A DNA stretch of 64,000 nucleotides, from the NCBI GenBank assembly GCA_013306675.1, contig JABLUY010000112.1:1-64000 (forward strand). The letters are read 5' to 3'. Positions 1-64,000 of the stretch are shown here, piece after piece (within the stretch, counting starts at the first letter, position 1; each line of letters starts with the position of its first letter). The translations under genes were made by a program, and so were the position numbers. Below the pieces are notes generated by a model. That model ran no database searches. It was not told where the DNA came from and worked only from the letters and a program-made list of their open reading frames with translations. The stretch comes from Thraustochytrium sp. TN22 (Eukaryota; Sar; Bigyra; Thraustochytrida; Thraustochytriidae).

Positions 1-7
1 GCTTGCG

Positions 8-41
<34 letters not shown>

Positions 42-72
42 GTGCTGGCGGCGACGGCCGCGCGGCGCGAGG

Positions 73-1986
73 ATGGCGGGCGAGGCGCGCGGCGGCGCGG
101 CGGCGGGCGGCGGCGCGGCGGCGGGGGGCTCGTCGGCCGCGGCGTCGACCGCATCGCGCAAGCGCAGCGGGCGCTCGTCCGGGCAGAGCAGCAAGGGCCG
201 CGTGCAGATCGGCGAGTACGTGCTGGGTAAAACGCTGGGCCTGGGCAGCTTCGGGCGCGTGCGGCTCGCGGAGCACGTGCTGACGGGCCAGCTGGTAGCG
301 ATCAAGATCCTGCACCGCGCCAAGATTCGGAACCTGGGCATGGAGGAGAAGGTGCGGCGCGAGATCCAGATTTTGAAGATGTTCAAGCACCCGCATATTA
401 TTCGGCTGTACGAAGTGATCGAGACGCCGACGGAGATCTTTCTGGTGATGGAGTACGTGGCGGGCGGCGAGCTCTTCGACTACATCGTGTCCAAGGGGCG
501 GTTGCACGTGGACGAGGCTCGGCAGTTCTTCCAGCAGATCATCTCGGGCGTGGCGTACTGCCACAGCATGAACGTGGTGCACCGCGACCTCAAGCCGGAG
601 AATCTACTGCTGAGCGGAGACAACAATGTGAAGCTGGCGGACTTTGGCCTGTCCAACATCATGCACGATGGCGAGTTCCTGCGCACGAGCTGCGGGTCGC
701 CCAACTACGCGAGCCCACAGGTGATCAGCGGGTCGTTGTACGCCGGGCCGGAGGTGGATATCTGGAGCTGCGGCGTCATTTTGTACGCGCTCCTGTGCGG
801 CAGCCTTCCGTTCGATGACGAGTCCATCCCGAAGCTCTTCCGCAAGATCAAGAACGGCACCTATGTCATGCCCTCGTACCTGGACGAGGCGAGCCGCGAT
901 CTGATCCCGCGCATGCTCGTGGTGGAGCCGATGAACCGCATCACGATTGACGAGATCAGGCACCACCCGTTCTTCACCAACAAGCTGCCGCACTACCTGG
1001 AAGTGCCCATCTCGCAGCAGAGCCTGTCAACGGACTCGGAGACCGTGGACCCGGAATGCATCGACCGCATCCTGGAGATCAAGCACCCGTTCATCCAGCG
1101 TACCGGCCGGCTGGGCGTGATCAAGGCGATTCAGTCGCAGCGCAAGAACTTCATCAAGGTCATTTACAGCCTGTATCTGGACCAGGTGCAGACGCAGCTG
1201 CGCGTCGCGGAGCAGCGCGCCTCGGTCAACACGCGCCACTCGGGCGCCGAGTCCTCGATGCGCATCGCCTTCTCGCCACCGGTCGCGCCGCAGTCGGCCC
1301 CCGGCACGGCGCTGCGCCCGCGCGGCGACACGCAGCCCGGTTCGGGCGGCCGTCGCGCCAGCTTCGGGCCCTCGGCCGCCTCGGTTCCGGGCGAGAACCG
1401 CCTGCGCGGCGCCGCGGCCACGCGCCACTCGTCCGCGTCCGCGGCCGTGCCCACCTCCTCTGTCTCGCGCCAGGGCGGCTCCTCCGCCTCGGCCTCGCGT
1501 TCGCGCGGCTTCATGCGCAAGTGGTATCTGGGCATCCAGTCCAAGAAGGACCCCGAGCTCGTCATGAACGAGGTCTTTCGCGCGCTCACCTCGCTGCGCT
1601 CCCAGTGGCACTACGCGCCCAGCAACCCGTACCGCGTTACCTGTCGCTGGCGGCCCTCCTGCCTGGGCATTAGCGACCCGGAGATCCCGGACCACTGGGT
1701 CTATGTGGCGCTCCAGCTCTACAAGGTGCAGTCCTCCATTTATCTGCTCGACTTCCAGCGCGCAGGCGGCATCTCTGGCTGCTTTTCCTTTATGCGCCTC
1801 TGCTCGCTCATCATCAACGCGCTCAAGGCCCCACCACCGGCTGCTGCCGCCGCTGCCTCGGCCTCCGTCGGAAGGCGGCCGCAACCGCAGTTGCAGCAGC
1901 AGCAGCAGCAGCAGCAAGTGCATCAGTCGCCGTCGCATGCGCCGCCTGATCAGGGGCGGCTTGCACCGGCTGCTACGGCCCAGTGA
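73..1986 (+). CDS. SNF1: SNF1/AMPK catalytic alpha-subunit Ser/Thr kinase
   Basis: This 637-residue protein is the catalytic subunit of the heterotrimeric AMP-activated/SNF1 energy-sensor kinase. After a low-complexity Ala/Gly/Ser head, the kinase domain spans residues 48-302: glycine loop GLGSFG (56-61), VAIK lysine K78, HRD at 170-172, DFG at 191-193 and activation-loop Thr205 in LRTSCGSP. Residues 328-372 resemble the autoinhibitory segment. Residues 481-586 (starting MRKWYLGIQ) match the AMPK alpha C-terminal domain that binds the beta and gamma subunits. A Ser/Arg/Ala-rich linker separates them, and the protein ends in a poly-Ala and poly-Gln tail coded by CAG repeats (about 1893-1916). 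The usual APE motif reads SPQ (214-216), which is odd for this family. The ATG at 73 is the first in frame, but the frame is open to the window edge, so a longer N terminus cannot be excluded. Confidence 0.95.
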   Translation: MAGEARGGAAAGGGAAAGGSSAAASTASRKRSGRSSGQSSKGRVQIGEYVLGKTLGLGSFGRVRLAEHVLTGQLVAIKILHRAKIRNLGMEEKVRREIQILKMFKHPHIIRLYEVIETPTEIFLVMEYVAGGELFDYIVSKGRLHVDEARQFFQQIISGVAYCHSMNVVHRDLKPENLLLSGDNNVKLADFGLSNIMHDGEFLRTSCGSPNYASPQVISGSLYAGPEVDIWSCGVILYALLCGSLPFDDESIPKLFRKIKNGTYVMPSYLDEASRDLIPRMLVVEPMNRITIDEIRHHPFFTNKLPHYLEVPISQQSLSTDSETVDPECIDRILEIKHPFIQRTGRLGVIKAIQSQRKNFIKVIYSLYLDQVQTQLRVAEQRASVNTRHSGAESSMRIAFSPPVAPQSAPGTALRPRGDTQPGSGGRRASFGPSAASVPGENRLRGAAATRHSSASAAVPTSSVSRQGGSSASASRSRGFMRKWYLGIQSKKDPELVMNEVFRALTSLRSQWHYAPSNPYRVTCRWRPSCLGISDPEIPDHWVYVALQLYKVQSSIYLLDFQRAGGISGCFSFMRLCSLIINALKAPPPAAAAAASASVGRRPQPQLQQQQQQQQVHQSPSHAPPDQGRLAPAATAQ

Positions 1987-3159
1987 GCTTAGAAGTTTGG
2001 GAAGCGTGGCAAGACTCGAGCAACCCAGCAACCCCGCAAACCAATGTGATTTTATCCAGCCTCACCGAGACTCTTGTGTCATTGTGACGTGACAACTCTG
2101 TGTCACGTCCTGAAGTAGACGAAGTAGACACAGAGCTGCTCAGCTGCCGTCATTTCCGACCACCTCAGCTCGGTCTTATTACTAGTAGTCGTCCGAGTCC
2201 GCTGGCGCCGAACTGCCGCAACATGATAATCACCACAAGTCACGTTGCGCTTGCCACTGGCGCTGCACGTCGCGCTTGCCACTAGCTAGTTATGACGCAC
2301 TGGCCTCTGTCGCACGCCACGCCCCACGCGGAGGGCGCGCTCGTGTAGCGACAGCTGAGAGCTCTGCGTCATTCAGCCTCCTGGACTCTTCCTGCCCGAG
2401 ACTGCCGTTCAGCCTCACCCGTGGAGCTCAGCGCTCGCAGCCTGACAGGCCGGGCGAGGCGCGCGAGCTGAGTCAGAGAGTCGCCGTCCGTCCGCTGCGC
2501 TCGCCTCGCACAGTGCTGCAGGCAGCACGGCCCGTCCGCATTCGAAGCCGCCGAGACCGGCCACCGACGGCCCGGCGATGAACGTGTCGCGACGCGGCTA
2601 CTTAGACTAGTACAGGTCGTTCAAGTTCGGCGTGTCCAAGGGGCCGGCCCGCCGCTGGCCATGGTGGGTGGCTAGCTAGGTGAGAGCTGCTAGGAGGTGA
2701 TCTTACAGCTTACTTAGTATCATCCGCGTCGCGGCTGCGTCGCCTGAGAGTTACTTCTGACGCAGTGGAGTGGGGCGAAGGCAAACGACGAGAAGCAAGC
2801 TCATGAGGCCTCGCCCGTGACAACAAACTTGGCGAGCAGCTGGCTGGCTGGCTGGCCAGCTGGCTGGCTGACGAAGCTAGTAAGCACGAGCGCTCCGAGT
2901 CTCCTTGGCCGTGGAGCGCCTTGGAGCCGTAAGCGCGCCGCGCCGCAGCGGCGCGCCCCGCCGGCGATTCGGCTTGCGCGTGAACAGTAAAACCTCAGAA
3001 GTCGGGCGAAGTCGGGCCAAGTCGGTGGGAACGAGACGGGACGCGCCGCAAGAGTCCCCTGCTTTGCCTCGACGCCGAGGCAGGCAAACCAGCTCGCTCG
3101 CTCGCTAGCTAGCTAGTAGCGCGCGGCGACAGCGGCGAGCGGAGCGTGTGCGCGGCATC
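1987..3159. other. Intergenic region between the SNF1 gene and the protease cluster
   Basis: No coding frame with recognisable homology is visible. It holds a run of GGCT tetranucleotides (about 2840-2870). Just before the first protease gene there is a GCTCGCTCGCTAGCTAGC-type stretch (about 3093-3118) that recurs near 4600 upstream of the second protease gene. That shared stretch could be a promoter-proximal or 5'UTR element, but this is inference. Confidence 0.5.
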
Positions 3160-4263
3160 ATGCGCGGGGTGCTCGTGGCCGTGGCCGCGGCGTTGGCGCT
3201 GGGCGCTGCAGAGGCGCTGCCCGTGCGCAAGGGCAATCTGCTGACGCGCAACACGACCGCCGAGGCGAACGCGACGAGTGCCAGGGCGGTGAGCATCTCC
3301 ACGCGCGTCGTGGGCGGGACGACTGTCAGCGCGTCGGAGCGGCCCTACTTGGCAGCCATGATTCTCGTGGAGGCCTCGACCAATACGGAGTACCTGTGCG
3401 GGTCAACGTACATCGGAACCGAGGACGGCTACCACTACATGCTTACGGCTGGCCACTGCATTCCGGAGACGGACTTTTACGCCGAGGCCATGTTCGGTCG
3501 CGATGATCTCAATGACGCCAGCGAAGACGGTGCCTACAACCTGTTGAGCGGCGTCGCCTACAGTCTGCACCCGTCGTACGAGGAGCTCTCGAGCGGCGCG
3601 ACGGTGAACGACCTGGCGCTCATCTGGTTCTCTGACACGGACGTGACCATGCCTACGCCCGTTTTGCTGGCTGGGAGCCTCTATGAGCCGGCAGCTGGCT
3701 TGGACGCTGTCGTCTCTGGCTACGGCGCTACCGAGTACGGCCAGTCCAACCTGGACTACGAGCTGCGGGAGGCTACGCTGGAGATTGTCGGCACCTCCGA
3801 GTGCGCCTCTGACTACTCGAACGTCTTTAGCATCGTCGAGGCATACCACCTGTGCGCCACGGCGCCCGGCAAGGACAGTTGCCAGGGCGACTCGGGCGGC
3901 CCGCTCGTCGTCACGCCGGATGCCGAGGAGGTCCAGGTCGGCATCGTCTCCTTCGGTGTTGGTTGTGCCTACGCCGGCTACCCAGGCGTCTACACGCGCG
4001 TTTCCACCTACGAGAGCTGGCTGCGCAGTATCGTCACCTCGTCCTCGCCCAACGGTGACGATTCCGCGCTTCGCTTCTATCTATCCGAGACTGCCAACGC
4101 GACCTTCGCGCCAACCACCTCCAACACGACCAGTGCCAGCAGCCTTGCCGGCAACGATAGCTCGCCAACACTCAGCCCGACCCAAGCGCCCATCTCCTCT
4201 GCCACCCGCCACACCAAGGCGGTTGCCATGCTTGCCCTTTTGCTCACGGTGTTCCTCGCCTGA
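3160..4263 (+). CDS. Secreted trypsin-like serine protease, probable GPI-anchored (locus P1)
   Basis: This 367-residue S1-family endopeptidase begins with a signal peptide (MRGVLVAVAAALALGAAEA) and a short Asn/Thr-rich propeptide. The activation site is STR-VVGG. Catalytic His99 lies in LTAGHC, Asp151 in VNDLAL and Ser245 in QGDSGGP. The residue six before the Ser is Asp (KDSC), predicting cleavage after Lys/Arg. The C terminus has the family motif SALRFY, then a Ser/Thr/Pro-rich linker with N-glycosylation sequons and a hydrophobic tail ending LLLTVFLA, typical of a GPI-anchor signal. I chose the ATG at 3160 because it starts the signal peptide; the in-frame codon at 3148 is GTG. It stands at the left end of the cluster and all key residues are intact. 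Confidence 0.93.
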   Translation: MRGVLVAVAAALALGAAEALPVRKGNLLTRNTTAEANATSARAVSISTRVVGGTTVSASERPYLAAMILVEASTNTEYLCGSTYIGTEDGYHYMLTAGHCIPETDFYAEAMFGRDDLNDASEDGAYNLLSGVAYSLHPSYEELSSGATVNDLALIWFSDTDVTMPTPVLLAGSLYEPAAGLDAVVSGYGATEYGQSNLDYELREATLEIVGTSECASDYSNVFSIVEAYHLCATAPGKDSCQGDSGGPLVVTPDAEEVQVGIVSFGVGCAYAGYPGVYTRVSTYESWLRSIVTSSSPNGDDSALRFYLSETANATFAPTTSNTTSASSLAGNDSSPTLSPTQAPISSATRHTKAVAMLALLLTVFLA

Positions 4264-5264
4264 TGTCCTTTCAACCAAGTAACCTCTCTGTTAGTAAAAG
4301 CTTACTCTACCCGCCAGCGTCTCCACGCTGTGCGCTGCCTGACGATGATCAATATGGTTTGTCTGCCTTCAAGCTTCGAGCCACGCTCAGCCAGCCATGT
4401 CGGCCTCGCACGTCGGAGTCCGACCGGCGACTGCGTCAGTGCGTCGTGGATTGTGACTCGAAGTCATTCCATGCGCACCGCCCGGCGCTCACAGTGGCAC
4501 TGGCACGGGCACTGCACTGCACCGCCGCTCTCTCACCCGTGTCGCCACCACGATACGGTTCGCTTCGCATCAGTCGGACTGCGCCCGTCCACGACTCCTC
4601 GCTCGCTAGCTAGTAGCCAGCGGCGGTTGATTAGCCGTCCTCATCTTTGCATCTTCGGCCCCCCTTCGTTGGGGGATGCCCCAACCCAACGCGCCCCAAC
4701 GACCGTCCCGTCCTGCCAGCTGCTCCTCTCCGAGGGCCTCTCGCCTGCCCTCTTCATCCTCCATCTCTCGCCAAGCCCTGCCTGCTGGGCACTGCACTGG
4801 TGAAGGCTGCCAGTGCGTGCAGCCTGAGGCATGCATCCCTCATCGCCACCGCGACCACCAGCACCGCGCCGTCCCCCGAGGATGCGGAGCCGCCCCTCTC
4901 CTCCTCCTCCTCCTCCTCCTCCTCCTCCTCCCGCACCTCCTTGTCAACGTGTCCCAACTGCCCGCCACCTCCGCGCCGGCCAGCCGAACCGGCTTTGCCT
5001 CCGCCACCGGACCCGGCGGACCCACCAGTTCCGGCGGCTTCACTGCGCCGGGTCCGCTGCGCGCGGACTGTCCCCCCTCGGGCCGGGCCACTCGCACCGG
5101 ACCAGGCGGCCCTAAGGGCGCCGCGGAGGTGCCCGGAACCGGGTCCCGTGCAGGGCGCGGCGGGCACGAGCGCCGAGCGCGAGAATGGGAATGAAATCAA
5201 AGTCGCTTCGCGCTCGCGCGCTCGCTCGGGCAGACTCGTGGGCGCGCGGGCGGCGGCGGGCGCC
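4264..5264. other. Intergenic/5' region upstream of locus P2
   Basis: No homologous coding sequence is seen. A frame in phase with P2 stays open from about 4647 but lacks an ATG before 5265 and has only low-complexity Pro/Ser/Ala content, so it is probably untranslated. A (TCC)n run lies at about 4897-4931. The stretch near 4599-4620 resembles the sequence just upstream of P1. Confidence 0.5.
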
Positions 5265-6389
5265 ATGGCGCGCGCGCGCACGCTGGCGCTGGCGCTGGCG
5301 CTGGCGCTGGCGCTGGCGCTGGCCGCGCGCGGCGCGGAGGCGGCGCTGGGGCGCGGCGGCGGCACCGGCGCGGCGGCGCGTGCACGCCGCGTGCAGCTGG
5401 AGGAGGCGGGCGCGCACGCGGTGGCGCTCGGCGGCGGCGGCGCGGCGCGCGCGTTCGCGGCCGGCGAGGCCGGCGCGAGGATGGCCGCGGTGAACGCGAG
5501 CCGCGCCGCGGCCGCCGGCGCGCGGATCGTGAACGGCGAGGTGACGGACCCGCTGAAGAGGAAGTGGATGGTGGCGCTCGACCTGGTCTTCGCCGACACG
5601 AGCAGCGGCGCGCTGTCCGGGAGCCTGTGCGGCGGGAGCTACATCGGGAGCGACGGCGCGAACCACTTCATCCTGACGGCCGCGCATTGCCTGGCCGGGT
5701 CGTCCACGAAGAAGATCAAGGGTGCATATGCCAGCTTTCTCTGGGACGAGTTCAACGACAGCAGTGACCAGGACTACTTTACGCTGTCGGAAGCCGACTT
5801 TGCGTTGTGGCACGAGGAATACAGCACGTTCTACCTGACAAATGACATCGGGATGCTGGTCTTCAACGACGTGGGCGTCACGATGCCCGCACCGTCCCGG
5901 CTGGCTGGTGCCCTCTCGGCCGACCTAGACGGCGAGGCCGCTACAGTGACGGGCTACGGCGTGCTGGGCTACGGAGAGAGCAACTACGATTTGTACCTGC
6001 GCGAGGTGAACTTGACCATCATCTCCGAGTCCAAATGCAATAAGATGAATGAGGGCTACACGACCGTGTCCTACCTGACGCAGATTTGCGCGTACGCCAA
6101 GGGCAAGGACAGCTGCCAGGGCGACTCTGGGGGCCCGCTCGTCGTGCAGGACGAACTTGGCGAACTGCAGGTTGGCATCGTCTCCTGTGGCAACGGCTGC
6201 GCCAAGGAGGGCTACCCGGGCGTCTACACAAGGGTTTCCGGCTTTGAGAGCTGGATTCGCGCCAAGATCTCCGAGTACGGTGCCAGCACTTCCTTTCTGA
6301 TCGTCGAGGGCTCCCCCGCCACTACATTGACGCGGAGCCCGCTGCTCCTGTTCTCCACGCTCGCACTCCTGCTCGCCCTCGCTGCGTGA
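5265..6389 (+). CDS. Secreted trypsin-like serine protease, probable GPI-anchored (locus P2)
   Basis: This is a 374-residue S1 protease. The ATG at 5265 is the first in a long open frame and opens directly into a signal peptide made of seven Leu-Ala pairs, coded by a CTGGCG hexamer repeat (about 5283-5322). A roughly 60-residue Ala/Gly-rich propeptide precedes the activation site GAR-IVNG. The catalytic residues His141, Asp194 and Ser288 are all present, with Asp282 in the S1 pocket. The conserved post-His motif FLWDEFN and the C-terminal STSFL strand are present, followed by a hydrophobic tail ending LALLLALAA. It is tandem with P1 and convergent with P3, their stops lying 134 bp apart. The hexamer repeat makes the signal-peptide length prone to change by slippage. 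Confidence 0.93.
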   Translation: MARARTLALALALALALALAARGAEAALGRGGGTGAAARARRVQLEEAGAHAVALGGGGAARAFAAGEAGARMAAVNASRAAAAGARIVNGEVTDPLKRKWMVALDLVFADTSSGALSGSLCGGSYIGSDGANHFILTAAHCLAGSSTKKIKGAYASFLWDEFNDSSDQDYFTLSEADFALWHEEYSTFYLTNDIGMLVFNDVGVTMPAPSRLAGALSADLDGEAATVTGYGVLGYGESNYDLYLREVNLTIISESKCNKMNEGYTTVSYLTQICAYAKGKDSCQGDSGGPLVVQDELGELQVGIVSCGNGCAKEGYPGVYTRVSGFESWIRAKISEYGASTSFLIVEGSPATTLTRSPLLLFSTLALLLALAA

Positions 6390-6523
6390 ACTTGAGTCGG
6401 AATCGCTGACTGACTGCCCCCGCGTAACCACACCATCTGAAGTAGCGCTGTTGAAGGGCCTCGCTCTCTGTTAGAAGAGCGCGACTCGCTCGCTGTGTAA
6501 TGAAGTGCTAACTCGAGGTCTTT

Positions 6524-7531
6524 TTATCTTGCGTTTAGAGTCAGCAAAAGGGCCACAGCGACTGCCAATGACCTGAGAAGTAGCTCTCGAAGAAGCCGAG
6601 GCGGTGCGACCGAAAGCTCATCCGTCCCGCACGATTCGCATAATGTAGACGCCGGCGTCGGCGCTGCTGTGGGCGGGTAGATGCGCAACACGGAGGCGTC
6701 CGCGCCCCAGGCGCCAATCTCTGCGGCAACCCAGCTCGTGTAGGCTGCCACACGTGTGTAAATACCCGGGTAGCCCTCCGCAGCGCACTCGAAACCGGAC
6801 GAGACCACGCCGACCTGCACGTCGGTCTCGCCGCGACGCACCACGAGCGGGCCGCCCGAGTCACCTTGGCAGCTGTCCTTGCCTTGGGCGTACGCGCAGA
6901 GCTGCGTCTCGTAGGAGACCTCAACCACATCCGCGTTCGCCTGGACGCACTCCTCCTCTTCCGTGATGACGAGGTCCACCTCGCGCAGGTACAGATCGTC
7001 GTTGGGCTCTCCATACGCGAGGACGCCGTAGCCCAGGACGGTGGCGTTCTCCCCAATCGGGTCCGGCATGGCGGCGCTCGCCAGCTCCACCGGGTCTGGA
7101 AAGTGCGACGCGCTCACGTCAGTGTCCTGAAACACCAGCAGCGCAATATCGTTCCTTAGCGTATCATCGGAGTAGTTCGGGTGTGGGGCGTCCCCTGCTA
7201 GCTCGTCCAGGTAGTACAAGTCCGCGTCGTACGCGCTCAGCTCGTCCCACAGGAAGAATGCGCGAGCGCCCGTGAGCTCCTTGCCGCTGCTCACCACGCA
7301 GTGGGCCGCGGTTAGAATGAAGTGCAGCCCGTTGGAGCTGCCCACGTAGCTCCCACCGCACAGGTAGGTGGCGGTTGTCGTGCTGTTAACGTCATGGAAC
7401 CTAGCTTCCAAGGCAACCATCCACGGTCTGCGCTGCGGATCAGAGATCTCGCCGCCCACGATGCGCGGGGTGGACCGCACCGGCGCTAGCGCTAGCAGCG
7501 CCACGCCCAGCGCCAGTAGCCACCTCGCCAT
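6524..7531 (-). CDS. Secreted trypsin-like serine protease (locus P3)
   Basis: This 335-residue S1 protease has a signal peptide (MARWLLALGVALLALAPVRS) and almost no propeptide before PR-IVGG. The triad His77, Asp128 and Ser225 and S1-pocket Asp219 are intact. Cys pairs of the trypsin fold (LCGGSYVG with TAAHC; KDSC with FEC) are present. The C-terminal family strand reads ASVLRIY, followed by a Thr/Ala/Pro linker and a hydrophobic stretch ending VALLLTLNAR. Its start region, together with downstream locus P4, belongs to a 2.2-kb block duplicated at 11.9-14.1 kb, where only its N-terminal piece survives. Confidence 0.93.
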   Translation of the reverse strand: MARWLLALGVALLALAPVRSTPRIVGGEISDPQRRPWMVALEARFHDVNSTTTATYLCGGSYVGSSNGLHFILTAAHCVVSSGKELTGARAFFLWDELSAYDADLYYLDELAGDAPHPNYSDDTLRNDIALLVFQDTDVSASHFPDPVELASAAMPDPIGENATVLGYGVLAYGEPNDDLYLREVDLVITEEEECVQANADVVEVSYETQLCAYAQGKDSCQGDSGGPLVVRRGETDVQVGVVSSGFECAAEGYPGIYTRVAAYTSWVAAEIGAWGADASVLRIYPPTAAPTPASTLCESCGTDELSVAPPRLLRELLLRSLAVAVALLLTLNAR

Positions 7532-8047
7532 TCTCCCCGCGTCCTTTTGGTTTGCAGAGGAGAGCTACCTGCACGCGCGCGCCGCGCCCCACCTCCTGTG
7601 TAGAGAACGGGATATCCGTTGGCGTGCCGCGAGCGAGCTCCGGGCCCGGCCCGAGATCGGGCTGCGGACCGGGCCACCGCCGCAACGGGCCAGGCGTGCG
7701 GCCACAAGCAAAGTGGGTCACGGTTTGCACATGCCTGCGCGCAACAACACGCAGGCAGAAGCGGGAGGTGGGCTCTTCTGAAGCCAGACCCGAGATGAGC
7801 GGGGCAACGCCTTGTCGTATCTGGAGGCAAGTTTGGAAGAGTCACACACAATCTGGCGAGCTCTTAGACTCGCTTCCGGCGTGCAGGGGTTCAGGTGGAG
7901 AACGTGATGCGTAATTTGGCTACCATGGTACCACGTCTTTCCCGGAGAGTTGGAGTTTTGCTCAACATATTTTGTTGCTGAAAGGCTCGTGGCCGCTGGT
8001 GAGCCGTTGGATAGTTCGCGCTGCCTGAGCTAGGTCCAGCTTAGGCT
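7532..8047. other. Upstream region of P3 and 3' flank of P4
   Basis: No gene is seen. This stretch holds whatever promoter drives P3 on the minus strand and the 3' flank of the P4 locus. Most of it is repeated at 12087-12686, differing by small indels, which shows that it travelled with the duplicated block. Confidence 0.5.
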
Positions 8048-9234
8048 TCAGCTCATGTGGTGCAGCGCAAGAAGTGCTGCAAGGACGCTGCCGACGATTT
8101 TAGGCGCCCACGTTGAGCTGCTCGAGCCTAGAGGGCTTGTGGTGGGAGACGGTGTGGATCCTACGGGCACGTTCGGGGACGGTGTGGATCCTACCGGCAC
8201 GTTCGGGGACGGTGTGGTCTCTCCCGGCGTGTAGAAGCGCAGGAAAGAGGCATCCGGGCCAAAGGAGGTGATGGTGGCAGTTATCCAGCTCTGGTACTCG
8301 GAAACGCGCGTATAAACTCCAGGGTAAAGGGGATCGGCACAGCCGATACCAAAGGAGACAATGCCCACCTGAACCTCATCCTGACCGCGATCCACAATGA
8401 GTGGGCCGCCAGAGTCGCCCTGGCAACTGTCTTTGTTCGGCGCGGCCGCGCAGATATGCACATCCTCGATGACATGAGGGGAACCCGAGTAATTCGCACG
8501 ACACAGCTCGTTGCTGATGATGTCAACCTCTACCTCTCTCAGGACCGCCAAGACGTCAGTCTCACCATAGTACGTGGCACCGTAGCCGCTTACTGTGGCG
8601 ACCTCGCCAACGAGGCTGGTCATTGCGCTGCCCGCGAGGATGGCGGCGTCGGGCAGCACCGTCTGCGTCGGAATGCCATAGTAAACCTCCTCCCAGTCAT
8701 TGGACCCCTCCTCGCGAGCGGTCTTGTTGACGGTGCCAGCGTCGTCGAAGACAATGATGGCAATATCGTTGAGAAGAAGGTCCGAATCGTAGTCCGGATG
8801 CACGACGACGTCCACGACACTGCCGAGCCAGTAGTGGTCTGCATCAGTGCGATAGGTGTCGAGGCTCTCGAGGAAAAAGTCCACAAAATGATAGAGATGT
8901 CAATCTCCGGCGTCGATTCCCACCAGGACGTTGTCCACCATGGGTCGACGCAGTGTGCAGCCGTCAATACAAAAGTACGCGTTCCATCCGTGCCAATGAA
9001 CGACCCCCCGCATGTTTGGGAGAGCTCGGAGCCCAAACCGGTGCTCTCATTGAAATTAACAATTTCCGTGAGCGCCACGAGCCACGGTCGGATTCCCGGG
9101 CTTGCTTCCTCGCCGCCAACGATTCGCGAATGTCGCGCCCTCCACTGCGAAAGCACGTCCGCGCCCTCGCCTCGGACCCCCGCGATCGCCGTAGCGGCGG
9201 CGAGGACCACGGCCAGCGCCCACAAGACATGCAT
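8048..9234 (-). pseudogene. Trypsin-like protease with Trp-rich loop, frameshifted (locus P4)
   Basis: The reading frame starts at the ATG at 9234 (MHVLWALAVVLAAATAIAG signal peptide). It passes the VLSQW propeptide motif, HSR-IVGG and His of TAAHC, followed by the Trp-rich insertion WWTTSWW. Near 8885 the frame changes; the downstream frame then gives an intact remainder, with Asp in LNDIAI, Ser in QGDSGGP, the SFLRFY strand, a Pro/Ser/Val linker with a 30-bp internal repeat (about 8157-8216) and a hydrophobic tail. Alignment with intact paralogue P11 (26248-27420) shows that one single-nucleotide deletion explains the break. It may be a young pseudogene or a sequencing error. The triad itself is unmutated. 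Confidence 0.85.
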
Positions 9235-9417
9235 GGTTCTGGCGAGGAGTCGGAGTCGTGTGCGAGCGCGAGCAGCTCGGCGTTTCCGATTTGCTTCTCG
9301 CCAGCCGCGGTTCTGCTCGGTTTGGCATCTGCTGCCTGCGTGCACTCCGGTGTAACTCCGTGCACCAGGCCGACGCCCGCCGGGCGCAAGGCTGCGCAAG
9401 CCTGGAATCCAGGCAGG

Positions 9418-11690
9418 ACAAGAGAGACCGAGTTAGTAGTGCTTTGCAAGAACGTACCTCCTGGGCCGTGGCAAGGTCGGGCCGTGCACATGTGCACGCG
9501 CTGCGATCTTGCCGATCTTGCGTGCGTAACACCGGCCGCCGGAGGCTCACCATTCAAGGTGCTGGTTGGAAGTTGCCAGAGTTGCTGCGCAGATGCCCCG
9601 GGAACCGCAAGCCCAGAAGCTGGACAGATGCCTGTCTGCGGCGGCATCTCAAGTCGGCCCGAGCCCTTTCCCGCTTGACTTACCTTGCCTTGTGCGGCGG
9701 TCTGCGCACCTCCCTCGCCCACGACGCCACCGCAACGCGGCGCTGCACGCGCGTCACGGTGCAAGCGGCAAGCGACGGCGACGTCTGCGGGGAGAGCGAG
9801 AACGCGGATTCCGCGCATACCGCCGGTGTCCGCCTGCCTGGCCGGCCGGCGCCCGCCAGTGAATCGACACTGGTCGTGCTCTCGGACACTGCATGCCATG
9901 CCAGCTCGAAACCACAAAGTGCTGGCCGGCGCTGCCAGTGGCCGGCGTTGTCCCGCGCTGGCCGGCGCTGGCCGGGCCTCTTGTCCGTCGCCGCACACGA
10001 TGCGAGAGGAGCTCGGCCCCATGGAGCGCGCTTGCTTCAGGCAGGGGCTGGCGGCCGCTCGCAAGCATACCGCTCGCAAGCAAACACGACGCAAGCTCCG
10101 CGCCGTGGCAAACTGATCAACGAAAGCGTTCAAGTTCCGCGCGTCGCCGCTCTCCGCGCGTCGCCGCTCTCCGCGCGTCGCCGCTCTCCTTTTGCCGCTA
10201 CTAGGCGGCCGACTCGGGCCGAGGCGGCGGCGCTCAAAGGCGCTCTCCAAGGGAGTACAGGGTCCCCGAGCCGATTTGGGATGCCACGTAATGGCACTGG
10301 CAGTGTCCGACTGTCGGCGACTGTCGCTTCCTCCGAGTCAGGCTGTCAGGCCAGCCTGAGGTTGCGTGACCGGGAAGTTCGCGGGAACCCGTGGTACCTT
10401 ACCTCCACCGGCGCCGGGCCGCGCGCGCAGCGCCGCGCAGCGGAGCGCAGCGGGGCACGAACCGCACGTACGAGAAGCAAATGTGCAGCCGCCTGCAGGG
10501 GCGGCCTGCAGGCTGCTGTGGCCAGGCTGCAGGCAGGCTGCTGCGGCGAGGTGGCCGATCGCATTTCATCTCAGGACGCGGTGCACGTGAGTGTTTCGCT
10601 GCTGCCGGCTACTAGGCCTAGCGTGTGTGCGGGCCCGGGAGCAGGTCGCCCGGCACAACGCTGAACTGCAAGCTGCTGCAAGCTGAGGATCAGGACGTTC
10701 AAGTCGCGCGGCGGTGCAGCATGTCCCGAGCCCTCAAAGCCAACCGCGGGTGTGTGCTTGCTCCCCCGAGCCCTGCCACCGCCGCCCAAGGCGAAGATCG
10801 CTTGCTCGCCAACCATGGCAACTTGACTAAGGTTAGGTTTTGACAACTCGGCGGCGTTCGGCCGTCTCGCTCTCAGCTTCGCACCGTGCCATGTCAAAGA
10901 GCCCACTCGGACTCCGAGGCACGACTCGGCGCTGCCAGTGACGCGACTCGCGTGGCTTCGAGCGGCACGCGCCGCCTTTTTACGACGGCCGCAGCACGCG
11001 GCCGCCAGTCCCTGCCAGTGGCAGGCTCCAAGCAGCCAGCATCTGGCTCGGCGCCGAAGCGGCCGCTGCCGTGCGTGGTGCCAGGGATCGCAACGGTGAA
11101 CGCTCTGCGCGGCCCGACCCGCGGCCCTGCGCTGCGAACAAAGCTTGCGCTGCCCCTGGCAGCAGCAGCAGCAGTTGCAGCGCCGCAGCAGAGCAACCAC
11201 ACTGACCATGGTGGCAGTACGCGGCAACTTGAACAGCAGCAAGTGCCACATGGTAGCACTCTGACCAGAATGGCAGGTCTTCCCGGAACCCAGTATGCGG
11301 TACCAGTCGTACGAGCTTGGGGGACCCGCCGGTCCTGCCTTCGCCTGCCAGTGACAATGGGCAGAACCATACCGCGCCACCAACGTCGCTTGCGCTTTGA
11401 GAAGGTCGAAAACCCGGCAGCGCGCGCACAGGCTTTGCCAAGAGGCGACGCCACTACCCCCAGTTGTCGCGAGACATCGCACGACGTGGCGCCGAGCCAG
11501 CGGTAGCTCATCGGTCGGTCGCGTCACGGTGCAGGCCAGCGCGCGAGCGGCTGGGCGCGCGGCGGGCTGGCTCACCTCTCCGAGTCCTTTCCTCTCGATG
11601 ACCACTCCCGGTGAAAGCACCCCAATGTCAAGAAGGGCTTCATCGAAGGACCTGACTCGCGCACGGTGTGTCACGCACGCGTGACGAGAG
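9418..11690. repeat. Left arm of a ~2.2-kb inverted repeat
   Basis: The reverse complement of this stretch matches 34598-36722, from the landmark GTGCGCGAGTCAGGTCC at the inner end to the sequence around TTCTTGCAAAGCACTA at the outer end, with many small indels. No protein family is recognisable in it. It is GC-rich, with many CTGCAG and TGCCAGTG words and an 18-bp unit repeated three times near 10138-10190. The arm points toward its partner across 23 kb that contains loci P5-P13. Beyond the inner end it continues into the protease fragment at 11700-11890. Confidence 0.8.
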
Positions 11691-11699
11691 ACGGCAGAT

Positions 11700-11890
11700 C
11701 TTGTAGTAATGCCCGTAGCGACGCGTGCAGCGGCGCACGGCGAAACTGCTGGACCAACTGCTGTCAGCCTTTCCTACATCGCCACGGAAAAGGGGGCCTG
11801 CCTGGGCGACACGGGAGGGCCGCTGCTTGCGTCACGAGACGCGGGCGAGGTCGTGGTGGGCCTCGTATCCTTTGTAGATCAGTGTGCGCT
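11700..11890 (+). pseudogene. Fragment of a GDTGGP-type protease gene
   Basis: Plus-strand translation gives VSLSYIATEKGACLGDTGGP and then LLASRDAGEVVVGLVSF, which is the C-terminal half of the P16 gene (42406-43497). It ends abruptly in sequence from the 5' part of P3. The residues VDQCAL match the fragment at 38869-39305 more closely than P16. It lies inverted relative to the other copies, consistent with being the inner end of the inverted repeat. Confidence 0.8.
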
Positions 11891-11904
11891 CGTGTGCGCT
11901 CCAA

Positions 11905-12086
11905 CCGCAAAGGTAGGTGGCAGTTGTCGTGCTGTTAATTAAAACGTCATGGAACCCTGCTTATAAGGCAACCATCCACGGTCTGCGCTGCGGGTCAGAG
12001 ATCTCGCCGCCCACGAAGCGCGGGGTGGACCGCGCCGGCGCTAGCGCTAGCAGTGCCACGCCCAGCGCCAGTAGCCACCTCGCCAT
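11905..12086 (-). pseudogene. N-terminal fragment of a P3-like protease gene
   Basis: The minus strand from the ATG at 12086 reads MARWLLALGVALLALAPARS, then TPRFVGG and ISDPQRRPWMVAL, a near copy of the first 60 residues of P3. An in-frame TAA replaces the codon for Glu42 of P3, a small insertion follows, and homology stops near 11905 at the junction with the GDTGGP fragment. It is a relic left by the direct duplication. Confidence 0.85.
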
Positions 12087-12686
12087 TCTCCCCACATCCT
12101 CTTTGCTTGCGGAGGAGAGCTACCTCCTCGCGCGCGCCGCGCCCCACCAGAACGGGCCGCGAGCTCCGGGCCCGGCCCGAGCCCGGGCTGCGGACCGGGC
12201 CGCCGCCGCAACGGGTCAGGCGTGCGGCCACAAGCAAAGTGGGTCACGGTTTGCAGCTTGTCAGTGACCCGCAGCGCCGGTGCCATCGAGTGTAGGCTAG
12301 TCGATCTTCAGCGCGAGAGTCTTCTCCTTGCACATCGTCCAACAGTGGCTGGAGCATGGTGGTGAACAAACAATGCTGCACGTCCATGCCTGCGCGCAAC
12401 AACACGCAGGAGCGGGAGGTGGACTCTTCTGACGTTAGACCCATGAGATGACCGGGGTAACGCCTTGTAGTATCTGGAGGCAAGATTGGAAGAGTCACAG
12501 CTCTCAGACTCGCTTCCGGCGTGCAGGGGTTCAGGTGGAGAAAGTGATGCGTAGTTTGGCTGCACGACTTTCCCGGGAAGTTGGAGTCTTGCTTGACATA
12601 CTTTGTTGCTGAAAGGCTCGTGGCCGCTGTTGAGCCTTCGCTACGTGGGATAGATCGCGCTGCCTGAGATCCGTCCAGCTTAGGCT

Positions 12687-13858
12687 TCAGCTCATGTGGT
12701 GCAGCGCAAGAAGTGCTGCAAGGACGCTGCCGATGATTTTAGGCGCCCACGTTGAGCTGCTCGAGCCTAGAGGGCTTGTGGTGGGAGACGGCGTGGATCC
12801 TACCGGCACGTTCGGGGATGGTGTGGTATCTCCCGGCGCGTAGAAGTGAAGGAAAGAGGCATCCGAGGTAAAGGAGGTGATGGTGGCAGTTATCCAGCTC
12901 TGGTACTCGGAAACGCGCGTATAAACTCCAGGGTAAATGGGATCGGCACAGCCGACACCAAAGGAGGTAATGCCCACCTGAACCTCATCCTGACCGCGAT
13001 CCACAATGAGTGGTCCGCCAGAGTCGCCCTGGCAACTGTCTTTGTTCGGCGCGGCCGCGCAGATATGCACATCCTCGATGACATGAGGGGAACCCGAGTA
13101 ACTCGCACGACACAGCTCGTTGCTGATGATGTCAACCTCTACCTCTCTCAGGACCGCCGAGACGTCAGTCTCGCCATAGTATGTGGCACCGGAGCCGCTG
13201 TGGCGACCTCGCCAACGAGGCTGGTCATTGCGCTGCCCGCGAGGATGGCGGCGTCGGGCAGCACCGTCTGCGTCGGAATACCATAGTAAACTTGCTCCCA
13301 GTCATCGGACCCCTCCCCGCGAGCTGTCTTGTTGACGGTGCCAGCGTCGTCGAGGACAATGATGGCGAGATCGTTGAGGAAAAGGTTCCGGTCCAAATCG
13401 TAGTTCGGATGCACGACGACGGCCACGACACTTTGGAGCCAGAAGTTGTCTGCATCAGAGCGATAGGTGTCGACGCTGTCGAGGTATTACTCCACATATT
13501 GAGAGACGTAGTCAATCTTCGGCGACGATTCCCACCAGGGCGTTGTCCACCAATAGTCGACGCAGTGTGCAGCCGTCAATACAAAAGACCGCGTGCCATC
13601 CGTGCCAATGAACGACCCCCCGCACGTTTGGGAGAACTCGAAGTCCACGTCGCTGTCCACGTCGCTGTCCTTGTAAAAAAAAATCAATTCCGTGAGCGCC
13701 ACGAGCCACGGTCGGAATTCCGGGCTTGCTTCCTCGCCGGCAACGATTCGCGAATGTCGCGCCCTCCACTGCGAAAGCACGTCCGCGCCCTCGCCTCGGA
13801 CCCCCGCGATCGCCGCAGCGGCGGCGAGGACCACGGCCAGCGTCCACAAGACCTGCAT
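12687..13858 (-). pseudogene. Trypsin-like protease, broken at two places (locus P5)
   Basis: This is a close paralogue of P4. From the ATG at 13858 it has a signal peptide (MQVLWTLAVVLAAAAAIAG), propeptide motif VLSQW, HSR-IVAG and His in TAAHCVDYWWTTPWW. An in-frame TAA (about 13493-13495) stands where paralogues have Phe in YVDFF. Further on, 4 nt are missing at the VATVSGYG motif (about 13196), shifting the frame. The remaining C-terminal part is readable: NKDSCQGDSGGP, SFLHFY strand, Pro/Ser linker and hydrophobic tail ending ALLALHHMS. Catalytic residues are unmutated, suggesting that decay was recent. Confidence 0.9.
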
Positions 13859-15073
13859 GGTTCTGGCGAGGAGTCGGAGTCGCGTGTGAGCGCGAGCAGC
13901 TCGGCGTTTCCGATGTGCTTCTCGCCAGCCGCGGTTCTGCTTGGTTTGGCCTTGGCTGTCTCCACCTGCTGCCTGCGTGCACTCCGGTAACTCCGTGCAC
14001 CAGGCCGACGCCCGGGCGCAAGGCTGCGCAAGCCTGGAATCTAAGCAGGACAAGAGCGAGCGAGTTAGTTGTGCTAGGCCGTGGCTCGCGCTGCGATCTT
14101 GCCGATCTTGCGTGCGTAGCACCGGCCGCCGGAGGCTCTTGGGGGGAGCAAAGTTGTAGACGGGCTTGCGCCAGCTGAAGGTGAAGTTCCCCACGACGCC
14201 GCCCTGACTTGTAAGCCTGAAGGTGACGTCATAGGGCAGGGAGGGTCCCCGAGCTATGTACATACCACATGCAATGTCAGTGTATTACTGTGCCAGTGGG
14301 GTCACCGTGACACCGCCGCGTCAACCCTTCCTTCGCGCCTTCGCGCGAGCCAGGGGCGGCCTGCACAACTTGAATCCAGCCCCAGGCTGTCTCAGGCTGC
14401 GCGGCCCGACCCGGGGCACTTCGCTGCGAGCAAACCTGCGTGGCCACAAGCCAGTGCCCTGTTCCGCTGCGGCCAGGCGGCGCGTGCCCGACTCGGAGTC
14501 CGCGCGTCCGGGCTGGATGACCAGCACGGTGCGAGGAGAGCGAGACGGCCGAGCCAGCACGGTGCGAAGAGAGCGAGACGGCCGAACGCCGGTTTGTGTT
14601 GCGACTCCGCTCAAACTAAGGGCTCAGGTTGGCGAGCAAGCCGCAAGCGACCTTCGCCTTGGCCAGCGGTGACAGGGCTGGGGAGAGCAAGCACAAACCC
14701 GCGGTTGCAGTGGCTCTGAGGGCTCGGGAGTCGGACAAGCTCAGGCTGCACCGCCGCGCGACTTGACGTTTAAAGATTGGCCGATCCGAGTCGTGGCCAC
14801 ACTGCACTGCACGCGCCCAGGCTGTGCAAGCATGATGGCACTGACAGCCAAATAGATGCGTGAAATCCCATCTTGCCGTAGTCAGGGGTGCCCACGCGGA
14901 AGCGGAGGAGCGGAGTTGGAAGAAAAAAGGGTTTTGATGCGCGCGATAGAGTTGCCCTGACAGTGAGTGCACTGGTGGCTCAGCAGCTGGATGCGCAGCA
15001 AATCGCAAACTCCCCGGCCAACCTTACGAGCTTTGTCACTCTCCCTGCATCGACGCGGTACCTCAATCGTCAA
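13859..15073. other. Intergenic region between P5 and P6
   Basis: This stretch holds the end of duplication copy B (to 14138), a coding-like island on the minus strand (14141-14240) and an upstream segment for P6. The last (about 14350-15073) resembles the sequences upstream of the other pseudoprotease genes at 32.4, 37.2 and 40.6 kb, sharing words such as TGGCGAGCAAG and CGCGCGACTTGA. Confidence 0.5.
14141..14240 (-). pseudogene. Unidentified coding-like fragment
   Basis: The minus strand reads PYDVTFRLTSQGGVV followed by GNFTFSWRKPVYNF. Unlike the surrounding low-complexity translations, this has a normal amino-acid mix and alternating beta-strand-like hydrophobicity. It abuts the end of the duplicated block at 14138 and has no start, stop or family match that I recognise. 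It may be a scrap of an unrelated gene captured at the duplication junction. Confidence 0.35.
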
Positions 15074-16141
15074 ATGAGGCAGAGCATGTGGTCGCTGCTC
15101 TCAGTGATGCTGGCTGCTGTCTTCGCAGCCGCCAGGGGCGGCGACACAAGGACGCCCTCCACCCGAATCGTAGGTGGTGAGGCTATCTCCCCCACGGTGC
15201 GGCCCTGGGTGACGAGTATGTCTCGGGAGATCGATGATGGCAGCACCTATTTTTACTCGGCGCCATGCAGCGCGGTGTATCTTGGCACGGAGGAGGGCCT
15301 TCACTTCTTCCTCACGGTGGCGCACTGCCTTGAACCCTGGCTGAAGACGCCCTTGTGGGACTCGCCGGACGACTCTCACGTCCCGTCCTGGATGGACTTT
15401 TTAGTCGACGACGCCATTGACTACGGCCAGGATTTGGACCACTTCTACCTGCGCGACCCAATGGCTGTCGAGGTCCACTCAAAGTACAGCTCGTCGCCTA
15501 CTCTCGTGAACGACGTCGCCGTCCTCATCTACAACGACACCACGACGGTGAACAAAACGGGCAATACGTACGCCTTGCTTGAAGACGTGCTCCCGGCGCC
15601 CGGAATCCTCGCCGGGGCCGACACTGACCTCGCGCAGGGCGAGGCTGCAGTAGTGACCGGCTGGGGCGCTTTTGAAGTCGGTGGGAACGAGACCGACCTG
15701 CGCGAGGCGAACGTGGTCCTCGTCTCTCCGTATACATGTGGGCAGAGCTACCTAGGGCTGAAGTGCATCACTTCTACACATGTCTGCGCAGCCGCACCGG
15801 GCAAAGGCCCTTGCATCCGTGACGAAGGCGCGCCCCTCATCGTGCAACGGGGCGCTGAGGAGGTGGTGGTCGGAATGTTCTCCTTTCACGAGGGGTGCGC
15901 GGACCCAGACTTCCCGGACGTCTACGTGCGGGTCTCCGATTACGAGGAATGGATTGTCTCCAAGGTCGCCAAATACGCTTCAGACACTACCTTCCTGCAG
16001 TTCAGCTCGCTGAGCACGCCAGGCGGAGGCACGACCCCTGCTACTATCACGCCGACAGCCTCTTCGACGTCTCTCTCCGCCATGACGGCACTCCCCACGT
16101 TCTTGGTGGCGTGCGTCCTCGGCCTAGCTCTCTACGCTTAG
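15074..16141 (+). CDS. Catalytically dead trypsin homologue, RDEGAP class (locus P6)
   Basis: This 355-residue protein has a signal peptide (MRQSMWSLLSVMLAAVFAAA), activation-like site STR-IVGG and a full S1 fold. His84 (TVAHC) and Asp147 (VNDVAV) remain. The active-site loop reads GKGPCIRDEGAP instead of GKDSCQGDSGGP, so Glu251 replaces the nucleophile Ser195 (chymotrypsin numbering), Arg249 the oxyanion Gly193 and Gly245 the S1 Asp189. It therefore should not cleave peptides. A Trp-rich insertion (EPWLKTPLW) after the His links it to the active P11 clade. It ends with TTFLQF, a Thr/Pro/Ser linker and a hydrophobic GPI-like tail (LVACVLGLALYA). The ATG at 15074 is conserved across the four copies. 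It has an extra Cys (LKCITS) that the other copies lack. Confidence 0.93.
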   Translation: MRQSMWSLLSVMLAAVFAAARGGDTRTPSTRIVGGEAISPTVRPWVTSMSREIDDGSTYFYSAPCSAVYLGTEEGLHFFLTVAHCLEPWLKTPLWDSPDDSHVPSWMDFLVDDAIDYGQDLDHFYLRDPMAVEVHSKYSSSPTLVNDVAVLIYNDTTTVNKTGNTYALLEDVLPAPGILAGADTDLAQGEAAVVTGWGAFEVGGNETDLREANVVLVSPYTCGQSYLGLKCITSTHVCAAAPGKGPCIRDEGAPLIVQRGAEEVVVGMFSFHEGCADPDFPDVYVRVSDYEEWIVSKVAKYASDTTFLQFSSLSTPGGGTTPATITPTASSTSLSAMTALPTFLVACVLGLALYA

Positions 16142-17299
16142 GTTTCTATTCAAGAAGTCGGCGCCCTCTTCAGGTTCCTCCTATTCTGAGGGCTCGCGGC
16201 GCTCAAGCCACATGGCCCGAAAAGCATTGGGTTAGTTTCAAGACTCGATTATCTTGTTCTCAGTCAATGCCGCTCGCCAGACGGGCTTTGAAGCGTGGAC
16301 GGTGGATCTTGCACGTCCTGGCCGCTTGCGCAACCTTGTCGTTGCTGCCATGTGTGCCGAAGCAGCTCCGCGGTGCCGGCTTTCCAGCTGATAGCCAAGC
16401 CGGAGTCACGAGAGGCGATGTCGAGGCGATCGTCGTTTTCCTCAAGTCACGCCGCAGAGCAGCTTCTTCAATCTGTTGCTTTCCCAGCCGCCGCCGCCGT
16501 TCCTTGCGCCGGCCATTTTGCTCGGCTTAGTCGCAGGAATCGGCGAGAGAGCTCAAGCGCGGGAGCGGCTCGCCCGCTAGCAAGCCGAGCAGCGGCTACA
16601 CCCTGGGCAGGCCTGGGCACCGGGGGCAGGCCCCGCGCCCAGCCCAGCTCAGCTGCGCAAGGCCGCCGCCTGCAGAGCGCCCTGCAGCGCGCCAGCCGTG
16701 TTCCCGGTCCTGCCGCGTCCCCTCTCGCCGCCCACTCAGCCCCACTGCCCACACCCTCCTTCCAGCACCCTCGTCATCGCTCCCACTTCCCTCACTGGCA
16801 GACGGCGGCCACCCGAGTGACCGCGAGTCCCACCTCCACTGCAAGCGCAACGAAGCGTCCAGTCGAGGCTCCAAGTCCATCCCGCGGCGCTCGCTCCACT
16901 CTCGCTCCAGCCGCCCAGCGCGCCGCGGCCGCGCGCGGCGGCGCCGCAGCCGCCGGGCGAGCCGCCGCGCGCAGGCAGGGCGGCCGTGCCGCGCGCGGTG
17001 GCGGCGCCGCAGCCTTCAAGTTGCGGCCAGAAAGGCTGCGCAGCGCGCTCTGCGCAGCGCGCTCCACCGGGACGCGGCGCCGCGCGGCTGAACCGGGCGC
17101 GGGTGGGAGGGAGGGAGCGGCCAGCGTGCAGGCGCGGCGCGTGCGTGCGGCGCGGCGCGGCGGCGCGCGCGAGGCCGGCAGAGCCCACGGGGAGGCGCGA
17201 GGCGAGGCGACGCGAGGCGAGGCGAGGCGAGGCCAGGCGAGGCCAGGAGGCGAGGCGAGGCGGCGCGGCGGCGCGGCGGCGGGCCTCGCCGGCCTGGGG
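16142..17299. other. Intergenic region between P6 and P7
   Basis: The first 130 bp match the 3' flanks of the other RDEGAP genes (a shared stretch from TATTCAAGAA to about 16270). No other gene is seen. Before the P7 start lies a run of GGCGA pentamers (about 17191-17268). Confidence 0.5.
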
Positions 17300-18466
17300 A
17301 TGGCGCTGCACGCGCGGGCGCGCGGGCGGCGCGCGGCGGCGCTGCTGGCGCTGGTGCTGGCGGCGGCGGCGGCGGCGGCCACAGCGCTGGGCGAGCGGTC
17401 GGCGCTGGCGGCGGCGCGCGTCATGTCGGACACGAGCGTGCTGGAGCTCGCGGCGAACAAGAGCGCGGCGGCCGCCGTGGGGGAGGCGGCGGCGGCGGCC
17501 GGGCTCACGCGCATCGTGGGCGGCTCGATCGTGTCGCCCGTGGACCGCCCGTGGATGGTCTTCATGCAGTCCACGTACACGGTGGTGGGCAGCAACACGC
17601 AGGCGTACGGCTGGTGCGGCGCGAGCTACATCGGGAGCACCAGCAGCAAGCATTTCTTCATCACCGCCTCGCACTGCGTCGCGAGCGACGAGGAGTACAC
17701 CTACGAGGACAGCTTGGTGGCGTTCTTGTGGGACGAGATCAACGCAGCCGACTCGGACTACTTCATCATGTACACATCGACCAGCACGGTCATGCACTCC
17801 TCGTACAGCGCCTCGACGCTCAAGAACGACATTGCCATGCTGGTCTTTGACGACAGCAGCGTCAACAGCCTCATGCCGGCGCCAGCCGTGATCGCTGGCG
17901 GAGACATGGAGGACCCGGTCGGCGAGACGGCCACGGTCACGGGGTATGGCTCGCTCGAGTACGGCGGAGACAACTCTGACTTGTATTTGCGCGAGGTGGA
18001 CCTGACCGTCACGTCCGAGTCCTACTGCAAGACGGCCAACGCGCAGGTCGGCTCGGTCTCGTACTCGACGCAGATCTGCGCGTACGCGCAGGGCAAGGAC
18101 AGCTGCCAGGGCGACTCAGGCGGTCCTCTCGTTGTCACGGAGGACAGTGAGGAGATCTTTATTGGTATCGTCTCCTGGGGCTACGAGTGCGCGCGCACTG
18201 GCTATCCGGGCGTGTACACCAAGGTCAGCGCTTACGAGTCGTGGATTGCGCAGACCGTCGCAGACGAGGGCGGCTGCGTCAGCGACCTCGTCTTTTACCA
18301 GAACGCCACCTCGGTCTCGGACTGCGCTGCCACCTCCGCCTCGCCAACCTCCGAGTCTGACGACTCGCAGCTGCCAAGCGCATCTGCACCCCTAGCCCTT
18401 GCTGGCGCCCCCGTCTCGGCGCTGCTCGTGCTGATGCTCTCTCTCGTCGCCGGTGCGTGTGCGTAG
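17300..18466 (+). CDS. Secreted trypsin-like serine protease, probable GPI-anchored (locus P7)
   Basis: This is a 388-residue active-type S1 protease. A signal peptide (ATG at 17300, hydrophobic core ALLALVLAAAAAAATA) is followed by a propeptide with the clade motif VMSDTSVLEL and the activation site LTR-IVGG. The triad His125, Asp177 and Ser273 and S1 Asp267 are present. The conserved motif FLWDEIN follows the catalytic His. After the domain comes the clade-specific C-terminal loop GGCVSDLVFYQN and a second Cys nine residues later, then a Ser/Thr/Pro linker and a hydrophobic tail (VSALLVLMLSLVAGACA). The frame is open far upstream, but this is the first ATG that yields a signal peptide. Confidence 0.93.
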   Translation: MALHARARGRRAAALLALVLAAAAAAATALGERSALAAARVMSDTSVLELAANKSAAAAVGEAAAAAGLTRIVGGSIVSPVDRPWMVFMQSTYTVVGSNTQAYGWCGASYIGSTSSKHFFITASHCVASDEEYTYEDSLVAFLWDEINAADSDYFIMYTSTSTVMHSSYSASTLKNDIAMLVFDDSSVNSLMPAPAVIAGGDMEDPVGETATVTGYGSLEYGGDNSDLYLREVDLTVTSESYCKTANAQVGSVSYSTQICAYAQGKDSCQGDSGGPLVVTEDSEEIFIGIVSWGYECARTGYPGVYTKVSAYESWIAQTVADEGGCVSDLVFYQNATSVSDCAATSASPTSESDDSQLPSASAPLALAGAPVSALLVLMLSLVAGACA

Positions 18467-19227
18467 GGTAGCAGGTTCTAATTTGCTAAGTTAGAGTAAG
18501 AAAACAGCGCGCACTGCGTCAAGATCTCCAAGATCAGCCAGGCAGCCATTGCCAACACTGGAGGTTCAGGTTCGGCAGCTCGGGGCAACTTCGAAGCGCT
18601 TCGAAGCGCTTCGAAGCGCTTCGAAGCCTCCATCGCGGCGTTCCCGAGGTCGCACACGCTTTGGCACTGGCAGTGGCAGCCAAAACTCCTACCAAATCTG
18701 TGGTACTTCAAAACCCGCTGCAAGTGTCCTCTCGGTCCTCTCGCTTCAGTGGCAGCTGCCGCATCTGGCTCTCAAAAACACCGTTTCGCCCCGCCTCCGA
18801 GTCGATGCTCGTCTCCAAGTTACGTCGCCTTTTCGCGGCCGGTCCGGGTAACCCGTACCGTACCAGGAAGATCACTACTGGACCAGCTTGGCCCCTGGCA
18901 GGCGCTGGAACCGGGCACACACGGGCCCACGGCGGCCCATCACCACTGCACCGTGACGGCGGCCCACTGCACGCTCACGTGGCACTGGCAGGCTGTGCGC
19001 TGCCGAGCGCTGCGTGCGCTGTCCGAGTCGGAGTCGTGCCGGTCCTGCGGGTCGCGCGCCGCGCCGATCAGTCATCATCCATCGAAGCTGGGCTCGCCTG
19101 GGCTCGCCTGGGCTTCAAGTCCGGGTCGTTCGCGCTCACTGGGCCCTGCGGCACTGCAGCGCCTTGCCGCGCTCCGCTCCGCCGCAGCGCACTCGCCCGC
19201 GTCTCGGCTCGCCGACGGAGTGGCCAG
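18467..19227. other. Intergenic region between P7 and P8
   Basis: It contains no recognisable gene. The notable element is the tandem palindromic decamer at 18589-18627, listed separately. Confidence 0.5.
18589..18627. repeat. Tandem 10-bp palindromic repeat
   Basis: The decamer CTTCGAAGCG occurs three times, followed by a fourth partial copy. TTCGAA and the junction AGCGCT are both palindromic, so the tract can pair with itself at every register. Confidence 0.85.
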
Positions 19228-20345
19228 ATGAAGATGTGGGTGCGCATCGTCGTCTTGGCCGTGGTGGCGGCCAACAGCCAGTGGGTGCAGAGCGCAGCGG
19301 AGCGCATCATGTCGCCCACAAGCGTGCTCGCGAGCGCACCCGCCCTGACCCCACGCATCGTGGGCGGCGTGGTTGCGGACCCGCTCGACCGGCCCTGGAT
19401 GGTCTATCAGGAGGTGACGTACCACGACAACGATAACGGCGGCGCGAATGTATACACACTCTGCGGCGCCAGCTACATCAGTACCACGAACGACACGCAC
19501 TTCTTCATCACTGCGGCGCACTGCGTAGCGGACGACGAGCGCTACGAGTACGTTAGCTCAAGTATGGCTTTTATGTCGAGGACCTCAACAAGCTCAGCAC
19601 GGACACGGACCGCTTCCTCATCGGCCCTTCAACCACCACGATCGTGCATGCTGGTTACGACCCGGACACGGTTGTTCATGACATTGCCGTGATCGCTTTC
19701 CAGGACAACGCGGCGGCGACCAGCCTGCCAGCGCAGGCCATCCTCGCCGGCGGCAACATGCAGGACCCGGTCGGCGAGGTCGGCACGGTCACGGGCTACG
19801 GTCTCGAGGTCGAAGACGGGTCTGTTTATGGTTTGCTGCGCGAGGTCAACCTGACCATTACGTCCGAAAGCGTCTGCGAGCTGGCCCTGGACGGCTTCGC
19901 GCCCGTCTCCTACGACACGCAACTTTGCGCCGCAGAGAACGGCAAGGACACCTGCCAAGGTGACTCGGGCGGGCCCATGGTCGTCGACCGCGACGGCAAC
20001 GAGGTCATCGTTGGTCTCACCTCCTGGGGCGTCGGCTGCGCGCGCGATGGCTTTCCCGGTGTCTACACGCGCGTCGCCGCCTACGAGTCCTGGATCTCCC
20101 AGGCCGTCTACGACGCGGGCGGCTGCGTGAGCGATCTCTCCTTTTTCCAGAACTTCACCGTCACCTCTGCGTGCGAGCCTGGCGAGGTGCTGACGTCCGC
20201 GCCGACTCTTCTTCCCACGGCTGAGCCAACCGCCTTGCTCACATCGCGCCCCACCGTTTCGCCGCTTGGCGTGCCTTCTTCGAGCTCCGGCCGCGTAGGT
20301 GGTGTCCTCACTGCCGCCGTTCTCCTCGCGCTCGTGTCTTCGTAG
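19228..20345 (+). pseudogene. Trypsin-like protease with one frameshift (locus P8)
   Basis: From the ATG at 19228 the frame gives a signal peptide (MKMWVRIVVLAVVAANSQW), propeptide motif IMSPTSVLAS, TPR-IVGG and His98 in ITAAHC, up to SSMAF. Here, near 19573-19580, the frame shifts. The downstream frame restores the fold: VEDLNKLSTD, VHDIAV with the catalytic Asp (His in place of the usual Asn before it), GKDTCQGDSGGP, the C-terminal loop GGCVSDLSFFQN, a Ser/Thr/Pro linker and a hydrophobic tail. Alignment with P7 (FLWDEIN) suggests a small net deletion at that point. No other lesion is seen, so a sequencing error or very recent loss is possible. Confidence 0.85.
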
Positions 20346-21971
20346 ACAAGCGTCCGATCTGACCTGATCAGATCCGAGGCGCATGCTTGTGCGAGGAAGC
20401 TTTCGCAGAGCTAAAGTACGCTGTAGCTGGTGCACGCTCGATGCCATTGGCCACCACTTGGCGTCCAGTGGCGGCGCCCTGATTCCTAAAATCTTCCGTC
20501 TTATTTTGTTTCAACTTGGCTCAGCGCACGGAGCCCTGCGCACGTGCGAGTCATGGGGCCACGGATCGGGTCTCTTGATGCATTCGTTGACAACAAGCCT
20601 CGGCAGCACATGGGCTTTGGCCACCACTTGGCGTCCAGTGGCGGCGCCCTGATTCCTAGAATCTTCCGTCTTATTTTGTTTCAACTTGGCTCAGCGCACG
20701 GAGCCCTGCGCACGTGCGAGTCATGGGGCCACGGATTGGGTCTCTTGATGCATTCGTTGACAACAAGCCTCGGCAGCACATGGGCTTCCTTGGAAAAAAG
20801 GTCTCCCATGAAGTGCGTGCATTAGAGTGCGCTGCTCAGGGGCGCGGCAAGACCGACAAGTACGAACTGGTTGTTTGTTGCATCGCTGCTGCTGCTGCTG
20901 CTGCTGCTGCGTTAGCCAAATGACATGAAGCGCGGTGATCGCCGCATGCCGACACTCATCACATTGTACGGCGTCAACCCATTCCAAAGCAACAGCCTCA
21001 CCATTGCGTCGGTCTCGAACGAGACGCACATCTGTACGTCCAGCGCAGTGCGTGCACCGCGGACCACCGCGGCCCTCCCACCCGGCCCGGGCCACGTTCG
21101 CGGGGTCATTCCTGGCACACCGCTGCGGCGCTGCGCGAGCCTGCACGAGCCTCCCGTCTCGTCTCGGCCAGCTTCCAGCGGCGTGCAGCAGCGTGCATCG
21201 CCTCCACTGCCGGCCCTTCTCCTCGTCGCTGCTGCCTCGCTCTCTGCTCGGCGTCGCTGTGCACGCGCTCGGCCCAGCCCAGCCGCTGCTCGTCGACGTG
21301 CAGCCCGTCCACAGTCCACCTCGCGCGGCTCGTGCGTGCACCGAGTCCAGGCTGCACCTCCCTCCCTCCCTCCAAGCCTTGCGCACCGCGAGCGATGACG
21401 AGCGCGCGCGGCGAGCGCGCAGTGGCACTGCAGGCCGGCCAGCTGCACTGCGGCGCGCGCCGCGTGCATTGAGCTCGCCATTGATTCTGCTCTGCACACG
21501 CGGCTCCGACCCGGGAGGGCATGGCCAGCCCAGCGCGCGCCGCCCACCTCGGAATTGATGTGCAAGAACTGGAAGCCGCCGCCGCATTCGCCCGCATTCA
21601 CTCGCTCGGCTCGGGCCAGAGCCGCCAGAGCGGCTGCAGGGCTGCGGCTGGCGGCGCCTCGCAGCTCCTCGCGCGCCGCAGCCCGCGCCGGCGCTCGGCT
21701 CAGCTCAGGCCGAGTCTGGCCTCCGGCCTGGCCGGGGTCCGGTCCCGGACAACTTGAAGGCGGCGAAGCAGGCACTGCAGGCACGGGCGGACCTCCGACT
21801 CCGCGCCCGGTGGCAGCGGGCAGGCAAACACCGCACGGCGCGACTCCACTCGCTCGCGCGCTCGCTCGCGCGCTCGCTCGCACGGCGGCAGAGCGCGAGT
21901 CGGCCGCCGCGCGCTCGCAGCGCCCGAGGCGCCAGCGGCGGAGCGCGCGCTGCGTGCGGCCGAGGCCGAGG
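20346..21971. other. Intergenic region between P8 and P9
   Basis: No homologous gene is seen. It carries the 170-bp tandem duplication (20447-20786) and a (GCT)n run (about 20884-20911). Long frames on both strands between 20.9 and 22.0 kb are Ala/Arg/Ser-rich, have no family match and look like by-products of high GC. Confidence 0.5.
20447..20786. repeat. Two tandem copies of a 170-bp unit
   Basis: The unit begins TTGGCCACCACTTGGCGTCC and is repeated at 20617 with only about two substitutions visible (TAAAATC versus TAGAATC; GATCGGG versus GATTGGG). No coding or RNA family is recognised in the unit. The near identity indicates a recent duplication. Confidence 0.9.
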
Positions 21972-23036
21972 ATGCGGCGGCACGTGCTGACCGCGCTGCT
22001 GGCCCTGGGCGTGGCGGCAGTCGTGGCGATGGGCGCGCAAGCGGCCGCGCAGCCAGGGGTGCAGAGGGAGCTGTCGGCGACGAGCAGGCTGGCGGCGGTA
22101 GCGAAGGCCAAGGCGGGCGCGCGCGTCGTCGGCGGCGTGGGCGTGACCCCGCTGGGCCGGCCTTGGCTCGTGTATCTCGAATCGACGTTCACGGACAAGT
22201 CAAACCCAGACGCGGCCGCGTACGGAGCATGCGGCGCGAGCTACATCGGCAGCTCCGGTAACAAGCACTTCTTTCTCACAGCGTCGCACTGCGTGGCGGA
22301 CGACGACGACTACGCGTTCAAGAGCGCAGCTGTCGTCTTCCTTTGGGATGAGATCTCCAATAGCTACTCTGACGCCGACGCCTTCGCCCTGTACGATTCC
22401 GATGCCATGACTATGCACGCCGGCTATAGCGACACCACGCTCGCCAACGACATCGCCATTATCATGTTCGATGACTCTTCGGTGAACAGCCTCCTGCCGT
22501 CGCCTGCCCTCTTGGCCGGTAGCGACATGGCCGACCCAATTAACGAGATCGCCACAGTCTCGGGGTACGGCCTCACTCATCCCAACATTGATTTGAGCTA
22601 CGGCACGCTCAACGAGGTTAACCTGACGATCACCACGGAGAGCTTCTGTGCCTCGGCCAACAGCTTCCTGGCCCCGGTGTCCTACACGACGCAGCTTTGC
22701 GCCTACGAGGCTGGCAAGGACAGTTGCCAGGGTGACTCGGGCGGCCCCCTCACCGTCACGCAGGGCGGCCAGGAGATTCTCGTTGGCATCGTCTCCTGGG
22801 GCTACGGCTGCGCGCGCACCGGCTACCCGGGCGTCTACACCAAGGTCGCAGCGTACGAGACCTGGATCGCGCAGGCCGTGGCCGCCGATGGCGGCTGCGC
22901 CAAGTACCTCGACTTTTACCAGAACGGCACCAACACGGACACGGTCTGCGAGGGCCTCAACGCTGCGACGCCCGTGGCGCCCGTACCCGCCGTCCTGCTG
23001 CTGCTGGGCCTCATTTTGGCTGTCTTTCTGCAGTGA
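21972..23036 (+). CDS. Secreted trypsin-like serine protease, probable GPI-anchored (locus P9)
   Basis: This is a 354-residue active-type S1 protease. The signal peptide starts MRRHVLTALLALGVAAVVAM; the propeptide has the clade motif ELSATSRLAA; the activation site is GAR-VVGG. The triad His106, Asp160 and Ser256 is intact, with Asp250 in the S1 pocket. After the domain comes GGCAKYLDFYQNGT, a second Cys in TDTVCEG, and a hydrophobic tail ending LLLLGLILAVFLQ, compatible with GPI anchoring. It is the closest neighbour of P10: long stretches around NEVNLTITTESFCASANS and beyond are nearly the same, indicating tandem duplication. Confidence 0.93.
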   Translation: MRRHVLTALLALGVAAVVAMGAQAAAQPGVQRELSATSRLAAVAKAKAGARVVGGVGVTPLGRPWLVYLESTFTDKSNPDAAAYGACGASYIGSSGNKHFFLTASHCVADDDDYAFKSAAVVFLWDEISNSYSDADAFALYDSDAMTMHAGYSDTTLANDIAIIMFDDSSVNSLLPSPALLAGSDMADPINEIATVSGYGLTHPNIDLSYGTLNEVNLTITTESFCASANSFLAPVSYTTQLCAYEAGKDSCQGDSGGPLTVTQGGQEILVGIVSWGYGCARTGYPGVYTKVAAYETWIAQAVAADGGCAKYLDFYQNGTNTDTVCEGLNAATPVAPVPAVLLLLGLILAVFLQ

Positions 23037-23868
23037 CTGATGGACTTATAATGTTGTTATCTGTCTTTTGCAGGGCGGATCTGATTCGGATCCTTCCAGC
23101 CAAGTGCCAGCGCTCTTGTCTTGCCTCCGGCACTGTACTTGCTGTTGCTGATGCATGCACGGATGACCATGTATGCATGCGTAGCCTAGGCCGAGCCCGA
23201 GCCTGAGCTGAGCCTGTCTGAGCCGCCGCCCGTGCATGCGTATGCACACGAGCGTCCATCATGGCCGCCATGCACGCACATGCAACGCGCCACGCGCCGC
23301 CACGCATCGCACCACGTCGCACAGCACGGTCTGGCGTGGCACTGCAGGCAAGGACGGCAGCATCGTCTCAGAGACTCGCTCGACAAACCTGGCGCACTGG
23401 CAGGAGTGCGCCTTCCGAGCCAACTTGCCAGCGGCGCCGCTGGCTCCTTCTTGGCTTGGCTCCTTGTCCTCAGCCCTGGCGGCCCACTGGCACTAGGCCT
23501 AGCTGAGCAGGCTTACCAGTGCTCTCGACCACGGCTCGGACTGCAGCCGCCTGCAGCCTGACATGTGAGCGCGCTGCCAGCGACTCGGACCTCGAACTGC
23601 TCGCGCGTCGCGCCCGGCGCCGCCCGGCCTGCCACTGCTCGGCCCTGGAAGTCGGCACGCGGAACCCTACAAGCTAGTACCCTCTCTCAGCCAGGTGCAG
23701 AGGTACCCCTTGAGCGCCCGTACCTCCCAGCTCAGAGCTCGATCTCGCGGCTTCGGCTGGCCCGCCGGGCTGCAAGTCGAGAGCGCGCGCGGCCAGGGCG
23801 AAAGCAAACCGCAATCGCTCGCCCGCGCGCTCGGCAGCGCCCAAACGCTCGATCGAGAGGAGGGAAGG
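23037..23868. other. Intergenic region between P9 and P10
   Basis: No gene is seen. GC-rich sequence with repeated TGCATGC words near 23150-23260; frames here show no family resemblance. Confidence 0.5.
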
Positions 23869-24921
23869 ATGGGGATGGCGCGGCGCGTGGGCGCGGCGCT
23901 CGGCCTGGCGCTGCTGGCGCTGACGACGGGCGCGCGCGCGCTCGTGCCCGGGGAGAAGCGGGTGTTCTCGCAGACGAACCTGCTGGCCAAGGCCGCCGCG
24001 TCCAAAATGGACCCGCGCATCGTCGGCGGCGTGATCGCAGAAGCCGCGAACCGGCCCTGGCTCGTGTACTTTCAGGCCGAGTACACGTCCAACGACGGGG
24101 GAGAGAATCTGTACTTTGCGTGCGGCGCGAGCTACATTGGCAGCTCCGCAGGTGAGCATTTCTTCCTCACGGCCGGGCACTGCGTGGCGGACGATGACGA
24201 TACAACCTTCCAGAGCGCTGCGGTTGCATTCCTCTGGGACGACCTCGATGACAACACAGATCCCGACGCCTTCGTGCTGACCGAGTTCTCGTCCGTGACC
24301 ATGCACGCCAGCTACAGCGAATACACTTTGGCCAACGACATCGCCGTTGTTAGTTTGAAGGACACCGTGGCGAGTGGCGCCTTGCCCTCGCCTGCTCTCC
24401 TGGCAGGCGGCAGCATGGCTGATCCAATCGATGAGATCGCCACGGTCTCGGGATACGGTACTACTTCGTCGGGCGGCGACAGCTCCAGCTCGGTGAGGGA
24501 GGTCAACCTGACGATCACCACGGAGAGTTTCTGTGCCTCGGCCAACAGCGCCCTGGCCCCGGTGTCTTACACGACCCAGCTTTGCGCCTACGAGGCTGGC
24601 AAGGACAGTTGCCAGGGCGACTCGGGCGGCCCCCTCACCGTCACGCAGAACGGCCAGGAGATCCTCGTTGGCATCGTCTCCTGGGGCAATGGATGCGCGG
24701 AAATCGGCTACCCTGGCGTCTACACCAAGGTCGCAGCGTACGAAAGCTGGATTGCGCAGGCCGTGGCTGGCGACGGCGTCTGCGCCGGGTTCCTCGACTT
24801 TTATCAGAACGGCACCAACACGGACTCAGTCTGTGAAGGCTTCAACGCCGCAATGCCCGTGGCGCCCGTCCCTGCCCTTTTGCTGCTGCTCGGCTCCATC
24901 TTGGCCGTCTTCCTGCAGTAG
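23869..24921 (+). CDS. Secreted trypsin-like serine protease, probable GPI-anchored (locus P10)
   Basis: This is a 350-residue active-type S1 protease, sister of P9. The start ATG at 23869 is followed at once by a second ATG (MGMARRVGAALGLALLAL signal peptide). The propeptide motif is VFSQTNLLAK and the activation site DPR-IVGG. His104, Asp157 and Ser252 are intact, with Asp246 in the S1 pocket. The C-terminal loop GVCAGFLDFYQNGT with a second Cys precedes a tail ending LLLLLGSILAVFLQ. The last codons and the stop lie inside one arm of a perfect 32-bp inverted repeat, so the mRNA would carry a strong hairpin across its stop codon. Confidence 0.93.
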   Translation: MGMARRVGAALGLALLALTTGARALVPGEKRVFSQTNLLAKAAASKMDPRIVGGVIAEAANRPWLVYFQAEYTSNDGGENLYFACGASYIGSSAGEHFFLTAGHCVADDDDTTFQSAAVAFLWDDLDDNTDPDAFVLTEFSSVTMHASYSEYTLANDIAVVSLKDTVASGALPSPALLAGGSMADPIDEIATVSGYGTTSSGGDSSSSVREVNLTITTESFCASANSALAPVSYTTQLCAYEAGKDSCQGDSGGPLTVTQNGQEILVGIVSWGNGCAEIGYPGVYTKVAAYESWIAQAVAGDGVCAGFLDFYQNGTNTDSVCEGFNAAMPVAPVPALLLLLGSILAVFLQ

Positions 24922-24976
24922 CCAAGATGTCCTACCAAGTTAAACTTGGCTACTGCAGGAAGACGGCCAAGATGGA
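24895..24976. repeat. Perfect 32-bp inverted repeat (hairpin) at the P10 stop codon
   Basis: Arm 1 (24895-24926) covers the last eight sense codons and the TAG of P10. Arm 2 (24945-24976) is its exact reverse complement, with an 18-nt loop. The minus strand of arm 2 again reads ILAVFLQ plus a stop, so arm 2 is an inverted copy of the gene end and not an unrelated terminator. Confidence 0.95.
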
Positions 24977-26247
24977 CTCATGGAGACCTTGAAGTAAAAA
25001 AGGATCTTGTACATGAGTTGATTGTGGCTGGCTGAGAGATGCACTACGACGCACTCCGCAATGCGCTGCAGGAAGCCAAGATCTCCTGCTTTGTAGGTCA
25101 CGGTGGCGCCAGACGCACAGTTTCCAGCACGAACCAGTCTCCAACCTGGGCCAAGGTGCGCCGCAGTGGACGAATGATGAGGCGCGAATGCAGACGCGCG
25201 CTTGGCTCTTTGCTTCGCTGTTAGCTAGCTAACTAGCTTTTGCCAGGACGAGAGTCGAGACTCGAGAGTAGGTGCCTTGCTCGGAAAGATGGCTTGGCTG
25301 CGGCCGCGAATCTTGGAAGGCAGCTGGCTGGCGGCCGCCATCTCAAAATCGTGACACTCCGCGGAGACCGGGTGGGGACGCCGACGGCAAGGGCAAGGAC
25401 GGAGTATTTTTCGCGACCTGCCTGGCAGCGACCTGGTTCGCTCGCAGGAGTGGACCAGGTCAGAAACTGTAACCCACCCTACGCATCTGCCAGTGCCACT
25501 GTGCTTGCGGCAGTCTCTGGCAGGCTCTCAGCCTGAGCGCAGATGCGCGGGCCATCGCGCACGGCAAGAATCGAAAAGTTGTTCACAGCCGGGCGCCTGC
25601 GGAGTAGCGGCGCGCGCTGACTTTTGCCGACTTGTGGGACGGGAACTGGTCTCAACCCGCCGGCATCCCGGCCGTCGGCGGCCGTCATCGCCACCATGCC
25701 ACCATGGCATGGCCGTGCAGGTTGCCCTGCTGCAGGGCCGCTGCGCTACAGTTGCAGTGCTGCTACAGCGCTGGTCCAGGCCCGCCTGTCCGAGTCAGGC
25801 CCGCCCGTCAGGTCGCGTTGGAGGCTGCAGGCTGCAGCCAGAAGCTGCAGGCTGCAGGCTGCAGGCAGGCTGCCCCAACCCAACTGGCGTTGCTCTGCCA
25901 GAGGCATACCTCCTCTCACAGACTCACCTCACTGCACAGCAGTGCAATGATCGCATCCCTCGCTCGGCGCCGGCGGCGCGTGCACAGCAGGGCATGGCCC
26001 GACGGGCCACGGCGCGTGCACAGCACAGGGCATATGGCCCCTCGGGCCACGACAGCATCATCTGACGGCAGTGCCATCCAAGGCGACGGAGCTGAGAGTG
26101 AGTGAGTGAGAGTGATGCAGTAGGTCAGTCTCGCCGCTCGCGGTGGCACCGGCGGCGCCGCGGCCGGGATCGGCTTGACGAGGTCCGGCTGGGCAGCAGA
26201 ACGAAAACCTTGACGGAGTCCGGGCGGGCGAGACGACAACGTCCACC
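24977..26247. other. Intergenic region between P10 and P11
   Basis: No gene is seen. It contains CTGCAGG-rich sequence (about 25830-25870). Near 25975-26050 a unit of about 38 bp occurs twice in tandem (GCGTGCACAGCA followed by GGGCAT and GGGCCAC words). A GTGAGTGAGTGAGA run follows near 26097. Confidence 0.5.
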
Positions 26248-27420
26248 ATGAAGGGGGGTCTGCCTCACGTTCTGCTGACTGCAATCCTCTTTGCGATCGT
26301 GGTGAGCCATGCCCTTGGCGCGGAGTCCGAAGTCCTCTCGCGGTGGAAGGAGCGCCGGGCCGAGGCGCGTATTGTCGGCGGTGAGGTGGCCGTCCCGGAG
26401 GACCGGCCGTGGCTCGTGGCGCTCTCTGAATGGGTGAATTACAACAACTTGACCAACCGCAACACAACATCTGAGTACCTTCAAGTCTGTGGCGGCTCGT
26501 ACATTGGCACAGATAGCGTGCGGACTTTCATCCTGACAGCTGCGCACTGCGTCCACTTCTGGTGGACGACGCCTTGGTGGGAGGATGTGGACGACATTGA
26601 CAGTGTCCAACAGTACGTGGACTTCTTCGTCGATAACTTTGACTCCTACAGCGCAGACCCGGACCACTTCTGGCTCGGTAGCATTGTCGACATCATTGTG
26701 CATCCCGACTATCATGACACCCGCGTCCTCAACGATATTGCCATCGTCGTCTTCAACGACTCCGGCACAATCAACAAGACCGCTCGCGCAGAAGCAGCAG
26801 CTGGTGGCAGCTACTTTCCTGATGATCTGATCTACTATGGTATTCCCACGGAGACCGTGCTACCCACGGAAGCAGCCATCCTTGCGAGCGCCACCATGGG
26901 CAGCCTCGCTGGCGAGGTCGCCACGGTCAGCGGCTATGGTGTCACGAGTTACGGCAACTACTACGACACACCGGTCCTGCGCGAGGTAGAGGTTGACATC
27001 ATCACTAACCAGCAGTGCGATAACAACTACTACAACACCGAGTACATCATCCGAGACGTGCACATCTGCGCGGCAGCGCCCAACAAGGACAGTTGCCAGG
27101 GCGACTCTGGCGGCCCGCTTTTCGTGGATCGCGGCCAGGATGAGGTTCAGGTGGGCATCGTATCCTTTGGTATCGGTTGCGCTGATGCACGATATCCCGG
27201 CGTCTACACGCGCGTTTCCGAGTATCAGAGCTGGATCACCGCCACGGTCAGCTCTTATAGCTCCGATGCATCCTTCTTGCGCTTTCATACGCCTCCAACG
27301 ACTGCCCCAACGACTGCCCCAACCAGTTCGAGCGGTTCGTGCCGGACGGCGATGGGCCCAGTGAGCATCTTTGCGGCGATCTTTGCACTGCGCCAACTTG
27401 ACGTCCTTCATATCAATTGA
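26248..27420 (+). CDS. Secreted trypsin-like serine protease with Trp-rich 60-loop (locus P11)
   Basis: This 390-residue protein is the intact representative of the clade containing P4 and P5. The signal peptide is MKGGLPHVLLTAILFAIVVS; the propeptide has EVLSRW; the activation site is EAR-IVGG. His100, Asp163, Ser287 and S1 Asp281 are present. Directly after TAAHC lies an insertion of about 35 residues starting VHFWWTTPWWED, in the position of the 60-loop that narrows the active site of thrombin. The C-terminal strand reads ASFLRFH, then a Thr/Pro linker. The tail is only moderately hydrophobic (VSIFAAIFAL then polar residues), so GPI anchoring is less certain here. The ATG has an A at -3 (CCACCATG). 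Confidence 0.94.
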   Translation: MKGGLPHVLLTAILFAIVVSHALGAESEVLSRWKERRAEARIVGGEVAVPEDRPWLVALSEWVNYNNLTNRNTTSEYLQVCGGSYIGTDSVRTFILTAAHCVHFWWTTPWWEDVDDIDSVQQYVDFFVDNFDSYSADPDHFWLGSIVDIIVHPDYHDTRVLNDIAIVVFNDSGTINKTARAEAAAGGSYFPDDLIYYGIPTETVLPTEAAILASATMGSLAGEVATVSGYGVTSYGNYYDTPVLREVEVDIITNQQCDNNYYNTEYIIRDVHICAAAPNKDSCQGDSGGPLFVDRGQDEVQVGIVSFGIGCADARYPGVYTRVSEYQSWITATVSSYSSDASFLRFHTPPTTAPTTAPTSSSGSCRTAMGPVSIFAAIFALRQLDVLHIN

Positions 27421-29670
27421 TCAGAAAGACACACTGTTTCCGTTTGTTTCGCAGCTACTCTTGCACGTAGAGAGGGCCAACACGGTGAAGTGCCTTGGTC
27501 GAATGAAGAAGAGCTCGGCGTCGAGCGTGCGAGCCGCTGCGTCGCGCCTTCGCACCTGGTGTAGTGGAGCGGCGGCGACCACGCCAACGGCATCATCGAA
27601 CCTGCCGCGTCAACCTGTTCCTCCGAGCAGGAAACAATGTCTCACGTGGCGAGCACTACTCGAACACTCGCCATAGGCCTCGTTTACTGTTGGTAAGGTT
27701 GACGAGATCAGACGCCGGGTACCTGGTAACAACACTCTACCAAATCCTATCAAAACCTCTCTCCGAGCCATGATCGCCTCCGCGTATGAGGTGGTGTCAT
27801 GATGTCGGTAAGGGCGCGCTGCAAGCCTCCTCATGCGTTGGGAAGCAAGAGCCGCAGCTCTGGTCAAGTATCGGTGCGCGAATCTGGAGTCCCCGGCGTC
27901 AGTGGCGCGGTCCCCGGTGCATACATACACCAGGGTCCGAAAATCCGGGACATGCGTATCGAGCTGTGCAGTACACGACGCGCAGAGGCCGATTTCGCGG
28001 CGGTTGGCCACGGTCAGGTGCTCACTGATGCTGCAAGGGTGCTTGGCCCGAGAGAGGGGAGCACTAGCAAGCTGTTATGTTTGCACACGTGGCATGGCCA
28101 TGCAGGATCACGCCAACCTTTGGCGCAAGCAACCTGGCGATTTGTCCCGACTCAGAATCCACGCCGGCCTCAGCTGAAACGATCAAGCTGGGCTACGCAG
28201 ACGCCGGCCGCAAGTCAGGACCAGCTGCTCGCGATGATGCTGTCGCAGATATGCTTGCTTTCAGGCTGCGGCTGCATTTGCACACAGTCTTTGCACACGT
28301 GGCATGGCGGTGCCACAAAGCCACGGTAGCTCCGGAGCTGAGCATCTGTCCCGACTCAAGATCCAGGTCCTGTCTGATAAGTTACCCTCGCGTTATTGAG
28401 GAGCCTCAAGCAGCCGAACTTGAAGCAGCCAGTCAGTCACACAGTCGTTCCGCGCACATCGAGCTAACCCCTGCAGGCCGTCGTGCCGTCACTGCCGTGG
28501 CAGGCTGGCAGCTGAAACTTGAGAGCTAGCTCTAGCTAGCTGGAGAAGGCGCGCGGTTGAGCCGTCGATGCCCGCTTGCGGTGATCTGCTCGAGCGCTCC
28601 GACTGAAGCTTGTGTTGGCAGACTGACGTGGACGGAGACGTGGGCTGGCGCGCGGCGCGGCGAGCGCGCGAGGGGCGGGCGAGGCGTCGCGCGCCGCGCG
28701 CGAGGCGAGCGAGCACGGCGGGAGAACGAACGGCCCGGCCCGCGAGCGACGGCGCGCGCAGGGCCCCACCCGGCGTGGGTTGCCTCGCGTTGCCTCCTCG
28801 GCGCTGTGGGTGCTCTCAACAGGAGTTCCAGTGTTATGCGCTCCTATGATGCAGGAGAGATGGAGCGTTCGCCTCGGCGCTGAGGGCGCTCTCGGCGCTG
28901 TGGGCGCTCTCAGAAAAAAATTCCAGTGCAGCGCTCTCAAATTCGGGAGACTGGGCTGCTCCGCATTTGACTCCCAGACGGTCGAAGGCCTGGCCAGATA
29001 AGCGGCTGCGCCGCCCGGCCGCAGGCAACCATTCGGTCGGTGCGTCCGGCTTGCGGCGGTGCAGTGCGGCGTCGGCCACCGCTCGATGTCGACCTGACGC
29101 AACAATGACGCACGTCCATGTTGTGCCATGCAACCGACTGCCAGCGTGACATCAAGAGCTTGAACCAGGCAGGGAAGTCGAGAAGGCGGTGTGAACGCCG
29201 CCCGATCGACCATCATTTCAGGTGCTCAGACTGCGTGATCTTCGATGGCAGCCTCAGCAGCCTGCCAGGGCCAAGGCTCTGCGCAGGACGACAGGACGTG
29301 TGACTCCGTCACGCTCTCAGCCGTACCTTCGCGACCTTGTGCCATGGTCAACCGACCGCTGGCTCACCGTCTGCCTCGCTAGGAGAGTGAGAGCGCGAAG
29401 CGAATGCTGCCTGTGCACGTAGAGATGCGTCTGCTCCCAGCTGCCCGTACGGTGCAGTGCAGAACGTGGAATTCATCAACCCACGGCGACCAGCAAAAGC
29501 GTTCCGTGACTTGAACCGATCGCCGGCTCAGGCCTCTTGAGAGCGCGAGCGAGGGAAGCACACGTTTGCTCGGGCCTCAGCCCGTTCTCTAGGGCAGCAG
29601 CACTCTCCAGCCAGAGAGAGACACAGAGAGAGAGAGAGAGAGAGAGAGTGAGAGAGAGAGAGAGAGGGAG

Positions 29671-29715
<45 letters not shown>

Positions 29716-30113
29716 AAGGGAGAGAGAGAGAGAAATCCGCACGTCTGGTGCACGCGAAACCTTGTGCACGCGGGCTCGGCGCTCGCGGGCCTGGAGAAAG
29801 AAACGCGGTCGAACAGCCAGGACATGAATTTGCTCTCACGGCCCCGCTCTCGTTTTGCGCGTGCCACGGGGTGCTCTGCGCTGCGCTGTAGAGCACTGGT
29901 GGCACCTCTTGCTCGTCCAGACGTTGTGCACCTCTGGGAGAAGCCGCCTCGCAGCGCCCACCGCAGGCAAAACCTTAGTGCTCGCAGACCGCAAACTCTC
30001 CGGGTACCGACCGCGATCTCTCGCAAGCTCAGCGGGGCTCGGCAGTGCTCCTCCGCATTCCCAGTGCTTGTTCTCGTCCTCAGCTCAAGGCCGCCCTCGG
30101 GAAACGTAGGACA
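27421..30113. other. Long intergenic region between P11 and P12
   Basis: This is the largest gap in the cluster without a recognised gene or duplicated protease segment. Two similar segments about 210 bp apart (around 28077-28170 and 28290-28370) share TTTGCACACGTGGCATGG and TGTCCCGACTCA words. A run around 28790-28950 repeats GGCGCT and GCTCTCA words. A long (GA)n/(AC)n microsatellite lies at about 29616-29735. No convincing coding frame. Confidence 0.5.
29616..29735. repeat. (GA)n / (AC)n microsatellite
   Basis: About 120 bp of almost pure GA dinucleotides interrupted by ACACACAC and GGGAGA. Frames through it give only Arg/Glu or Ser/Leu repeats and are not genes. Confidence 0.95.
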
Positions 30114-31190
30114 ATGATGGAAATGCTCCGCCGCGTAGCGGCAGCGCTCCTGCTGGCAATTGTGGTGCTGGAAATCAGTGTGCGCGTCGCCGCACAGCCG
30201 GGCTTCAAATTAGTGCTATCACCGACGAGCAAGCTTACCGAAGCCGCTGCTTTTGCTTCGGGCCCCAACACGCGCATCGTCGGTGGTGTGACTGCTTACC
30301 CGTCGAACCGGCCTTGGTTTGTGTTCCTCGAGTCGACGTTCGTGACGACGGGCGGCAGCGAGGTCTACAGTTCGTGTGGAGCCAGCTACATCGGCAGCTC
30401 CGGAAGCAAGCACTTTTTCCTCACCGCGGCCATCTGCGTGGCAGACGAGGACGACGCCTCGTACGTGACTTCTGACGTCGTCTTCCTCTGGAACACCATT
30501 GGCAGCGCAGATTCCGATGCCTTTCTCGTCTCCGGTTCTTCGTCCGTGACCTTGCACAGCGGCTTCGACGCAAGCACGTTCGAAAATGACATCGCCATCA
30601 TTATGATCCGTGACTCATCCGCGAGCAGTAAGATGCCCACAGCGCCTGTCCTGGCCGGAAGTCGTATGGCTGACCCGGTCGGCGAGGTTGCTACTGTGAC
30701 GGGCTACGGCGATACGGTCGATGGTGGTGACACGACCGCCGACACGCTCAAGGAAGTCGACCTCTTCATCACCAATGAGACATTCTGTGCCTCAGCCAAC
30801 AGCGCCGTGGCCCCGGTCTCTTACTCGACGCAGATCTGCGCCTATAACGAGGGCAAGGACAGCTGCCAAGGCGATGCTGGCGGCCCCTTGATGGTCACAA
30901 GGTCTGCCAAGGAGGTTATCGTCGGCGTTGTGTCCTGGGGCTATGGCTGTGGACGTACCGGCTACCCGGGCGTCCACACCAAGGTTGCGGCATATGAATC
31001 CTGGATTGCCGACACGGTGGCCGCCGAGATTGGCTGCGTCGATTTCCTCCACTTCTACCAAAAGGGCCCCGACACCGATGCCTTCTGCACAAGCTCCGGC
31101 GCTGCCACAGGCTTCCGCGCTGCCACGCATGTACCGCTCGCAGTCACAGTTCTGATGCTAGCCTCCATTCGTTCCGTCTTTCTTCAATGA
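30114..31190 (+). CDS. Catalytically dead trypsin homologue, H57I/S195A (locus P12)
   Basis: This 358-residue protein has the P9/P10 architecture: a signal peptide (ATG at 30114, MMEMLRRVAAALLLAIVVLE), propeptide motif VLSPTSKLTE, NTR-IVGG, a full S1 domain, the C-terminal loop IGCVDFLHFYQ with a second Cys, and a hydrophobic tail ending in VFLQ. Two of the three triad positions are lost: Ile108 replaces His (TAAICV instead of TAAHCV) and Ala255 replaces Ser (QGDAGGP). Asp159 and S1-pocket Asp249 remain, so it could still bind basic side chains. The frame is open throughout with an otherwise conserved fold, arguing for a maintained pseudoprotease and against a decaying gene. Confidence 0.92.
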   Translation: MMEMLRRVAAALLLAIVVLEISVRVAAQPGFKLVLSPTSKLTEAAAFASGPNTRIVGGVTAYPSNRPWFVFLESTFVTTGGSEVYSSCGASYIGSSGSKHFFLTAAICVADEDDASYVTSDVVFLWNTIGSADSDAFLVSGSSSVTLHSGFDASTFENDIAIIMIRDSSASSKMPTAPVLAGSRMADPVGEVATVTGYGDTVDGGDTTADTLKEVDLFITNETFCASANSAVAPVSYSTQICAYNEGKDSCQGDAGGPLMVTRSAKEVIVGVVSWGYGCGRTGYPGVHTKVAAYESWIADTVAAEIGCVDFLHFYQKGPDTDAFCTSSGAATGFRAATHVPLAVTVLMLASIRSVFLQ

Positions 31191-32865
31191 AAAGGCCAGA
31201 CGCGGCTTTAATCGCCACGCGATACACCGTTCCTCAGTGACGATCTGATCCGTGGTAATCAATGTCTTACATCCTTCATTCGAAAGCAACCCATGCGAAG
31301 AGATTGCACGCCACGAAAGCCCCTCAGAATTCATCCAAATCTATGGCGGCAAATCGGTCGGGGGAGCATGAAACAGGAGACGAGAACAAAATGAGCTCCA
31401 GCGCGCCGAGGGACGTTGGGGAAAGCTCAAGAGTAACCGTGTGCCTGAGGCAGCTGAGGCAGCGCAACTTGGAGGGGCAGCGAGGAAGCGAAAGGGCAAC
31501 CGAGTTTGCTTGGAGGTGCCGACGCAGGCCTACGTGTACCCGCGTGATGCGCATACACCAAAGACCTCCGAGTCTCTCGTCGTCACGCAGGCGTGACACG
31601 CCGTGCGCGAGTCAGGTCCTTCGAGGAGGCCCTTCTTGTCATTGGGGTGCACACACGCGGCTGTCGCTCGCGCTGCAGGAGACCTGCTCCTGCGGCCAGG
31701 CCCTGGGCCCGGCGGAGGCAGAGTAGCGTGGTATCGAGGCCGCGGCGACTCGCAGCTCTGCCGGCCGGGAAGACAGACTTCAAACTACTATGGCATCGAG
31801 AGGAAAGGACTCGGAGAGGCGAGCGAGCCCGCCGCGCGCCCAGCCGCTCGCGCGCTGGCCTGCACCGTGACGCGACCGGCCGATGAGCCGCGGGTCGGGC
31901 CGCGCAGAGCGTTCACCGTCGCGATCCCTGGCACCACGCAAGGCAGCGGCCGCTTCGGCGCCGAGCCAGATGCTTGGAGCCTGCCAGTGCCTGCAGTGGC
32001 GGCCGCGTGGATAGGCCCGGGAGCTGCGGTCGAACCGTCGAAGGGAGGTTTCCGCCGGACCGCCGATCCGGATCGGCGGAAGCGCTACGTAGGTGTAGGA
32101 AGGCGGCGCGTGCCGCTCGTCAGACTCGGACGCCTCGCCCGGCGGCTCGCCGCCCTCGCGAGCCGCGAGTCGCCACGTCACCGGCAGCGCCGGTGTGCAC
32201 CGGGTGCAGTGGCAACGAGCGGCAACGATTCGGACAACTTGAAGGAGGCGGTGCAAGCGGCCAGGCCCGCGCTCGGCCCCGTGTGGCGTGGCAACCAAGG
32301 CGGGTCCGCGCATGGACTCGCCGGATCAGGCTGCTTGACACGGCAAGGTGCGAAATTGAGAGCGAGACGGCCGAAGGCCGGGCTGCTCCAGGCCAAATTA
32401 ATTAACGTTAGTAAGTTAGCTCAAGTTGGCGAGCAAGGCTCAGCAAGCGGCGGTGCAGTGGCAGGGCTGCGGGGAGTAAGCACAAATGCGTGCTCGGGAG
32501 TCGGGACACGCTGCACCGTCGCGCGACTTGACGTTAAAAGACCGGCCGCCGGCGCTCCGAGTCGTCACGGTGGCCACACTGCACCGCACACGCCGCCTGT
32601 GCAAGCAGGGGTGGCATGGCACTGGGTGCACTGGGCGCGCATTGTACGCCTCCTGATCCAGGCTTGACAGCCTGAGGCTGGCTTGTGCAAGCCGCTCCTG
32701 GCCGCAGCACCGCGGGAACCGCACACACAAACCGCTCACGTGGAGACGCGAAGGCGCATGGCTCGAGGCACCTTGAGACGACCTGGATGCGCGGCAAATC
32801 GCAAACTCCAAGCCAGACGAGCTTTCAAGTTGTCACTCTCCCAGACGCGGTACCTCAATCGTCGA
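31191..32865. other. Intergenic region upstream of P13
   Basis: The first 400 bp are unique. From about 31585 it is the upstream part of tandem unit 1, beginning near the inverted repeat GTCACGC-AG-GCGTGAC and GTGCGCGAGTCAGGTCC, and related to 34.6 and 39.3 kb. An in-frame ATG at 32758 could extend P13, but it does not give a signal peptide and is not conserved in frame in the other copies. Confidence 0.5.
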
Positions 32866-34029
32866 ATGAGGCAGAACATGTGGTCGCTGCTCGCAGTGAT
32901 GCTGGCTGCTGTCTTCGCAGCCGCCAGGGCCGGCGACACAAGGACGCTCTCCACCCGAATCGTGGGTGGTGAGGCTATCTCCCCCACGGTGCGGCCCTGG
33001 GTGACGAGTATGTCTCGGACGATCTTTTATGGCGTTGACGAGTTGACTTACGAGGCGCCATGCAACGCGGTGTACCTCGGCACGAGGGAGGGCTTTCACT
33101 TCTTCCTTACGGTGGCGCACTGCGTTGACCCCTGGCTGACGACGCCCTATTGGGAATGGCCGGACTACTCTCATGTCACGGGGTTCTTCTCCTGGATGGA
33201 CTTTTTAGTCAACGACGCCGATGACTACTTCGCGGATCAGGACCACTTCTTCCTACGCGACCCAATGGCAGTCGAGGTCCACTCAGAGTACAGCTCCTCG
33301 CCTGCTCTCGTGAACGACATCGCCGTCCTCATCTACAACGACACCACGACGGTGAACAAAACGGCCCGCGATGACGACGGCGCGACTTATGAAGACCTCT
33401 GGCACGGTATCTTGCTTGAGGATGTGCTCCCGGCGCCCGGAATCCTCGCCGGGGCTGACACTGACCTCGCGCAGGGCGAGGCTGCAGTAGTGACCGGCTG
33501 GGGTGCTTTTGAAGTTGACGGGAACGAGACCGCCCTGCGCGAGGCGGACGTGGTCCTTGTCTCTCAGTCTTCATGTGCGCAGAGTTACCTAGGGCTGGAG
33601 AGCATCACTTCTACACATGTCTGCGCAGCCGCACCGGGCAAAGGCCCTTGCATCCGTGACGAAGGCGCGCCCCTCATCGTGCAACGGGGCGCTGAGGAGG
33701 TGGTGGTCGGCATGTTCTCCTTTCACGAGGGGTGCGCGGACCCAGATTTCCCGGACGTCTACGTGCGGGTCTCCGATTACGAAGAATGGATTGTCTCCAA
33801 GGTCGCCGAATACGTCTCGGACACTACCTTCCTGCAGTTCAGCTCGCTGAGCACACCAGGCGGGAGCACGACCTCTGTTCCTATCTCGACCTTTGCGCCT
33901 ACCTCATCTGACGTGCTCACTTCCGCGCCGACAGCCTCATCTACCGCTAACCTGACGTCTCCCTCCGCCATGACGGCACTCCCTACGTTCTTGGTGGCGT
34001 GCATCCTCGGCCTAGCTCTCTACATTTAG
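32866..34029 (+). CDS. Catalytically dead trypsin homologue, RDEGAP class (locus P13)
   Basis: This 387-residue protein has a signal peptide (MRQNMWSLLAVMLAAVFAAA), STR-IVGG, His85 (TVAHC) and Asp151 (VNDIAV). The nucleophile loop is GKGPCIRDEGAP, with Glu266 in place of Ser. The Trp-rich loop reads DPWLTTPYWEW. A DDDGATYEDLWHG segment is longer than in P6 and P15. It ends with TTFLQF, a long Ser/Thr/Pro linker (TFAPTSSDVLTSAPTASS) and the hydrophobic tail LVACILGLALYI. It faces the GDTGGP fragment at 34202-34595, with 172 bp between the two stops. The preserved frame and cysteines argue that the protein is made despite lacking catalytic machinery. Confidence 0.93.
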   Translation: MRQNMWSLLAVMLAAVFAAARAGDTRTLSTRIVGGEAISPTVRPWVTSMSRTIFYGVDELTYEAPCNAVYLGTREGFHFFLTVAHCVDPWLTTPYWEWPDYSHVTGFFSWMDFLVNDADDYFADQDHFFLRDPMAVEVHSEYSSSPALVNDIAVLIYNDTTTVNKTARDDDGATYEDLWHGILLEDVLPAPGILAGADTDLAQGEAAVVTGWGAFEVDGNETALREADVVLVSQSSCAQSYLGLESITSTHVCAAAPGKGPCIRDEGAPLIVQRGAEEVVVGMFSFHEGCADPDFPDVYVRVSDYEEWIVSKVAEYVSDTTFLQFSSLSTPGGSTTSVPISTFAPTSSDVLTSAPTASSTANLTSPSAMTALPTFLVACILGLALYI

Positions 34030-34201
34030 GTTACTATTCAAGAAGGCGGCGCCCTCTTCAGGTTGCTCCTTTCCTGAGGCTCGCGGTGCTCAAGCCACAT
34101 GGCCCGACCTTAGACAGCATTGGGTTTCAGAAAAAGATAAATTGGTTCACTGTCAATGCGGTCGCTCTTTCGCTCGTTTGCTCACTCGCTCGCCTGGCAC
34201 A

Positions 34202-34595
34202 CTACATGAAGATTGTGCTTGCGCCGGCGACGAGCGCCAGCGCCAAGCCTGTTGAGGCGCTTTGGGCCGGCGCCGACGAGCTGGAGCAGGCCACATTGTG
34301 CATCGTGAGGGGCTCGAGAAAGCGCAAGAAGCTATCACACGTGTCGATGGAGGCCAAGTAGGCAACGACCCAGGACCGGTATCCAGATACCCGGGTGTAC
34401 AGGCCTGGTTAACCGTCGAGAGCGCCCTGACCCATGAAGGATACGAGGCCCACCACCACTTCGCCCACGTCTCGTGACGCAAGCAGCGGCCCTCCCGTGT
34501 CGCCCAGGCAGGCCCCCTTTCGCGTGGCGTTGGCGCAGAGCTGAAGTAGGTAGGAAAGGCTGACAGCAGTATCGCCGTACGCCGCTGCACACGTC
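34202..34595 (-). pseudogene. 3' fragment of a GDTGGP-type protease gene
   Basis: The minus strand reads CAAAYGDTAVSLSYLLQLC, RKGACLGDTGGPLLAS and VGLVSFMGQGALDG, followed by an in-frame TAA. Beyond the TAA the frame continues through LYTRVSGYRSWVVAYL to a TAG at 34204-34202. It is the C-terminal 40% of P16, including the same premature TAA, and is cut at the unit boundary near 34595. Confidence 0.88.
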
Positions 34596-34597
34596 GC

Positions 34598-36722
34598 GTG
34601 ACACATCGTGCGCGAGTCAGGTCCTTCGATGAAGCCCTCCTTGTCATCGGGGTGCTTTCACCGGCCAGCGGAAGAGGACGCACGCGGTTGGGCAGAGTAG
34701 CATGGTATCGAGGCCGCGGCGACTCGCAGCTCTGCCGGCCGGGAAGACTTCAAAACAACTATGTCATCGAGAGGAAAGGGCTCGGAGAGACGAGCCAGCC
34801 CGCCGCGCGCCTAGCCGCTCGCGCGCTGGCCTGCACCGTGACGCGACCGGCCGATGAGCCACCGCTGGCTCGGCGCCACGTCGTGCGATGTCTCGCGACA
34901 ACTAACTTAGGGGTAGTGGCGTCGCCGCTTGGCAAAGCCTGTGCGCGCGCTGCCGGGTTTACGACCTTCTCAAAGCGCAAGCTACCTTGGTGGTGCAGGT
35001 ACCTGCCATCCTGGTCAGAGTGCTACCATGTGGCACTTGCTGCTGTTCAAGTTGCCGCTGTAGTACTGCCACCATGGTCAGTGTGCGACTGCAACTGCTG
35101 CTGCTGCCAGGGGCAGCGCAAGCTTCGTTCGCAGCGCAGAGCCGCGGGTCGGGCCGCGCAGAGCGTTCACCGTCGCGATCCCTGGCACCACGCAAGGCAG
35201 CGGCCGCTTCGGCGCCGAGCCAGATGCTGGCTGCTTGGAGCCTGCCACTGGCAGGGACTGGCGGCCGCGTGCTCAGGCTGCGGCCGTCGTAAAAAGGCGG
35301 CGCGTGCCGCTCGAAGCCACGCAAGTCGCGTCACTGGCAGCGCCGAGTCGTGCCTCGGAGTCCGAGTGGGCTCTTTGACATGGCACGGTGCGAAGCTGCA
35401 GTGAGAGCGAGACGGCCGAACGCCGCCGAGTTGTCAAAACCTAACCTTGGTCAAGTTGCAAACATGGTTGGCGAGCAAGCGATCTTCGCCTTGGGCGGCG
35501 GTGGCAGGGCTCGAGGGAGCAAGCACACACCCGCGGTTGGCTCTGCGGGCTCGGGACATGCTGCACCGCCGCGCGACTTGAATGTCCTGATCCTCAGCTT
35601 GCAGCAGCTTGCAGTTCAACGTTGTGCCGGGCGACCTGCTCCCGGGCCCGCACACGCTCTGACTTAGCTAGCCTGCAGGCCGCCCCTGCAGGCGGCTGCA
35701 CATTTGCTTGTCGTACGTGCGGTTCGTGCCCCGCTGCGCGGCGCTGCGCGCGCGGCGCCGGTGGAGGTAAACGTTACCACGGGTTCCCGGCCACGCAACC
35801 TGTCCTGACCGTGACAGGAAGCGACAGTCGGACACTGCTACCGGCTCGGGAACCCTGTACTTCGAGTCCCTTGGCGTCCCTTGCAGAGCGCCTTTGAGCG
35901 CCGCCGCCTCGGCCGCCTGTGACTAGCGGCAAAAGGAGAGCGGCGACGCGCGGAGAGCGGCGACGCGCGGAACTTGGACGCTTTCGTTGATCAGTTTGCC
36001 ACGGCGCGGAGCTTGCGTTGTTGTGTATTTGCAAGCGGTATGCTTGCGAGCGACCGCCAGCCCCTGCCTGAAGCAAGCGGGCCGAGCTCCTCTCGCATCG
36101 TGTGCGGCGACGGACAAGAGGCCCGGCCAGCGCCGGCCAGCGCGGGACAACGCCGCCGGCCAGCACTTTGTGGTTTCGAGCTCAGGCTGGCATGGCTTGC
36201 AGTGTCCGAGAGTACGACCAGTGTCGATTCACTGGCGGGCGCCGGCCGGCCAGGCAGGCGGACACCGGCGGTATGGCGCGGTATGGCGCGGTATGGCGCG
36301 GTATGCGCGGAATCCGCTTCTCGCTCTCCCCGCAAACGTCACCGTCGCTCGGTGCACGGACACCGAGGCCGCTTGCACCGTGACGCGCGTGCAGCGCCGC
36401 GTTGTGGTGGCGGCAGGTGGCGTTGTGGGCCGGGGAGGCGCGCAGACCGCCGCACAAGCCAAGGTAAGTCAAGCGGGAAAGTGCTCGCCGCTCGGGCCGA
36501 CTTGAGATGCCGCCGCAGACAGGCATCTGTCCAGCTTCTGGGCTTGCGGGGCATCTGCGCAGCAACTCTTCCAGCCAGCACCTTGAATGGTGAGCCTCCG
36601 GCGGCCGGTGTTACGCACGCAAGATCGGCAAGATCGCAGCGCGTGCACGGCCCGAGCCTTGCCACGGCTGCCACGGCCCAGGAGGTACGTTCTTGCAAAG
36701 CACTAACTACCTCGGTCTCTCT
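34598..36722. repeat. Right arm of the ~2.2-kb inverted repeat
   Basis: This stretch matches the reverse complement of 9418-11690 over almost its whole length, with indels. Local differences include four copies of a GGTATGGCGC decamer near 36271-36305 where the left arm has one, and two copies near 35935-35970 of an 18-bp unit that the left arm has three times. No protein family is recognised. It forms the first part of tandem unit 2. Confidence 0.8.
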
Positions 36723-37544
36723 TGTCCTTCGCGCACTCGGGAACCCGGCACGCGCCGCCTGCAGGCGCTTGCAGGCGCCTGCAGTGGCCGCAGCGGAACT
36801 GGCCGACGGAGCCCAGGCCAGGGCAGCGCAAGCGTCGTTCGCAGCGCTGGGCCGCGGGTCGGGCCGCGCAGAGCGGTCGCCGTCGCGATCCCTGGCAGCG
36901 GCCGCTTCGGCGCCGAGCCAGACGCTGGCTGCGTGGAGCCTGCCAGTGACGGCGGCCGCGTGGAATCCGTGGATACTGGCAGCGCCGCGTGCAGTGGCGA
37001 CTCCGACCAGTCCCGCGCTCGCCGGCGGCCCCGTGTGACCAACGCGGTTCCGCGCTTGGACTGGCCGGGTCGGGCACCCGGCATCGGAGTCCGAGTCGGC
37101 CGCTCGACGCGGCACGGTGCGAAGTTGAGAGCGAGACGGCCGAATGCCGGGTTGTGGTGCGACTCCAGGGCCCAGGCCTCCGGGTCAAACTAACGAGTTG
37201 GGCGAGCAAGCTGAGCGATCTTCGCGGCTGCCAGTGGCTCTGAGGACTCAGGACAGACCGTGCGTGAAAAGTGGGACCGCTCATGGCAACACTGCACGCG
37301 CCGCCTGTGCAAGCAAGGGCGGCATGGCCCTGGGTGCACTGGACGCGCATAAATGACAGGCTGAGGCTGTCCTGAGGCTGGCTTGTGCAGGCCGCCCCAG
37401 GCCGCAGCAGCGCGGGAAACGCACACTCCAACCGCTCACGCGAAGGCGCCAGCTTGAGACGACCTGGATGCGCGGCAAATCGCAAAGTCTCAACCTTACG
37501 AGCTTTGTCATCTCCCTGCATCGACGCGGTACCTCAATCGTCAA
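36723..37544. other. Upstream segment of P14
   Basis: No gene is seen. The stretch from about 37050 to the P14 start is similar to the sequence preceding P15 (40560-41111) and in part to that before P13, and belongs to the duplicated unit. Confidence 0.5.
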
Positions 37545-38686
37545 ATGAGGCAGAGCATGTGGTCGCTGCTCTCAGTGATGCTGGCTGCTGTCTTCGCAGC
37601 TGCCAGGGGCGGCGACACACGGGCGCTCTCCACCCGAATCGTGGGCGGTGAGGCTATCTCTCCCACGGTGCGGCCCTGGGTGACAAGTTTGGCGCACTGG
37701 ATCGATTTTGACTCCGGCGACACCAGTTACAAGTCGCCATGCAACGCGGTGTACCTCGGCACGGAGGAGGGCCTTCATTTCTTCCTTACGGTGGCGCACT
37801 GCGCTGACCCCTGGCTGACAACGCCCTATTGGGAATGGCCGGGCTACACTAATGTCACGGACTTCGCCACCTTTTTCTTGACGACCTCAACTACTACATC
37901 CAGGATATGGACCACTTCTTCCTGCGCTCTCCAATGGCAGTCGAGGTCCACTCAGAGTACAGCTCCTCGCCTACTCTCGTGAACGACATCGCCGTCCTCA
38001 TCTACGACGACACCACGACGGTGAACAAAACGGCACGCGACAGCGACTACAGCGACGATACGTACGCCTTGCTTGAAGATGTGCTCCCGGCGGCCGGAAT
38101 CCTCGCCGGGGCCGACACTGACCTCGCGCAGGGCGAGGCTGCAGTAGTGACCGGCTGGGGTGCTTTTGAAGTTGACGGGGACGAGACCGCCCTGCGCGAG
38201 GCGGACGTGGTCCTCGTCTCTCAGTCTACATGTGCGGAGAGCTACCTAGGGCTGAAGGACATCACTTCTACACAAGTCTGCGCAGCCGCACCGGGCAAAG
38301 GCCCTTGCATCCGTGACGAAGGCGCGCCCCTCATCGTGCAACGGGGCGCTGAGGAGGTGGTGGTCGGCATGTTCTCCTTTCACAAGGGGTGCGCGGACCC
38401 AGATTTCCCGGACGTCTACGTGCGGGTCTCCGATTACGAGGAATGGATTGTCTCCAAGGTCGCCGAATACGTCTCGGACACTACCTTCCTGCAGTTCAGC
38501 TCGCTGAGCACACCAGGCGGAAGCACGACCTCTGCTCCTATCTCGACCTTTGCGCCTACCTCATCTGACGTGCTCACTTCCGCGCCGACAGCCTCATCTA
38601 CCGCTAACCTGACGTCTCTCTCCGCCATGACGGCACTCCCTACGTTCTTGGTGGCGTGCATCCTCGGCCTAGCTCTCTACATTTAG
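37545..38686 (+). pseudogene. RDEGAP-class trypsin homologue with one frameshift (locus P14)
   Basis: From the ATG at 37545 the protein matches P13 (signal peptide MRQSMWSLLSVMLAAVFAAA, STR-IVGG, His85 in TVAHC, DPWLTTPYWEW) up to VTDFATF. The frame then changes near 37870-37885. The next frame continues DDLNYYIQDMDHFFLRSP and the rest: VNDIAV with Asp, GKGPCIRDEGAP, TTFLQF, Ser/Thr linker and tail LVACILGLALYI. One small indel, compared with SWMDFLV of P13, accounts for the break. The rest is as well conserved as its intact sisters, so it is recent or an assembly error. Confidence 0.88.
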
Positions 38687-38868
38687 GTTACTACCAGGTA
38701 TTCAAGAAGGCGGCGCCCTCTTCAGGTTGCTCCTATCCTGAGGCTCGCGGCGCTCAAGCCACATGGCCCGACTTTTAGAAAGACCATTGGGCTTCAAAAA
38801 AAGATAAATTGGTTCACTGTCAATGCGGTCGCTCTTTCGCTCGTTTGCTCACTCGCTCGCCTGGCACA

Positions 38869-39305
38869 CTACATGAAGATTGTGCTTGCGCCGGCGACGA
38901 GCGCCAGCGCCAAGCCTGTTGAGGCGCTTTGTGCCGGCGCCGTGCCGGCGCCGACGAGCTGGAGCAGGCCACCTTGTGCATCCTGAAGGGCTCGTGAAAG
39001 CGCAAGAAGCTATTGCACGTGTCGATGGAGGCCAAGTAGGCAACGACCCAGGACTGGTATCCAGAGACCCGGGTGTACAGGCTTGGTTTGCCGTCGAGCG
39101 CGCACTGGTCTACAAAGGACACGAGCCCCACCACCACCTCGCCTACGTCTCGTGACGCAAGCAGCGGCCCTCCCGTGTCGCCCAGGCAGGCACCCTTTAC
39201 GTTGGCGTTGGCGCGGAGCTGAAGTATGTTGGAAAGGCTGACAGCATTATCGCCGTACGCCGCTGCACACGTCACCACGGGCATTACTACAAGATCTGCT
39301 ACTCG
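38869..39305 (-). pseudogene. 3' fragment of a GDTGGP-type protease gene
   Basis: The minus strand reads CAAAYGDNAVSLSNILQL, KGACLGDTGGPLLAS, VGLVSFVDQCALDGKPS and LYTRVSGYQSWVVAYL. It has AAA (Lys) where P16 and the fragment at 34.2 kb have the premature TAA, so it preserves the ancestral codon. An 11-bp duplication (GCCGGCGCCGT, near 38931-38952) shifts its last codons. The fragment is cut at the unit boundary near 39305. Confidence 0.88.
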
Positions 39306-41111
39306 GAGTCTCTCGTCACGCGTGCGTGACACGCCGTGCGCGAGTCAGGTCCTTCGATGAGGCCCTTGTCATTGGGGTGCACACACGCGGCTGTCGCTCG
39401 CGCTGCAGGAGACCTGCTCCTGCGGCCAGGCCCTGGGCCCGGCGGAGGCAGAGTAGCATGGTATCGAGGCCTCGGCGACTCGCAGCTCTGCCGGCCGGGA
39501 AGACTTTGTCATGGAGAGAAAAGGACTCGGAGAGGAGAGCCAGCCCGCGGCCGCGCGCCCAGCAGGTCGCGCGCTGACCTGCACGCCGCGAGTCGCGACC
39601 GGCCGATGAGCCACCGCCGACTCGGCGCCACATGGTGCGATGCCTCGCTGGCCTCGCAACAGCTGGGGAGCTGTATGGTTCTGCCCATTGTCACTGCCAG
39701 CGGCAGTGGTGGCAGGCGGCGGCAGGACCGGCGGGTTCCTCCTTCAGACCAAGCTCGTACTACGACTGGTACCGCCGGAAGATACCGGGAGCACCAGTGC
39801 AGGCGACCACGTGGCACATCAACTTGCTGCTGTTCAAGTTGCCGCCGTTCTGCCAATGCAACTGCTGCTGCTGCTGCTGCTGCTGCTGCACCCGCAGGGA
39901 CACTGGTCTCAAGGCTTGGCCAGCGTCGGTGTTGGTGCCCGGCACGCCGTGATTAGGCATCCGAGCGCAGCACTTCAAGTTCGCGGGCTCGCTGTCCGAG
40001 CAACGCGGCGGGTACGCGTCTACAGCCCAAGTGCGAAGCTGGATCGGAGCGCCGCGCATCGGCAGAGAAATTCATTTCGCTCGCCGGCTCGGCCCGGCAG
40101 GCGCGCGATCCGAGTCCGAGCCTGCCAGCCAGCAAGCGACTCGGACTTCTTCCGAGGCAGGCCGAGCCGGACGCCTGAGCGCGCCTCCGCCAGGCCCACT
40201 TCAGTGGCAGCCCGCGGACTCGCGAACTCGGGCACCCGGCGCGCGCCGGCACGCGCCGCCTTCCTAGTACGACGGCCGCAGCGGAACTGGCAGGCCGCCG
40301 GAGCCCAGGCCAGTGGCAGCGCAAGCTTCGTTCGCAGTCGCCGTCGCGATCCCTGGCAGCGACCGCTTCGGCGCCGAGCCAGACGCTGGCTGCGTGGAGC
40401 CTGCCACTGGCAGTGACTGGCGGCCGCGTGGAGAGGACCGGGAGCTGCGGCCGTCCCGTCGCGTCACTGCACTGGCAGCGCCGCGTGCAGTGGCAACGAC
40501 TCGAGAGCGGTGCAGGCGACCAGGCCCGCGCTCGGCCCCGTGTGACAAAGAAGCGGGTCCGCGCTTGGACTGGCCGGGCCGGGCACCCGACATCGGAGTC
40601 CGAGTCGGCCGCTCGCCTCGGCACGGTGCGAAGTTGAGAGCGAGACGGCCGAATGCCACTGCAGATTGTGGTGCGACTCCAGGCCTCAAACGAACGATTG
40701 GGCGAGCAAGCGATCTTCGCGGCTGGCTCTGAGGGCTCAGGACGGACCGTGACACGCTGCAACGCGACTTGACGTAAAAAGTAGGCCCGCTCTGCACGCG
40801 CCGCCTGTGGAAGCAGGGGTGGTATGACACTGGGTGCGCTGGGTGCGCATCCTACGCCTCCTGATCTTGCAAATGTGCATCCAGGCTTAACAGGCTGAGG
40901 CTGGCTTGTGCAGGCCGTTCCTGGCCGCAGCACCGCGGGAACCGCACACACCAACCGCTCACGCGAAGGCGCGAAGGGGCGAACGCGCGAAGGCGCAAAG
41001 GGGCATGGCTCGGGGCAGCTTGAGACGACCTGGATGCGCGGCAAATCGCAAACTCTCAACCTTACGAGCTTTGTCACTCTCCCTGCATCGACGCGGTACC
41101 TCAATCGTCAA
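39306..41111. other. Upstream segment of P15 (start of tandem unit 3)
   Basis: It begins with the inverted repeat GTCACGC-GT-GCGTGAC and GTGCGCGAGTCAGGTCC, then sequence close to 31.6-31.9 kb and, further on, to 36.9-37.5 kb. A (CTG)n tract lies at about 39863-39890. No gene is recognised. Confidence 0.5.
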
Positions 41112-42230
41112 ATGAGGCAGAGCATGTGGTCGCTGCTCTCAGTGATGCTGGCTGCTGTCTTCGCAGCTGCCAGGGGCGGCGACACACGGGCGCTCTCCAC
41201 CCGAATCGTGGGTGGTGAGGCTATCTCCCCCACGGTGCGGCCCTGGGTGGCGAGTATGTCTCGGGAGATCGATGATGGCAGCACCTATTTTTACTCGGCG
41301 CCATGCAGCGCGGTGTATCTTGGCACGGAGGAGGGCCTTCACTTCTTCCTCACGGTGGCGCACTGCCTTGAACCCTGGCTGAAGACGCCCTTGTGGGACT
41401 CGCCGGACGACTCTCACGTCCCGTCCTGGATGGACTTTTTAGTCGACGACGCCATTGACTACGGCCAGGATTTGGACCACTTCTACCTGCGCGACCCAAT
41501 GGCTGTCGAGGTCCACTCAAAGTACAGCTCGTCGCCTACTCTCGTGAACGACGTCGCCGTCCTCATCTACAACGACACCACGACGGTGAACAAAACGGGC
41601 AATACGTACGCCTTGGTTGAGGATGTGCTCCCGGCGCCCGGAATCCTCGCCGGGGCCGACACTGACCTCGCGCAGGGCGAGGCTGCAGTAGTGACCGGCT
41701 GGGGTGCTTTTGAAGTTGACGGGAACGAGACCGACCTGCGCGAGGCGGACGTGGTCCTTGTCTCTCAGTCTTCATGTGCGCAGAGTTACCTAGGGCTGGA
41801 GAGCATCACTTCTACACATGTCTGCGCAGCCGCACCGGGCAAAGGCCCTTGCATCCGTGACGAAGGCGCGCCCCTCATCGTGCAACGGGGCGCTGAGGAG
41901 GTGGTGGTCGGCATGTTCTCCTTTCACGAGGGATGCGCGAACCTTGATTTCCCGGACGTCTACGTGCGGATCTCCGATTATGAGGAATGGATCGTGTCCA
42001 AGGTCGCCGAATACGTCTCGGACACTACCTTCCTGCAGTTCAGCTCGCTGAGCACACCAGGCGGAGGCACGACCTCTGCTCCTATCTCGACCTTTGCGCC
42101 TACCTCATCTGACGTGCTCACTTCCGCGCCGACAGCCTCATCTACCGCTAACCTGACGTCTCCCTCCGCCATGACGGCACTCCCTACGTTCTTGGTGGCG
42201 TGCATCCTCGGCCTAGCTCTCTACATTTAG
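41112..42230 (+). CDS. Catalytically dead trypsin homologue, RDEGAP class, mosaic gene (locus P15)
   Basis: This 372-residue protein has the signal peptide MRQSMWSLLSVMLAAVFAAA, STR-IVGG, His84, Asp147 and Glu251 replacing Ser in CIRDEGAP. Its first half, from about SREIDDGSTYFYSAPCSAV to KTGNTYAL, is essentially the same as P6 located 26 kb away. Its second half, from about 41617 (SQSSCAQSYLGLESITSTH and the long Ser/Thr linker), follows P13 instead. It therefore looks like the product of gene conversion or recombination between the two. C-terminal TTFLQF, linker and hydrophobic tail LVACILGLALYI are intact. It faces P16, with 175 bp between its stop and the distal P16 stop. Confidence 0.93.
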   Translation: MRQSMWSLLSVMLAAVFAAARGGDTRALSTRIVGGEAISPTVRPWVASMSREIDDGSTYFYSAPCSAVYLGTEEGLHFFLTVAHCLEPWLKTPLWDSPDDSHVPSWMDFLVDDAIDYGQDLDHFYLRDPMAVEVHSKYSSSPTLVNDVAVLIYNDTTTVNKTGNTYALVEDVLPAPGILAGADTDLAQGEAAVVTGWGAFEVDGNETDLREADVVLVSQSSCAQSYLGLESITSTHVCAAAPGKGPCIRDEGAPLIVQRGAEEVVVGMFSFHEGCANLDFPDVYVRISDYEEWIVSKVAEYVSDTTFLQFSSLSTPGGGTTSAPISTFAPTSSDVLTSAPTASSTANLTSPSAMTALPTFLVACILGLALYI

Positions 42231-42405
42231 GTTACTATTCAAGAAAGCGGCGCCCTCTTCAGGTTGCTCCTATCCTGAGGCTCGCGGCGCTCAAGCCACA
42301 TGGCCCGACTTTTGAAAAGACCATTGGGCTTCAAAAAAAGATAAATTGGTTCACTGTCAATGCGGTCGCTCTTTCGCTCGTTTGCTCACTCGCTCGCCTG
42401 GCACA

Positions 42406-43497
42406 CTACATGAAGATTGTGCTTGCGCCGGCGACGAGCGCCAGCGCCAAGCCTGTTGAGGCGCTTTGTGCCGGCGCCGACGAGCTGGAGCAGGCCACGT
42501 TGTGCATCCGGAAGGGCTCGAGAAAGCGCAAGAAGCTATCACACGTGTCGATGGAGGCCAAGTAGGCAACGACCCAGGACCGGTATCCAGATACCCGGGT
42601 GTACAGGCCTGGTTAACCGTCGAGAGCGCCCTGACCCATAAAGGACACGAGCCCCACCACCACCTCGCCTACGTCTCGTGACGCAAGCAGCGGCCCTCCC
42701 GTGTCGCCCAGGCAGGCCCCCTTTCCCGTGGCGTTGGCGCAGAGCTGAAGTATGTAGGAAAGGCTGATAGTATCGCCGTACGCCGCTGCACAAGAGGCCT
42801 CGGGCGTAACTACAAGATCCGCTTCACGGAGAGCCACGTGGTCCTCATGATCATCGCCATAGGCGAGCGTCCCGTAGCCCGAGACCGTCACAGTCTCGCC
42901 GGCTGCCACCTCCATGAGGCCACCCGCGAGGAGCGCTGCTTGTGGAAGCTTCGAGTGCATATCCTCGTCATTGAAAACGAGAATGCCAACGTCGTTGCGC
43001 TTCGTGTCGGGATTGTACGTGCCGTGCTTGATCGCGGTCGTGCTGGCCACGAGCCTGAAGGTGTCCTCATCGCCCGCTGCGCCGAGCTCGTCCCACAAAA
43101 AGTACGCAGCGGCCGACACCAAGTCCCTTCCGTCCGCGGGCACTAGGCAGCTCGCCGTCGTCAGCATGAAATGCAGCCGCGGATCGCTCCCAATGTAGGA
43201 CCCGCCGCACAGCCTCGGCTCGAGCTCGTCGGAGCCTTCCACCGCAAAGTCCAGCACCAGCGCCACCATCCACGGCCTTTGCAGCGGGTCTGCCACTACG
43301 CCGCCCACGATGCGGCCGGCCATGGCCTCGTCGCTGCGCGTCGCGTTCGCCGGCCGCAGCAAGCTCGTCTCTGCGGCTGTTACCCACCGTGACGTGTCCT
43401 CGGCGCTCGCGGCCGCCGCCAGCGCCGCCAGCATCGCCAGCGCCGCCAGCGCCGCTGCCGCCGCACGCGCCGCCGTGCGCCGCGCCGCCGCCGCCAT
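42406..43497 (-). pseudogene. GDTGGP-type trypsin homologue with premature stop (locus P16)
   Basis: The ATG at 43497 starts an Ala-rich signal peptide, then GR-IVGG and a full S1 domain. All key positions are altered: Ser116 for His (TTASC), Thr266 for Ser (CLGDTGGP) and Gly260 for S1 Asp; only Asp169 (RNDVGI) stays. After ALDG a TAA (42615-42613) ends the frame at 294 residues. The same frame continues past it for 68 codons, covering LYTRVSGYRSWVV, SFLRF and a hydrophobic tail, to a TAG at 42408-42406. The fragment at 38869-39305 has AAA at that position. Either the shortened protein (lacking the last strand, helix and anchor) is made, the stop is read through, or the gene is a recent pseudogene. 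A frame upstream of 43497 lacks an ATG. Confidence 0.85.
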
Positions 43498-44377
43498 CGC
43501 CGCCGCCAGCGCCGCCAACGCGGCCAGCGCCGCCGCTCGGGGCGCTCGTGGTTGATGCAGTTCTGCTGTTTGCTTTCGCTTGCTTTCCCGGTTGTCGCTT
43601 TCCCGGCGCACGTGCCGACTGACACGGCACGTGCCGCCCGAAGACGGGTCGCGCGACGTCGCGCGCGCCGCACTGCACTCACTCGGGGGACGCGGCGTCG
43701 ACGGTTCACGCGGTCGCTGCCATCAATGATTGGCAGGCGCTTCGACAGAACCCTCTCGGAGCTGAGGCCGCCGCCGGGCGTGTCAGTGGGCGGCAGTTGC
43801 GGCTCTGCACGAGGCTCGTCGCCCGCAGTGGGCAGGAAGAGCCCTCGCCTTGACAAGAGGAGCGCAGCGAGCTGAGCGAGCGTGCCACGTGTCTTTCTTT
43901 CCTTGTTACCAGCTAACTTCACTTCATCCAAGCTTTCGTGGACGCGACAGCGCCAGAGTCACTCCCTTACGAGCATCAGAAAGCGCGAGAAGGTATCACT
44001 TGTGGCCCAGAGGGCGTCTGGCCTAGACGCTCGGACAGGCCTCAATCGGCGCGGCGCAACCAGACGGCGACACCGCTTTGGTCGGCCACGAGGCAGCGCG
44101 TGCATGCATGCGGTTCCTGGGTTCTCCTCGATTCGTCTTTCTGGGGATGCTGGCGCTCGGGCAGGTCGCCGCGGTCTCAAATGGCCATCTCATCTCCGGA
44201 ACCGAAGCTTCGAAGGATGGAAGCGGATGGAACCTGGTGCTGTTCTGGCTATCCCTGGGCCAGCCGCTCCATTTTAGCTCGAGTGCAAGCACCGTTGAAG
44301 CACGCCTGCCAGTGCTTCCAGAGGAACACAGATTCAGCGCATGACTAAGATTCCCTCCGCATTTTTCGGCAGGTTGC
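43498..44377. other. Region between divergent P16 5' end and P17 3' end
   Basis: It should contain the P16 promoter. GCC/GCG-rich sequence extends upstream of P16. The only plausible frame is the small one at 44108-44344. Confidence 0.45.
44108..44344 (+). CDS. Hypothetical 78-residue secreted protein or protease N-terminal relic
   Basis: From the ATG at 44108 the frame reads MRFLGSPRFVFLGMLALG, which looks like a signal peptide. It is followed by HLISGTEASKDGSGW, reminiscent of the activation segment of S1 proteases (IVGGTEA type), then an unremarkable 35-residue tail. No cysteine or catalytic motif follows. It may be the decayed 5' end of another cluster member or a chance frame; I cannot decide from sequence alone. 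Confidence 0.3.
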   Translation: MRFLGSPRFVFLGMLALGQVAAVSNGHLISGTEASKDGSGWNLVLFWLSLGQPLHFSSSASTVEARLPVLPEEHRFSA

Positions 44378-45589
44378 TCACGCTAGGTAGCGACGGAGGA
44401 TCAGAGGCAGGAGCGCGGAGAGAAGTGACGCCAGGGATATGTACCCACTGCTAGCAGGATTCGCTGCAGAGAGTACCCCAGGACTTGAAGCTGTTTGGCT
44501 GGCTGTCGGACTCATTGGAAACGGCGTGGGGTTCAGTGTGGGAGCCGGGATGTAAAAACGCGGGAAGGAAAGCGTGGTGCCGGTGGAGTTCGTGGCGTTG
44601 GCGACGTAGTCGAGGTGGCTCCAGGCGTCAACATTGAGTGCAATCCAGTCCGCGTACGCGGAGATCTGAGTGAAGACCGAGGGCACGACCTCGTGCGCGC
44701 ACTCGTAGCCAAACGAAGTAATGCCAACCTGCACCTCGCCCACGTCGCGGTGCGCCACCATGGGCCCGCCCGAATCGCCCTGGCACACGTCCTTGCCGGC
44801 CTGGTGCGCACAGAGCTGGAGCGGCCCGAAGAAGTACGGCCCCCAGTAGCTCTCGCAGACAGCGTCCTCCAGCACGGTCGTGTCTGCCTCACGCAAGTAC
44901 TTGTCTGTATTGGGCCCACCATGCTGTATGCGGCCGTAGCCGGTCACCGTGACAACCTCAGACGCCGGGTCGGGCATGAGAGAGCTCGCAAGGAGCACAC
45001 CATCGGGCAGGAGGTTCGTGACTCCCTCGTCCACGAAGGTCAGCAGCGCAATGTCGTTCGCGTAGAGGCCCTCGCTGTAGTCTCGATGCGAGATGGCCGC
45101 CTCCGGTTCACCCAGACGCACCATGTCCGTGTCGACGGTGTCCAGCTCGTCATAATAAAAGTCCGCCCTAAAATACCACAGACGCAGGTCCGCCGCCTGC
45201 TTGACCACGCAATGCGCTGCTGTCAAAAGATAGTGCCTCTCGTCGTCGCTGCCCAGGTACGAGGCGCCGCAACGGTACGAGCTTATGAGATTGCTGGTCG
45301 TATTTCTGAACGAGACCTCGATCGCCGCCAGCCACGGCCGATCCAGCGGGTCAGCGATCTCGCCGCCCACGATGCGCGTGAGGCCTTGGGTCCGCAGCTG
45401 CGTGGCCCATCCGCTCTCCTCGTCGCTCGCGGCCGCGCCCTCGCCCTCCTCCCCCTTGCTGCCGCTCCCTCCGCCGCTGCGGCCCTCCGGCACCTGCACT
45501 GTTGCGTCGAGCTGGCCAGCGCTTCGCGCGAGCTGCCCCACGAGCAGCGCGACGCTCAAGAGGGCCGCCGCAGCCCGCCGCGAGGCCAT
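44378..45589 (-). CDS. Secreted trypsin-like serine protease, probable GPI-anchored (locus P17)
   Basis: This 403-residue active-type S1 protease closes the cluster on the right. The signal peptide is MASRRAAAALLSVALLVGQL; a long acidic/Gly-Ser propeptide (residues 25-70) precedes LTR-IVGG. The triad His126, Asp179 and Ser273 is intact, with Asp267 in the S1 pocket (KDVC). It is more divergent than the others: FYYDELDTVD replaces FLWDE, and CESYWGPYFFG is unusual. The C-terminal strand SFPRFYIP is followed by a Thr/Pro/Ser linker and a hydrophobic tail (LASLLSALLPLIL) ending in RRYLA. Confidence 0.93.
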   Translation of the reverse strand: MASRRAAAALLSVALLVGQLARSAGQLDATVQVPEGRSGGGSGSKGEEGEGAAASDEESGWATQLRTQGLTRIVGGEIADPLDRPWLAAIEVSFRNTTSNLISSYRCGASYLGSDDERHYLLTAAHCVVKQAADLRLWYFRADFYYDELDTVDTDMVRLGEPEAAISHRDYSEGLYANDIALLTFVDEGVTNLLPDGVLLASSLMPDPASEVVTVTGYGRIQHGGPNTDKYLREADTTVLEDAVCESYWGPYFFGPLQLCAHQAGKDVCQGDSGGPMVAHRDVGEVQVGITSFGYECAHEVVPSVFTQISAYADWIALNVDAWSHLDYVANATNSTGTTLSFPRFYIPAPTLNPTPFPMSPTASQTASSPGVLSAANPASSGYISLASLLSALLPLILRRYLA

Positions 45590-46004
45590 CTATCTACGCG
45601 CGCGCGCGCGCCCGCGCGCCTTACTAATTCGGCGCGATGGCCAGTGCTCGCGCCAGCTTTGGCCGACCTCTGCTGTCGCGCCTGTCACCGGCTTCAATCA
45701 TGGACGTCGCACCTCAACGGTTGGGGACATTTGCGTGTACACCGCTGTACACCATGCGCACCACGTTTCCAGCCTGAGCCTGACCGTCACTGACAGTGAG
45801 AGGACAGTCAGTTTGAGCCTGGGAGGTGTAGCACGACTCATGATGGCGGTACCACCTCTGAGCTCGCCGCCGGCCGACGGCGCGGGGCCAGTGATTCGGA
45901 GTTGAAATCAGATGATGATCGCCGGGCCAGGGGGGCACAGCCTCTGAGGTTGTCACCAAAGTTCCTTTTTCGGTCGCAGCCGGTCAAGGCTACTACTACT
46001 GCTA
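45590..46004. other. Intergenic region between P17 and the first GH5 gene
   Basis: No gene is seen. A (CG)n run directly precedes the P17 start (about 45598-45618). This marks the right border of the protease cluster. Confidence 0.5.
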
Positions 46005-48368
46005 CTACAAGGTGGCAGCGACGGTCGCGGCGCTCGGCACCACACGGACACAGACGATCTTGGCCTCGCCCTCCGCCTCGACCGCCTCATGCCAAATCAA
46101 CAAGACGCTGGCAGCCGCGTCCACGCGATGACGCGTTGCGGGCCCGTCTGAGCGAATGGAGACCTGAACGCCATGCGGATATTGAAAGCCGGGGAGAAAG
46201 ATGACGGTGGGCGCATCCTCGGAGCAGCGACCCGGCGTGTAGTCGAACTCGAGGCAGCGCGAGCCAATGTCAAAGCGCAGGCTGCGTGGCGTACCGCAGG
46301 TCTTCATGGGGTAGGGCCGCACGGCGGCCTGTAGCGCGCGGCCGCCGCTATGCAAGTCTTGGGCAGCCGGGCAGCGCTGATCGTCGCGGGAGAAGAGCGA
46401 GAGGTCCTCACCGTTCCAGTTGTCGCCGTACCTGTGCGAATTGGAGGCACTGTAGTTCCAGAGGGTAAAGGACAAGAGGTGATCCTCGAGCCCGCGCATG
46501 GTGCGGTCCAGCGCAAGGACCTGCGCTGAGTAGTCTCCCGACCTGTATGCCGCTGCGAGGCTGTCTTTGGCGCGGCGGTCGAGGTCCATTGGAATGCCAG
46601 TCTCGCCCACCAAGACAGGCGCGCCCCTGGGCTGGCCGGCGAGCGACCGCGAGCTACGCTTCACCTTGCCCAGCGCCTTGGACACGATGGCATCCCCGGC
46701 CTCCTCGCCCAGGAGCGCCCTGGCGCGGCCCGGATTGAACGAGACCCACGGCCGGAAGCTCTTGAGCATGAGCGTGAGGCCGTCGTAGTAGTGGGGCGCC
46801 CAGGCGACCTTGTCGCCCCCGGAAATGTTGGCTGGGGCGCCGTGGCTCGCCGGCGAACTCAGGTCGATATTTCCCTCGGCAAAGATGACCGCCGACGGGT
46901 GCACAGAATGGATGGCCTCGCGATAGCGATCGAAGAAGGGCGCCATGAAGTCACGGACAAAGTGAACCGGCTCGCCCCGAGCGTTGCGTGCAAAGTGGTC
47001 CTCGCGCAGCACTTTTGCGCCAGCTCCGTCGGGGGTCGGCCGCCACACGCCCTCGTTTTGCCAAATGTCGCGCCCAGGCTGCCAGGCCGAGACGCCGTCC
47101 GTGTTCATGCGCACGGTGCGGTCGTACACGAAGGCAGCGCTAAACACGGGGACACTGACGGTCTGGCCAGCGCCCAGCCGCATACCGTCGAGCACACTCA
47201 TATGCCACCCCAGCGGCGCCGCAAACAGGGACTGATTGATGCTCGGCAAGCCGGTGTAACCGTTGGATGGCTCGTTGAGCGTGTCGTACCCGAGCACGTT
47301 CGGCTCGTCCTTGAGATACTCGGCCACCTTTTGCATCGCATCGAGGTAGTGGCCCTGGAGGTACTCCTGCACCGGCACGCCCTCCACGCGCGTCGTCGGC
47401 GCGTACACGTCGCCGGCGAAGAACAGCGTGAACATCGTCGCGGCCGCCAGCCGGTTGTAGTTGGTAGGCCACAGCATGCGCGGGAACGGGTCGCCGAACT
47501 CCTGGTGCGTGGTCGCAGCGCCCGCCGCGAAGAGCTGGTCGACATCGAAGCCCACCGCCTCCAGCGTCCAGCGCGGCGCGCCGTCGCCGCCAGTCCAGCG
47601 AGACCACACGTCCTGGTGCGGGTCGATGAAGACCGAGATTTCGTGCTCCGCGCACTTGCGAATCACCGCGCGCAGGTACTCGAGGTACTCGGTGTCGTAC
47701 TGGCCCGGGCCGGCGTGTTCGACGGCCTCCCAGGTGATGAGGAAGCGCAGAAAGGTGAAGCCCCAAGCGCGCAGGCGCGAGAGGTGCTCGTCCGCCTCCT
47801 CGAGCGCGAAAGGCCGCCCCACGAAGCTGACCTCGGCCGGATCGCCACCCAGGCTTTGGGGCCGCCAGGAGGCGCCGTCCGGCTGCGTGGGCACCTTGGT
47901 GTCGCCGCCGAGGTTGACACCGCGCAGCATGAGCACGCGGCCCTCTCCGTCCCGGAAGAACTCCCCGTCGCAAAGCAGCTCAGCGCCCACGCCCGGCACC
48001 TGCGGCGCCTCGCTCGCCGGCAGCTCTTGGTAGCCAGCGCGCAGCTCAGCGGGCACGCTTGGCGCGAGTGCGCGCGTGCCCGCCAGGCCAAGCGCCAGCG
48101 AGGCGGCCACAGACGCCGCGAGCGCCGCGGGGCCCCGGCGGGCCAGCACAGCCGCGAGCGCCGCCATGCTAAGGCCACCGATGCCGGCGCCCACGATCTC
48201 CTCCGGGAACCGGTCGCCCATCACGCGCGCGAGCACGGTCGCCTGGAGCGCCTGCTTGCGCTGCTGCTCGCTGAGCGCATTCTGCATTCTGCCGCTCGGC
48301 ATGACCAGATCCAGCACGCTCGCGGACTCCACCACCTCCTCGCCCTTCTTGTCACCGTCCTGAGCCAT
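46005..48368 (-). CDS. GH5 sterylglucosidase/glucosylceramidase-like enzyme (EGCrP type), copy 1
   Basis: This 787-residue protein belongs to glycoside hydrolase family 5 and most resembles the endoglycoceramidase-related proteins of fungi (EGCrP1/EGCrP2), which remove glucose from glucosylceramide or steryl glucosides. Residues 57-100 hold hydrophobic segments that may anchor it in a membrane. The barrel starts near DGEFFRDGEGRVLMLRGVNL (134-153). IDPHQDVWSRWTGG (248-261), Glu366 in LNEPSNGY (acid/base) and Glu589 in VGETGIPMDL (nucleophile) are present, and a C-terminal beta-rich domain follows. The ATG at 48368 is the first Met before the conserved part; upstream in-frame sequence is repeat-derived. 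Substrate choice between sterol glucoside and glucosylceramide cannot be told here. Confidence 0.9.
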   Translation of the reverse strand: MAQDGDKKGEEVVESASVLDLVMPSGRMQNALSEQQRKQALQATVLARVMGDRFPEEIVGAGIGGLSMAALAAVLARRGPAALAASVAASLALGLAGTRALAPSVPAELRAGYQELPASEAPQVPGVGAELLCDGEFFRDGEGRVLMLRGVNLGGDTKVPTQPDGASWRPQSLGGDPAEVSFVGRPFALEEADEHLSRLRAWGFTFLRFLITWEAVEHAGPGQYDTEYLEYLRAVIRKCAEHEISVFIDPHQDVWSRWTGGDGAPRWTLEAVGFDVDQLFAAGAATTHQEFGDPFPRMLWPTNYNRLAAATMFTLFFAGDVYAPTTRVEGVPVQEYLQGHYLDAMQKVAEYLKDEPNVLGYDTLNEPSNGYTGLPSINQSLFAAPLGWHMSVLDGMRLGAGQTVSVPVFSAAFVYDRTVRMNTDGVSAWQPGRDIWQNEGVWRPTPDGAGAKVLREDHFARNARGEPVHFVRDFMAPFFDRYREAIHSVHPSAVIFAEGNIDLSSPASHGAPANISGGDKVAWAPHYYDGLTLMLKSFRPWVSFNPGRARALLGEEAGDAIVSKALGKVKRSSRSLAGQPRGAPVLVGETGIPMDLDRRAKDSLAAAYRSGDYSAQVLALDRTMRGLEDHLLSFTLWNYSASNSHRYGDNWNGEDLSLFSRDDQRCPAAQDLHSGGRALQAAVRPYPMKTCGTPRSLRFDIGSRCLEFDYTPGRCSEDAPTVIFLPGFQYPHGVQVSIRSDGPATRHRVDAAASVLLIWHEAVEAEGEAKIVCVRVVPSAATVAATL

Positions 48369-49003
48369 CTTGCGCGGCGCGGTGCGGTGCGGGCGCGATG
48401 CGGCGCGATGCGGCGAGGCAAGGCGAGGCGTGGCAAGGCGCGGCAGGGCGTGGCAAGGCACGATGCCAGTTTGCTTCCCGCGCGGCGCGACACGCGGATG
48501 CGGAAAGCTTGGGCGACGGACTGGCGCGGGATTTTCCCGGGCGAAAATGAGCACAAAGGGCCTCCGGTCGGTGGGCCGGCGGACCAGGATCCTCGCTCGA
48601 ACAAAGTCAAAGGAAAAGTCGCCGGGCAAGAAGACTGTCGTTCGTGTCTCGAGCCAGGGCAAGAACATGAGCACCAAGGGCCTCCGTTTGCTGGCGGACC
48701 AGGACACTCGCTCGAACAAACGACGAACAAACGCAGTACATTAGAAAGGAAAAGTCGCGGGGCAAGAACACTGTCGTTCGTGTCTCGAGCCAGGGCAAGG
48801 ACACTCTCGTCCGTGTCTTGAGTCAAGGCAAAGACTTTCTCGTTCGTGTCTCGAGCCAGGGCAAGAACACCTTCGTTTGTGTCCGTATCTCAAGCCAGGG
48901 CAAGAACACTTTCGTTCGTGTCCGTGTCTCGAGCAAGGGCAAGAACACTTTTGTTCGTGTCTCTTCTTCTCTCCGAATCATCAAAGACTTGTCATCGCAT
49001 TCC
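48369..49003. repeat. Minisatellite between the two GH5 genes
   Basis: Between about 48640 and 48980 a unit of 30-36 bp with core TCGTTCGTGTCTCGAGCCAG plus GGCAAGAACAC recurs at least six times (near 48650, 48774, 48806, 48838, 48870, 48910). Variants carry an added CGTGTC/GTCCGT hexamer. A larger segment of about 110 bp with AAGGGCCTCCG and GACCAGGA words is repeated at 48545 and 48670. Just before the copy-1 start lies a GGCGA/GGCAAGGCGTGGC repeat tract (about 48371-48460). The array forms the promoter side of copy 1 and the 3' flank of copy 2. Confidence 0.88.
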
Positions 49004-51322
49004 TTACTTGGTTGCCTCCTGAATGGTGGCCTCCTTTGGCGTGACAGTCACGTTGACCGTGGCGCCGGAGGAGGCCCAGACCGTGAGCGTGCTCGTGGAG
49101 CGGTCGAAGGAGTGCTTGGCGGCGGTTGCAATCTCGATCTCGCCTGGATATTGAAAGCCGGGAATAAAGATGAGCGTGGGCGCGTCGCCCTGGCAGCTGC
49201 CGGGAGTGAAGAGGTACTCGAAATGGCGCGTTCGCAGGTCGAAGCGCAGACTGCGCGGCGTTCCGCAGGTCTTCATCGGGTACGGGCGCACGGCAGCCTG
49301 TAGCGCGCGGCCGCCGCTGTGGAGGTTCTCGTTGGCGGGTCTAAGCTGATCGTCACGCGAGTAGAGCGAGAGGTCCTCGCCGTTCCAGCTGTCGCCGCGC
49401 TTGTGCGTGTTGGAAGCCGCGTAGGTCCACAACGTGAAAGATAAGAGGTTGTCCTCGAGACCGCGCATGGTGCGATCCAACGCGAGGATCTGTGCCGAGT
49501 AGTCCGCGTCGTGGTAGGCACCGGCCATTCCGTCGGCGTCGCGGTCCAGGTCCATGGCAATGCCGGTCTCGCCAACGATGACGGGCGCGCCCTTGGGCTG
49601 GCCGCCCAGCTTGGTGGCGCTCTGGGCCACCTTGCCCAGGTTGCCTGAGATGGCCGCGTCCGCGGCGGCGACGCCAAGGACGGGCGACTCCGTGTGCAGG
49701 TCGAGCGCCACCCAGGGGCGGAAGCTCTTGAGCATGAGCGTGAGGCCGTCGTAAAAGTGCGGCGCCCAAGCGACCTTGGGCCCGCCCTGCATGTTCTCAG
49801 GCGCCGGGTCGTGCGCGGGCGAGGCCGGATCAATAAAGCCCTCGGCGAAGATGACGGCCGAAGGGTGCACGGCATGAATGGCCTCGCGGAAGCGGTCAAG
49901 GAAGGGCGCCATGAAGTCGCGCATGAAGACGACCGGCTCTCCCTTGGCGTTACGCGAGAAATGGTCATCGCGCAGCACCTCGGCCGTCGTGCCGTCCGCA
50001 GACGCACGCCAGACGCCCTCATTCTGCCAAATGTCGCGCCCGGATTGCCAGGCCGAGACGCCCTCCGTGTTCATGACCACGGTGCAGTTGAAGACGAGCG
50101 GCGACGTGAAGAGCGGGATGCGCCGCGTCTGGCCGGCGCCCAGCCGCATCCCATCCAGTGCGCTCATGAACCAACCCAGCGGCGCTGGAAAGAGCGCCTT
50201 GTGCAGGCTCTTGAGGCCCACATAGCCGTTCGACGGCTCGTTGAGCGTGTCGTACCCGAGCACGTTCGGCTCGTCCTTGAGATACTCGGCCACCTTTTGC
50301 ATCGCATCGAGGTAGTGGCCCTGGAGGTACTCCTGCACCGGCACGCCCTCCACGCGCGTCGTCGGCGCGTACACGTCGCCGGCGAAGAACAGCGTGAACA
50401 TCGTCGCGGCCGCCAGCCGGTTGTAGTTGGTAGGCCACAGCATGCGCGGGAACGGGTCGCCGAACTCCTGGTGCGTGGTCGCAGCACCCGCCGCAAAGAG
50501 CTGGTCGATGTCGAAGCCCACCGCCTCCAGCGTCCAGCGCGGCGCGCCGTCGCCGCCAGTCCAGCGAGACCACACGTCCTGGTGCGGGTCGATGAAGACC
50601 GAGATTTCGTGCTCCGCGCACTTGCGAATCACCGCGCGCAGGTACTCGAGGTACTCGGTGTCGTACTGGCCCGGGCCGGCGTGTTCGACAGCCTCCCAGG
50701 TGATGAGGAAGCGCAGAAAGGTGAAGCCCCAAGCGCGCAGGCGCGCGAGGTGCTCGTCCGCCTCCTCGAGCGCGAAAGGCCGCCCCACGAAGCTGACCTC
50801 GGCTGGATCGCCGTGCAGACCCTCGGGCCGCCACGTGTCGCCGTCCGGCTGCGTCGGCACCTTGGTGTCGCCGCCGAGGTTGACACCGCGCAGCATGAGC
50901 ACGCGGCCCTCGCCGTCCCGGAAGAACTCTCCGTCGCACAGCAGCTCAGCGCCCACGCCCGGCACCTGCGGCGCCTCGCTCAGGGGCAGCACCTGGTACA
51001 GCCCCTCGGCCTGCGGCACGTGCGGCACCTTGAGCGTCTCCGTGCTCATCATGCCGAAGGCCAGGAGCGCGGCCGCCGCCGCGGATCCGATCGACCGCAG
51101 CTTCGACCTTTCGGCGAACAGCTGCCGGGCCGCGCCCAGCAGCACGAGCGCCAGCGCGATCGCCACCGCGCTCACCATCTGCTCAGCGGCCCAGCCATTG
51201 AAGATGCTCGCGAGCGCCGTCAGGATGGGCGTCAGCACCTTGTCCCGCGTCGTCAGCGGCGAGTTCGCCGCCTTGAGCACCTGCACGAGCTTCACCGACT
51301 CGTCGATCACCTGCTCGCGCAT
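49004..51322 (-). CDS. GH5 sterylglucosidase/glucosylceramidase-like enzyme (EGCrP type), copy 2
   Basis: This 772-residue tandem paralogue of the preceding gene lies in the same orientation. Its N terminus is unrelated to copy 1 but also carries hydrophobic segments (residues 46-64 and 80-91), again suggesting membrane attachment. From SEAPQVPGVGAELLCDG on it aligns throughout, with acid/base Glu362 (LNEPSNGY) and a nucleophile near residue 585 (VGETGIAMDL). The section coding for residues around 160-360 is almost identical at DNA level to copy 1, while the flanks are clearly diverged. The start ATG at 51322 is well placed, and an array of short tandem repeats lies directly upstream. Confidence 0.9.
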   Translation of the reverse strand: MREQVIDESVKLVQVLKAANSPLTTRDKVLTPILTALASIFNGWAAEQMVSAVAIALALVLLGAARQLFAERSKLRSIGSAAAAALLAFGMMSTETLKVPHVPQAEGLYQVLPLSEAPQVPGVGAELLCDGEFFRDGEGRVLMLRGVNLGGDTKVPTQPDGDTWRPEGLHGDPAEVSFVGRPFALEEADEHLARLRAWGFTFLRFLITWEAVEHAGPGQYDTEYLEYLRAVIRKCAEHEISVFIDPHQDVWSRWTGGDGAPRWTLEAVGFDIDQLFAAGAATTHQEFGDPFPRMLWPTNYNRLAAATMFTLFFAGDVYAPTTRVEGVPVQEYLQGHYLDAMQKVAEYLKDEPNVLGYDTLNEPSNGYVGLKSLHKALFPAPLGWFMSALDGMRLGAGQTRRIPLFTSPLVFNCTVVMNTEGVSAWQSGRDIWQNEGVWRASADGTTAEVLRDDHFSRNAKGEPVVFMRDFMAPFLDRFREAIHAVHPSAVIFAEGFIDPASPAHDPAPENMQGGPKVAWAPHFYDGLTLMLKSFRPWVALDLHTESPVLGVAAADAAISGNLGKVAQSATKLGGQPKGAPVIVGETGIAMDLDRDADGMAGAYHDADYSAQILALDRTMRGLEDNLLSFTLWTYAASNTHKRGDSWNGEDLSLYSRDDQLRPANENLHSGGRALQAAVRPYPMKTCGTPRSLRFDLRTRHFEYLFTPGSCQGDAPTLIFIPGFQYPGEIEIATAAKHSFDRSTSTLTVWASSGATVNVTVTPKEATIQEATK

Positions 51323-51366
51323 CCTGTCGGATCCTGCGCGCGCCGCTCTGCCCGCGCCGGGCCGCG

Positions 51367-51400
<34 letters not shown>

Positions 51401-52184
51401 CCAGCGCCTGCGCCTGCGCCTGCGCCTGCGCCGTGCCTGCGTCGCTCGCCCGCTCGCCCGCTCGCCCGCTCGCCCGCGCAGCGGGTCCGCCGGCCGCGCG
51501 CCGCTGCCTCGCCGCGCTCGCCGCGCTCGCCGCGCTCGCCGCCCGCCTGCCGCGCGCGCAGGCCCGGCTCGGCTCGGCTCGGCTCGGCTCGGCTTGAGGT
51601 TTTGGAGCGGAGCGTCAACGCTCGGCGGCGAGAGCGAGAGCGAGAACCTGGGCGAGAGCCTGAGCGAGCCCAGCCGCGGCGAGGCTCCAACTCGGCGTCA
51701 GGCGCGGTCGCGCTGACCAGCCCCGCTGCTTCGCTGCGCCGCGCTGCGCTGCGCTGCGCTGCGCTGCGCTGAGTTGCGATGCGCTGATCCGCCACGCGTC
51801 GCTGGCGAGGACCTAGGGAGGGCAAGCTCACGATCCGTACAGGCGGAGGCAAGCAGGTGCGCGTGAGCTTAAGATTGCGCGGCAATGATGCTTGGCAGGA
51901 TGGCACACTGGAAAGATTGCATTCCGAATCGGCCACGAGGTGGCTGCTTGCTAAGCTAAGTCTGTAGGACGCAAGCTCGCCCGTCGACGTCGGGGCCGCT
52001 TGCTCATGATTCGAGCACGAACTGCAGGAAGAGCTCTGTCTTTGCTTCGTCTTTGTCATCTCTGACTCTGTGCGGATGCAAAGTCAAAAGACAGACGCTC
52101 TTGCACTGACGCGCGAACCGCGAGGTAGTAGTTATCACCGCCATTCCTCACTGCTCGACAGTCTTGGCTTCTCTTCTCACTGGC
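51323..52184. other. Upstream region of GH5 copy 2 with stacked short tandem repeats
   Basis: Successive arrays are visible: CTGCGT/CTGCGC hexamers (about 51367-51435), GCTCGCCC (about 51440-51478), GGCTC pentamers (about 51567-51594) and GCGCT pentamers (about 51738-51770). The remainder, to the RIOK3 stop at 52185, holds no recognised gene. Confidence 0.7.
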
Positions 52185-54188
52185 TCACTGTCGGACCTCC
52201 ACGGAAACGCCCTCGCGGCTGCCCTCGATCGCTCCGGAATCATCCATCTCGCTGGACCCGGTGGTGGTCCCGGTCGCCTCCACAAGCTGTGCGAGCCACA
52301 CGGTGCAGGCCTCGTCGAAAGTGGCCGGCTTGGGACATCCAGGGTCCAGGTTGGAGAGGAGGAGCGACACGAGATGCTCCGGCTCGAGCGTGTGCTGCAC
52401 GCCGCGGGAGCGGAAGAAGCGGGTGATGTTGGTGGCGTCAGAGAGCAGAAAGTCGTGCGCGCGCGGGTGCACGTGCAGCACGGCCTGGCCAAGGTCAATG
52501 ACGTAGCACTTGCCCTGCATGTAGAGCAGATTGTACTCGGAAAGATCGGCGTGCACGAGACCGCATTGCACGAGGAGCGCGTACATGATGCAGGTGACCT
52601 GCTCATAGCACTTTTGCATGCGACGCGTGGACAGGTTGGCCTCCTTGAGCTGAGGCGCGGGCCAGCCGTCCTCGCCGATAAACTCCATGACCATAATGTT
52701 GTTCACGAGCGCCACCGGATAGGGGCACGGCAGGCCTGCGCGTCGCACGCGCGTGAGATTGCGCATCTCCTTTTCGGCCCAGATGCGCACGACCTTGCGC
52801 GGGTTCTGACGGGTGAGCTGCTCCACGGTGCGAAAGCGATGGTCGCCCTTGACGTAGTCGAGACGATTCTTGAACTCCGTGAGGGTCGTCTTGAAGAGCT
52901 TGAGCGCGAACGAGTCAAGCACGACCTCCTCGAGCGGCTTGCCGCGCCGCGGCGTGCCGCCCGCATTCTTGGGCCGGGGCTTGACATCGACGCCCTCCTC
53001 CTCGGCCGCCTCCGCCACCTGGGCCGTGCGGGCGAGCTCCGCGGTGCTGCCGGAGGCAAAGGTGCTCTCGTCCTCGTCCTCGTCGCCAGCGCCCCAGAGC
53101 TCGGCGGCCTCGCCAGGCATGTGCTGCGTGAGCTCGTCGCTGTACTCAGCCATGCTGTCAAAGTGCCCCGTGGCGTGAAAGACGACGGCCTCCTTGCCGG
53201 TGCGCACGATGCCGTTCACCTCCTCGAGCAGACCTGCGTTGAGCAGCTTTTGCAGCGTGAGGCGAGCGCGCTGGTCCAGGCCCTTGGCGTGCGTCTGCAT
53301 GGTGTCACGCTCCACGGTGCCGGAGAGGCCCTTGACCGTGCCCTGCTGCTTGCGCATGTTGTGACGCAGCGAGTTGAAGACCTTGTTGGGAAGCTTGAAG
53401 TTGCCAGCGCCGGCGCCTGCCTTGCCCGTGCGCGGGTCGTTCGCCAGCCGGTCCCAGTTGCGCCGCCCGCTCGCCTCCGGGTCGTGCTTGGTGATGATCT
53501 CCTGGTCGCCGCCCTGGCCCTTGAGCGCCTTGTTACGCACGGGCCACGGAGGCAGCTTACGCGCCGCCGCGGCCGCCTCAGTCTGCTTGTTCAGGCCCAG
53601 TTCCTCGGCGAAGGCCTTCTGCAGGCTCTCCATCTCCTCCTGCAGCGCGGCCGCGTCATCCGCCGAGTACCGCACGGTCTCCGCCTCGCCGCGGCGCTGC
53701 GCCTGCAGCTCCTCGGGCGACATGAAGCGCGACCGCAGGCGCACCTTGCCGGCGTAGTTGCGCTGGCCATACTGCCGAAAGGCCTCCAGCGCGGCCTGCT
53801 CCTCCTCCTGCAGGCTCAGCGCGAGCGCCAGGTCCGCCGCCTCGTCCGTGGCGGCGCGCTCATGCTCCTGCGCCTTGGCCTGCGCCTTGGCCTGCGCCTC
53901 ATCCTGGTCCGGCTCCGGCTCGCCGGCCTCTGCGCGCGAGAGCGCCAGCGCGAGCCGCAGGTCCTCGTCCATGTCCTCCTCGCTCTGCGTCTGCTTGCTC
54001 TCCTGCAGGAGCCCCTGCACCTGCTGCTGCTGCTGCCGCTGCTGCTGCTCGCCGCCGTCCTCCTTGCGCGCTTCTCCGTCCGCGCGCGTCGTCGCGTCGC
54101 CGCGCTGCAGCGTCTCCGCCAGCTGCGCGCTCATGATCTCCGCCATGCCGGCCGCGCGCGGCGCGCTGGGCGCCGTCGCCCACGCCAT
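52185..54188 (-). CDS. RIOK3: RIO-type atypical protein kinase, RIOK3 orthologue
   Basis: This 667-residue protein is longer than human RIOK3. RIOK3 associates with pre-40S ribosomes in animals. Near the start, AEIMSAQLAETLQ matches the N terminus of animal RIOK3. Two ubiquitin-interacting-motif-like helices follow (LRLALALSRAE near 77-87; DLALALSLQEEE near 119-130). The conserved ITKHDPEASGRRN segment and the RIO domain come next: loop RTGKEAVVFHATG (329-341), Lys430 (FALKLFKTT), catalytic Asp548 in HADLSEYN and metal-binding Asp565 in IDLGQ. An acidic, low-complexity insertion lies between the loop and the Lys (about 345-420). The ATG at 54188 is the first in frame. Confidence 0.92.
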   Translation of the reverse strand: MAWATAPSAPRAAGMAEIMSAQLAETLQRGDATTRADGEARKEDGGEQQQRQQQQQVQGLLQESKQTQSEEDMDEDLRLALALSRAEAGEPEPDQDEAQAKAQAKAQEHERAATDEAADLALALSLQEEEQAALEAFRQYGQRNYAGKVRLRSRFMSPEELQAQRRGEAETVRYSADDAAALQEEMESLQKAFAEELGLNKQTEAAAAARKLPPWPVRNKALKGQGGDQEIITKHDPEASGRRNWDRLANDPRTGKAGAGAGNFKLPNKVFNSLRHNMRKQQGTVKGLSGTVERDTMQTHAKGLDQRARLTLQKLLNAGLLEEVNGIVRTGKEAVVFHATGHFDSMAEYSDELTQHMPGEAAELWGAGDEDEDESTFASGSTAELARTAQVAEAAEEEGVDVKPRPKNAGGTPRRGKPLEEVVLDSFALKLFKTTLTEFKNRLDYVKGDHRFRTVEQLTRQNPRKVVRIWAEKEMRNLTRVRRAGLPCPYPVALVNNIMVMEFIGEDGWPAPQLKEANLSTRRMQKCYEQVTCIMYALLVQCGLVHADLSEYNLLYMQGKCYVIDLGQAVLHVHPRAHDFLLSDATNITRFFRSRGVQHTLEPEHLVSLLLSNLDPGCPKPATFDEACTVWLAQLVEATGTTTGSSEMDDSGAIEGSREGVSVEVRQ

Positions 54189-55379
54189 GCTGCCGCCGCT
54201 GCCGCTGCCGCTGCCGCCGCGCACGCCGCGCGAGCCGCGCCGCAGAGGTCTGTCTGCCTCCGCGTTCGGGGTCTGCGCGTGCGGCGCCGCGGCGGCGCTC
54301 GCGACCTCAGGCCAGAATTTCAGAAAGGCGCGGCCTCCGACGCGAGGGCGCCGCGCTCGCCGCGCTCCGAGCTGCGCGTCCAGGCCGCCGCGGCGTTCCG
54401 GGTCTGCCGAGCGTGCCTCGCGCGCGCAGCTCCGGCCGGACTGCTCTGAGCCCGTCTGCGGCACGCGCACGGACCCGGGCTCGGACCTCGGCGACGCCGA
54501 CGAGGAGCGAGGCGCGCACGACGACTCGGAGGACGTGTTCCCGGCGCGCTGCTCGCCGGAAGTTGAGCACGCCACTGACCGGCGCGAGGGGGAGGGCGGC
54601 TACGACGACCACGAGCTCGAATGACACTGGCAGCGCGGCGGTGACGTACGACCACGGCGTGCTCCGCAGCACGGACGAGGCGGAGGACTCGGAGGACGTG
54701 TTCCCGGCGCGCTGCTCGCCGGAAGTTGAGCACGCCACTGACCGGCGCGAGGGGGAGGGCGGCTACGACGACCACGAGCTCGAATGACGCTGGCAACGCG
54801 GCAGTGACGTACGACCACGGCGTGCTCCGCAGCACGGACGAGGAGGAGGACTCGGAGGACGTGCTCCCGGCGCGCTGCTCGCCGGAAGCCGCACGCGACT
54901 GACCGCGGCGCGAGGAGGAGGGCGGCTACGACGACCACGAGCTCGAATGACACTGGCAACGCGGCGGTGACGAACGTACTAAGGTAGTACCAAGTACCTC
55001 GGCGTGCTCCGCAGCATGGACTCCGAGGTGATCGACATGAGGTCGTGCAAGCGGCGAGCGAAACGTGGCCTCATTCGGGGGCGGCGTCGTGGTCGCCGGT
55101 CGCAGCCACTGCGCAGCCGCCGCCGGGCGCAGCCGTCTTGATCGCAGGGCTTTGGCGAGGCTCCGCGCCGCCACGACTTGGCTGGCGGCGGCCACGGCCA
55201 CCGCTGCGCAGCGCCAGACCCTCAGGCCGCCGACCACGCTCGCCGCGGGGCCGCGGCGCGGCGGCGGGGCGCGCGAGGCGGCCGGCAGGCAGGCAGGCAG
55301 GCAGGCGAGCCGCAGGGCTCGCGGCGCGCGACGGGCCGCGGCGCGCGGCGAGCGGCGAGAGAGAGAGAGGGGCGGCGCC
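54189..55379. promoter_or_regulatory. Shared upstream region of RIOK3 and MPP6 with three tandem 163-bp repeats
   Basis: RIOK3 (minus) and MPP6 (plus) start 1.2 kb apart and diverge. Inside, a 163-bp unit starting near GGACGTGTTCCCGGCGCGCT repeats at 54531, 54694 and 54857. Copies 1 and 2 are nearly identical; copy 3 is more divergent and has extra bases near 54975. The unit contains GTGACGTACGACC, which includes a TGACGT core. Next to MPP6 there is a (GGCA)n run (about 55288-55312). A regulatory role is inference from position. Confidence 0.6.
54531..55019. repeat. Three tandem copies of a 163-bp unit
   Basis: Landmarks GGACGTGTTC or GGACGTGCTC recur with exact 163-bp spacing (54531, 54694, 54857), as do ACGACCACGAGCTCGAATGA and GTGCTCCGCAGCA. 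The third copy ends near 55019 with an indel. The periodic frames in the array have no protein-family match. Confidence 0.93.
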
Positions 55380-56045
55380 ATGTGGAGGCCCGGCGCGCCC
55401 GCGCCCGGCGGCGCGCAGAAGAAGAAGAAGAAGCAGAAGCAGCAGAAGCAAAAGCAGAAGCCGAGCAAGCCGCAGGAGCAGGCCAAGGACAAGGACAAGC
55501 CGCAGGACAAGCCGGCCAAGCCAGAACGCACGTCTGAGCCCAAGCAGCAGCCGGAGGCGTCGAACTCGGGGCACAAGGGCGGCGAGGCGGTGCTCGAGCT
55601 CGACTCGCGGCCCGTGCCGGCCGGCTCCGTGGCGCGCGATGAGCCGCGCGCGACGCCGCCCGGCGGCAAGTCCGAGCTGTCGTCGGCGGTGCGCGGCCTG
55701 CGCTTCATGCAGCGCAAAGAGGAGGAGCAGGCGCGCGCGTCCAAGGAGGCGGAGCGCCAGCGCAAGCTGCGCGAGGAGAAGTGGGTCATCGATCCGTCTC
55801 TCCTACACTCGGCCACGGGCGACCTGGTGTGCGAGCCGCTGCTGACGGCGCCAAGACAGGTGCGCGGGCGGCGGTCCTTTGGCGCCTTCAATCAGCCCCT
55901 AGAGGAGCTGGAGACGCAGGCGCAGCGCGACGCGGACCTCTCGGCCAAGGCCAGGGTCGTGGAGGACGACGCCATTGGGCAGGACGAGATGGTCTCGTAC
56001 TTTAGCCGGTCCACGCAGCCTCCGAGCAAGCGGCGCAAGAAGTGA
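55380..56045 (+). CDS. MPHOSPH6: M-phase phosphoprotein 6 (MPP6), nuclear exosome cofactor
   Basis: This 221-residue basic protein matches the MPP6 family, a cofactor that links the nuclear RNA exosome to Mtr4 helicase during 5.8S rRNA maturation. The N-terminal 70 residues are Lys/Gln/Pro-rich. The conserved core begins SAVRGLRFMQRKEEE, continues through a charged helix to EEKWVIDPSLL, and contains GRRSFGAFNQPLEEL, equivalent to the GRMSFRGFNPEVEKL block of human MPP6. It ends in a basic KRRKK. The frame is open upstream, but the ATG at 55380 is the first. It is convergent with NOP9; the stops are 191 bp apart. Confidence 0.85.
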   Translation: MWRPGAPAPGGAQKKKKKQKQQKQKQKPSKPQEQAKDKDKPQDKPAKPERTSEPKQQPEASNSGHKGGEAVLELDSRPVPAGSVARDEPRATPPGGKSELSSAVRGLRFMQRKEEEQARASKEAERQRKLREEKWVIDPSLLHSATGDLVCEPLLTAPRQVRGRRSFGAFNQPLEELETQAQRDADLSAKARVVEDDAIGQDEMVSYFSRSTQPPSKRRKK

Positions 56046-56236
56046 AAGAGGGGCGGAGTGGAGTTCGTTTGGGGCTACGAAGGGGCGCATGCTTCGGCGT
56101 GTATCTCATCTCGGGTTCGGTTTCACCACTTACTCTAGCTAGGTTGTCACATAAAAAGGGAAAACGTATGCCACGCACACTCACGCACTCGCCCACTCAC
56201 TCACTCACACATCAGCCAGTCACTCACGGTCAGTCC

Positions 56237-58273
56237 TCAGAAAAGCTCCATCTTCTTGGCCTTCTTGGCCTTCTTGGCCTTTGTGTCACCGTCAGCGGCA
56301 CGCTTTCGGTTGCCCGCGCGCTCGCCGGCGCGCTCGAGGTCTTGCATGAAGTTCACCATGGTCTCCTTCTTGGTCTTGGCCTTGACAAGGCTCTGCGCGG
56401 TCTTCCACTGGTCCGGCTGGCGCGCGTAGAGCGAGACCTTGCAGTGCCGCAGAAGGCCGGCGCCGCCGCGCGAGCCGGCCAGGCGCTCCTGGCGGCGCGC
56501 GAGCGCCTTGACAATGACCGTGCGGTCCTTGAGCGTGCCGCCGTCAAAGGCCTTGCGGATCACGTGGCAGCCGAAGCGGTCGCTCGCGACGCGCGCCAGG
56601 TCCTCCTGCAGCTTGGACAGGACGCGCTGCTTGGCCCACTGCGCGGCGGCGCCGGCGTCCATGAGCGGCTCCAGCACATATCGACCGCCCACTGGGTCGC
56701 AGGCCAGCTGACGCAGCGTCTGCGCGTCCATGGACGCCAAGCTCTCCAGCAGCGCGCGCACGCTCTCCGGGGCGAACTGCAGCATGGCGCCAACCACGCG
56801 GGCGCCCAGAACAGACACGCGCACGCTGCGGAAAGTCTGGCCGTCCTCGCCAGCCTCCGCCTCCGCCTCGACCTTGGCCTCCGCCTCCGCCTCCGCCTTG
56901 TCGTCCGCCTCCGCCTTCTTGCCCGCGCCCGAGGCGCGAAAGCCCAGGAGGGCCTCCACGGCGCCCTGCGGCGCTGCCGACTTGGCGCGCCGTGCGCGCA
57001 GCGCCTTGAGCACGCTCCGGCACAGCCGGCTCTGCAGCTGCTTGCTGCGGGTCTCGCACGCCTCGCACAGGCGCCAGAGGATGCCAAGGCGCGAGTCGAG
57101 GATGGAGGTCTCAAGCGCCGGCTCAATCTCCTCGAGCGCAGCCTCCACCTGCTCCTCCGTGTGAAGGTGCGCCAGCGCGCTCTGCACAACGTGGTTGGTG
57201 ACGGGGTGCTTGATCTGCTCGCGCATGCGGCCCTGGAAGCAGCTCGCGTACAGCGCCTCGTCGAAAAAGGTGTCGTCGCACGCCGTCACAATGACCTGCA
57301 CGACGTGGCTGCCGACGCCGTGCTGCGCCTGCTGCCAAAAGGCATCTGCGTTGGGCGCCTCGTCCGTCTCGCCCATGCCCAGCGCCTTGCGCACCACCGC
57401 GCGCCACGCCTTGTGGCGAGGCGGCGTGTACTGCAGCACGAGCTGCACCGCCGGCGAGGCGTGCGTGTTCTGGCACGCCTCGCGCACCTCGTCCACGCTC
57501 CAGCCCGCCATGGCCGTCAAGAAGGCGCCCAGCGAGGCCGCGAACTCCTTGTCTGCCGTGGCGCGCACCATGCGCGCCGTCACAAGCGGCTCGCCGGTCT
57601 TGCGCTTGGCGCGCGGGTCCACGCCAGCCAGCACGCGCATCAGCGCGCGCACCACGTGCGACCCGCACGAGTCGTAGATCAGGTCCCACCAGACCTGCTT
57701 CACCACCAGCGTCTTGGCCATGTCCATGATGAGCGCGCGGAGCCCCGCGCGCCCGGCATCCTCGCCCGTGCCCGCACCGGCATCATTCTCCTCGCCGCCC
57801 TCCTCCGCGTCCTCCTCGTCCTCGTCCTCCTCGTTCTCCTCGCCGGCCGTGGCGGTGCGCGCCTTGCCGTTCAGCACGGCGTACACCTGGCCGAGGCAAG
57901 TCTGCAGCACGTGCGAGCCCTGCGGGTTGGTGCTCACGAAGCCAAAGTAGCGCTTGTTGTTGGCGAGGAACTCGGTCAACTGCGCCGCGTCCGCCTCGCG
58001 CAGCAGCGTCTCCAGCACGTATGAGAGTCGCCGCGCGCACGCCAGGCTGGCCTCATGCTTGGAGACCTCCTCGAAGACGTTCTTCACCAGCGCCGCGCGG
58101 CTCTCGGCGTCCAGCGCCGACGCCAGCGCGCCCTCCACGCCGCGCACGTAGTCCGCCATCTCCTCGTCCGGCTGCCGCGGCCGCTCGTTCGACCACGACG
58201 CGGCGCCCTCCTCGGCGCCAGCATCCTCCGCCGCGCCCGCCGCCAGGATCGACTCCGACGCCGCCGCCGCCAT
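56237..58273 (-). CDS. NOP9: Nucleolar pumilio-repeat protein NOP9
   Basis: This 678-residue protein has the size and repeat arrangement of NOP9, a PUF-repeat RNA-binding protein of the 90S/pre-40S particle needed for 18S rRNA maturation. Repeat-like helices with RNA-contacting motifs are scattered along it: NPQGSHVLQTCL, YDSCGSHVVRALM, GVGSHVVQVIV, HPVTNHVVQSAL, DPVGGRYVLEPLM and DRFGCHVIRKAF. The first part includes the family block NVFEEVSKHEASLACAR. Two acidic low-complexity insertions (EENEEDEDEEDAEEGG and the AEAEAKVEAEAE stretch) are lineage-specific. The tail KAKKAKKAKKMELF is a likely nucleolar signal. The ATG at 58273 is preceded by C-rich sequence. Confidence 0.92.
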   Translation of the reverse strand: MAAAASESILAAGAAEDAGAEEGAASWSNERPRQPDEEMADYVRGVEGALASALDAESRAALVKNVFEEVSKHEASLACARRLSYVLETLLREADAAQLTEFLANNKRYFGFVSTNPQGSHVLQTCLGQVYAVLNGKARTATAGEENEEDEDEEDAEEGGEENDAGAGTGEDAGRAGLRALIMDMAKTLVVKQVWWDLIYDSCGSHVVRALMRVLAGVDPRAKRKTGEPLVTARMVRATADKEFAASLGAFLTAMAGWSVDEVREACQNTHASPAVQLVLQYTPPRHKAWRAVVRKALGMGETDEAPNADAFWQQAQHGVGSHVVQVIVTACDDTFFDEALYASCFQGRMREQIKHPVTNHVVQSALAHLHTEEQVEAALEEIEPALETSILDSRLGILWRLCEACETRSKQLQSRLCRSVLKALRARRAKSAAPQGAVEALLGFRASGAGKKAEADDKAEAEAEAKVEAEAEAGEDGQTFRSVRVSVLGARVVGAMLQFAPESVRALLESLASMDAQTLRQLACDPVGGRYVLEPLMDAGAAAQWAKQRVLSKLQEDLARVASDRFGCHVIRKAFDGGTLKDRTVIVKALARRQERLAGSRGGAGLLRHCKVSLYARQPDQWKTAQSLVKAKTKKETMVNFMQDLERAGERAGNRKRAADGDTKAKKAKKAKKMELF

Positions 58274-58985
58274 CGTCGCGCCGCTCCGCTTGCCTGATTT
58301 GGTTCATCCTCGCTGCGCTCCACCACGACGACGCTCCAGAACCAGTGCTCCACGGACCCGCGAAACCGTCCAACGTCTCACCGACCGTTTTCGTAACGTC
58401 ATATGGTGAGCCGGAGCTCAGGCTTCGAGTCGAGCGCAACCAACTTGAGGGACGCCTGGAGCTTTCACAACAAGGCAGGGCAGTGAGGAACGCCCGGAGT
58501 TTTGGTTTCTCTACAAAATGGATCACCACCCGTGAACCTTGAGAAACGGAGAAAACCGACTGGGACCTTGTGCAACGCTGGATTGGTTGCGAACGAGCTT
58601 TGCGAACGAGCAGCCTGAGACCGTGACGGACGATGAGTGCTTACTCCAGGACGGTTTCCTTGTTTGCATGCAGCCAACTAAAGTTTAAAAATTAAAGGTC
58701 TCCAAGGCGAGAGCCTCCTCTTGACACGAAAGAAAGCGCTTGCGCGCCCCAGGGCGTAAGGCAGATCCCTCAAATTTCTTGTACGGATTCATGCGGTGGC
58801 CCAGAGCGCCGCGAAGCCAATTTACATTCGCCAGGTGGCCCAATCCGAGTTGTTGCGTTCTTCATTCGCCTCGACTCGCCTCGCCTCGACTCGACTCTGC
58901 AGCGGACCTGCCCGGGCGTCGCCTCTAGCCTCTCGCCACGCCTCTCTCGCCTCATGAAAACGGCTGCACTCAGCGCGGGCGCGAG
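58274..58985. other. Upstream region of NOP9
   Basis: No gene is seen. GACTCGCCTCGCCTCGACTCG repeat words occur near 58870-58895. A less GC-rich patch (AAAGTTTAAAAATTAAAG, near 58679) is one of the few AT-rich spots in the window. Confidence 0.4.
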
Positions 58986-58989
58986 AATA

Positions 58990-59330
58990 AGGATACCGTA
59001 TACTTCTACGGCTTCAACCGCTGGCGCCATTGGGCCCAACGCGTCCGGCTTCGTCATGAAGCTCGAGGTGTACCTGCGTCGGGGGCAAGGTACTCTACGA
59101 GTCTGTGCCCACGATGAGGCCGCACTACAAGAGTAAGAAGCTGCCGTACATTCGCTACAGCGGCACCGACTCGCGCTTCATCATCGACTTTCTCATCGAC
59201 CAGGTGGGCGCCGAGTGCCACGTCGCGCACCTGTTGCCCAAAGCCAAGACCGTGGCGCACTTTGCACTGCGCACAGCCGAAGAGGCCCTCTACGCTGGCA
59301 TCGTTTGCGACCGCTGAAACTTTCATCGAC
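58990..59330 (+). pseudogene. Decayed FAX/metaxin-like GST-fold gene fragment
   Basis: Three frames in succession give pieces in the order of the failed-axon-connections (GST N-terminal domain) family: DTVYFYGFN (about 58994-59020), then SGFVMKLEVYLRRG (about 59045-59086), then KVLYESVPTMRPHYKSKKLP and RYSGTDSRFIIDFLIDQVG, ending FALRTAEEALYAGIVCDR (59090-59317). At least two frame changes and a stop right after CDR, where relatives continue with Trp, show it is a relic. No C-terminal domain is seen. It lies between the NOP9 and CPSF73 start regions. Confidence 0.65.
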
Positions 59331-59399
59331 GGCCCCATCACCGACAAGGATCTGGCGTGCACCGTCCTTGGCCTCATCTTGAACTACATGGTGCGCTGG

Positions 59400-59976
59400 C
59401 GGCTGCCAAGTCGTTCAGGCCGCGCTGATGGGTTGCGGCTCACGTGCAGTGCCGGCTGGGTGGCGCAGTAGCCTCGCGGCTTGGCGCGAGTGGCGATCCC
59501 GCGGCCTCGGCTCTGCACCTCTTCTCTTCGTCCAACGTCGAGAACACGTCTTACGTGCGGTCTTGAGCTTTCGCATCCGACCATCTCATCCCAGAAATGG
59601 TCTGCGTCGAGCATCTTACATCTTACCTCACGGCGGTCAAGTTGTCTCTGACGGGCCCTTCCCTACAATCGAGTCTTGCCTACCGTCCGGTCTCTCGTTC
59701 GACACTCCAGTGATCTTCTTCGTGATGTCTTCTTCATTGTATTTGAGATTTGAGAAAACCAGGATCTCGTGCACGAGATCGCGTGCATACGGATTTTGGG
59801 CAATGTCAAAGACGGGCAACGACCTCGCGCCCACTCAAACTCGCTTGCTCGCTCGCTCGCTCTCGCTCCCGCTTGCGCTTGCGCGCGACAAGGGGCCGGC
59901 CGGCCGGTGGGGGCTGCGAGTGCGCGCACGCGCGCTCCAGCAGCGGGCGTTGCGTGTGGTGCGCATCGCGGTCGCC
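59400..59976. other. Upstream region of CPSF73
   Basis: The CPSF73 frame is open upstream to 59428 but contains no homology to the family before the ATG at 59977, so it is treated as untranslated. A TCGCTCGCTCGC run lies near 59844-59868. Confidence 0.45.
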
Positions 59977-62445
59977 ATGAAGCGAAAGGCGACGGCGACG
60001 ACGGCCATGGGCGGCGGCGGCGGCGCGGGCGAGGGCGGCGCGGGCGGCGGCGCGGGCGCGGAGGATATCTGGGAGGACTCGAGCAACAACGTGCTGCAGT
60101 TCACGCCGCTCGGGTCCGGCCGCGAGGTGGGGCGGTCCTGCCACGTGCTGGAGTTCAAGGGCAAGCGCATCCTGCTGGACTGCGGCATCCACCCGGGCAA
60201 GGAGGGCGACGAGCTGCTGCCGTTCTTTGATCGGACGGACTTGTCGAAGATCGACATGTGCCTGATCACGCACTTTCACCTGGACCACGCGGCGGCGCTG
60301 CCGTACCTGACGGAGCGCACCTCCTTCAAAGGGCAGGTCTTCATGACGAGCTGCACCAAGGCCATCTTGCGGCTTGTCCTCAAGGACTACGTCCGCATCC
60401 TGGCAAATGACCCAAACAACGCGCCCGTGTACACGCAGGAGCAGCTGGCGCGGTGCTTGGAGCGTTGCCAGACCATCGGCCTGCATCAGAGCATCGAAAT
60501 CCAGGGCGTCAAGATCACGCCCTACCTGGCCGGCCACGTGCTGGGCGCCGCCATGTTCATGCTGGAGATTGCCGGTGTCCGCATTCTGTATACGGGCGAC
60601 TACTCGCGTGAGGATGACCGCCACCTGCCGGGCGCCGAGATTCCGTCGGGGCGGCCAGACGTCCTCATCGTGGAGGCTACCTTTGGCGTGCTGGTGCACG
60701 AGACGCGCGAGGAGCGCGAGAAGCGCTTTACCGACACGGTGGAGATGATTGTGCGCCGCGGCGGGAATTGCCTCATCCCCATGGGCGCGCTGGGCGCCGT
60801 GCAGGAGCTCCTGCTCATCCTCGAGGACCACTGGAACAAGAACCCGGACCTGCGCGGCATCAACATTTACCACACCTCGCGCATCGCCAACGAGGCGCTC
60901 AAGGTGTACAAGGCCTTCATCAACGTCATGAACGCCGAGATGCGCAGCCGCCAGCTCTCTGACCCTTGGAACCTGCAGAACATTGGCAGTCTCGGCGAGA
61001 ACGAGGTCATCCAGCCGCCCGCCGTTGTGCTCGCGAGCCCGGGCTACCTGCAGAGCGGCACTTCGCGTCGCCTCTTCGAACTCTGGTGCTCGGATCGCCG
61101 CAATGGCGTCATCCTTGCCGGCTACAGCGTCGAGGGCACGCTCGCCAAGGAGCTCTCCAAGGCCGGCACGGTGCGCGAGATCGAGTCGCTCAATGGCACC
61201 ATGCTTCCGGTCGACTGCGACATCCGCACCATCACCTTCGCGGCACACTCCGACTACCCGGGCACCAAGAGTTTCGTGGACCAGCTCAAGCCCAAAAACA
61301 TCATCTTCGTGCACGGCGAGAAGGAGCAGATGCGCAAGCTCAACCTTGATCTCGGTCGCGACCCCACGCTGCGCGAGCTCAACACGCAGTTCTTTCGACC
61401 GGAGAATGGTCAGACCGTCAACCTGCGCTTCCAGGAGCAGCGCATCGTCAAGGCCTACGGAGGCGAGCTCGTGCAGCGCCGCATGCGCACGCCCGGCACG
61501 CGCGTCGCTGCCTACCTCGTGCGCCAGGACCTCACCGACCGCTTCATCGCTACGGATGACCTCCGCATGTACACTCAGCTCAAGACTGCGCGCGTGCAAC
61601 AGCGCCTGCACCTGCCGTTTCACCGCACCTTTGCCGACCTCCGCGACGCTGTCAAGCGTGTCTTCCAGGTCGAGGACACGCCCATGCCTGACGGCCCGGC
61701 TCTCGCCGGCCGCCAGGCCTTCATGGTCAATGCTCGCGTGGAGGTCTCGCTCCACAAGAACCTCGCCTGCCTGACCTGGGACACCTCCCCGGCCAACGAC
61801 ATGGTTGCCGACGCGCTCATGGCCATCCTTCTTCAGGCCGAGAGCGGCATGGCCGCCGTCCGCGTTGGCACCTGCTGCAGCGCGCACGGCCACGCGCATG
61901 CGCATGCGCATGCGCATGCCCATACCCACCACTCGCACGAGGACCCTCTCGAGGCGCAGCCGCGCGTGGGCGGCACCGACGACGCTGCCGCGCTGCAGGC
62001 GGGCTCCGCGGGGGAGCCGGCCGCGCCGCGCGCCACCGAGATTGCGCCCCTGCTTCGCGACTCAGCTGCCGCCGCCCTGCTCCACAGCCTGCTGCAGGAC
62101 CGCTTCGGCGCTGACGGCCTCGTACAGCACGAGGACCATCTCGTCGTCACCGACGGCCTCTTTCAGGCGCGCATCGACCTCGACACCGCTGGCCACGTGT
62201 TCGCGCTCTCCACCACTACTGTTCAGGACAAGGCCGCTGCGCCAGCCGAGGAGACGCCGGCGGAGGCAGAAGCACCCGCCGAGGAGGCCGCTGCTCAGGC
62301 CGACGGCGAGAAGCCCCTCGCGCCGCCAGCGATTGCCGCTCCGCCCATTTCGCAGCCGCTGGACCAGGCTGCGCCCTCCGACTTTGAGGTCGCCATTAGG
62401 GAGACCATTGCACTCGCGGCGCAGACCGTGCATCCCGTACTCTGA
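59977..62445 (+). CDS. CPSF3: CPSF73-type mRNA 3'-end processing endonuclease
   Basis: This 822-residue metallo-beta-lactamase/beta-CASP nuclease cuts pre-mRNA at the poly(A) site within the cleavage and polyadenylation complex. After a Gly/Ala-rich head, the metal ligands are HFHLDH (99-104), His187 (AGHVLG), Asp208 (YTGDYS), His of FAAHSDY and His of FVHGE. EDRHLPGAEIP and ASPGYLQSGTSRRLFELWC place it with CPSF73, not INTS11. Several normally fixed positions differ: HLDHAAALPY (Cys to Ala), EATFGVLVH, and MGALGAVQELL in place of VFALGRAQELL. The C-terminal domain contains an inserted His-Ala repeat (HAHAHAHAHAHTHHSH, coded by a GCATGC-type repeat at about 61888-61935) and an Ala/Glu-rich loop. 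Confidence 0.9.
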   Translation: MKRKATATTAMGGGGGAGEGGAGGGAGAEDIWEDSSNNVLQFTPLGSGREVGRSCHVLEFKGKRILLDCGIHPGKEGDELLPFFDRTDLSKIDMCLITHFHLDHAAALPYLTERTSFKGQVFMTSCTKAILRLVLKDYVRILANDPNNAPVYTQEQLARCLERCQTIGLHQSIEIQGVKITPYLAGHVLGAAMFMLEIAGVRILYTGDYSREDDRHLPGAEIPSGRPDVLIVEATFGVLVHETREEREKRFTDTVEMIVRRGGNCLIPMGALGAVQELLLILEDHWNKNPDLRGINIYHTSRIANEALKVYKAFINVMNAEMRSRQLSDPWNLQNIGSLGENEVIQPPAVVLASPGYLQSGTSRRLFELWCSDRRNGVILAGYSVEGTLAKELSKAGTVREIESLNGTMLPVDCDIRTITFAAHSDYPGTKSFVDQLKPKNIIFVHGEKEQMRKLNLDLGRDPTLRELNTQFFRPENGQTVNLRFQEQRIVKAYGGELVQRRMRTPGTRVAAYLVRQDLTDRFIATDDLRMYTQLKTARVQQRLHLPFHRTFADLRDAVKRVFQVEDTPMPDGPALAGRQAFMVNARVEVSLHKNLACLTWDTSPANDMVADALMAILLQAESGMAAVRVGTCCSAHGHAHAHAHAHAHTHHSHEDPLEAQPRVGGTDDAAALQAGSAGEPAAPRATEIAPLLRDSAAAALLHSLLQDRFGADGLVQHEDHLVVTDGLFQARIDLDTAGHVFALSTTTVQDKAAAPAEETPAEAEAPAEEAAAQADGEKPLAPPAIAAPPISQPLDQAAPSDFEVAIRETIALAAQTVHPVL

Positions 62446-62554
62446 TGGACGGATGACTGCCCGCCCTTTTTCCTCAGAAGCAAAGCGAGGATGGAGAGTC
62501 GAGCTGCCGGACCAGGATGCCGAGTCGAGATGTCAAGATGACAGGACGGACGCT

Positions 62555-62590
<36 letters not shown>

Positions 62591-62921
62591 TGGCTGCATG
62601 CATGCATGCGTGAGCGCTCGGGTGACCGACCGCACGCATCTGACATATCGACACCAACACCCGACAAGAAGGGACGCCCAACACCCAACGCCCGATGCCC
62701 GACATTCGAAATCCTCATTCTCTGATCTTAATGTTATTGTGTGCGTGCGCTCCTTGCGCTTCAAGTCGACCACCCAAGCGCGCCATGATGCTCTTCTCGC
62801 TGACCTGGAATTGCCCACTGCAGTGCAGTGGTTCTTGATCGCGCGTTCCCCGGCCGCCGCCTCCGTGGACGGTCGTTGAACTTGGACGCAGCGGCAAACC
62901 TCTTCAGGAGCCACACCGTCC
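62446..62921. other. Intergenic region after CPSF73
   Basis: No gene is seen. A (GGCT)n run (about 62551-62594) is followed by GCATGCATGCATGC. The two flanking genes are in the same orientation. Confidence 0.5.
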
Positions 62922-64000
62922 ATGGCCGCCACTGCGATCTGGTTGCCGCACGCGCGGCAGGTTGTCGTGTGTGAGGCGGAAGGCGCTGCCGTCCGCCTGC
63001 GTGGCGTGGCGTGGCGCGCGAGCGGCGCCGGGCCGCCGCCGGAGCAGGGGCATGGCGCATGGGAGCGCCACCTGCCTGCATCCTCCGCCTCTGCCGCCGC
63101 CGTGCGCAGGCTCTGGGGAGGGCCGGCGCTGGGTGGGGGCCGCCTAGCCGCCACGATCGTCGTGGAACGCGAAGATGACCGATGCGAAGCGTGGGAGCTC
63201 GGGTCTGACGGCGCGGCGCCGCGCGACCTGGGCGCCGTCCAGGTGCCCAGGGCGGCCAACGCCAGCGCCGTGCGCCTCTGTGATGCCGCGACTCTCGTGG
63301 TTTTCCGCGACGCACAGGCTACCTCCGTCTACGACCTCCCGACCGCCTCTTTGGTGCAGGACGTCTGGGCGGACCAGGGCGAGCTCCCGGTGCTCGAGAC
63401 CGAGGCCGTGAGCGCGGACATGCGGGACCCGACTCGCGTCTGGTGCACGGCCAACGGGGTGGTGCGCACAGTCGACACGCCCACGCCGCTCTGGCGAAGC
63501 TCCTGGTCACAATCCAAGGCAGCGCCTCGTGCGCTAGTCGCGTGCAGAAGCGCCGCGAGCGACGGGGAGCACTTGCTTGTGTGCCGCGTTGACGATGGGC
63601 ACGCGGAGGTGCGTCAAGGTGCAGAACGCCTCGCGGCCCGCGAGGGCGTCGTTAGCGCGCTAGCCGGATACTTTGAGGATGCGGACGCGCCGCAGCTCGC
63701 TCTGATCAGCCTCGTGGAGGGCGCTAGGCCACTGCTGCGGGCGGAGATTTTCTTTGCCTCGTCAAACAGGTCGCCCGTCACAGCCACCCTCGCGCTTGAC
63801 AACGGCGAGCGCCTGGGCGCGGAGGCGGTCCCCGCGATGACGGCGCCGCCGGTCCCGGCCGCGCAAGAGATGATGCTGGCATCTCTGCAAACGAGGATGT
63901 CGCACGCCGCTGTCTCCCTCGAGGCGCGAACCTCCTTCGTACAGCGCAAGCGAGAACTTGTGGAGAGCCTCGAACGAGAAATTCTGCACGGACAGCGCGC
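62922..64000 (+). CDS. Unrecognised protein, N-terminal 359 residues (runs off the window)
   Basis: From the ATG at 62922 (MAATAIWLPHARQVVVCEAE) a frame stays open to the last base, 359 codons plus 2 nt, without a stop. The translation alternates short beta-strand-like segments ending in turns (for example RLCDAATLVVFRDAQATSVY, RVWCTANGVVRTVD, HLLVCRVDDGHAEVR), as in a beta-propeller. A charged helix near the end (SLEARTSFVQRKRELVESL) looks coiled-coil. The order of a propeller, a segment resembling a strand-Asp/Glu-rich loop (GYFEDADAPQLALISL) and then a coiled coil faintly recalls FANCB, but I see no diagnostic motif, so this is only a suggestion. Confidence 0.6.
   Translation, partial: MAATAIWLPHARQVVVCEAEGAAVRLRGVAWRASGAGPPPEQGHGAWERHLPASSASAAAVRRLWGGPALGGGRLAATIVVEREDDRCEAWELGSDGAAPRDLGAVQVPRAANASAVRLCDAATLVVFRDAQATSVYDLPTASLVQDVWADQGELPVLETEAVSADMRDPTRVWCTANGVVRTVDTPTPLWRSSWSQSKAAPRALVACRSAASDGEHLLVCRVDDGHAEVRQGAERLAAREGVVSALAGYFEDADAPQLALISLVEGARPLLRAEIFFASSNRSPVTATLALDNGERLGAEAVPAMTAPPVPAAQEMMLASLQTRMSHAAVSLEARTSFVQRKRELVESLEREILHGQR

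Follow-up and report, generated by a model that had tools for sequence, protein, structure and literature searches.

The window is a 64,000-nucleotide stretch from the genome of Thraustochytrium sp. TN22, a single-celled and probably marine organism. It contains a locus that is best explained as an array of trypsin-type zymogens evolving by birth and death, whose products are secreted and end in a hydrophobic C-terminal tail. Catalytic residues have been lost here in at least three lineages, one of which, with Glu or Asp at position 195, is, judging from codon comparisons, under purifying selection; this dead lineage seems to be preserved and probably does a non-cutting job.

Results

A mixed array of active and dead trypsins

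By motif and reading frame, the window holds 17 S1 loci and four fragments (Table 1), with all genes read as intronless. Eight open frames (T1, T2, T3, T8, T10, T11, T12 and T20) combine H57, D102, S195 and D189, three copies (Y4, Y6 and Y9) have active-type motifs in a broken frame, and four are dead DEGAP copies, with D7, D14 and D18 open and Y16 frameshifted. D13 carries H57I and S195A in an open frame, while D19 (H57S, S195T) has a premature stop that recurs identically in fragment F15; three of the four fragments are of the S195T type and one is a T3-like 5' piece.

Table 1. S1 loci and fragments in the window.
Feature	Description	Position	Strand
T1	S1 zymogen, triad intact	3160..4263	+	
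T2	S1 zymogen, triad intact	5265..6389	+	
T3	S1 zymogen, triad intact	6524..7531	-	
Y4	T12-like, active-type motifs, one frame break	8048..9234	-	
F5	S195T-type fragment (DTGGP)	11706..11891	+	
T3-like fragment	5' piece containing a stop; upstream end approximate	11946..12090	-	
Y6	T12-like, active-type motifs, frame broken by a stop and a frameshift; low-coordinate end approximate	~12690..13858	-	
D7	DEGAP pseudotrypsin: S195E, G193R, D189G; H57, D102 kept; open frame	15074..16141	+	
T8	S1 zymogen, triad intact; start at signal-peptide Met by choice	17300..18466	+	
Y9	S1 copy, active-type motifs, one frame break	19228..20345	+	
T10	S1 zymogen, triad intact; start at signal-peptide Met by choice	21972..23036	+	
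T11	S1 zymogen, triad intact	23869..24921	+	
T12	S1 zymogen, triad intact; of the intact active members, the one most closely related to the acidic-195 pseudotrypsins	26248..27420	+	
D13	Dead homologue, H57I and S195A, D189 kept, open frame	30114..31190	+	
D14	DEGAP pseudotrypsin, open frame; start at signal-peptide Met by choice	32866..34029	+	
F15	S195T-type fragment, stops present	34367..34771	-	
Y16	DEGAP copy, frameshifted	37545..38686	+	
F17	S195T-type fragment, stops present	39045..39413	-	
D18	DEGAP pseudotrypsin, open frame, mosaic; start at signal-peptide Met by choice	41112..42230	+	
D19	H57S and S195T homologue, premature stop (ORF 42613-43497)	42571..43497	-	
T20	S1 zymogen, triad intact	44378..45589	-	

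The Pfam Trypsin domain (PF00089) has 55 matches genome-wide, exons and fragments counted singly, of which 23 lie inside the window and another two at C14:100873-104784. The strongest match within the window reaches 2.8e-40 and long direct and inverted duplications join the copies, so that the cluster is not due to chance. All nine proteins submitted to Pfam (six dead, three active) scored above the curated Trypsin cut-off of 20.6 bits, at 74-127.5 bits, with Trypsin as their sole domain at E ≤ 0.01; three of three proteins searched against NCBIfam matched none of its families. The evidence supports the mixed cluster of active and dead members proposed in the initial annotation.

An acidic residue 195 occurs in six genes of two subfamilies, DEGAP, with E195 (D7, D14, D18 and Y16), and DDGAP, with D195 (X1 and X2). 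These genes retain H57 and D102 and lack the combination of H57, D102 and S195 that marks an active S1 peptidase. The frame of X1 is broken; frameshifts affect one of the four DEGAP and one of the two DDGAP copies, single frameshifts looking the same, from the assembly alone, whether they are true mutations or sequencing errors.

Secretion, fold and activation features

The tails were compared with those of GPI-anchored proteins, in which an uncharged hydrophobic end follows small residues. A hydrophobic C-terminal tail is present in all 12 full-length ORFs of the window, five of which (T1, T3, T12, T20 and D13) have a charged residue or His among the last 16 residues. The dead open ORFs share this tail and begin with a hydrophobic stretch, a signal judged by hydrophobicity alone. 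The R↓IVGG activation site is retained, at the level of sequence, in D7, D14, D18, D13, D19, X1 and X2. The acidic-195 lineage also keeps the core cysteines and D194, together with an altered S1 pocket and oxyanion loop (D189G, G193R/A), and for D7, the sole dead member modelled, a trypsin double β-barrel is predicted, in a model that is poor at the 60- and 110-loops. Intact secretion and fold features, which had been ascribed to the dead members at the outset, are therefore found in the open frames as far as the hydrophobic termini are concerned, and for the fold in D7 only. A 7-mer search for an upstream motif common to dead and active genes gave no significant candidate (best P 1.9e-4 among 2179 tested).

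Duplication, recombination and turnover

In aligned segments, the DEGAP repeats share 83-96% identity, and they have different flanks on the same contig, so that they are no simple assembly echo. D18 is a mosaic, D7-like in its 5' part and D14-like in its 3' part. The 37-loop is a hot spot of replacements, and since such a loop hot spot is also found in the T12-like copies Y4 and Y6, with their active-type motifs (11:3), it is not peculiar to dead members. The rapid turnover suggested earlier for this locus is apparent in its tandem and inverted duplications, its recombination and its broken frames.

Selection on the dead classes

At the tips of the acidic-195 class, the branch model, run on a single tree that ignores recombination in D18, gave an ω of 0.37 and rejected ω = 1 (2ΔlnL 22.7). 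For the DEGAP tips over all domain columns, ω was 0.64 (2ΔlnL 4.3), and two of the three full-length DEGAP pairs failed to reject ω = 1 (D7/D14, 0.66, 2ΔlnL 3.0; D14/D18, 0.82, 2ΔlnL 0.5). A dN/dS near 1 in all dead members, which the initial annotation held, in combination with a lack of transcripts, would speak against its reading, is thus not what the acidic-195 tips yield, but it is compatible with these two DEGAP pairs. The estimate for the acidic-195 stem, 0.11, comes from saturated silent sites and presupposes a single dead ancestor. The DEGAP ORFs have a GC3 of 0.74-0.76, against 0.84-0.93 in six non-S1 genes nearby; active T12 is likewise low, at 0.71.

A single system comprising all dead classes is not supported. 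Whereas the acidic-195 class appears constrained, the S195T class is truncated or fragmentary in four of four copies, and D13 is a lone gene whose branch rejects ω = 1 (2ΔlnL 16.4) with saturated silent sites; silent sites are saturated on the D19 branch too, making its dN/dS uninformative. Core pairs of the S195T class, 36-60 codons long, still gave ω values of 0.13-0.64, with 2ΔlnL above 3.84 in three of six pairs, so that a low ω alone is no proof of present function.

It is conceivable that tandem duplication simply produced the dead copies as by-products, or that they are pseudogenes of recent origin, and that their frames have not yet been lost. Such plain birth-and-death decay would fit the state of the S195T copies, the broken frames of Y4, Y6, Y9, Y16 and X1, the ω of Y4/Y6, which in two pieces is 1.43 and 0.73 and in neither distinct from 1, and the whole-domain value for DEGAP. 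However, the acidic-195 tips reject ω = 1, and simulated neutral drift left D7 stop-free in only about 1% of runs at 0.3 substitutions per site and kept all 14 key residues in 0.2% at 0.2 substitutions per site; identity between the D and X groups is just 37-38%. We therefore regard decay as an unlikely explanation.

Discussion

The reading we prefer, with a probability of about 0.5, is that the birth-and-death array includes constrained acidic-195 pseudozymogens that are cleaved by an active neighbour and bind a protein partner at the surface. An Arg-specific neighbour would cut the pseudozymogen between R15 and I16, the freed N-terminus would pair with D194 and order the pocket region, and the acidic residue 195 would pair with H57, preventing cutting, while at the cell surface the variable 37-, 60- and 110-loops would bind a partner protein. 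This partner would most likely be a second protease from the array, or the substrate of such a protease, with the pseudozymogen as cofactor or scaffold, as for insect SPHs; foreign proteins would come second. In a bolder and quite doubtful version, Glu or Asp195 together with H57 and D102 would mimic the negative charge of the reaction intermediate, such that cleavage of the floppy zymogen at R15 by a neighbouring trypsin might yield a surface binding module that is permanently "occupied" and does not cut, with recombination swapping the loops of the N-terminal barrel and thereby changing partners.

Working pseudoproteases of the trypsin fold have been studied best in animals. Here, active, dying and apparently preserved dead copies lie together within 42 kb of one protist genome, which allows the stages between enzyme and pseudoenzyme to be compared inside a single family. 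If binding by the acidic-195 class does depend on activation cleavage, this would add another independent example of zymogen activation put to new use as a switch without catalysis.

Several known systems share features with the array. Insect cSPHs acting as PPO cofactors have lost a catalytic residue, work beside active enzymes and require cleavage for function (PMC6901238, PMC10540698). Like these clip-domain proteins, the dead homologues of the array stand beside active ones and retain the activation site; unlike them, they have no clip domain, Trypsin being the only domain found by Pfam in nine of nine proteins, they end in a hydrophobic tail, and those of the acidic-195 class carry Glu or Asp rather than Gly at position 195. 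Tenebrio molitor similarly mixes active and dead S1A genes, with 137 SP and 125 SPH among 269 sequences; its residue-195 variants include D and E, in a group given as 1-4 (PMC11172050). D and E are rare there, in contrast to the six genes of two subfamilies described here. The Plasmodium SERA family likewise forms a tandem protease cluster in a protist; the nucleophile is replaced in one of its groups, which varies in copy number, and purifying selection is reported to act on marked Pv- and Pc-sera genes (PMC7132891), although the fold there is that of papain-like cysteine proteases and the change is from Cys to Ser. MamO of magnetotactic bacteria, a trypsin-like pseudoprotease, activates the proteolysis of a partner, pseudoproteases having arisen in three taxa; unlike the array, it is bacterial and also binds transition metal in biomineralisation (PMC4794232).

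By analogy with oomycete glucanase inhibitor proteins and insect serine protease homologues, dead members had initially been suggested to act as inhibitors, decoys or cofactors, roles for which they may be considered candidates. One could envisage secreted or surface inhibitors or decoys against foreign proteins, such as enzymes of hosts, prey or competitors. The loop hot spot and the hydrophobic tail would suit this role, and there is precedent in the degenerate triads of oomycete glucanase inhibitor proteins (PMC7432248) and of the scabies mite SMIPP-S, a multigene family in which inactivated S1 paralogues, some of them reportedly inhibitors of complement, accompany an active homologue (PMC4930577). 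The likeness to the oomycete proteins rests on the degenerate triad and a secretion signal judged by hydrophobicity, and, unlike SMIPP-S, the present family belongs to a protist without a known host or target. Moreover, the hot spot is shared with Y4 and Y6, and the altered pocket and oxyanion loop make acidic-195 members unlikely decoys for canonical trypsin inhibitors. Overall, we consider foreign targets rather improbable compared with a partner from the array itself. For D13, a decoy role is possible, because D189 and the oxyanion loop are kept (CQGDAGGP); its H57I and S195A replacements, open frame and constrained branch might even indicate a trap that binds substrates or inhibitors without cutting. 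Only one gene is involved, however, its silent sites are saturated, and its branch may partly predate the loss of catalysis, so that we give a trap little credence.

Origin and relatives of the acidic-195 class

DEGAP and DDGAP form one clade with support of 95.7/99, or 88.5/96 after removal of the motif columns. This does not establish a single origin, since two independent losses are not rejected by AU tests. Among prokaryotic contigs, 88 pattern matches included no relative, and viral contigs searched with a mixed alignment gave four loci, 28-30% identical over the best segment. A literature search with limited coverage of subscription journals showed, among the papers listed, no S1 pseudoprotease cluster for labyrinthulomycetes, leaving absence unproven. 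In its own genome, D7 finds 46 places, and according to the motif tables only those on contig C14 have an acidic residue 195. A search of the same genome for an SSU rRNA motif gave no match. The genome also encodes two FabA domains in one open frame of 1719 residues, as would fit a thraustochytrid PUFA synthase subunit.

Catalytic classes in the S1 cluster

The genome (37.9 Mb in 453 contigs) holds 55 Pfam Trypsin matches, of which 23 fall in the window (bases 1-64000 of the 114-kb contig C14) and two further along that contig. With all genes read as intronless ORFs, we count 17 S1 loci and four fragments in the cluster, in agreement with the initial annotation. Residue numbers follow the chymotrypsin scheme and were assigned by motif. 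H57, D102, S195 and D189 are all present in eight open ORFs, while Y4, Y6 and Y9 carry active-type motifs in disrupted frames. Four copies, the open D7, D14 and D18 and the frameshifted Y16, read CIRDEGAPL (S195E, G193R, D189G) and by alignment also carry G216H and G226D. Two dead copies outside the cluster, X1 and X2, read CTADDGAPL (S195D, D189G); X2 is open, and X1 is frameshifted close to its 3' end. All these acidic-195 copies retain H57 and D102. Two further dead homologues are D13 (H57I/S195A, D189 retained) and D19 (H57S/S195T with a premature stop), the three relatives of the latter being fragments.

Features of the S1 cluster, its surroundings and other loci of this genome (G000); positions on C14 unless another contig is named
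Feature	Position	Remarks
Kinase gene, SNF1-type adenylate-sensor domain	73-1986	one flank of S1 cluster
S1 cluster	3160-45589	
Tandem pair	7.3-9.4/11.9-14.1 kb	self-comparison
Inverted pair	9.4-11.6/34.8-36.7 kb	self-comparison
Short direct repeat	20447-20787	171 bp, 98.8%; outside S1 genes
2-kb unit, three copies	32.6-34.6, 37.3-39.3, 40.8-42.8 kb	DEGAP gene + convergent S195T copy; self-comparison
Two GH5 genes	46005-51322 (46005-48668, 49004-51322)	- strand; other flank of S1 cluster
Short direct repeat	54520-54976	296 bp, 94%; outside S1 genes
Two Trypsin matches	100873-104784	
X1, X2	101-105 kb	
S1 homologue	C56:49233-49910 (L017)	S195N; H57, D102 retained
Second S1 array	C58:44010-61489 (L018, L019)	five large ORFs
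Two S1 genes	C137 (L006)	
Two-FabA frame	C415:118719-120677	1719 residues, open

Descent and turnover

In a tree of 35 S1 sequences, DEGAP and DDGAP copies form one group (SH-aLRT 95.7, UFboot 99; 88.5/96 without the motif columns), adjoined by the active-type T12 and its broken relatives Y4 and Y6 (98.8/97); D13 groups with the active-type T10 and T11 (89.7/95), and D19 with T20 (86.3/90). Since the three dead types are placed beside different active genes, three or more lineages of the array have lost catalytic residues. AU tests did not reject two separate losses for DEGAP and DDGAP (P = 0.09 with the motif columns, 0.37 and 0.39 without); in that case an acidic residue would have appeared at 195 on two occasions.

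The 5' part of D18 is D7-like, with one stretch free of differences across 279 aligned bases, and its 3' part is D14-like. The changeover lies near alignment column 620-640, and D18 therefore reflects recombination between copies. The neighbouring GH5 genes, both with a GH5 C-terminal domain and 84% identical across 1.9 kb, are a further tandem duplication; beyond them lie RIO1, MPP6, NOP9-like and CPSF73-like genes.

Selection on dead and active copies

A codon branch model (253 aligned codons) gave omega 0.13 on active branches, 0.36 on the branch joining active and dead groups, and 0.11 on the D and X stems (2dlnL 73.8 against omega 1). As silent sites on these stems are saturated, and part of the stem may predate the loss, the argument rests on the tips within both groups, which by parsimony postdate the loss of S195: here omega was 0.37 (2dlnL 22.7, P about 2e-6), recombinant D18 included. 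Pairwise, omega 1 was rejected for X1/X2 (0.28; 2dlnL 12.2) and D7/D18 (0.31; 14.4), and not for D7/D14 (0.66; 3.0) or D14/D18 (0.82; 0.5). Within the DEGAP domain, omega was 0.64 over all columns (2dlnL 4.3), 0.50 without the 37-, 60- and 110-loops (8.1), 0.46 in the C-barrel (5.6), 0.73 in the N-barrel (1.1) and 1.2 in the loops alone (0.1).

For the broken T12-like pair, two pieces yielded omega 1.43 and 0.73, neither of them distinguishable from 1. The broken S195T copies speak against a simple reading: over cores of 36-60 codons their omega was 0.13-0.64, with three of six pairs nominally rejecting 1 (2dlnL 4.6, 6.3, 6.4); constraint may have lasted until breakage, so that low omega alone does not prove present function. 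On the D13 branch omega 1 was rejected (2dlnL 16.4), albeit with saturated silent sites; the D19 branch was uninformative. Third-position GC was 0.74-0.76 in D7, D14 and D18, 0.71 in T12 and 0.78-0.90 in the remaining active genes; six non-S1 genes nearby had 0.84-0.93.

Seven pairs were compared, and the four non-redundant pairs among them, D7/D14, D14/Y16, X1/X2 and Y4/Y6, were taken together. Codon differences that replace the residue outnumbered silent ones by 37 to 3 in the 37-loop, versus 70 to 48 in the remainder (Fisher P = 6e-5; 0.003 without Y16). Because D14 enters two of these pairs and a broken copy three, and block replacement by recombination could equally produce the pattern, we regard the loop as a hot spot with positive selection unproven; as the T12-like pair shows it too, it belongs to the array as a whole and is not confined to the dead members.

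A possible role for the acidic-195 class

The acidic-195 copies retain the zymogen machinery, and the trypsin fold is predicted to be intact in D7, the member that was modelled. Around position 195, D7 and X2 share 17 of 26 residues versus 79 of 219 elsewhere (D7/T12 and X2/T12, 14 of 26 each); the pocket surroundings are not relaxed. D189 confers Arg/Lys specificity. An array trypsin would cleave the pseudozymogen, the I16-D194 contact would order the product, the acid at 195 could pair with H57, and the loops might bind a partner. Because the activation site is retained, active D189 neighbours exist, and insect cSPHs require such cleavage for function (PMC6901238, PMC10540698), our first choice, by analogy, is a cofactor or scaffold role; the main rival is inhibition of foreign enzymes.

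Families of dead proteases alongside active ones are already known (PMC11172050, PMC4930577, PMC7132891, PMC7432248, PMC4794232), and in Tenebrio the residues that occupy position 195 in 1-4 of 125 SPHs include D and E (PMC11172050). The literature searched yielded no description of a protist family that conserves an acidic-195 class.

S1 genes elsewhere in the genome

Among the loci outside the cluster whose triads were examined, a set that excludes the matches on C437, C199, C25 and C113, one gene on C56 has S195N and one of the five large ORFs on C58 has H57R. The C58 ORFs (905-1129 residues of open frame) each have one trypsin domain, apparently interrupted by a long insert, and the fifth carries H57R. 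The C137 genes differ at the C-terminal end: in one, a long polar tail comes after a hydrophobic stretch, and the other has a Cys-rich region in place of the hydrophobic tail. The frame on C415, with two FabA domains, resembles a thraustochytrid PUFA synthase subunit.
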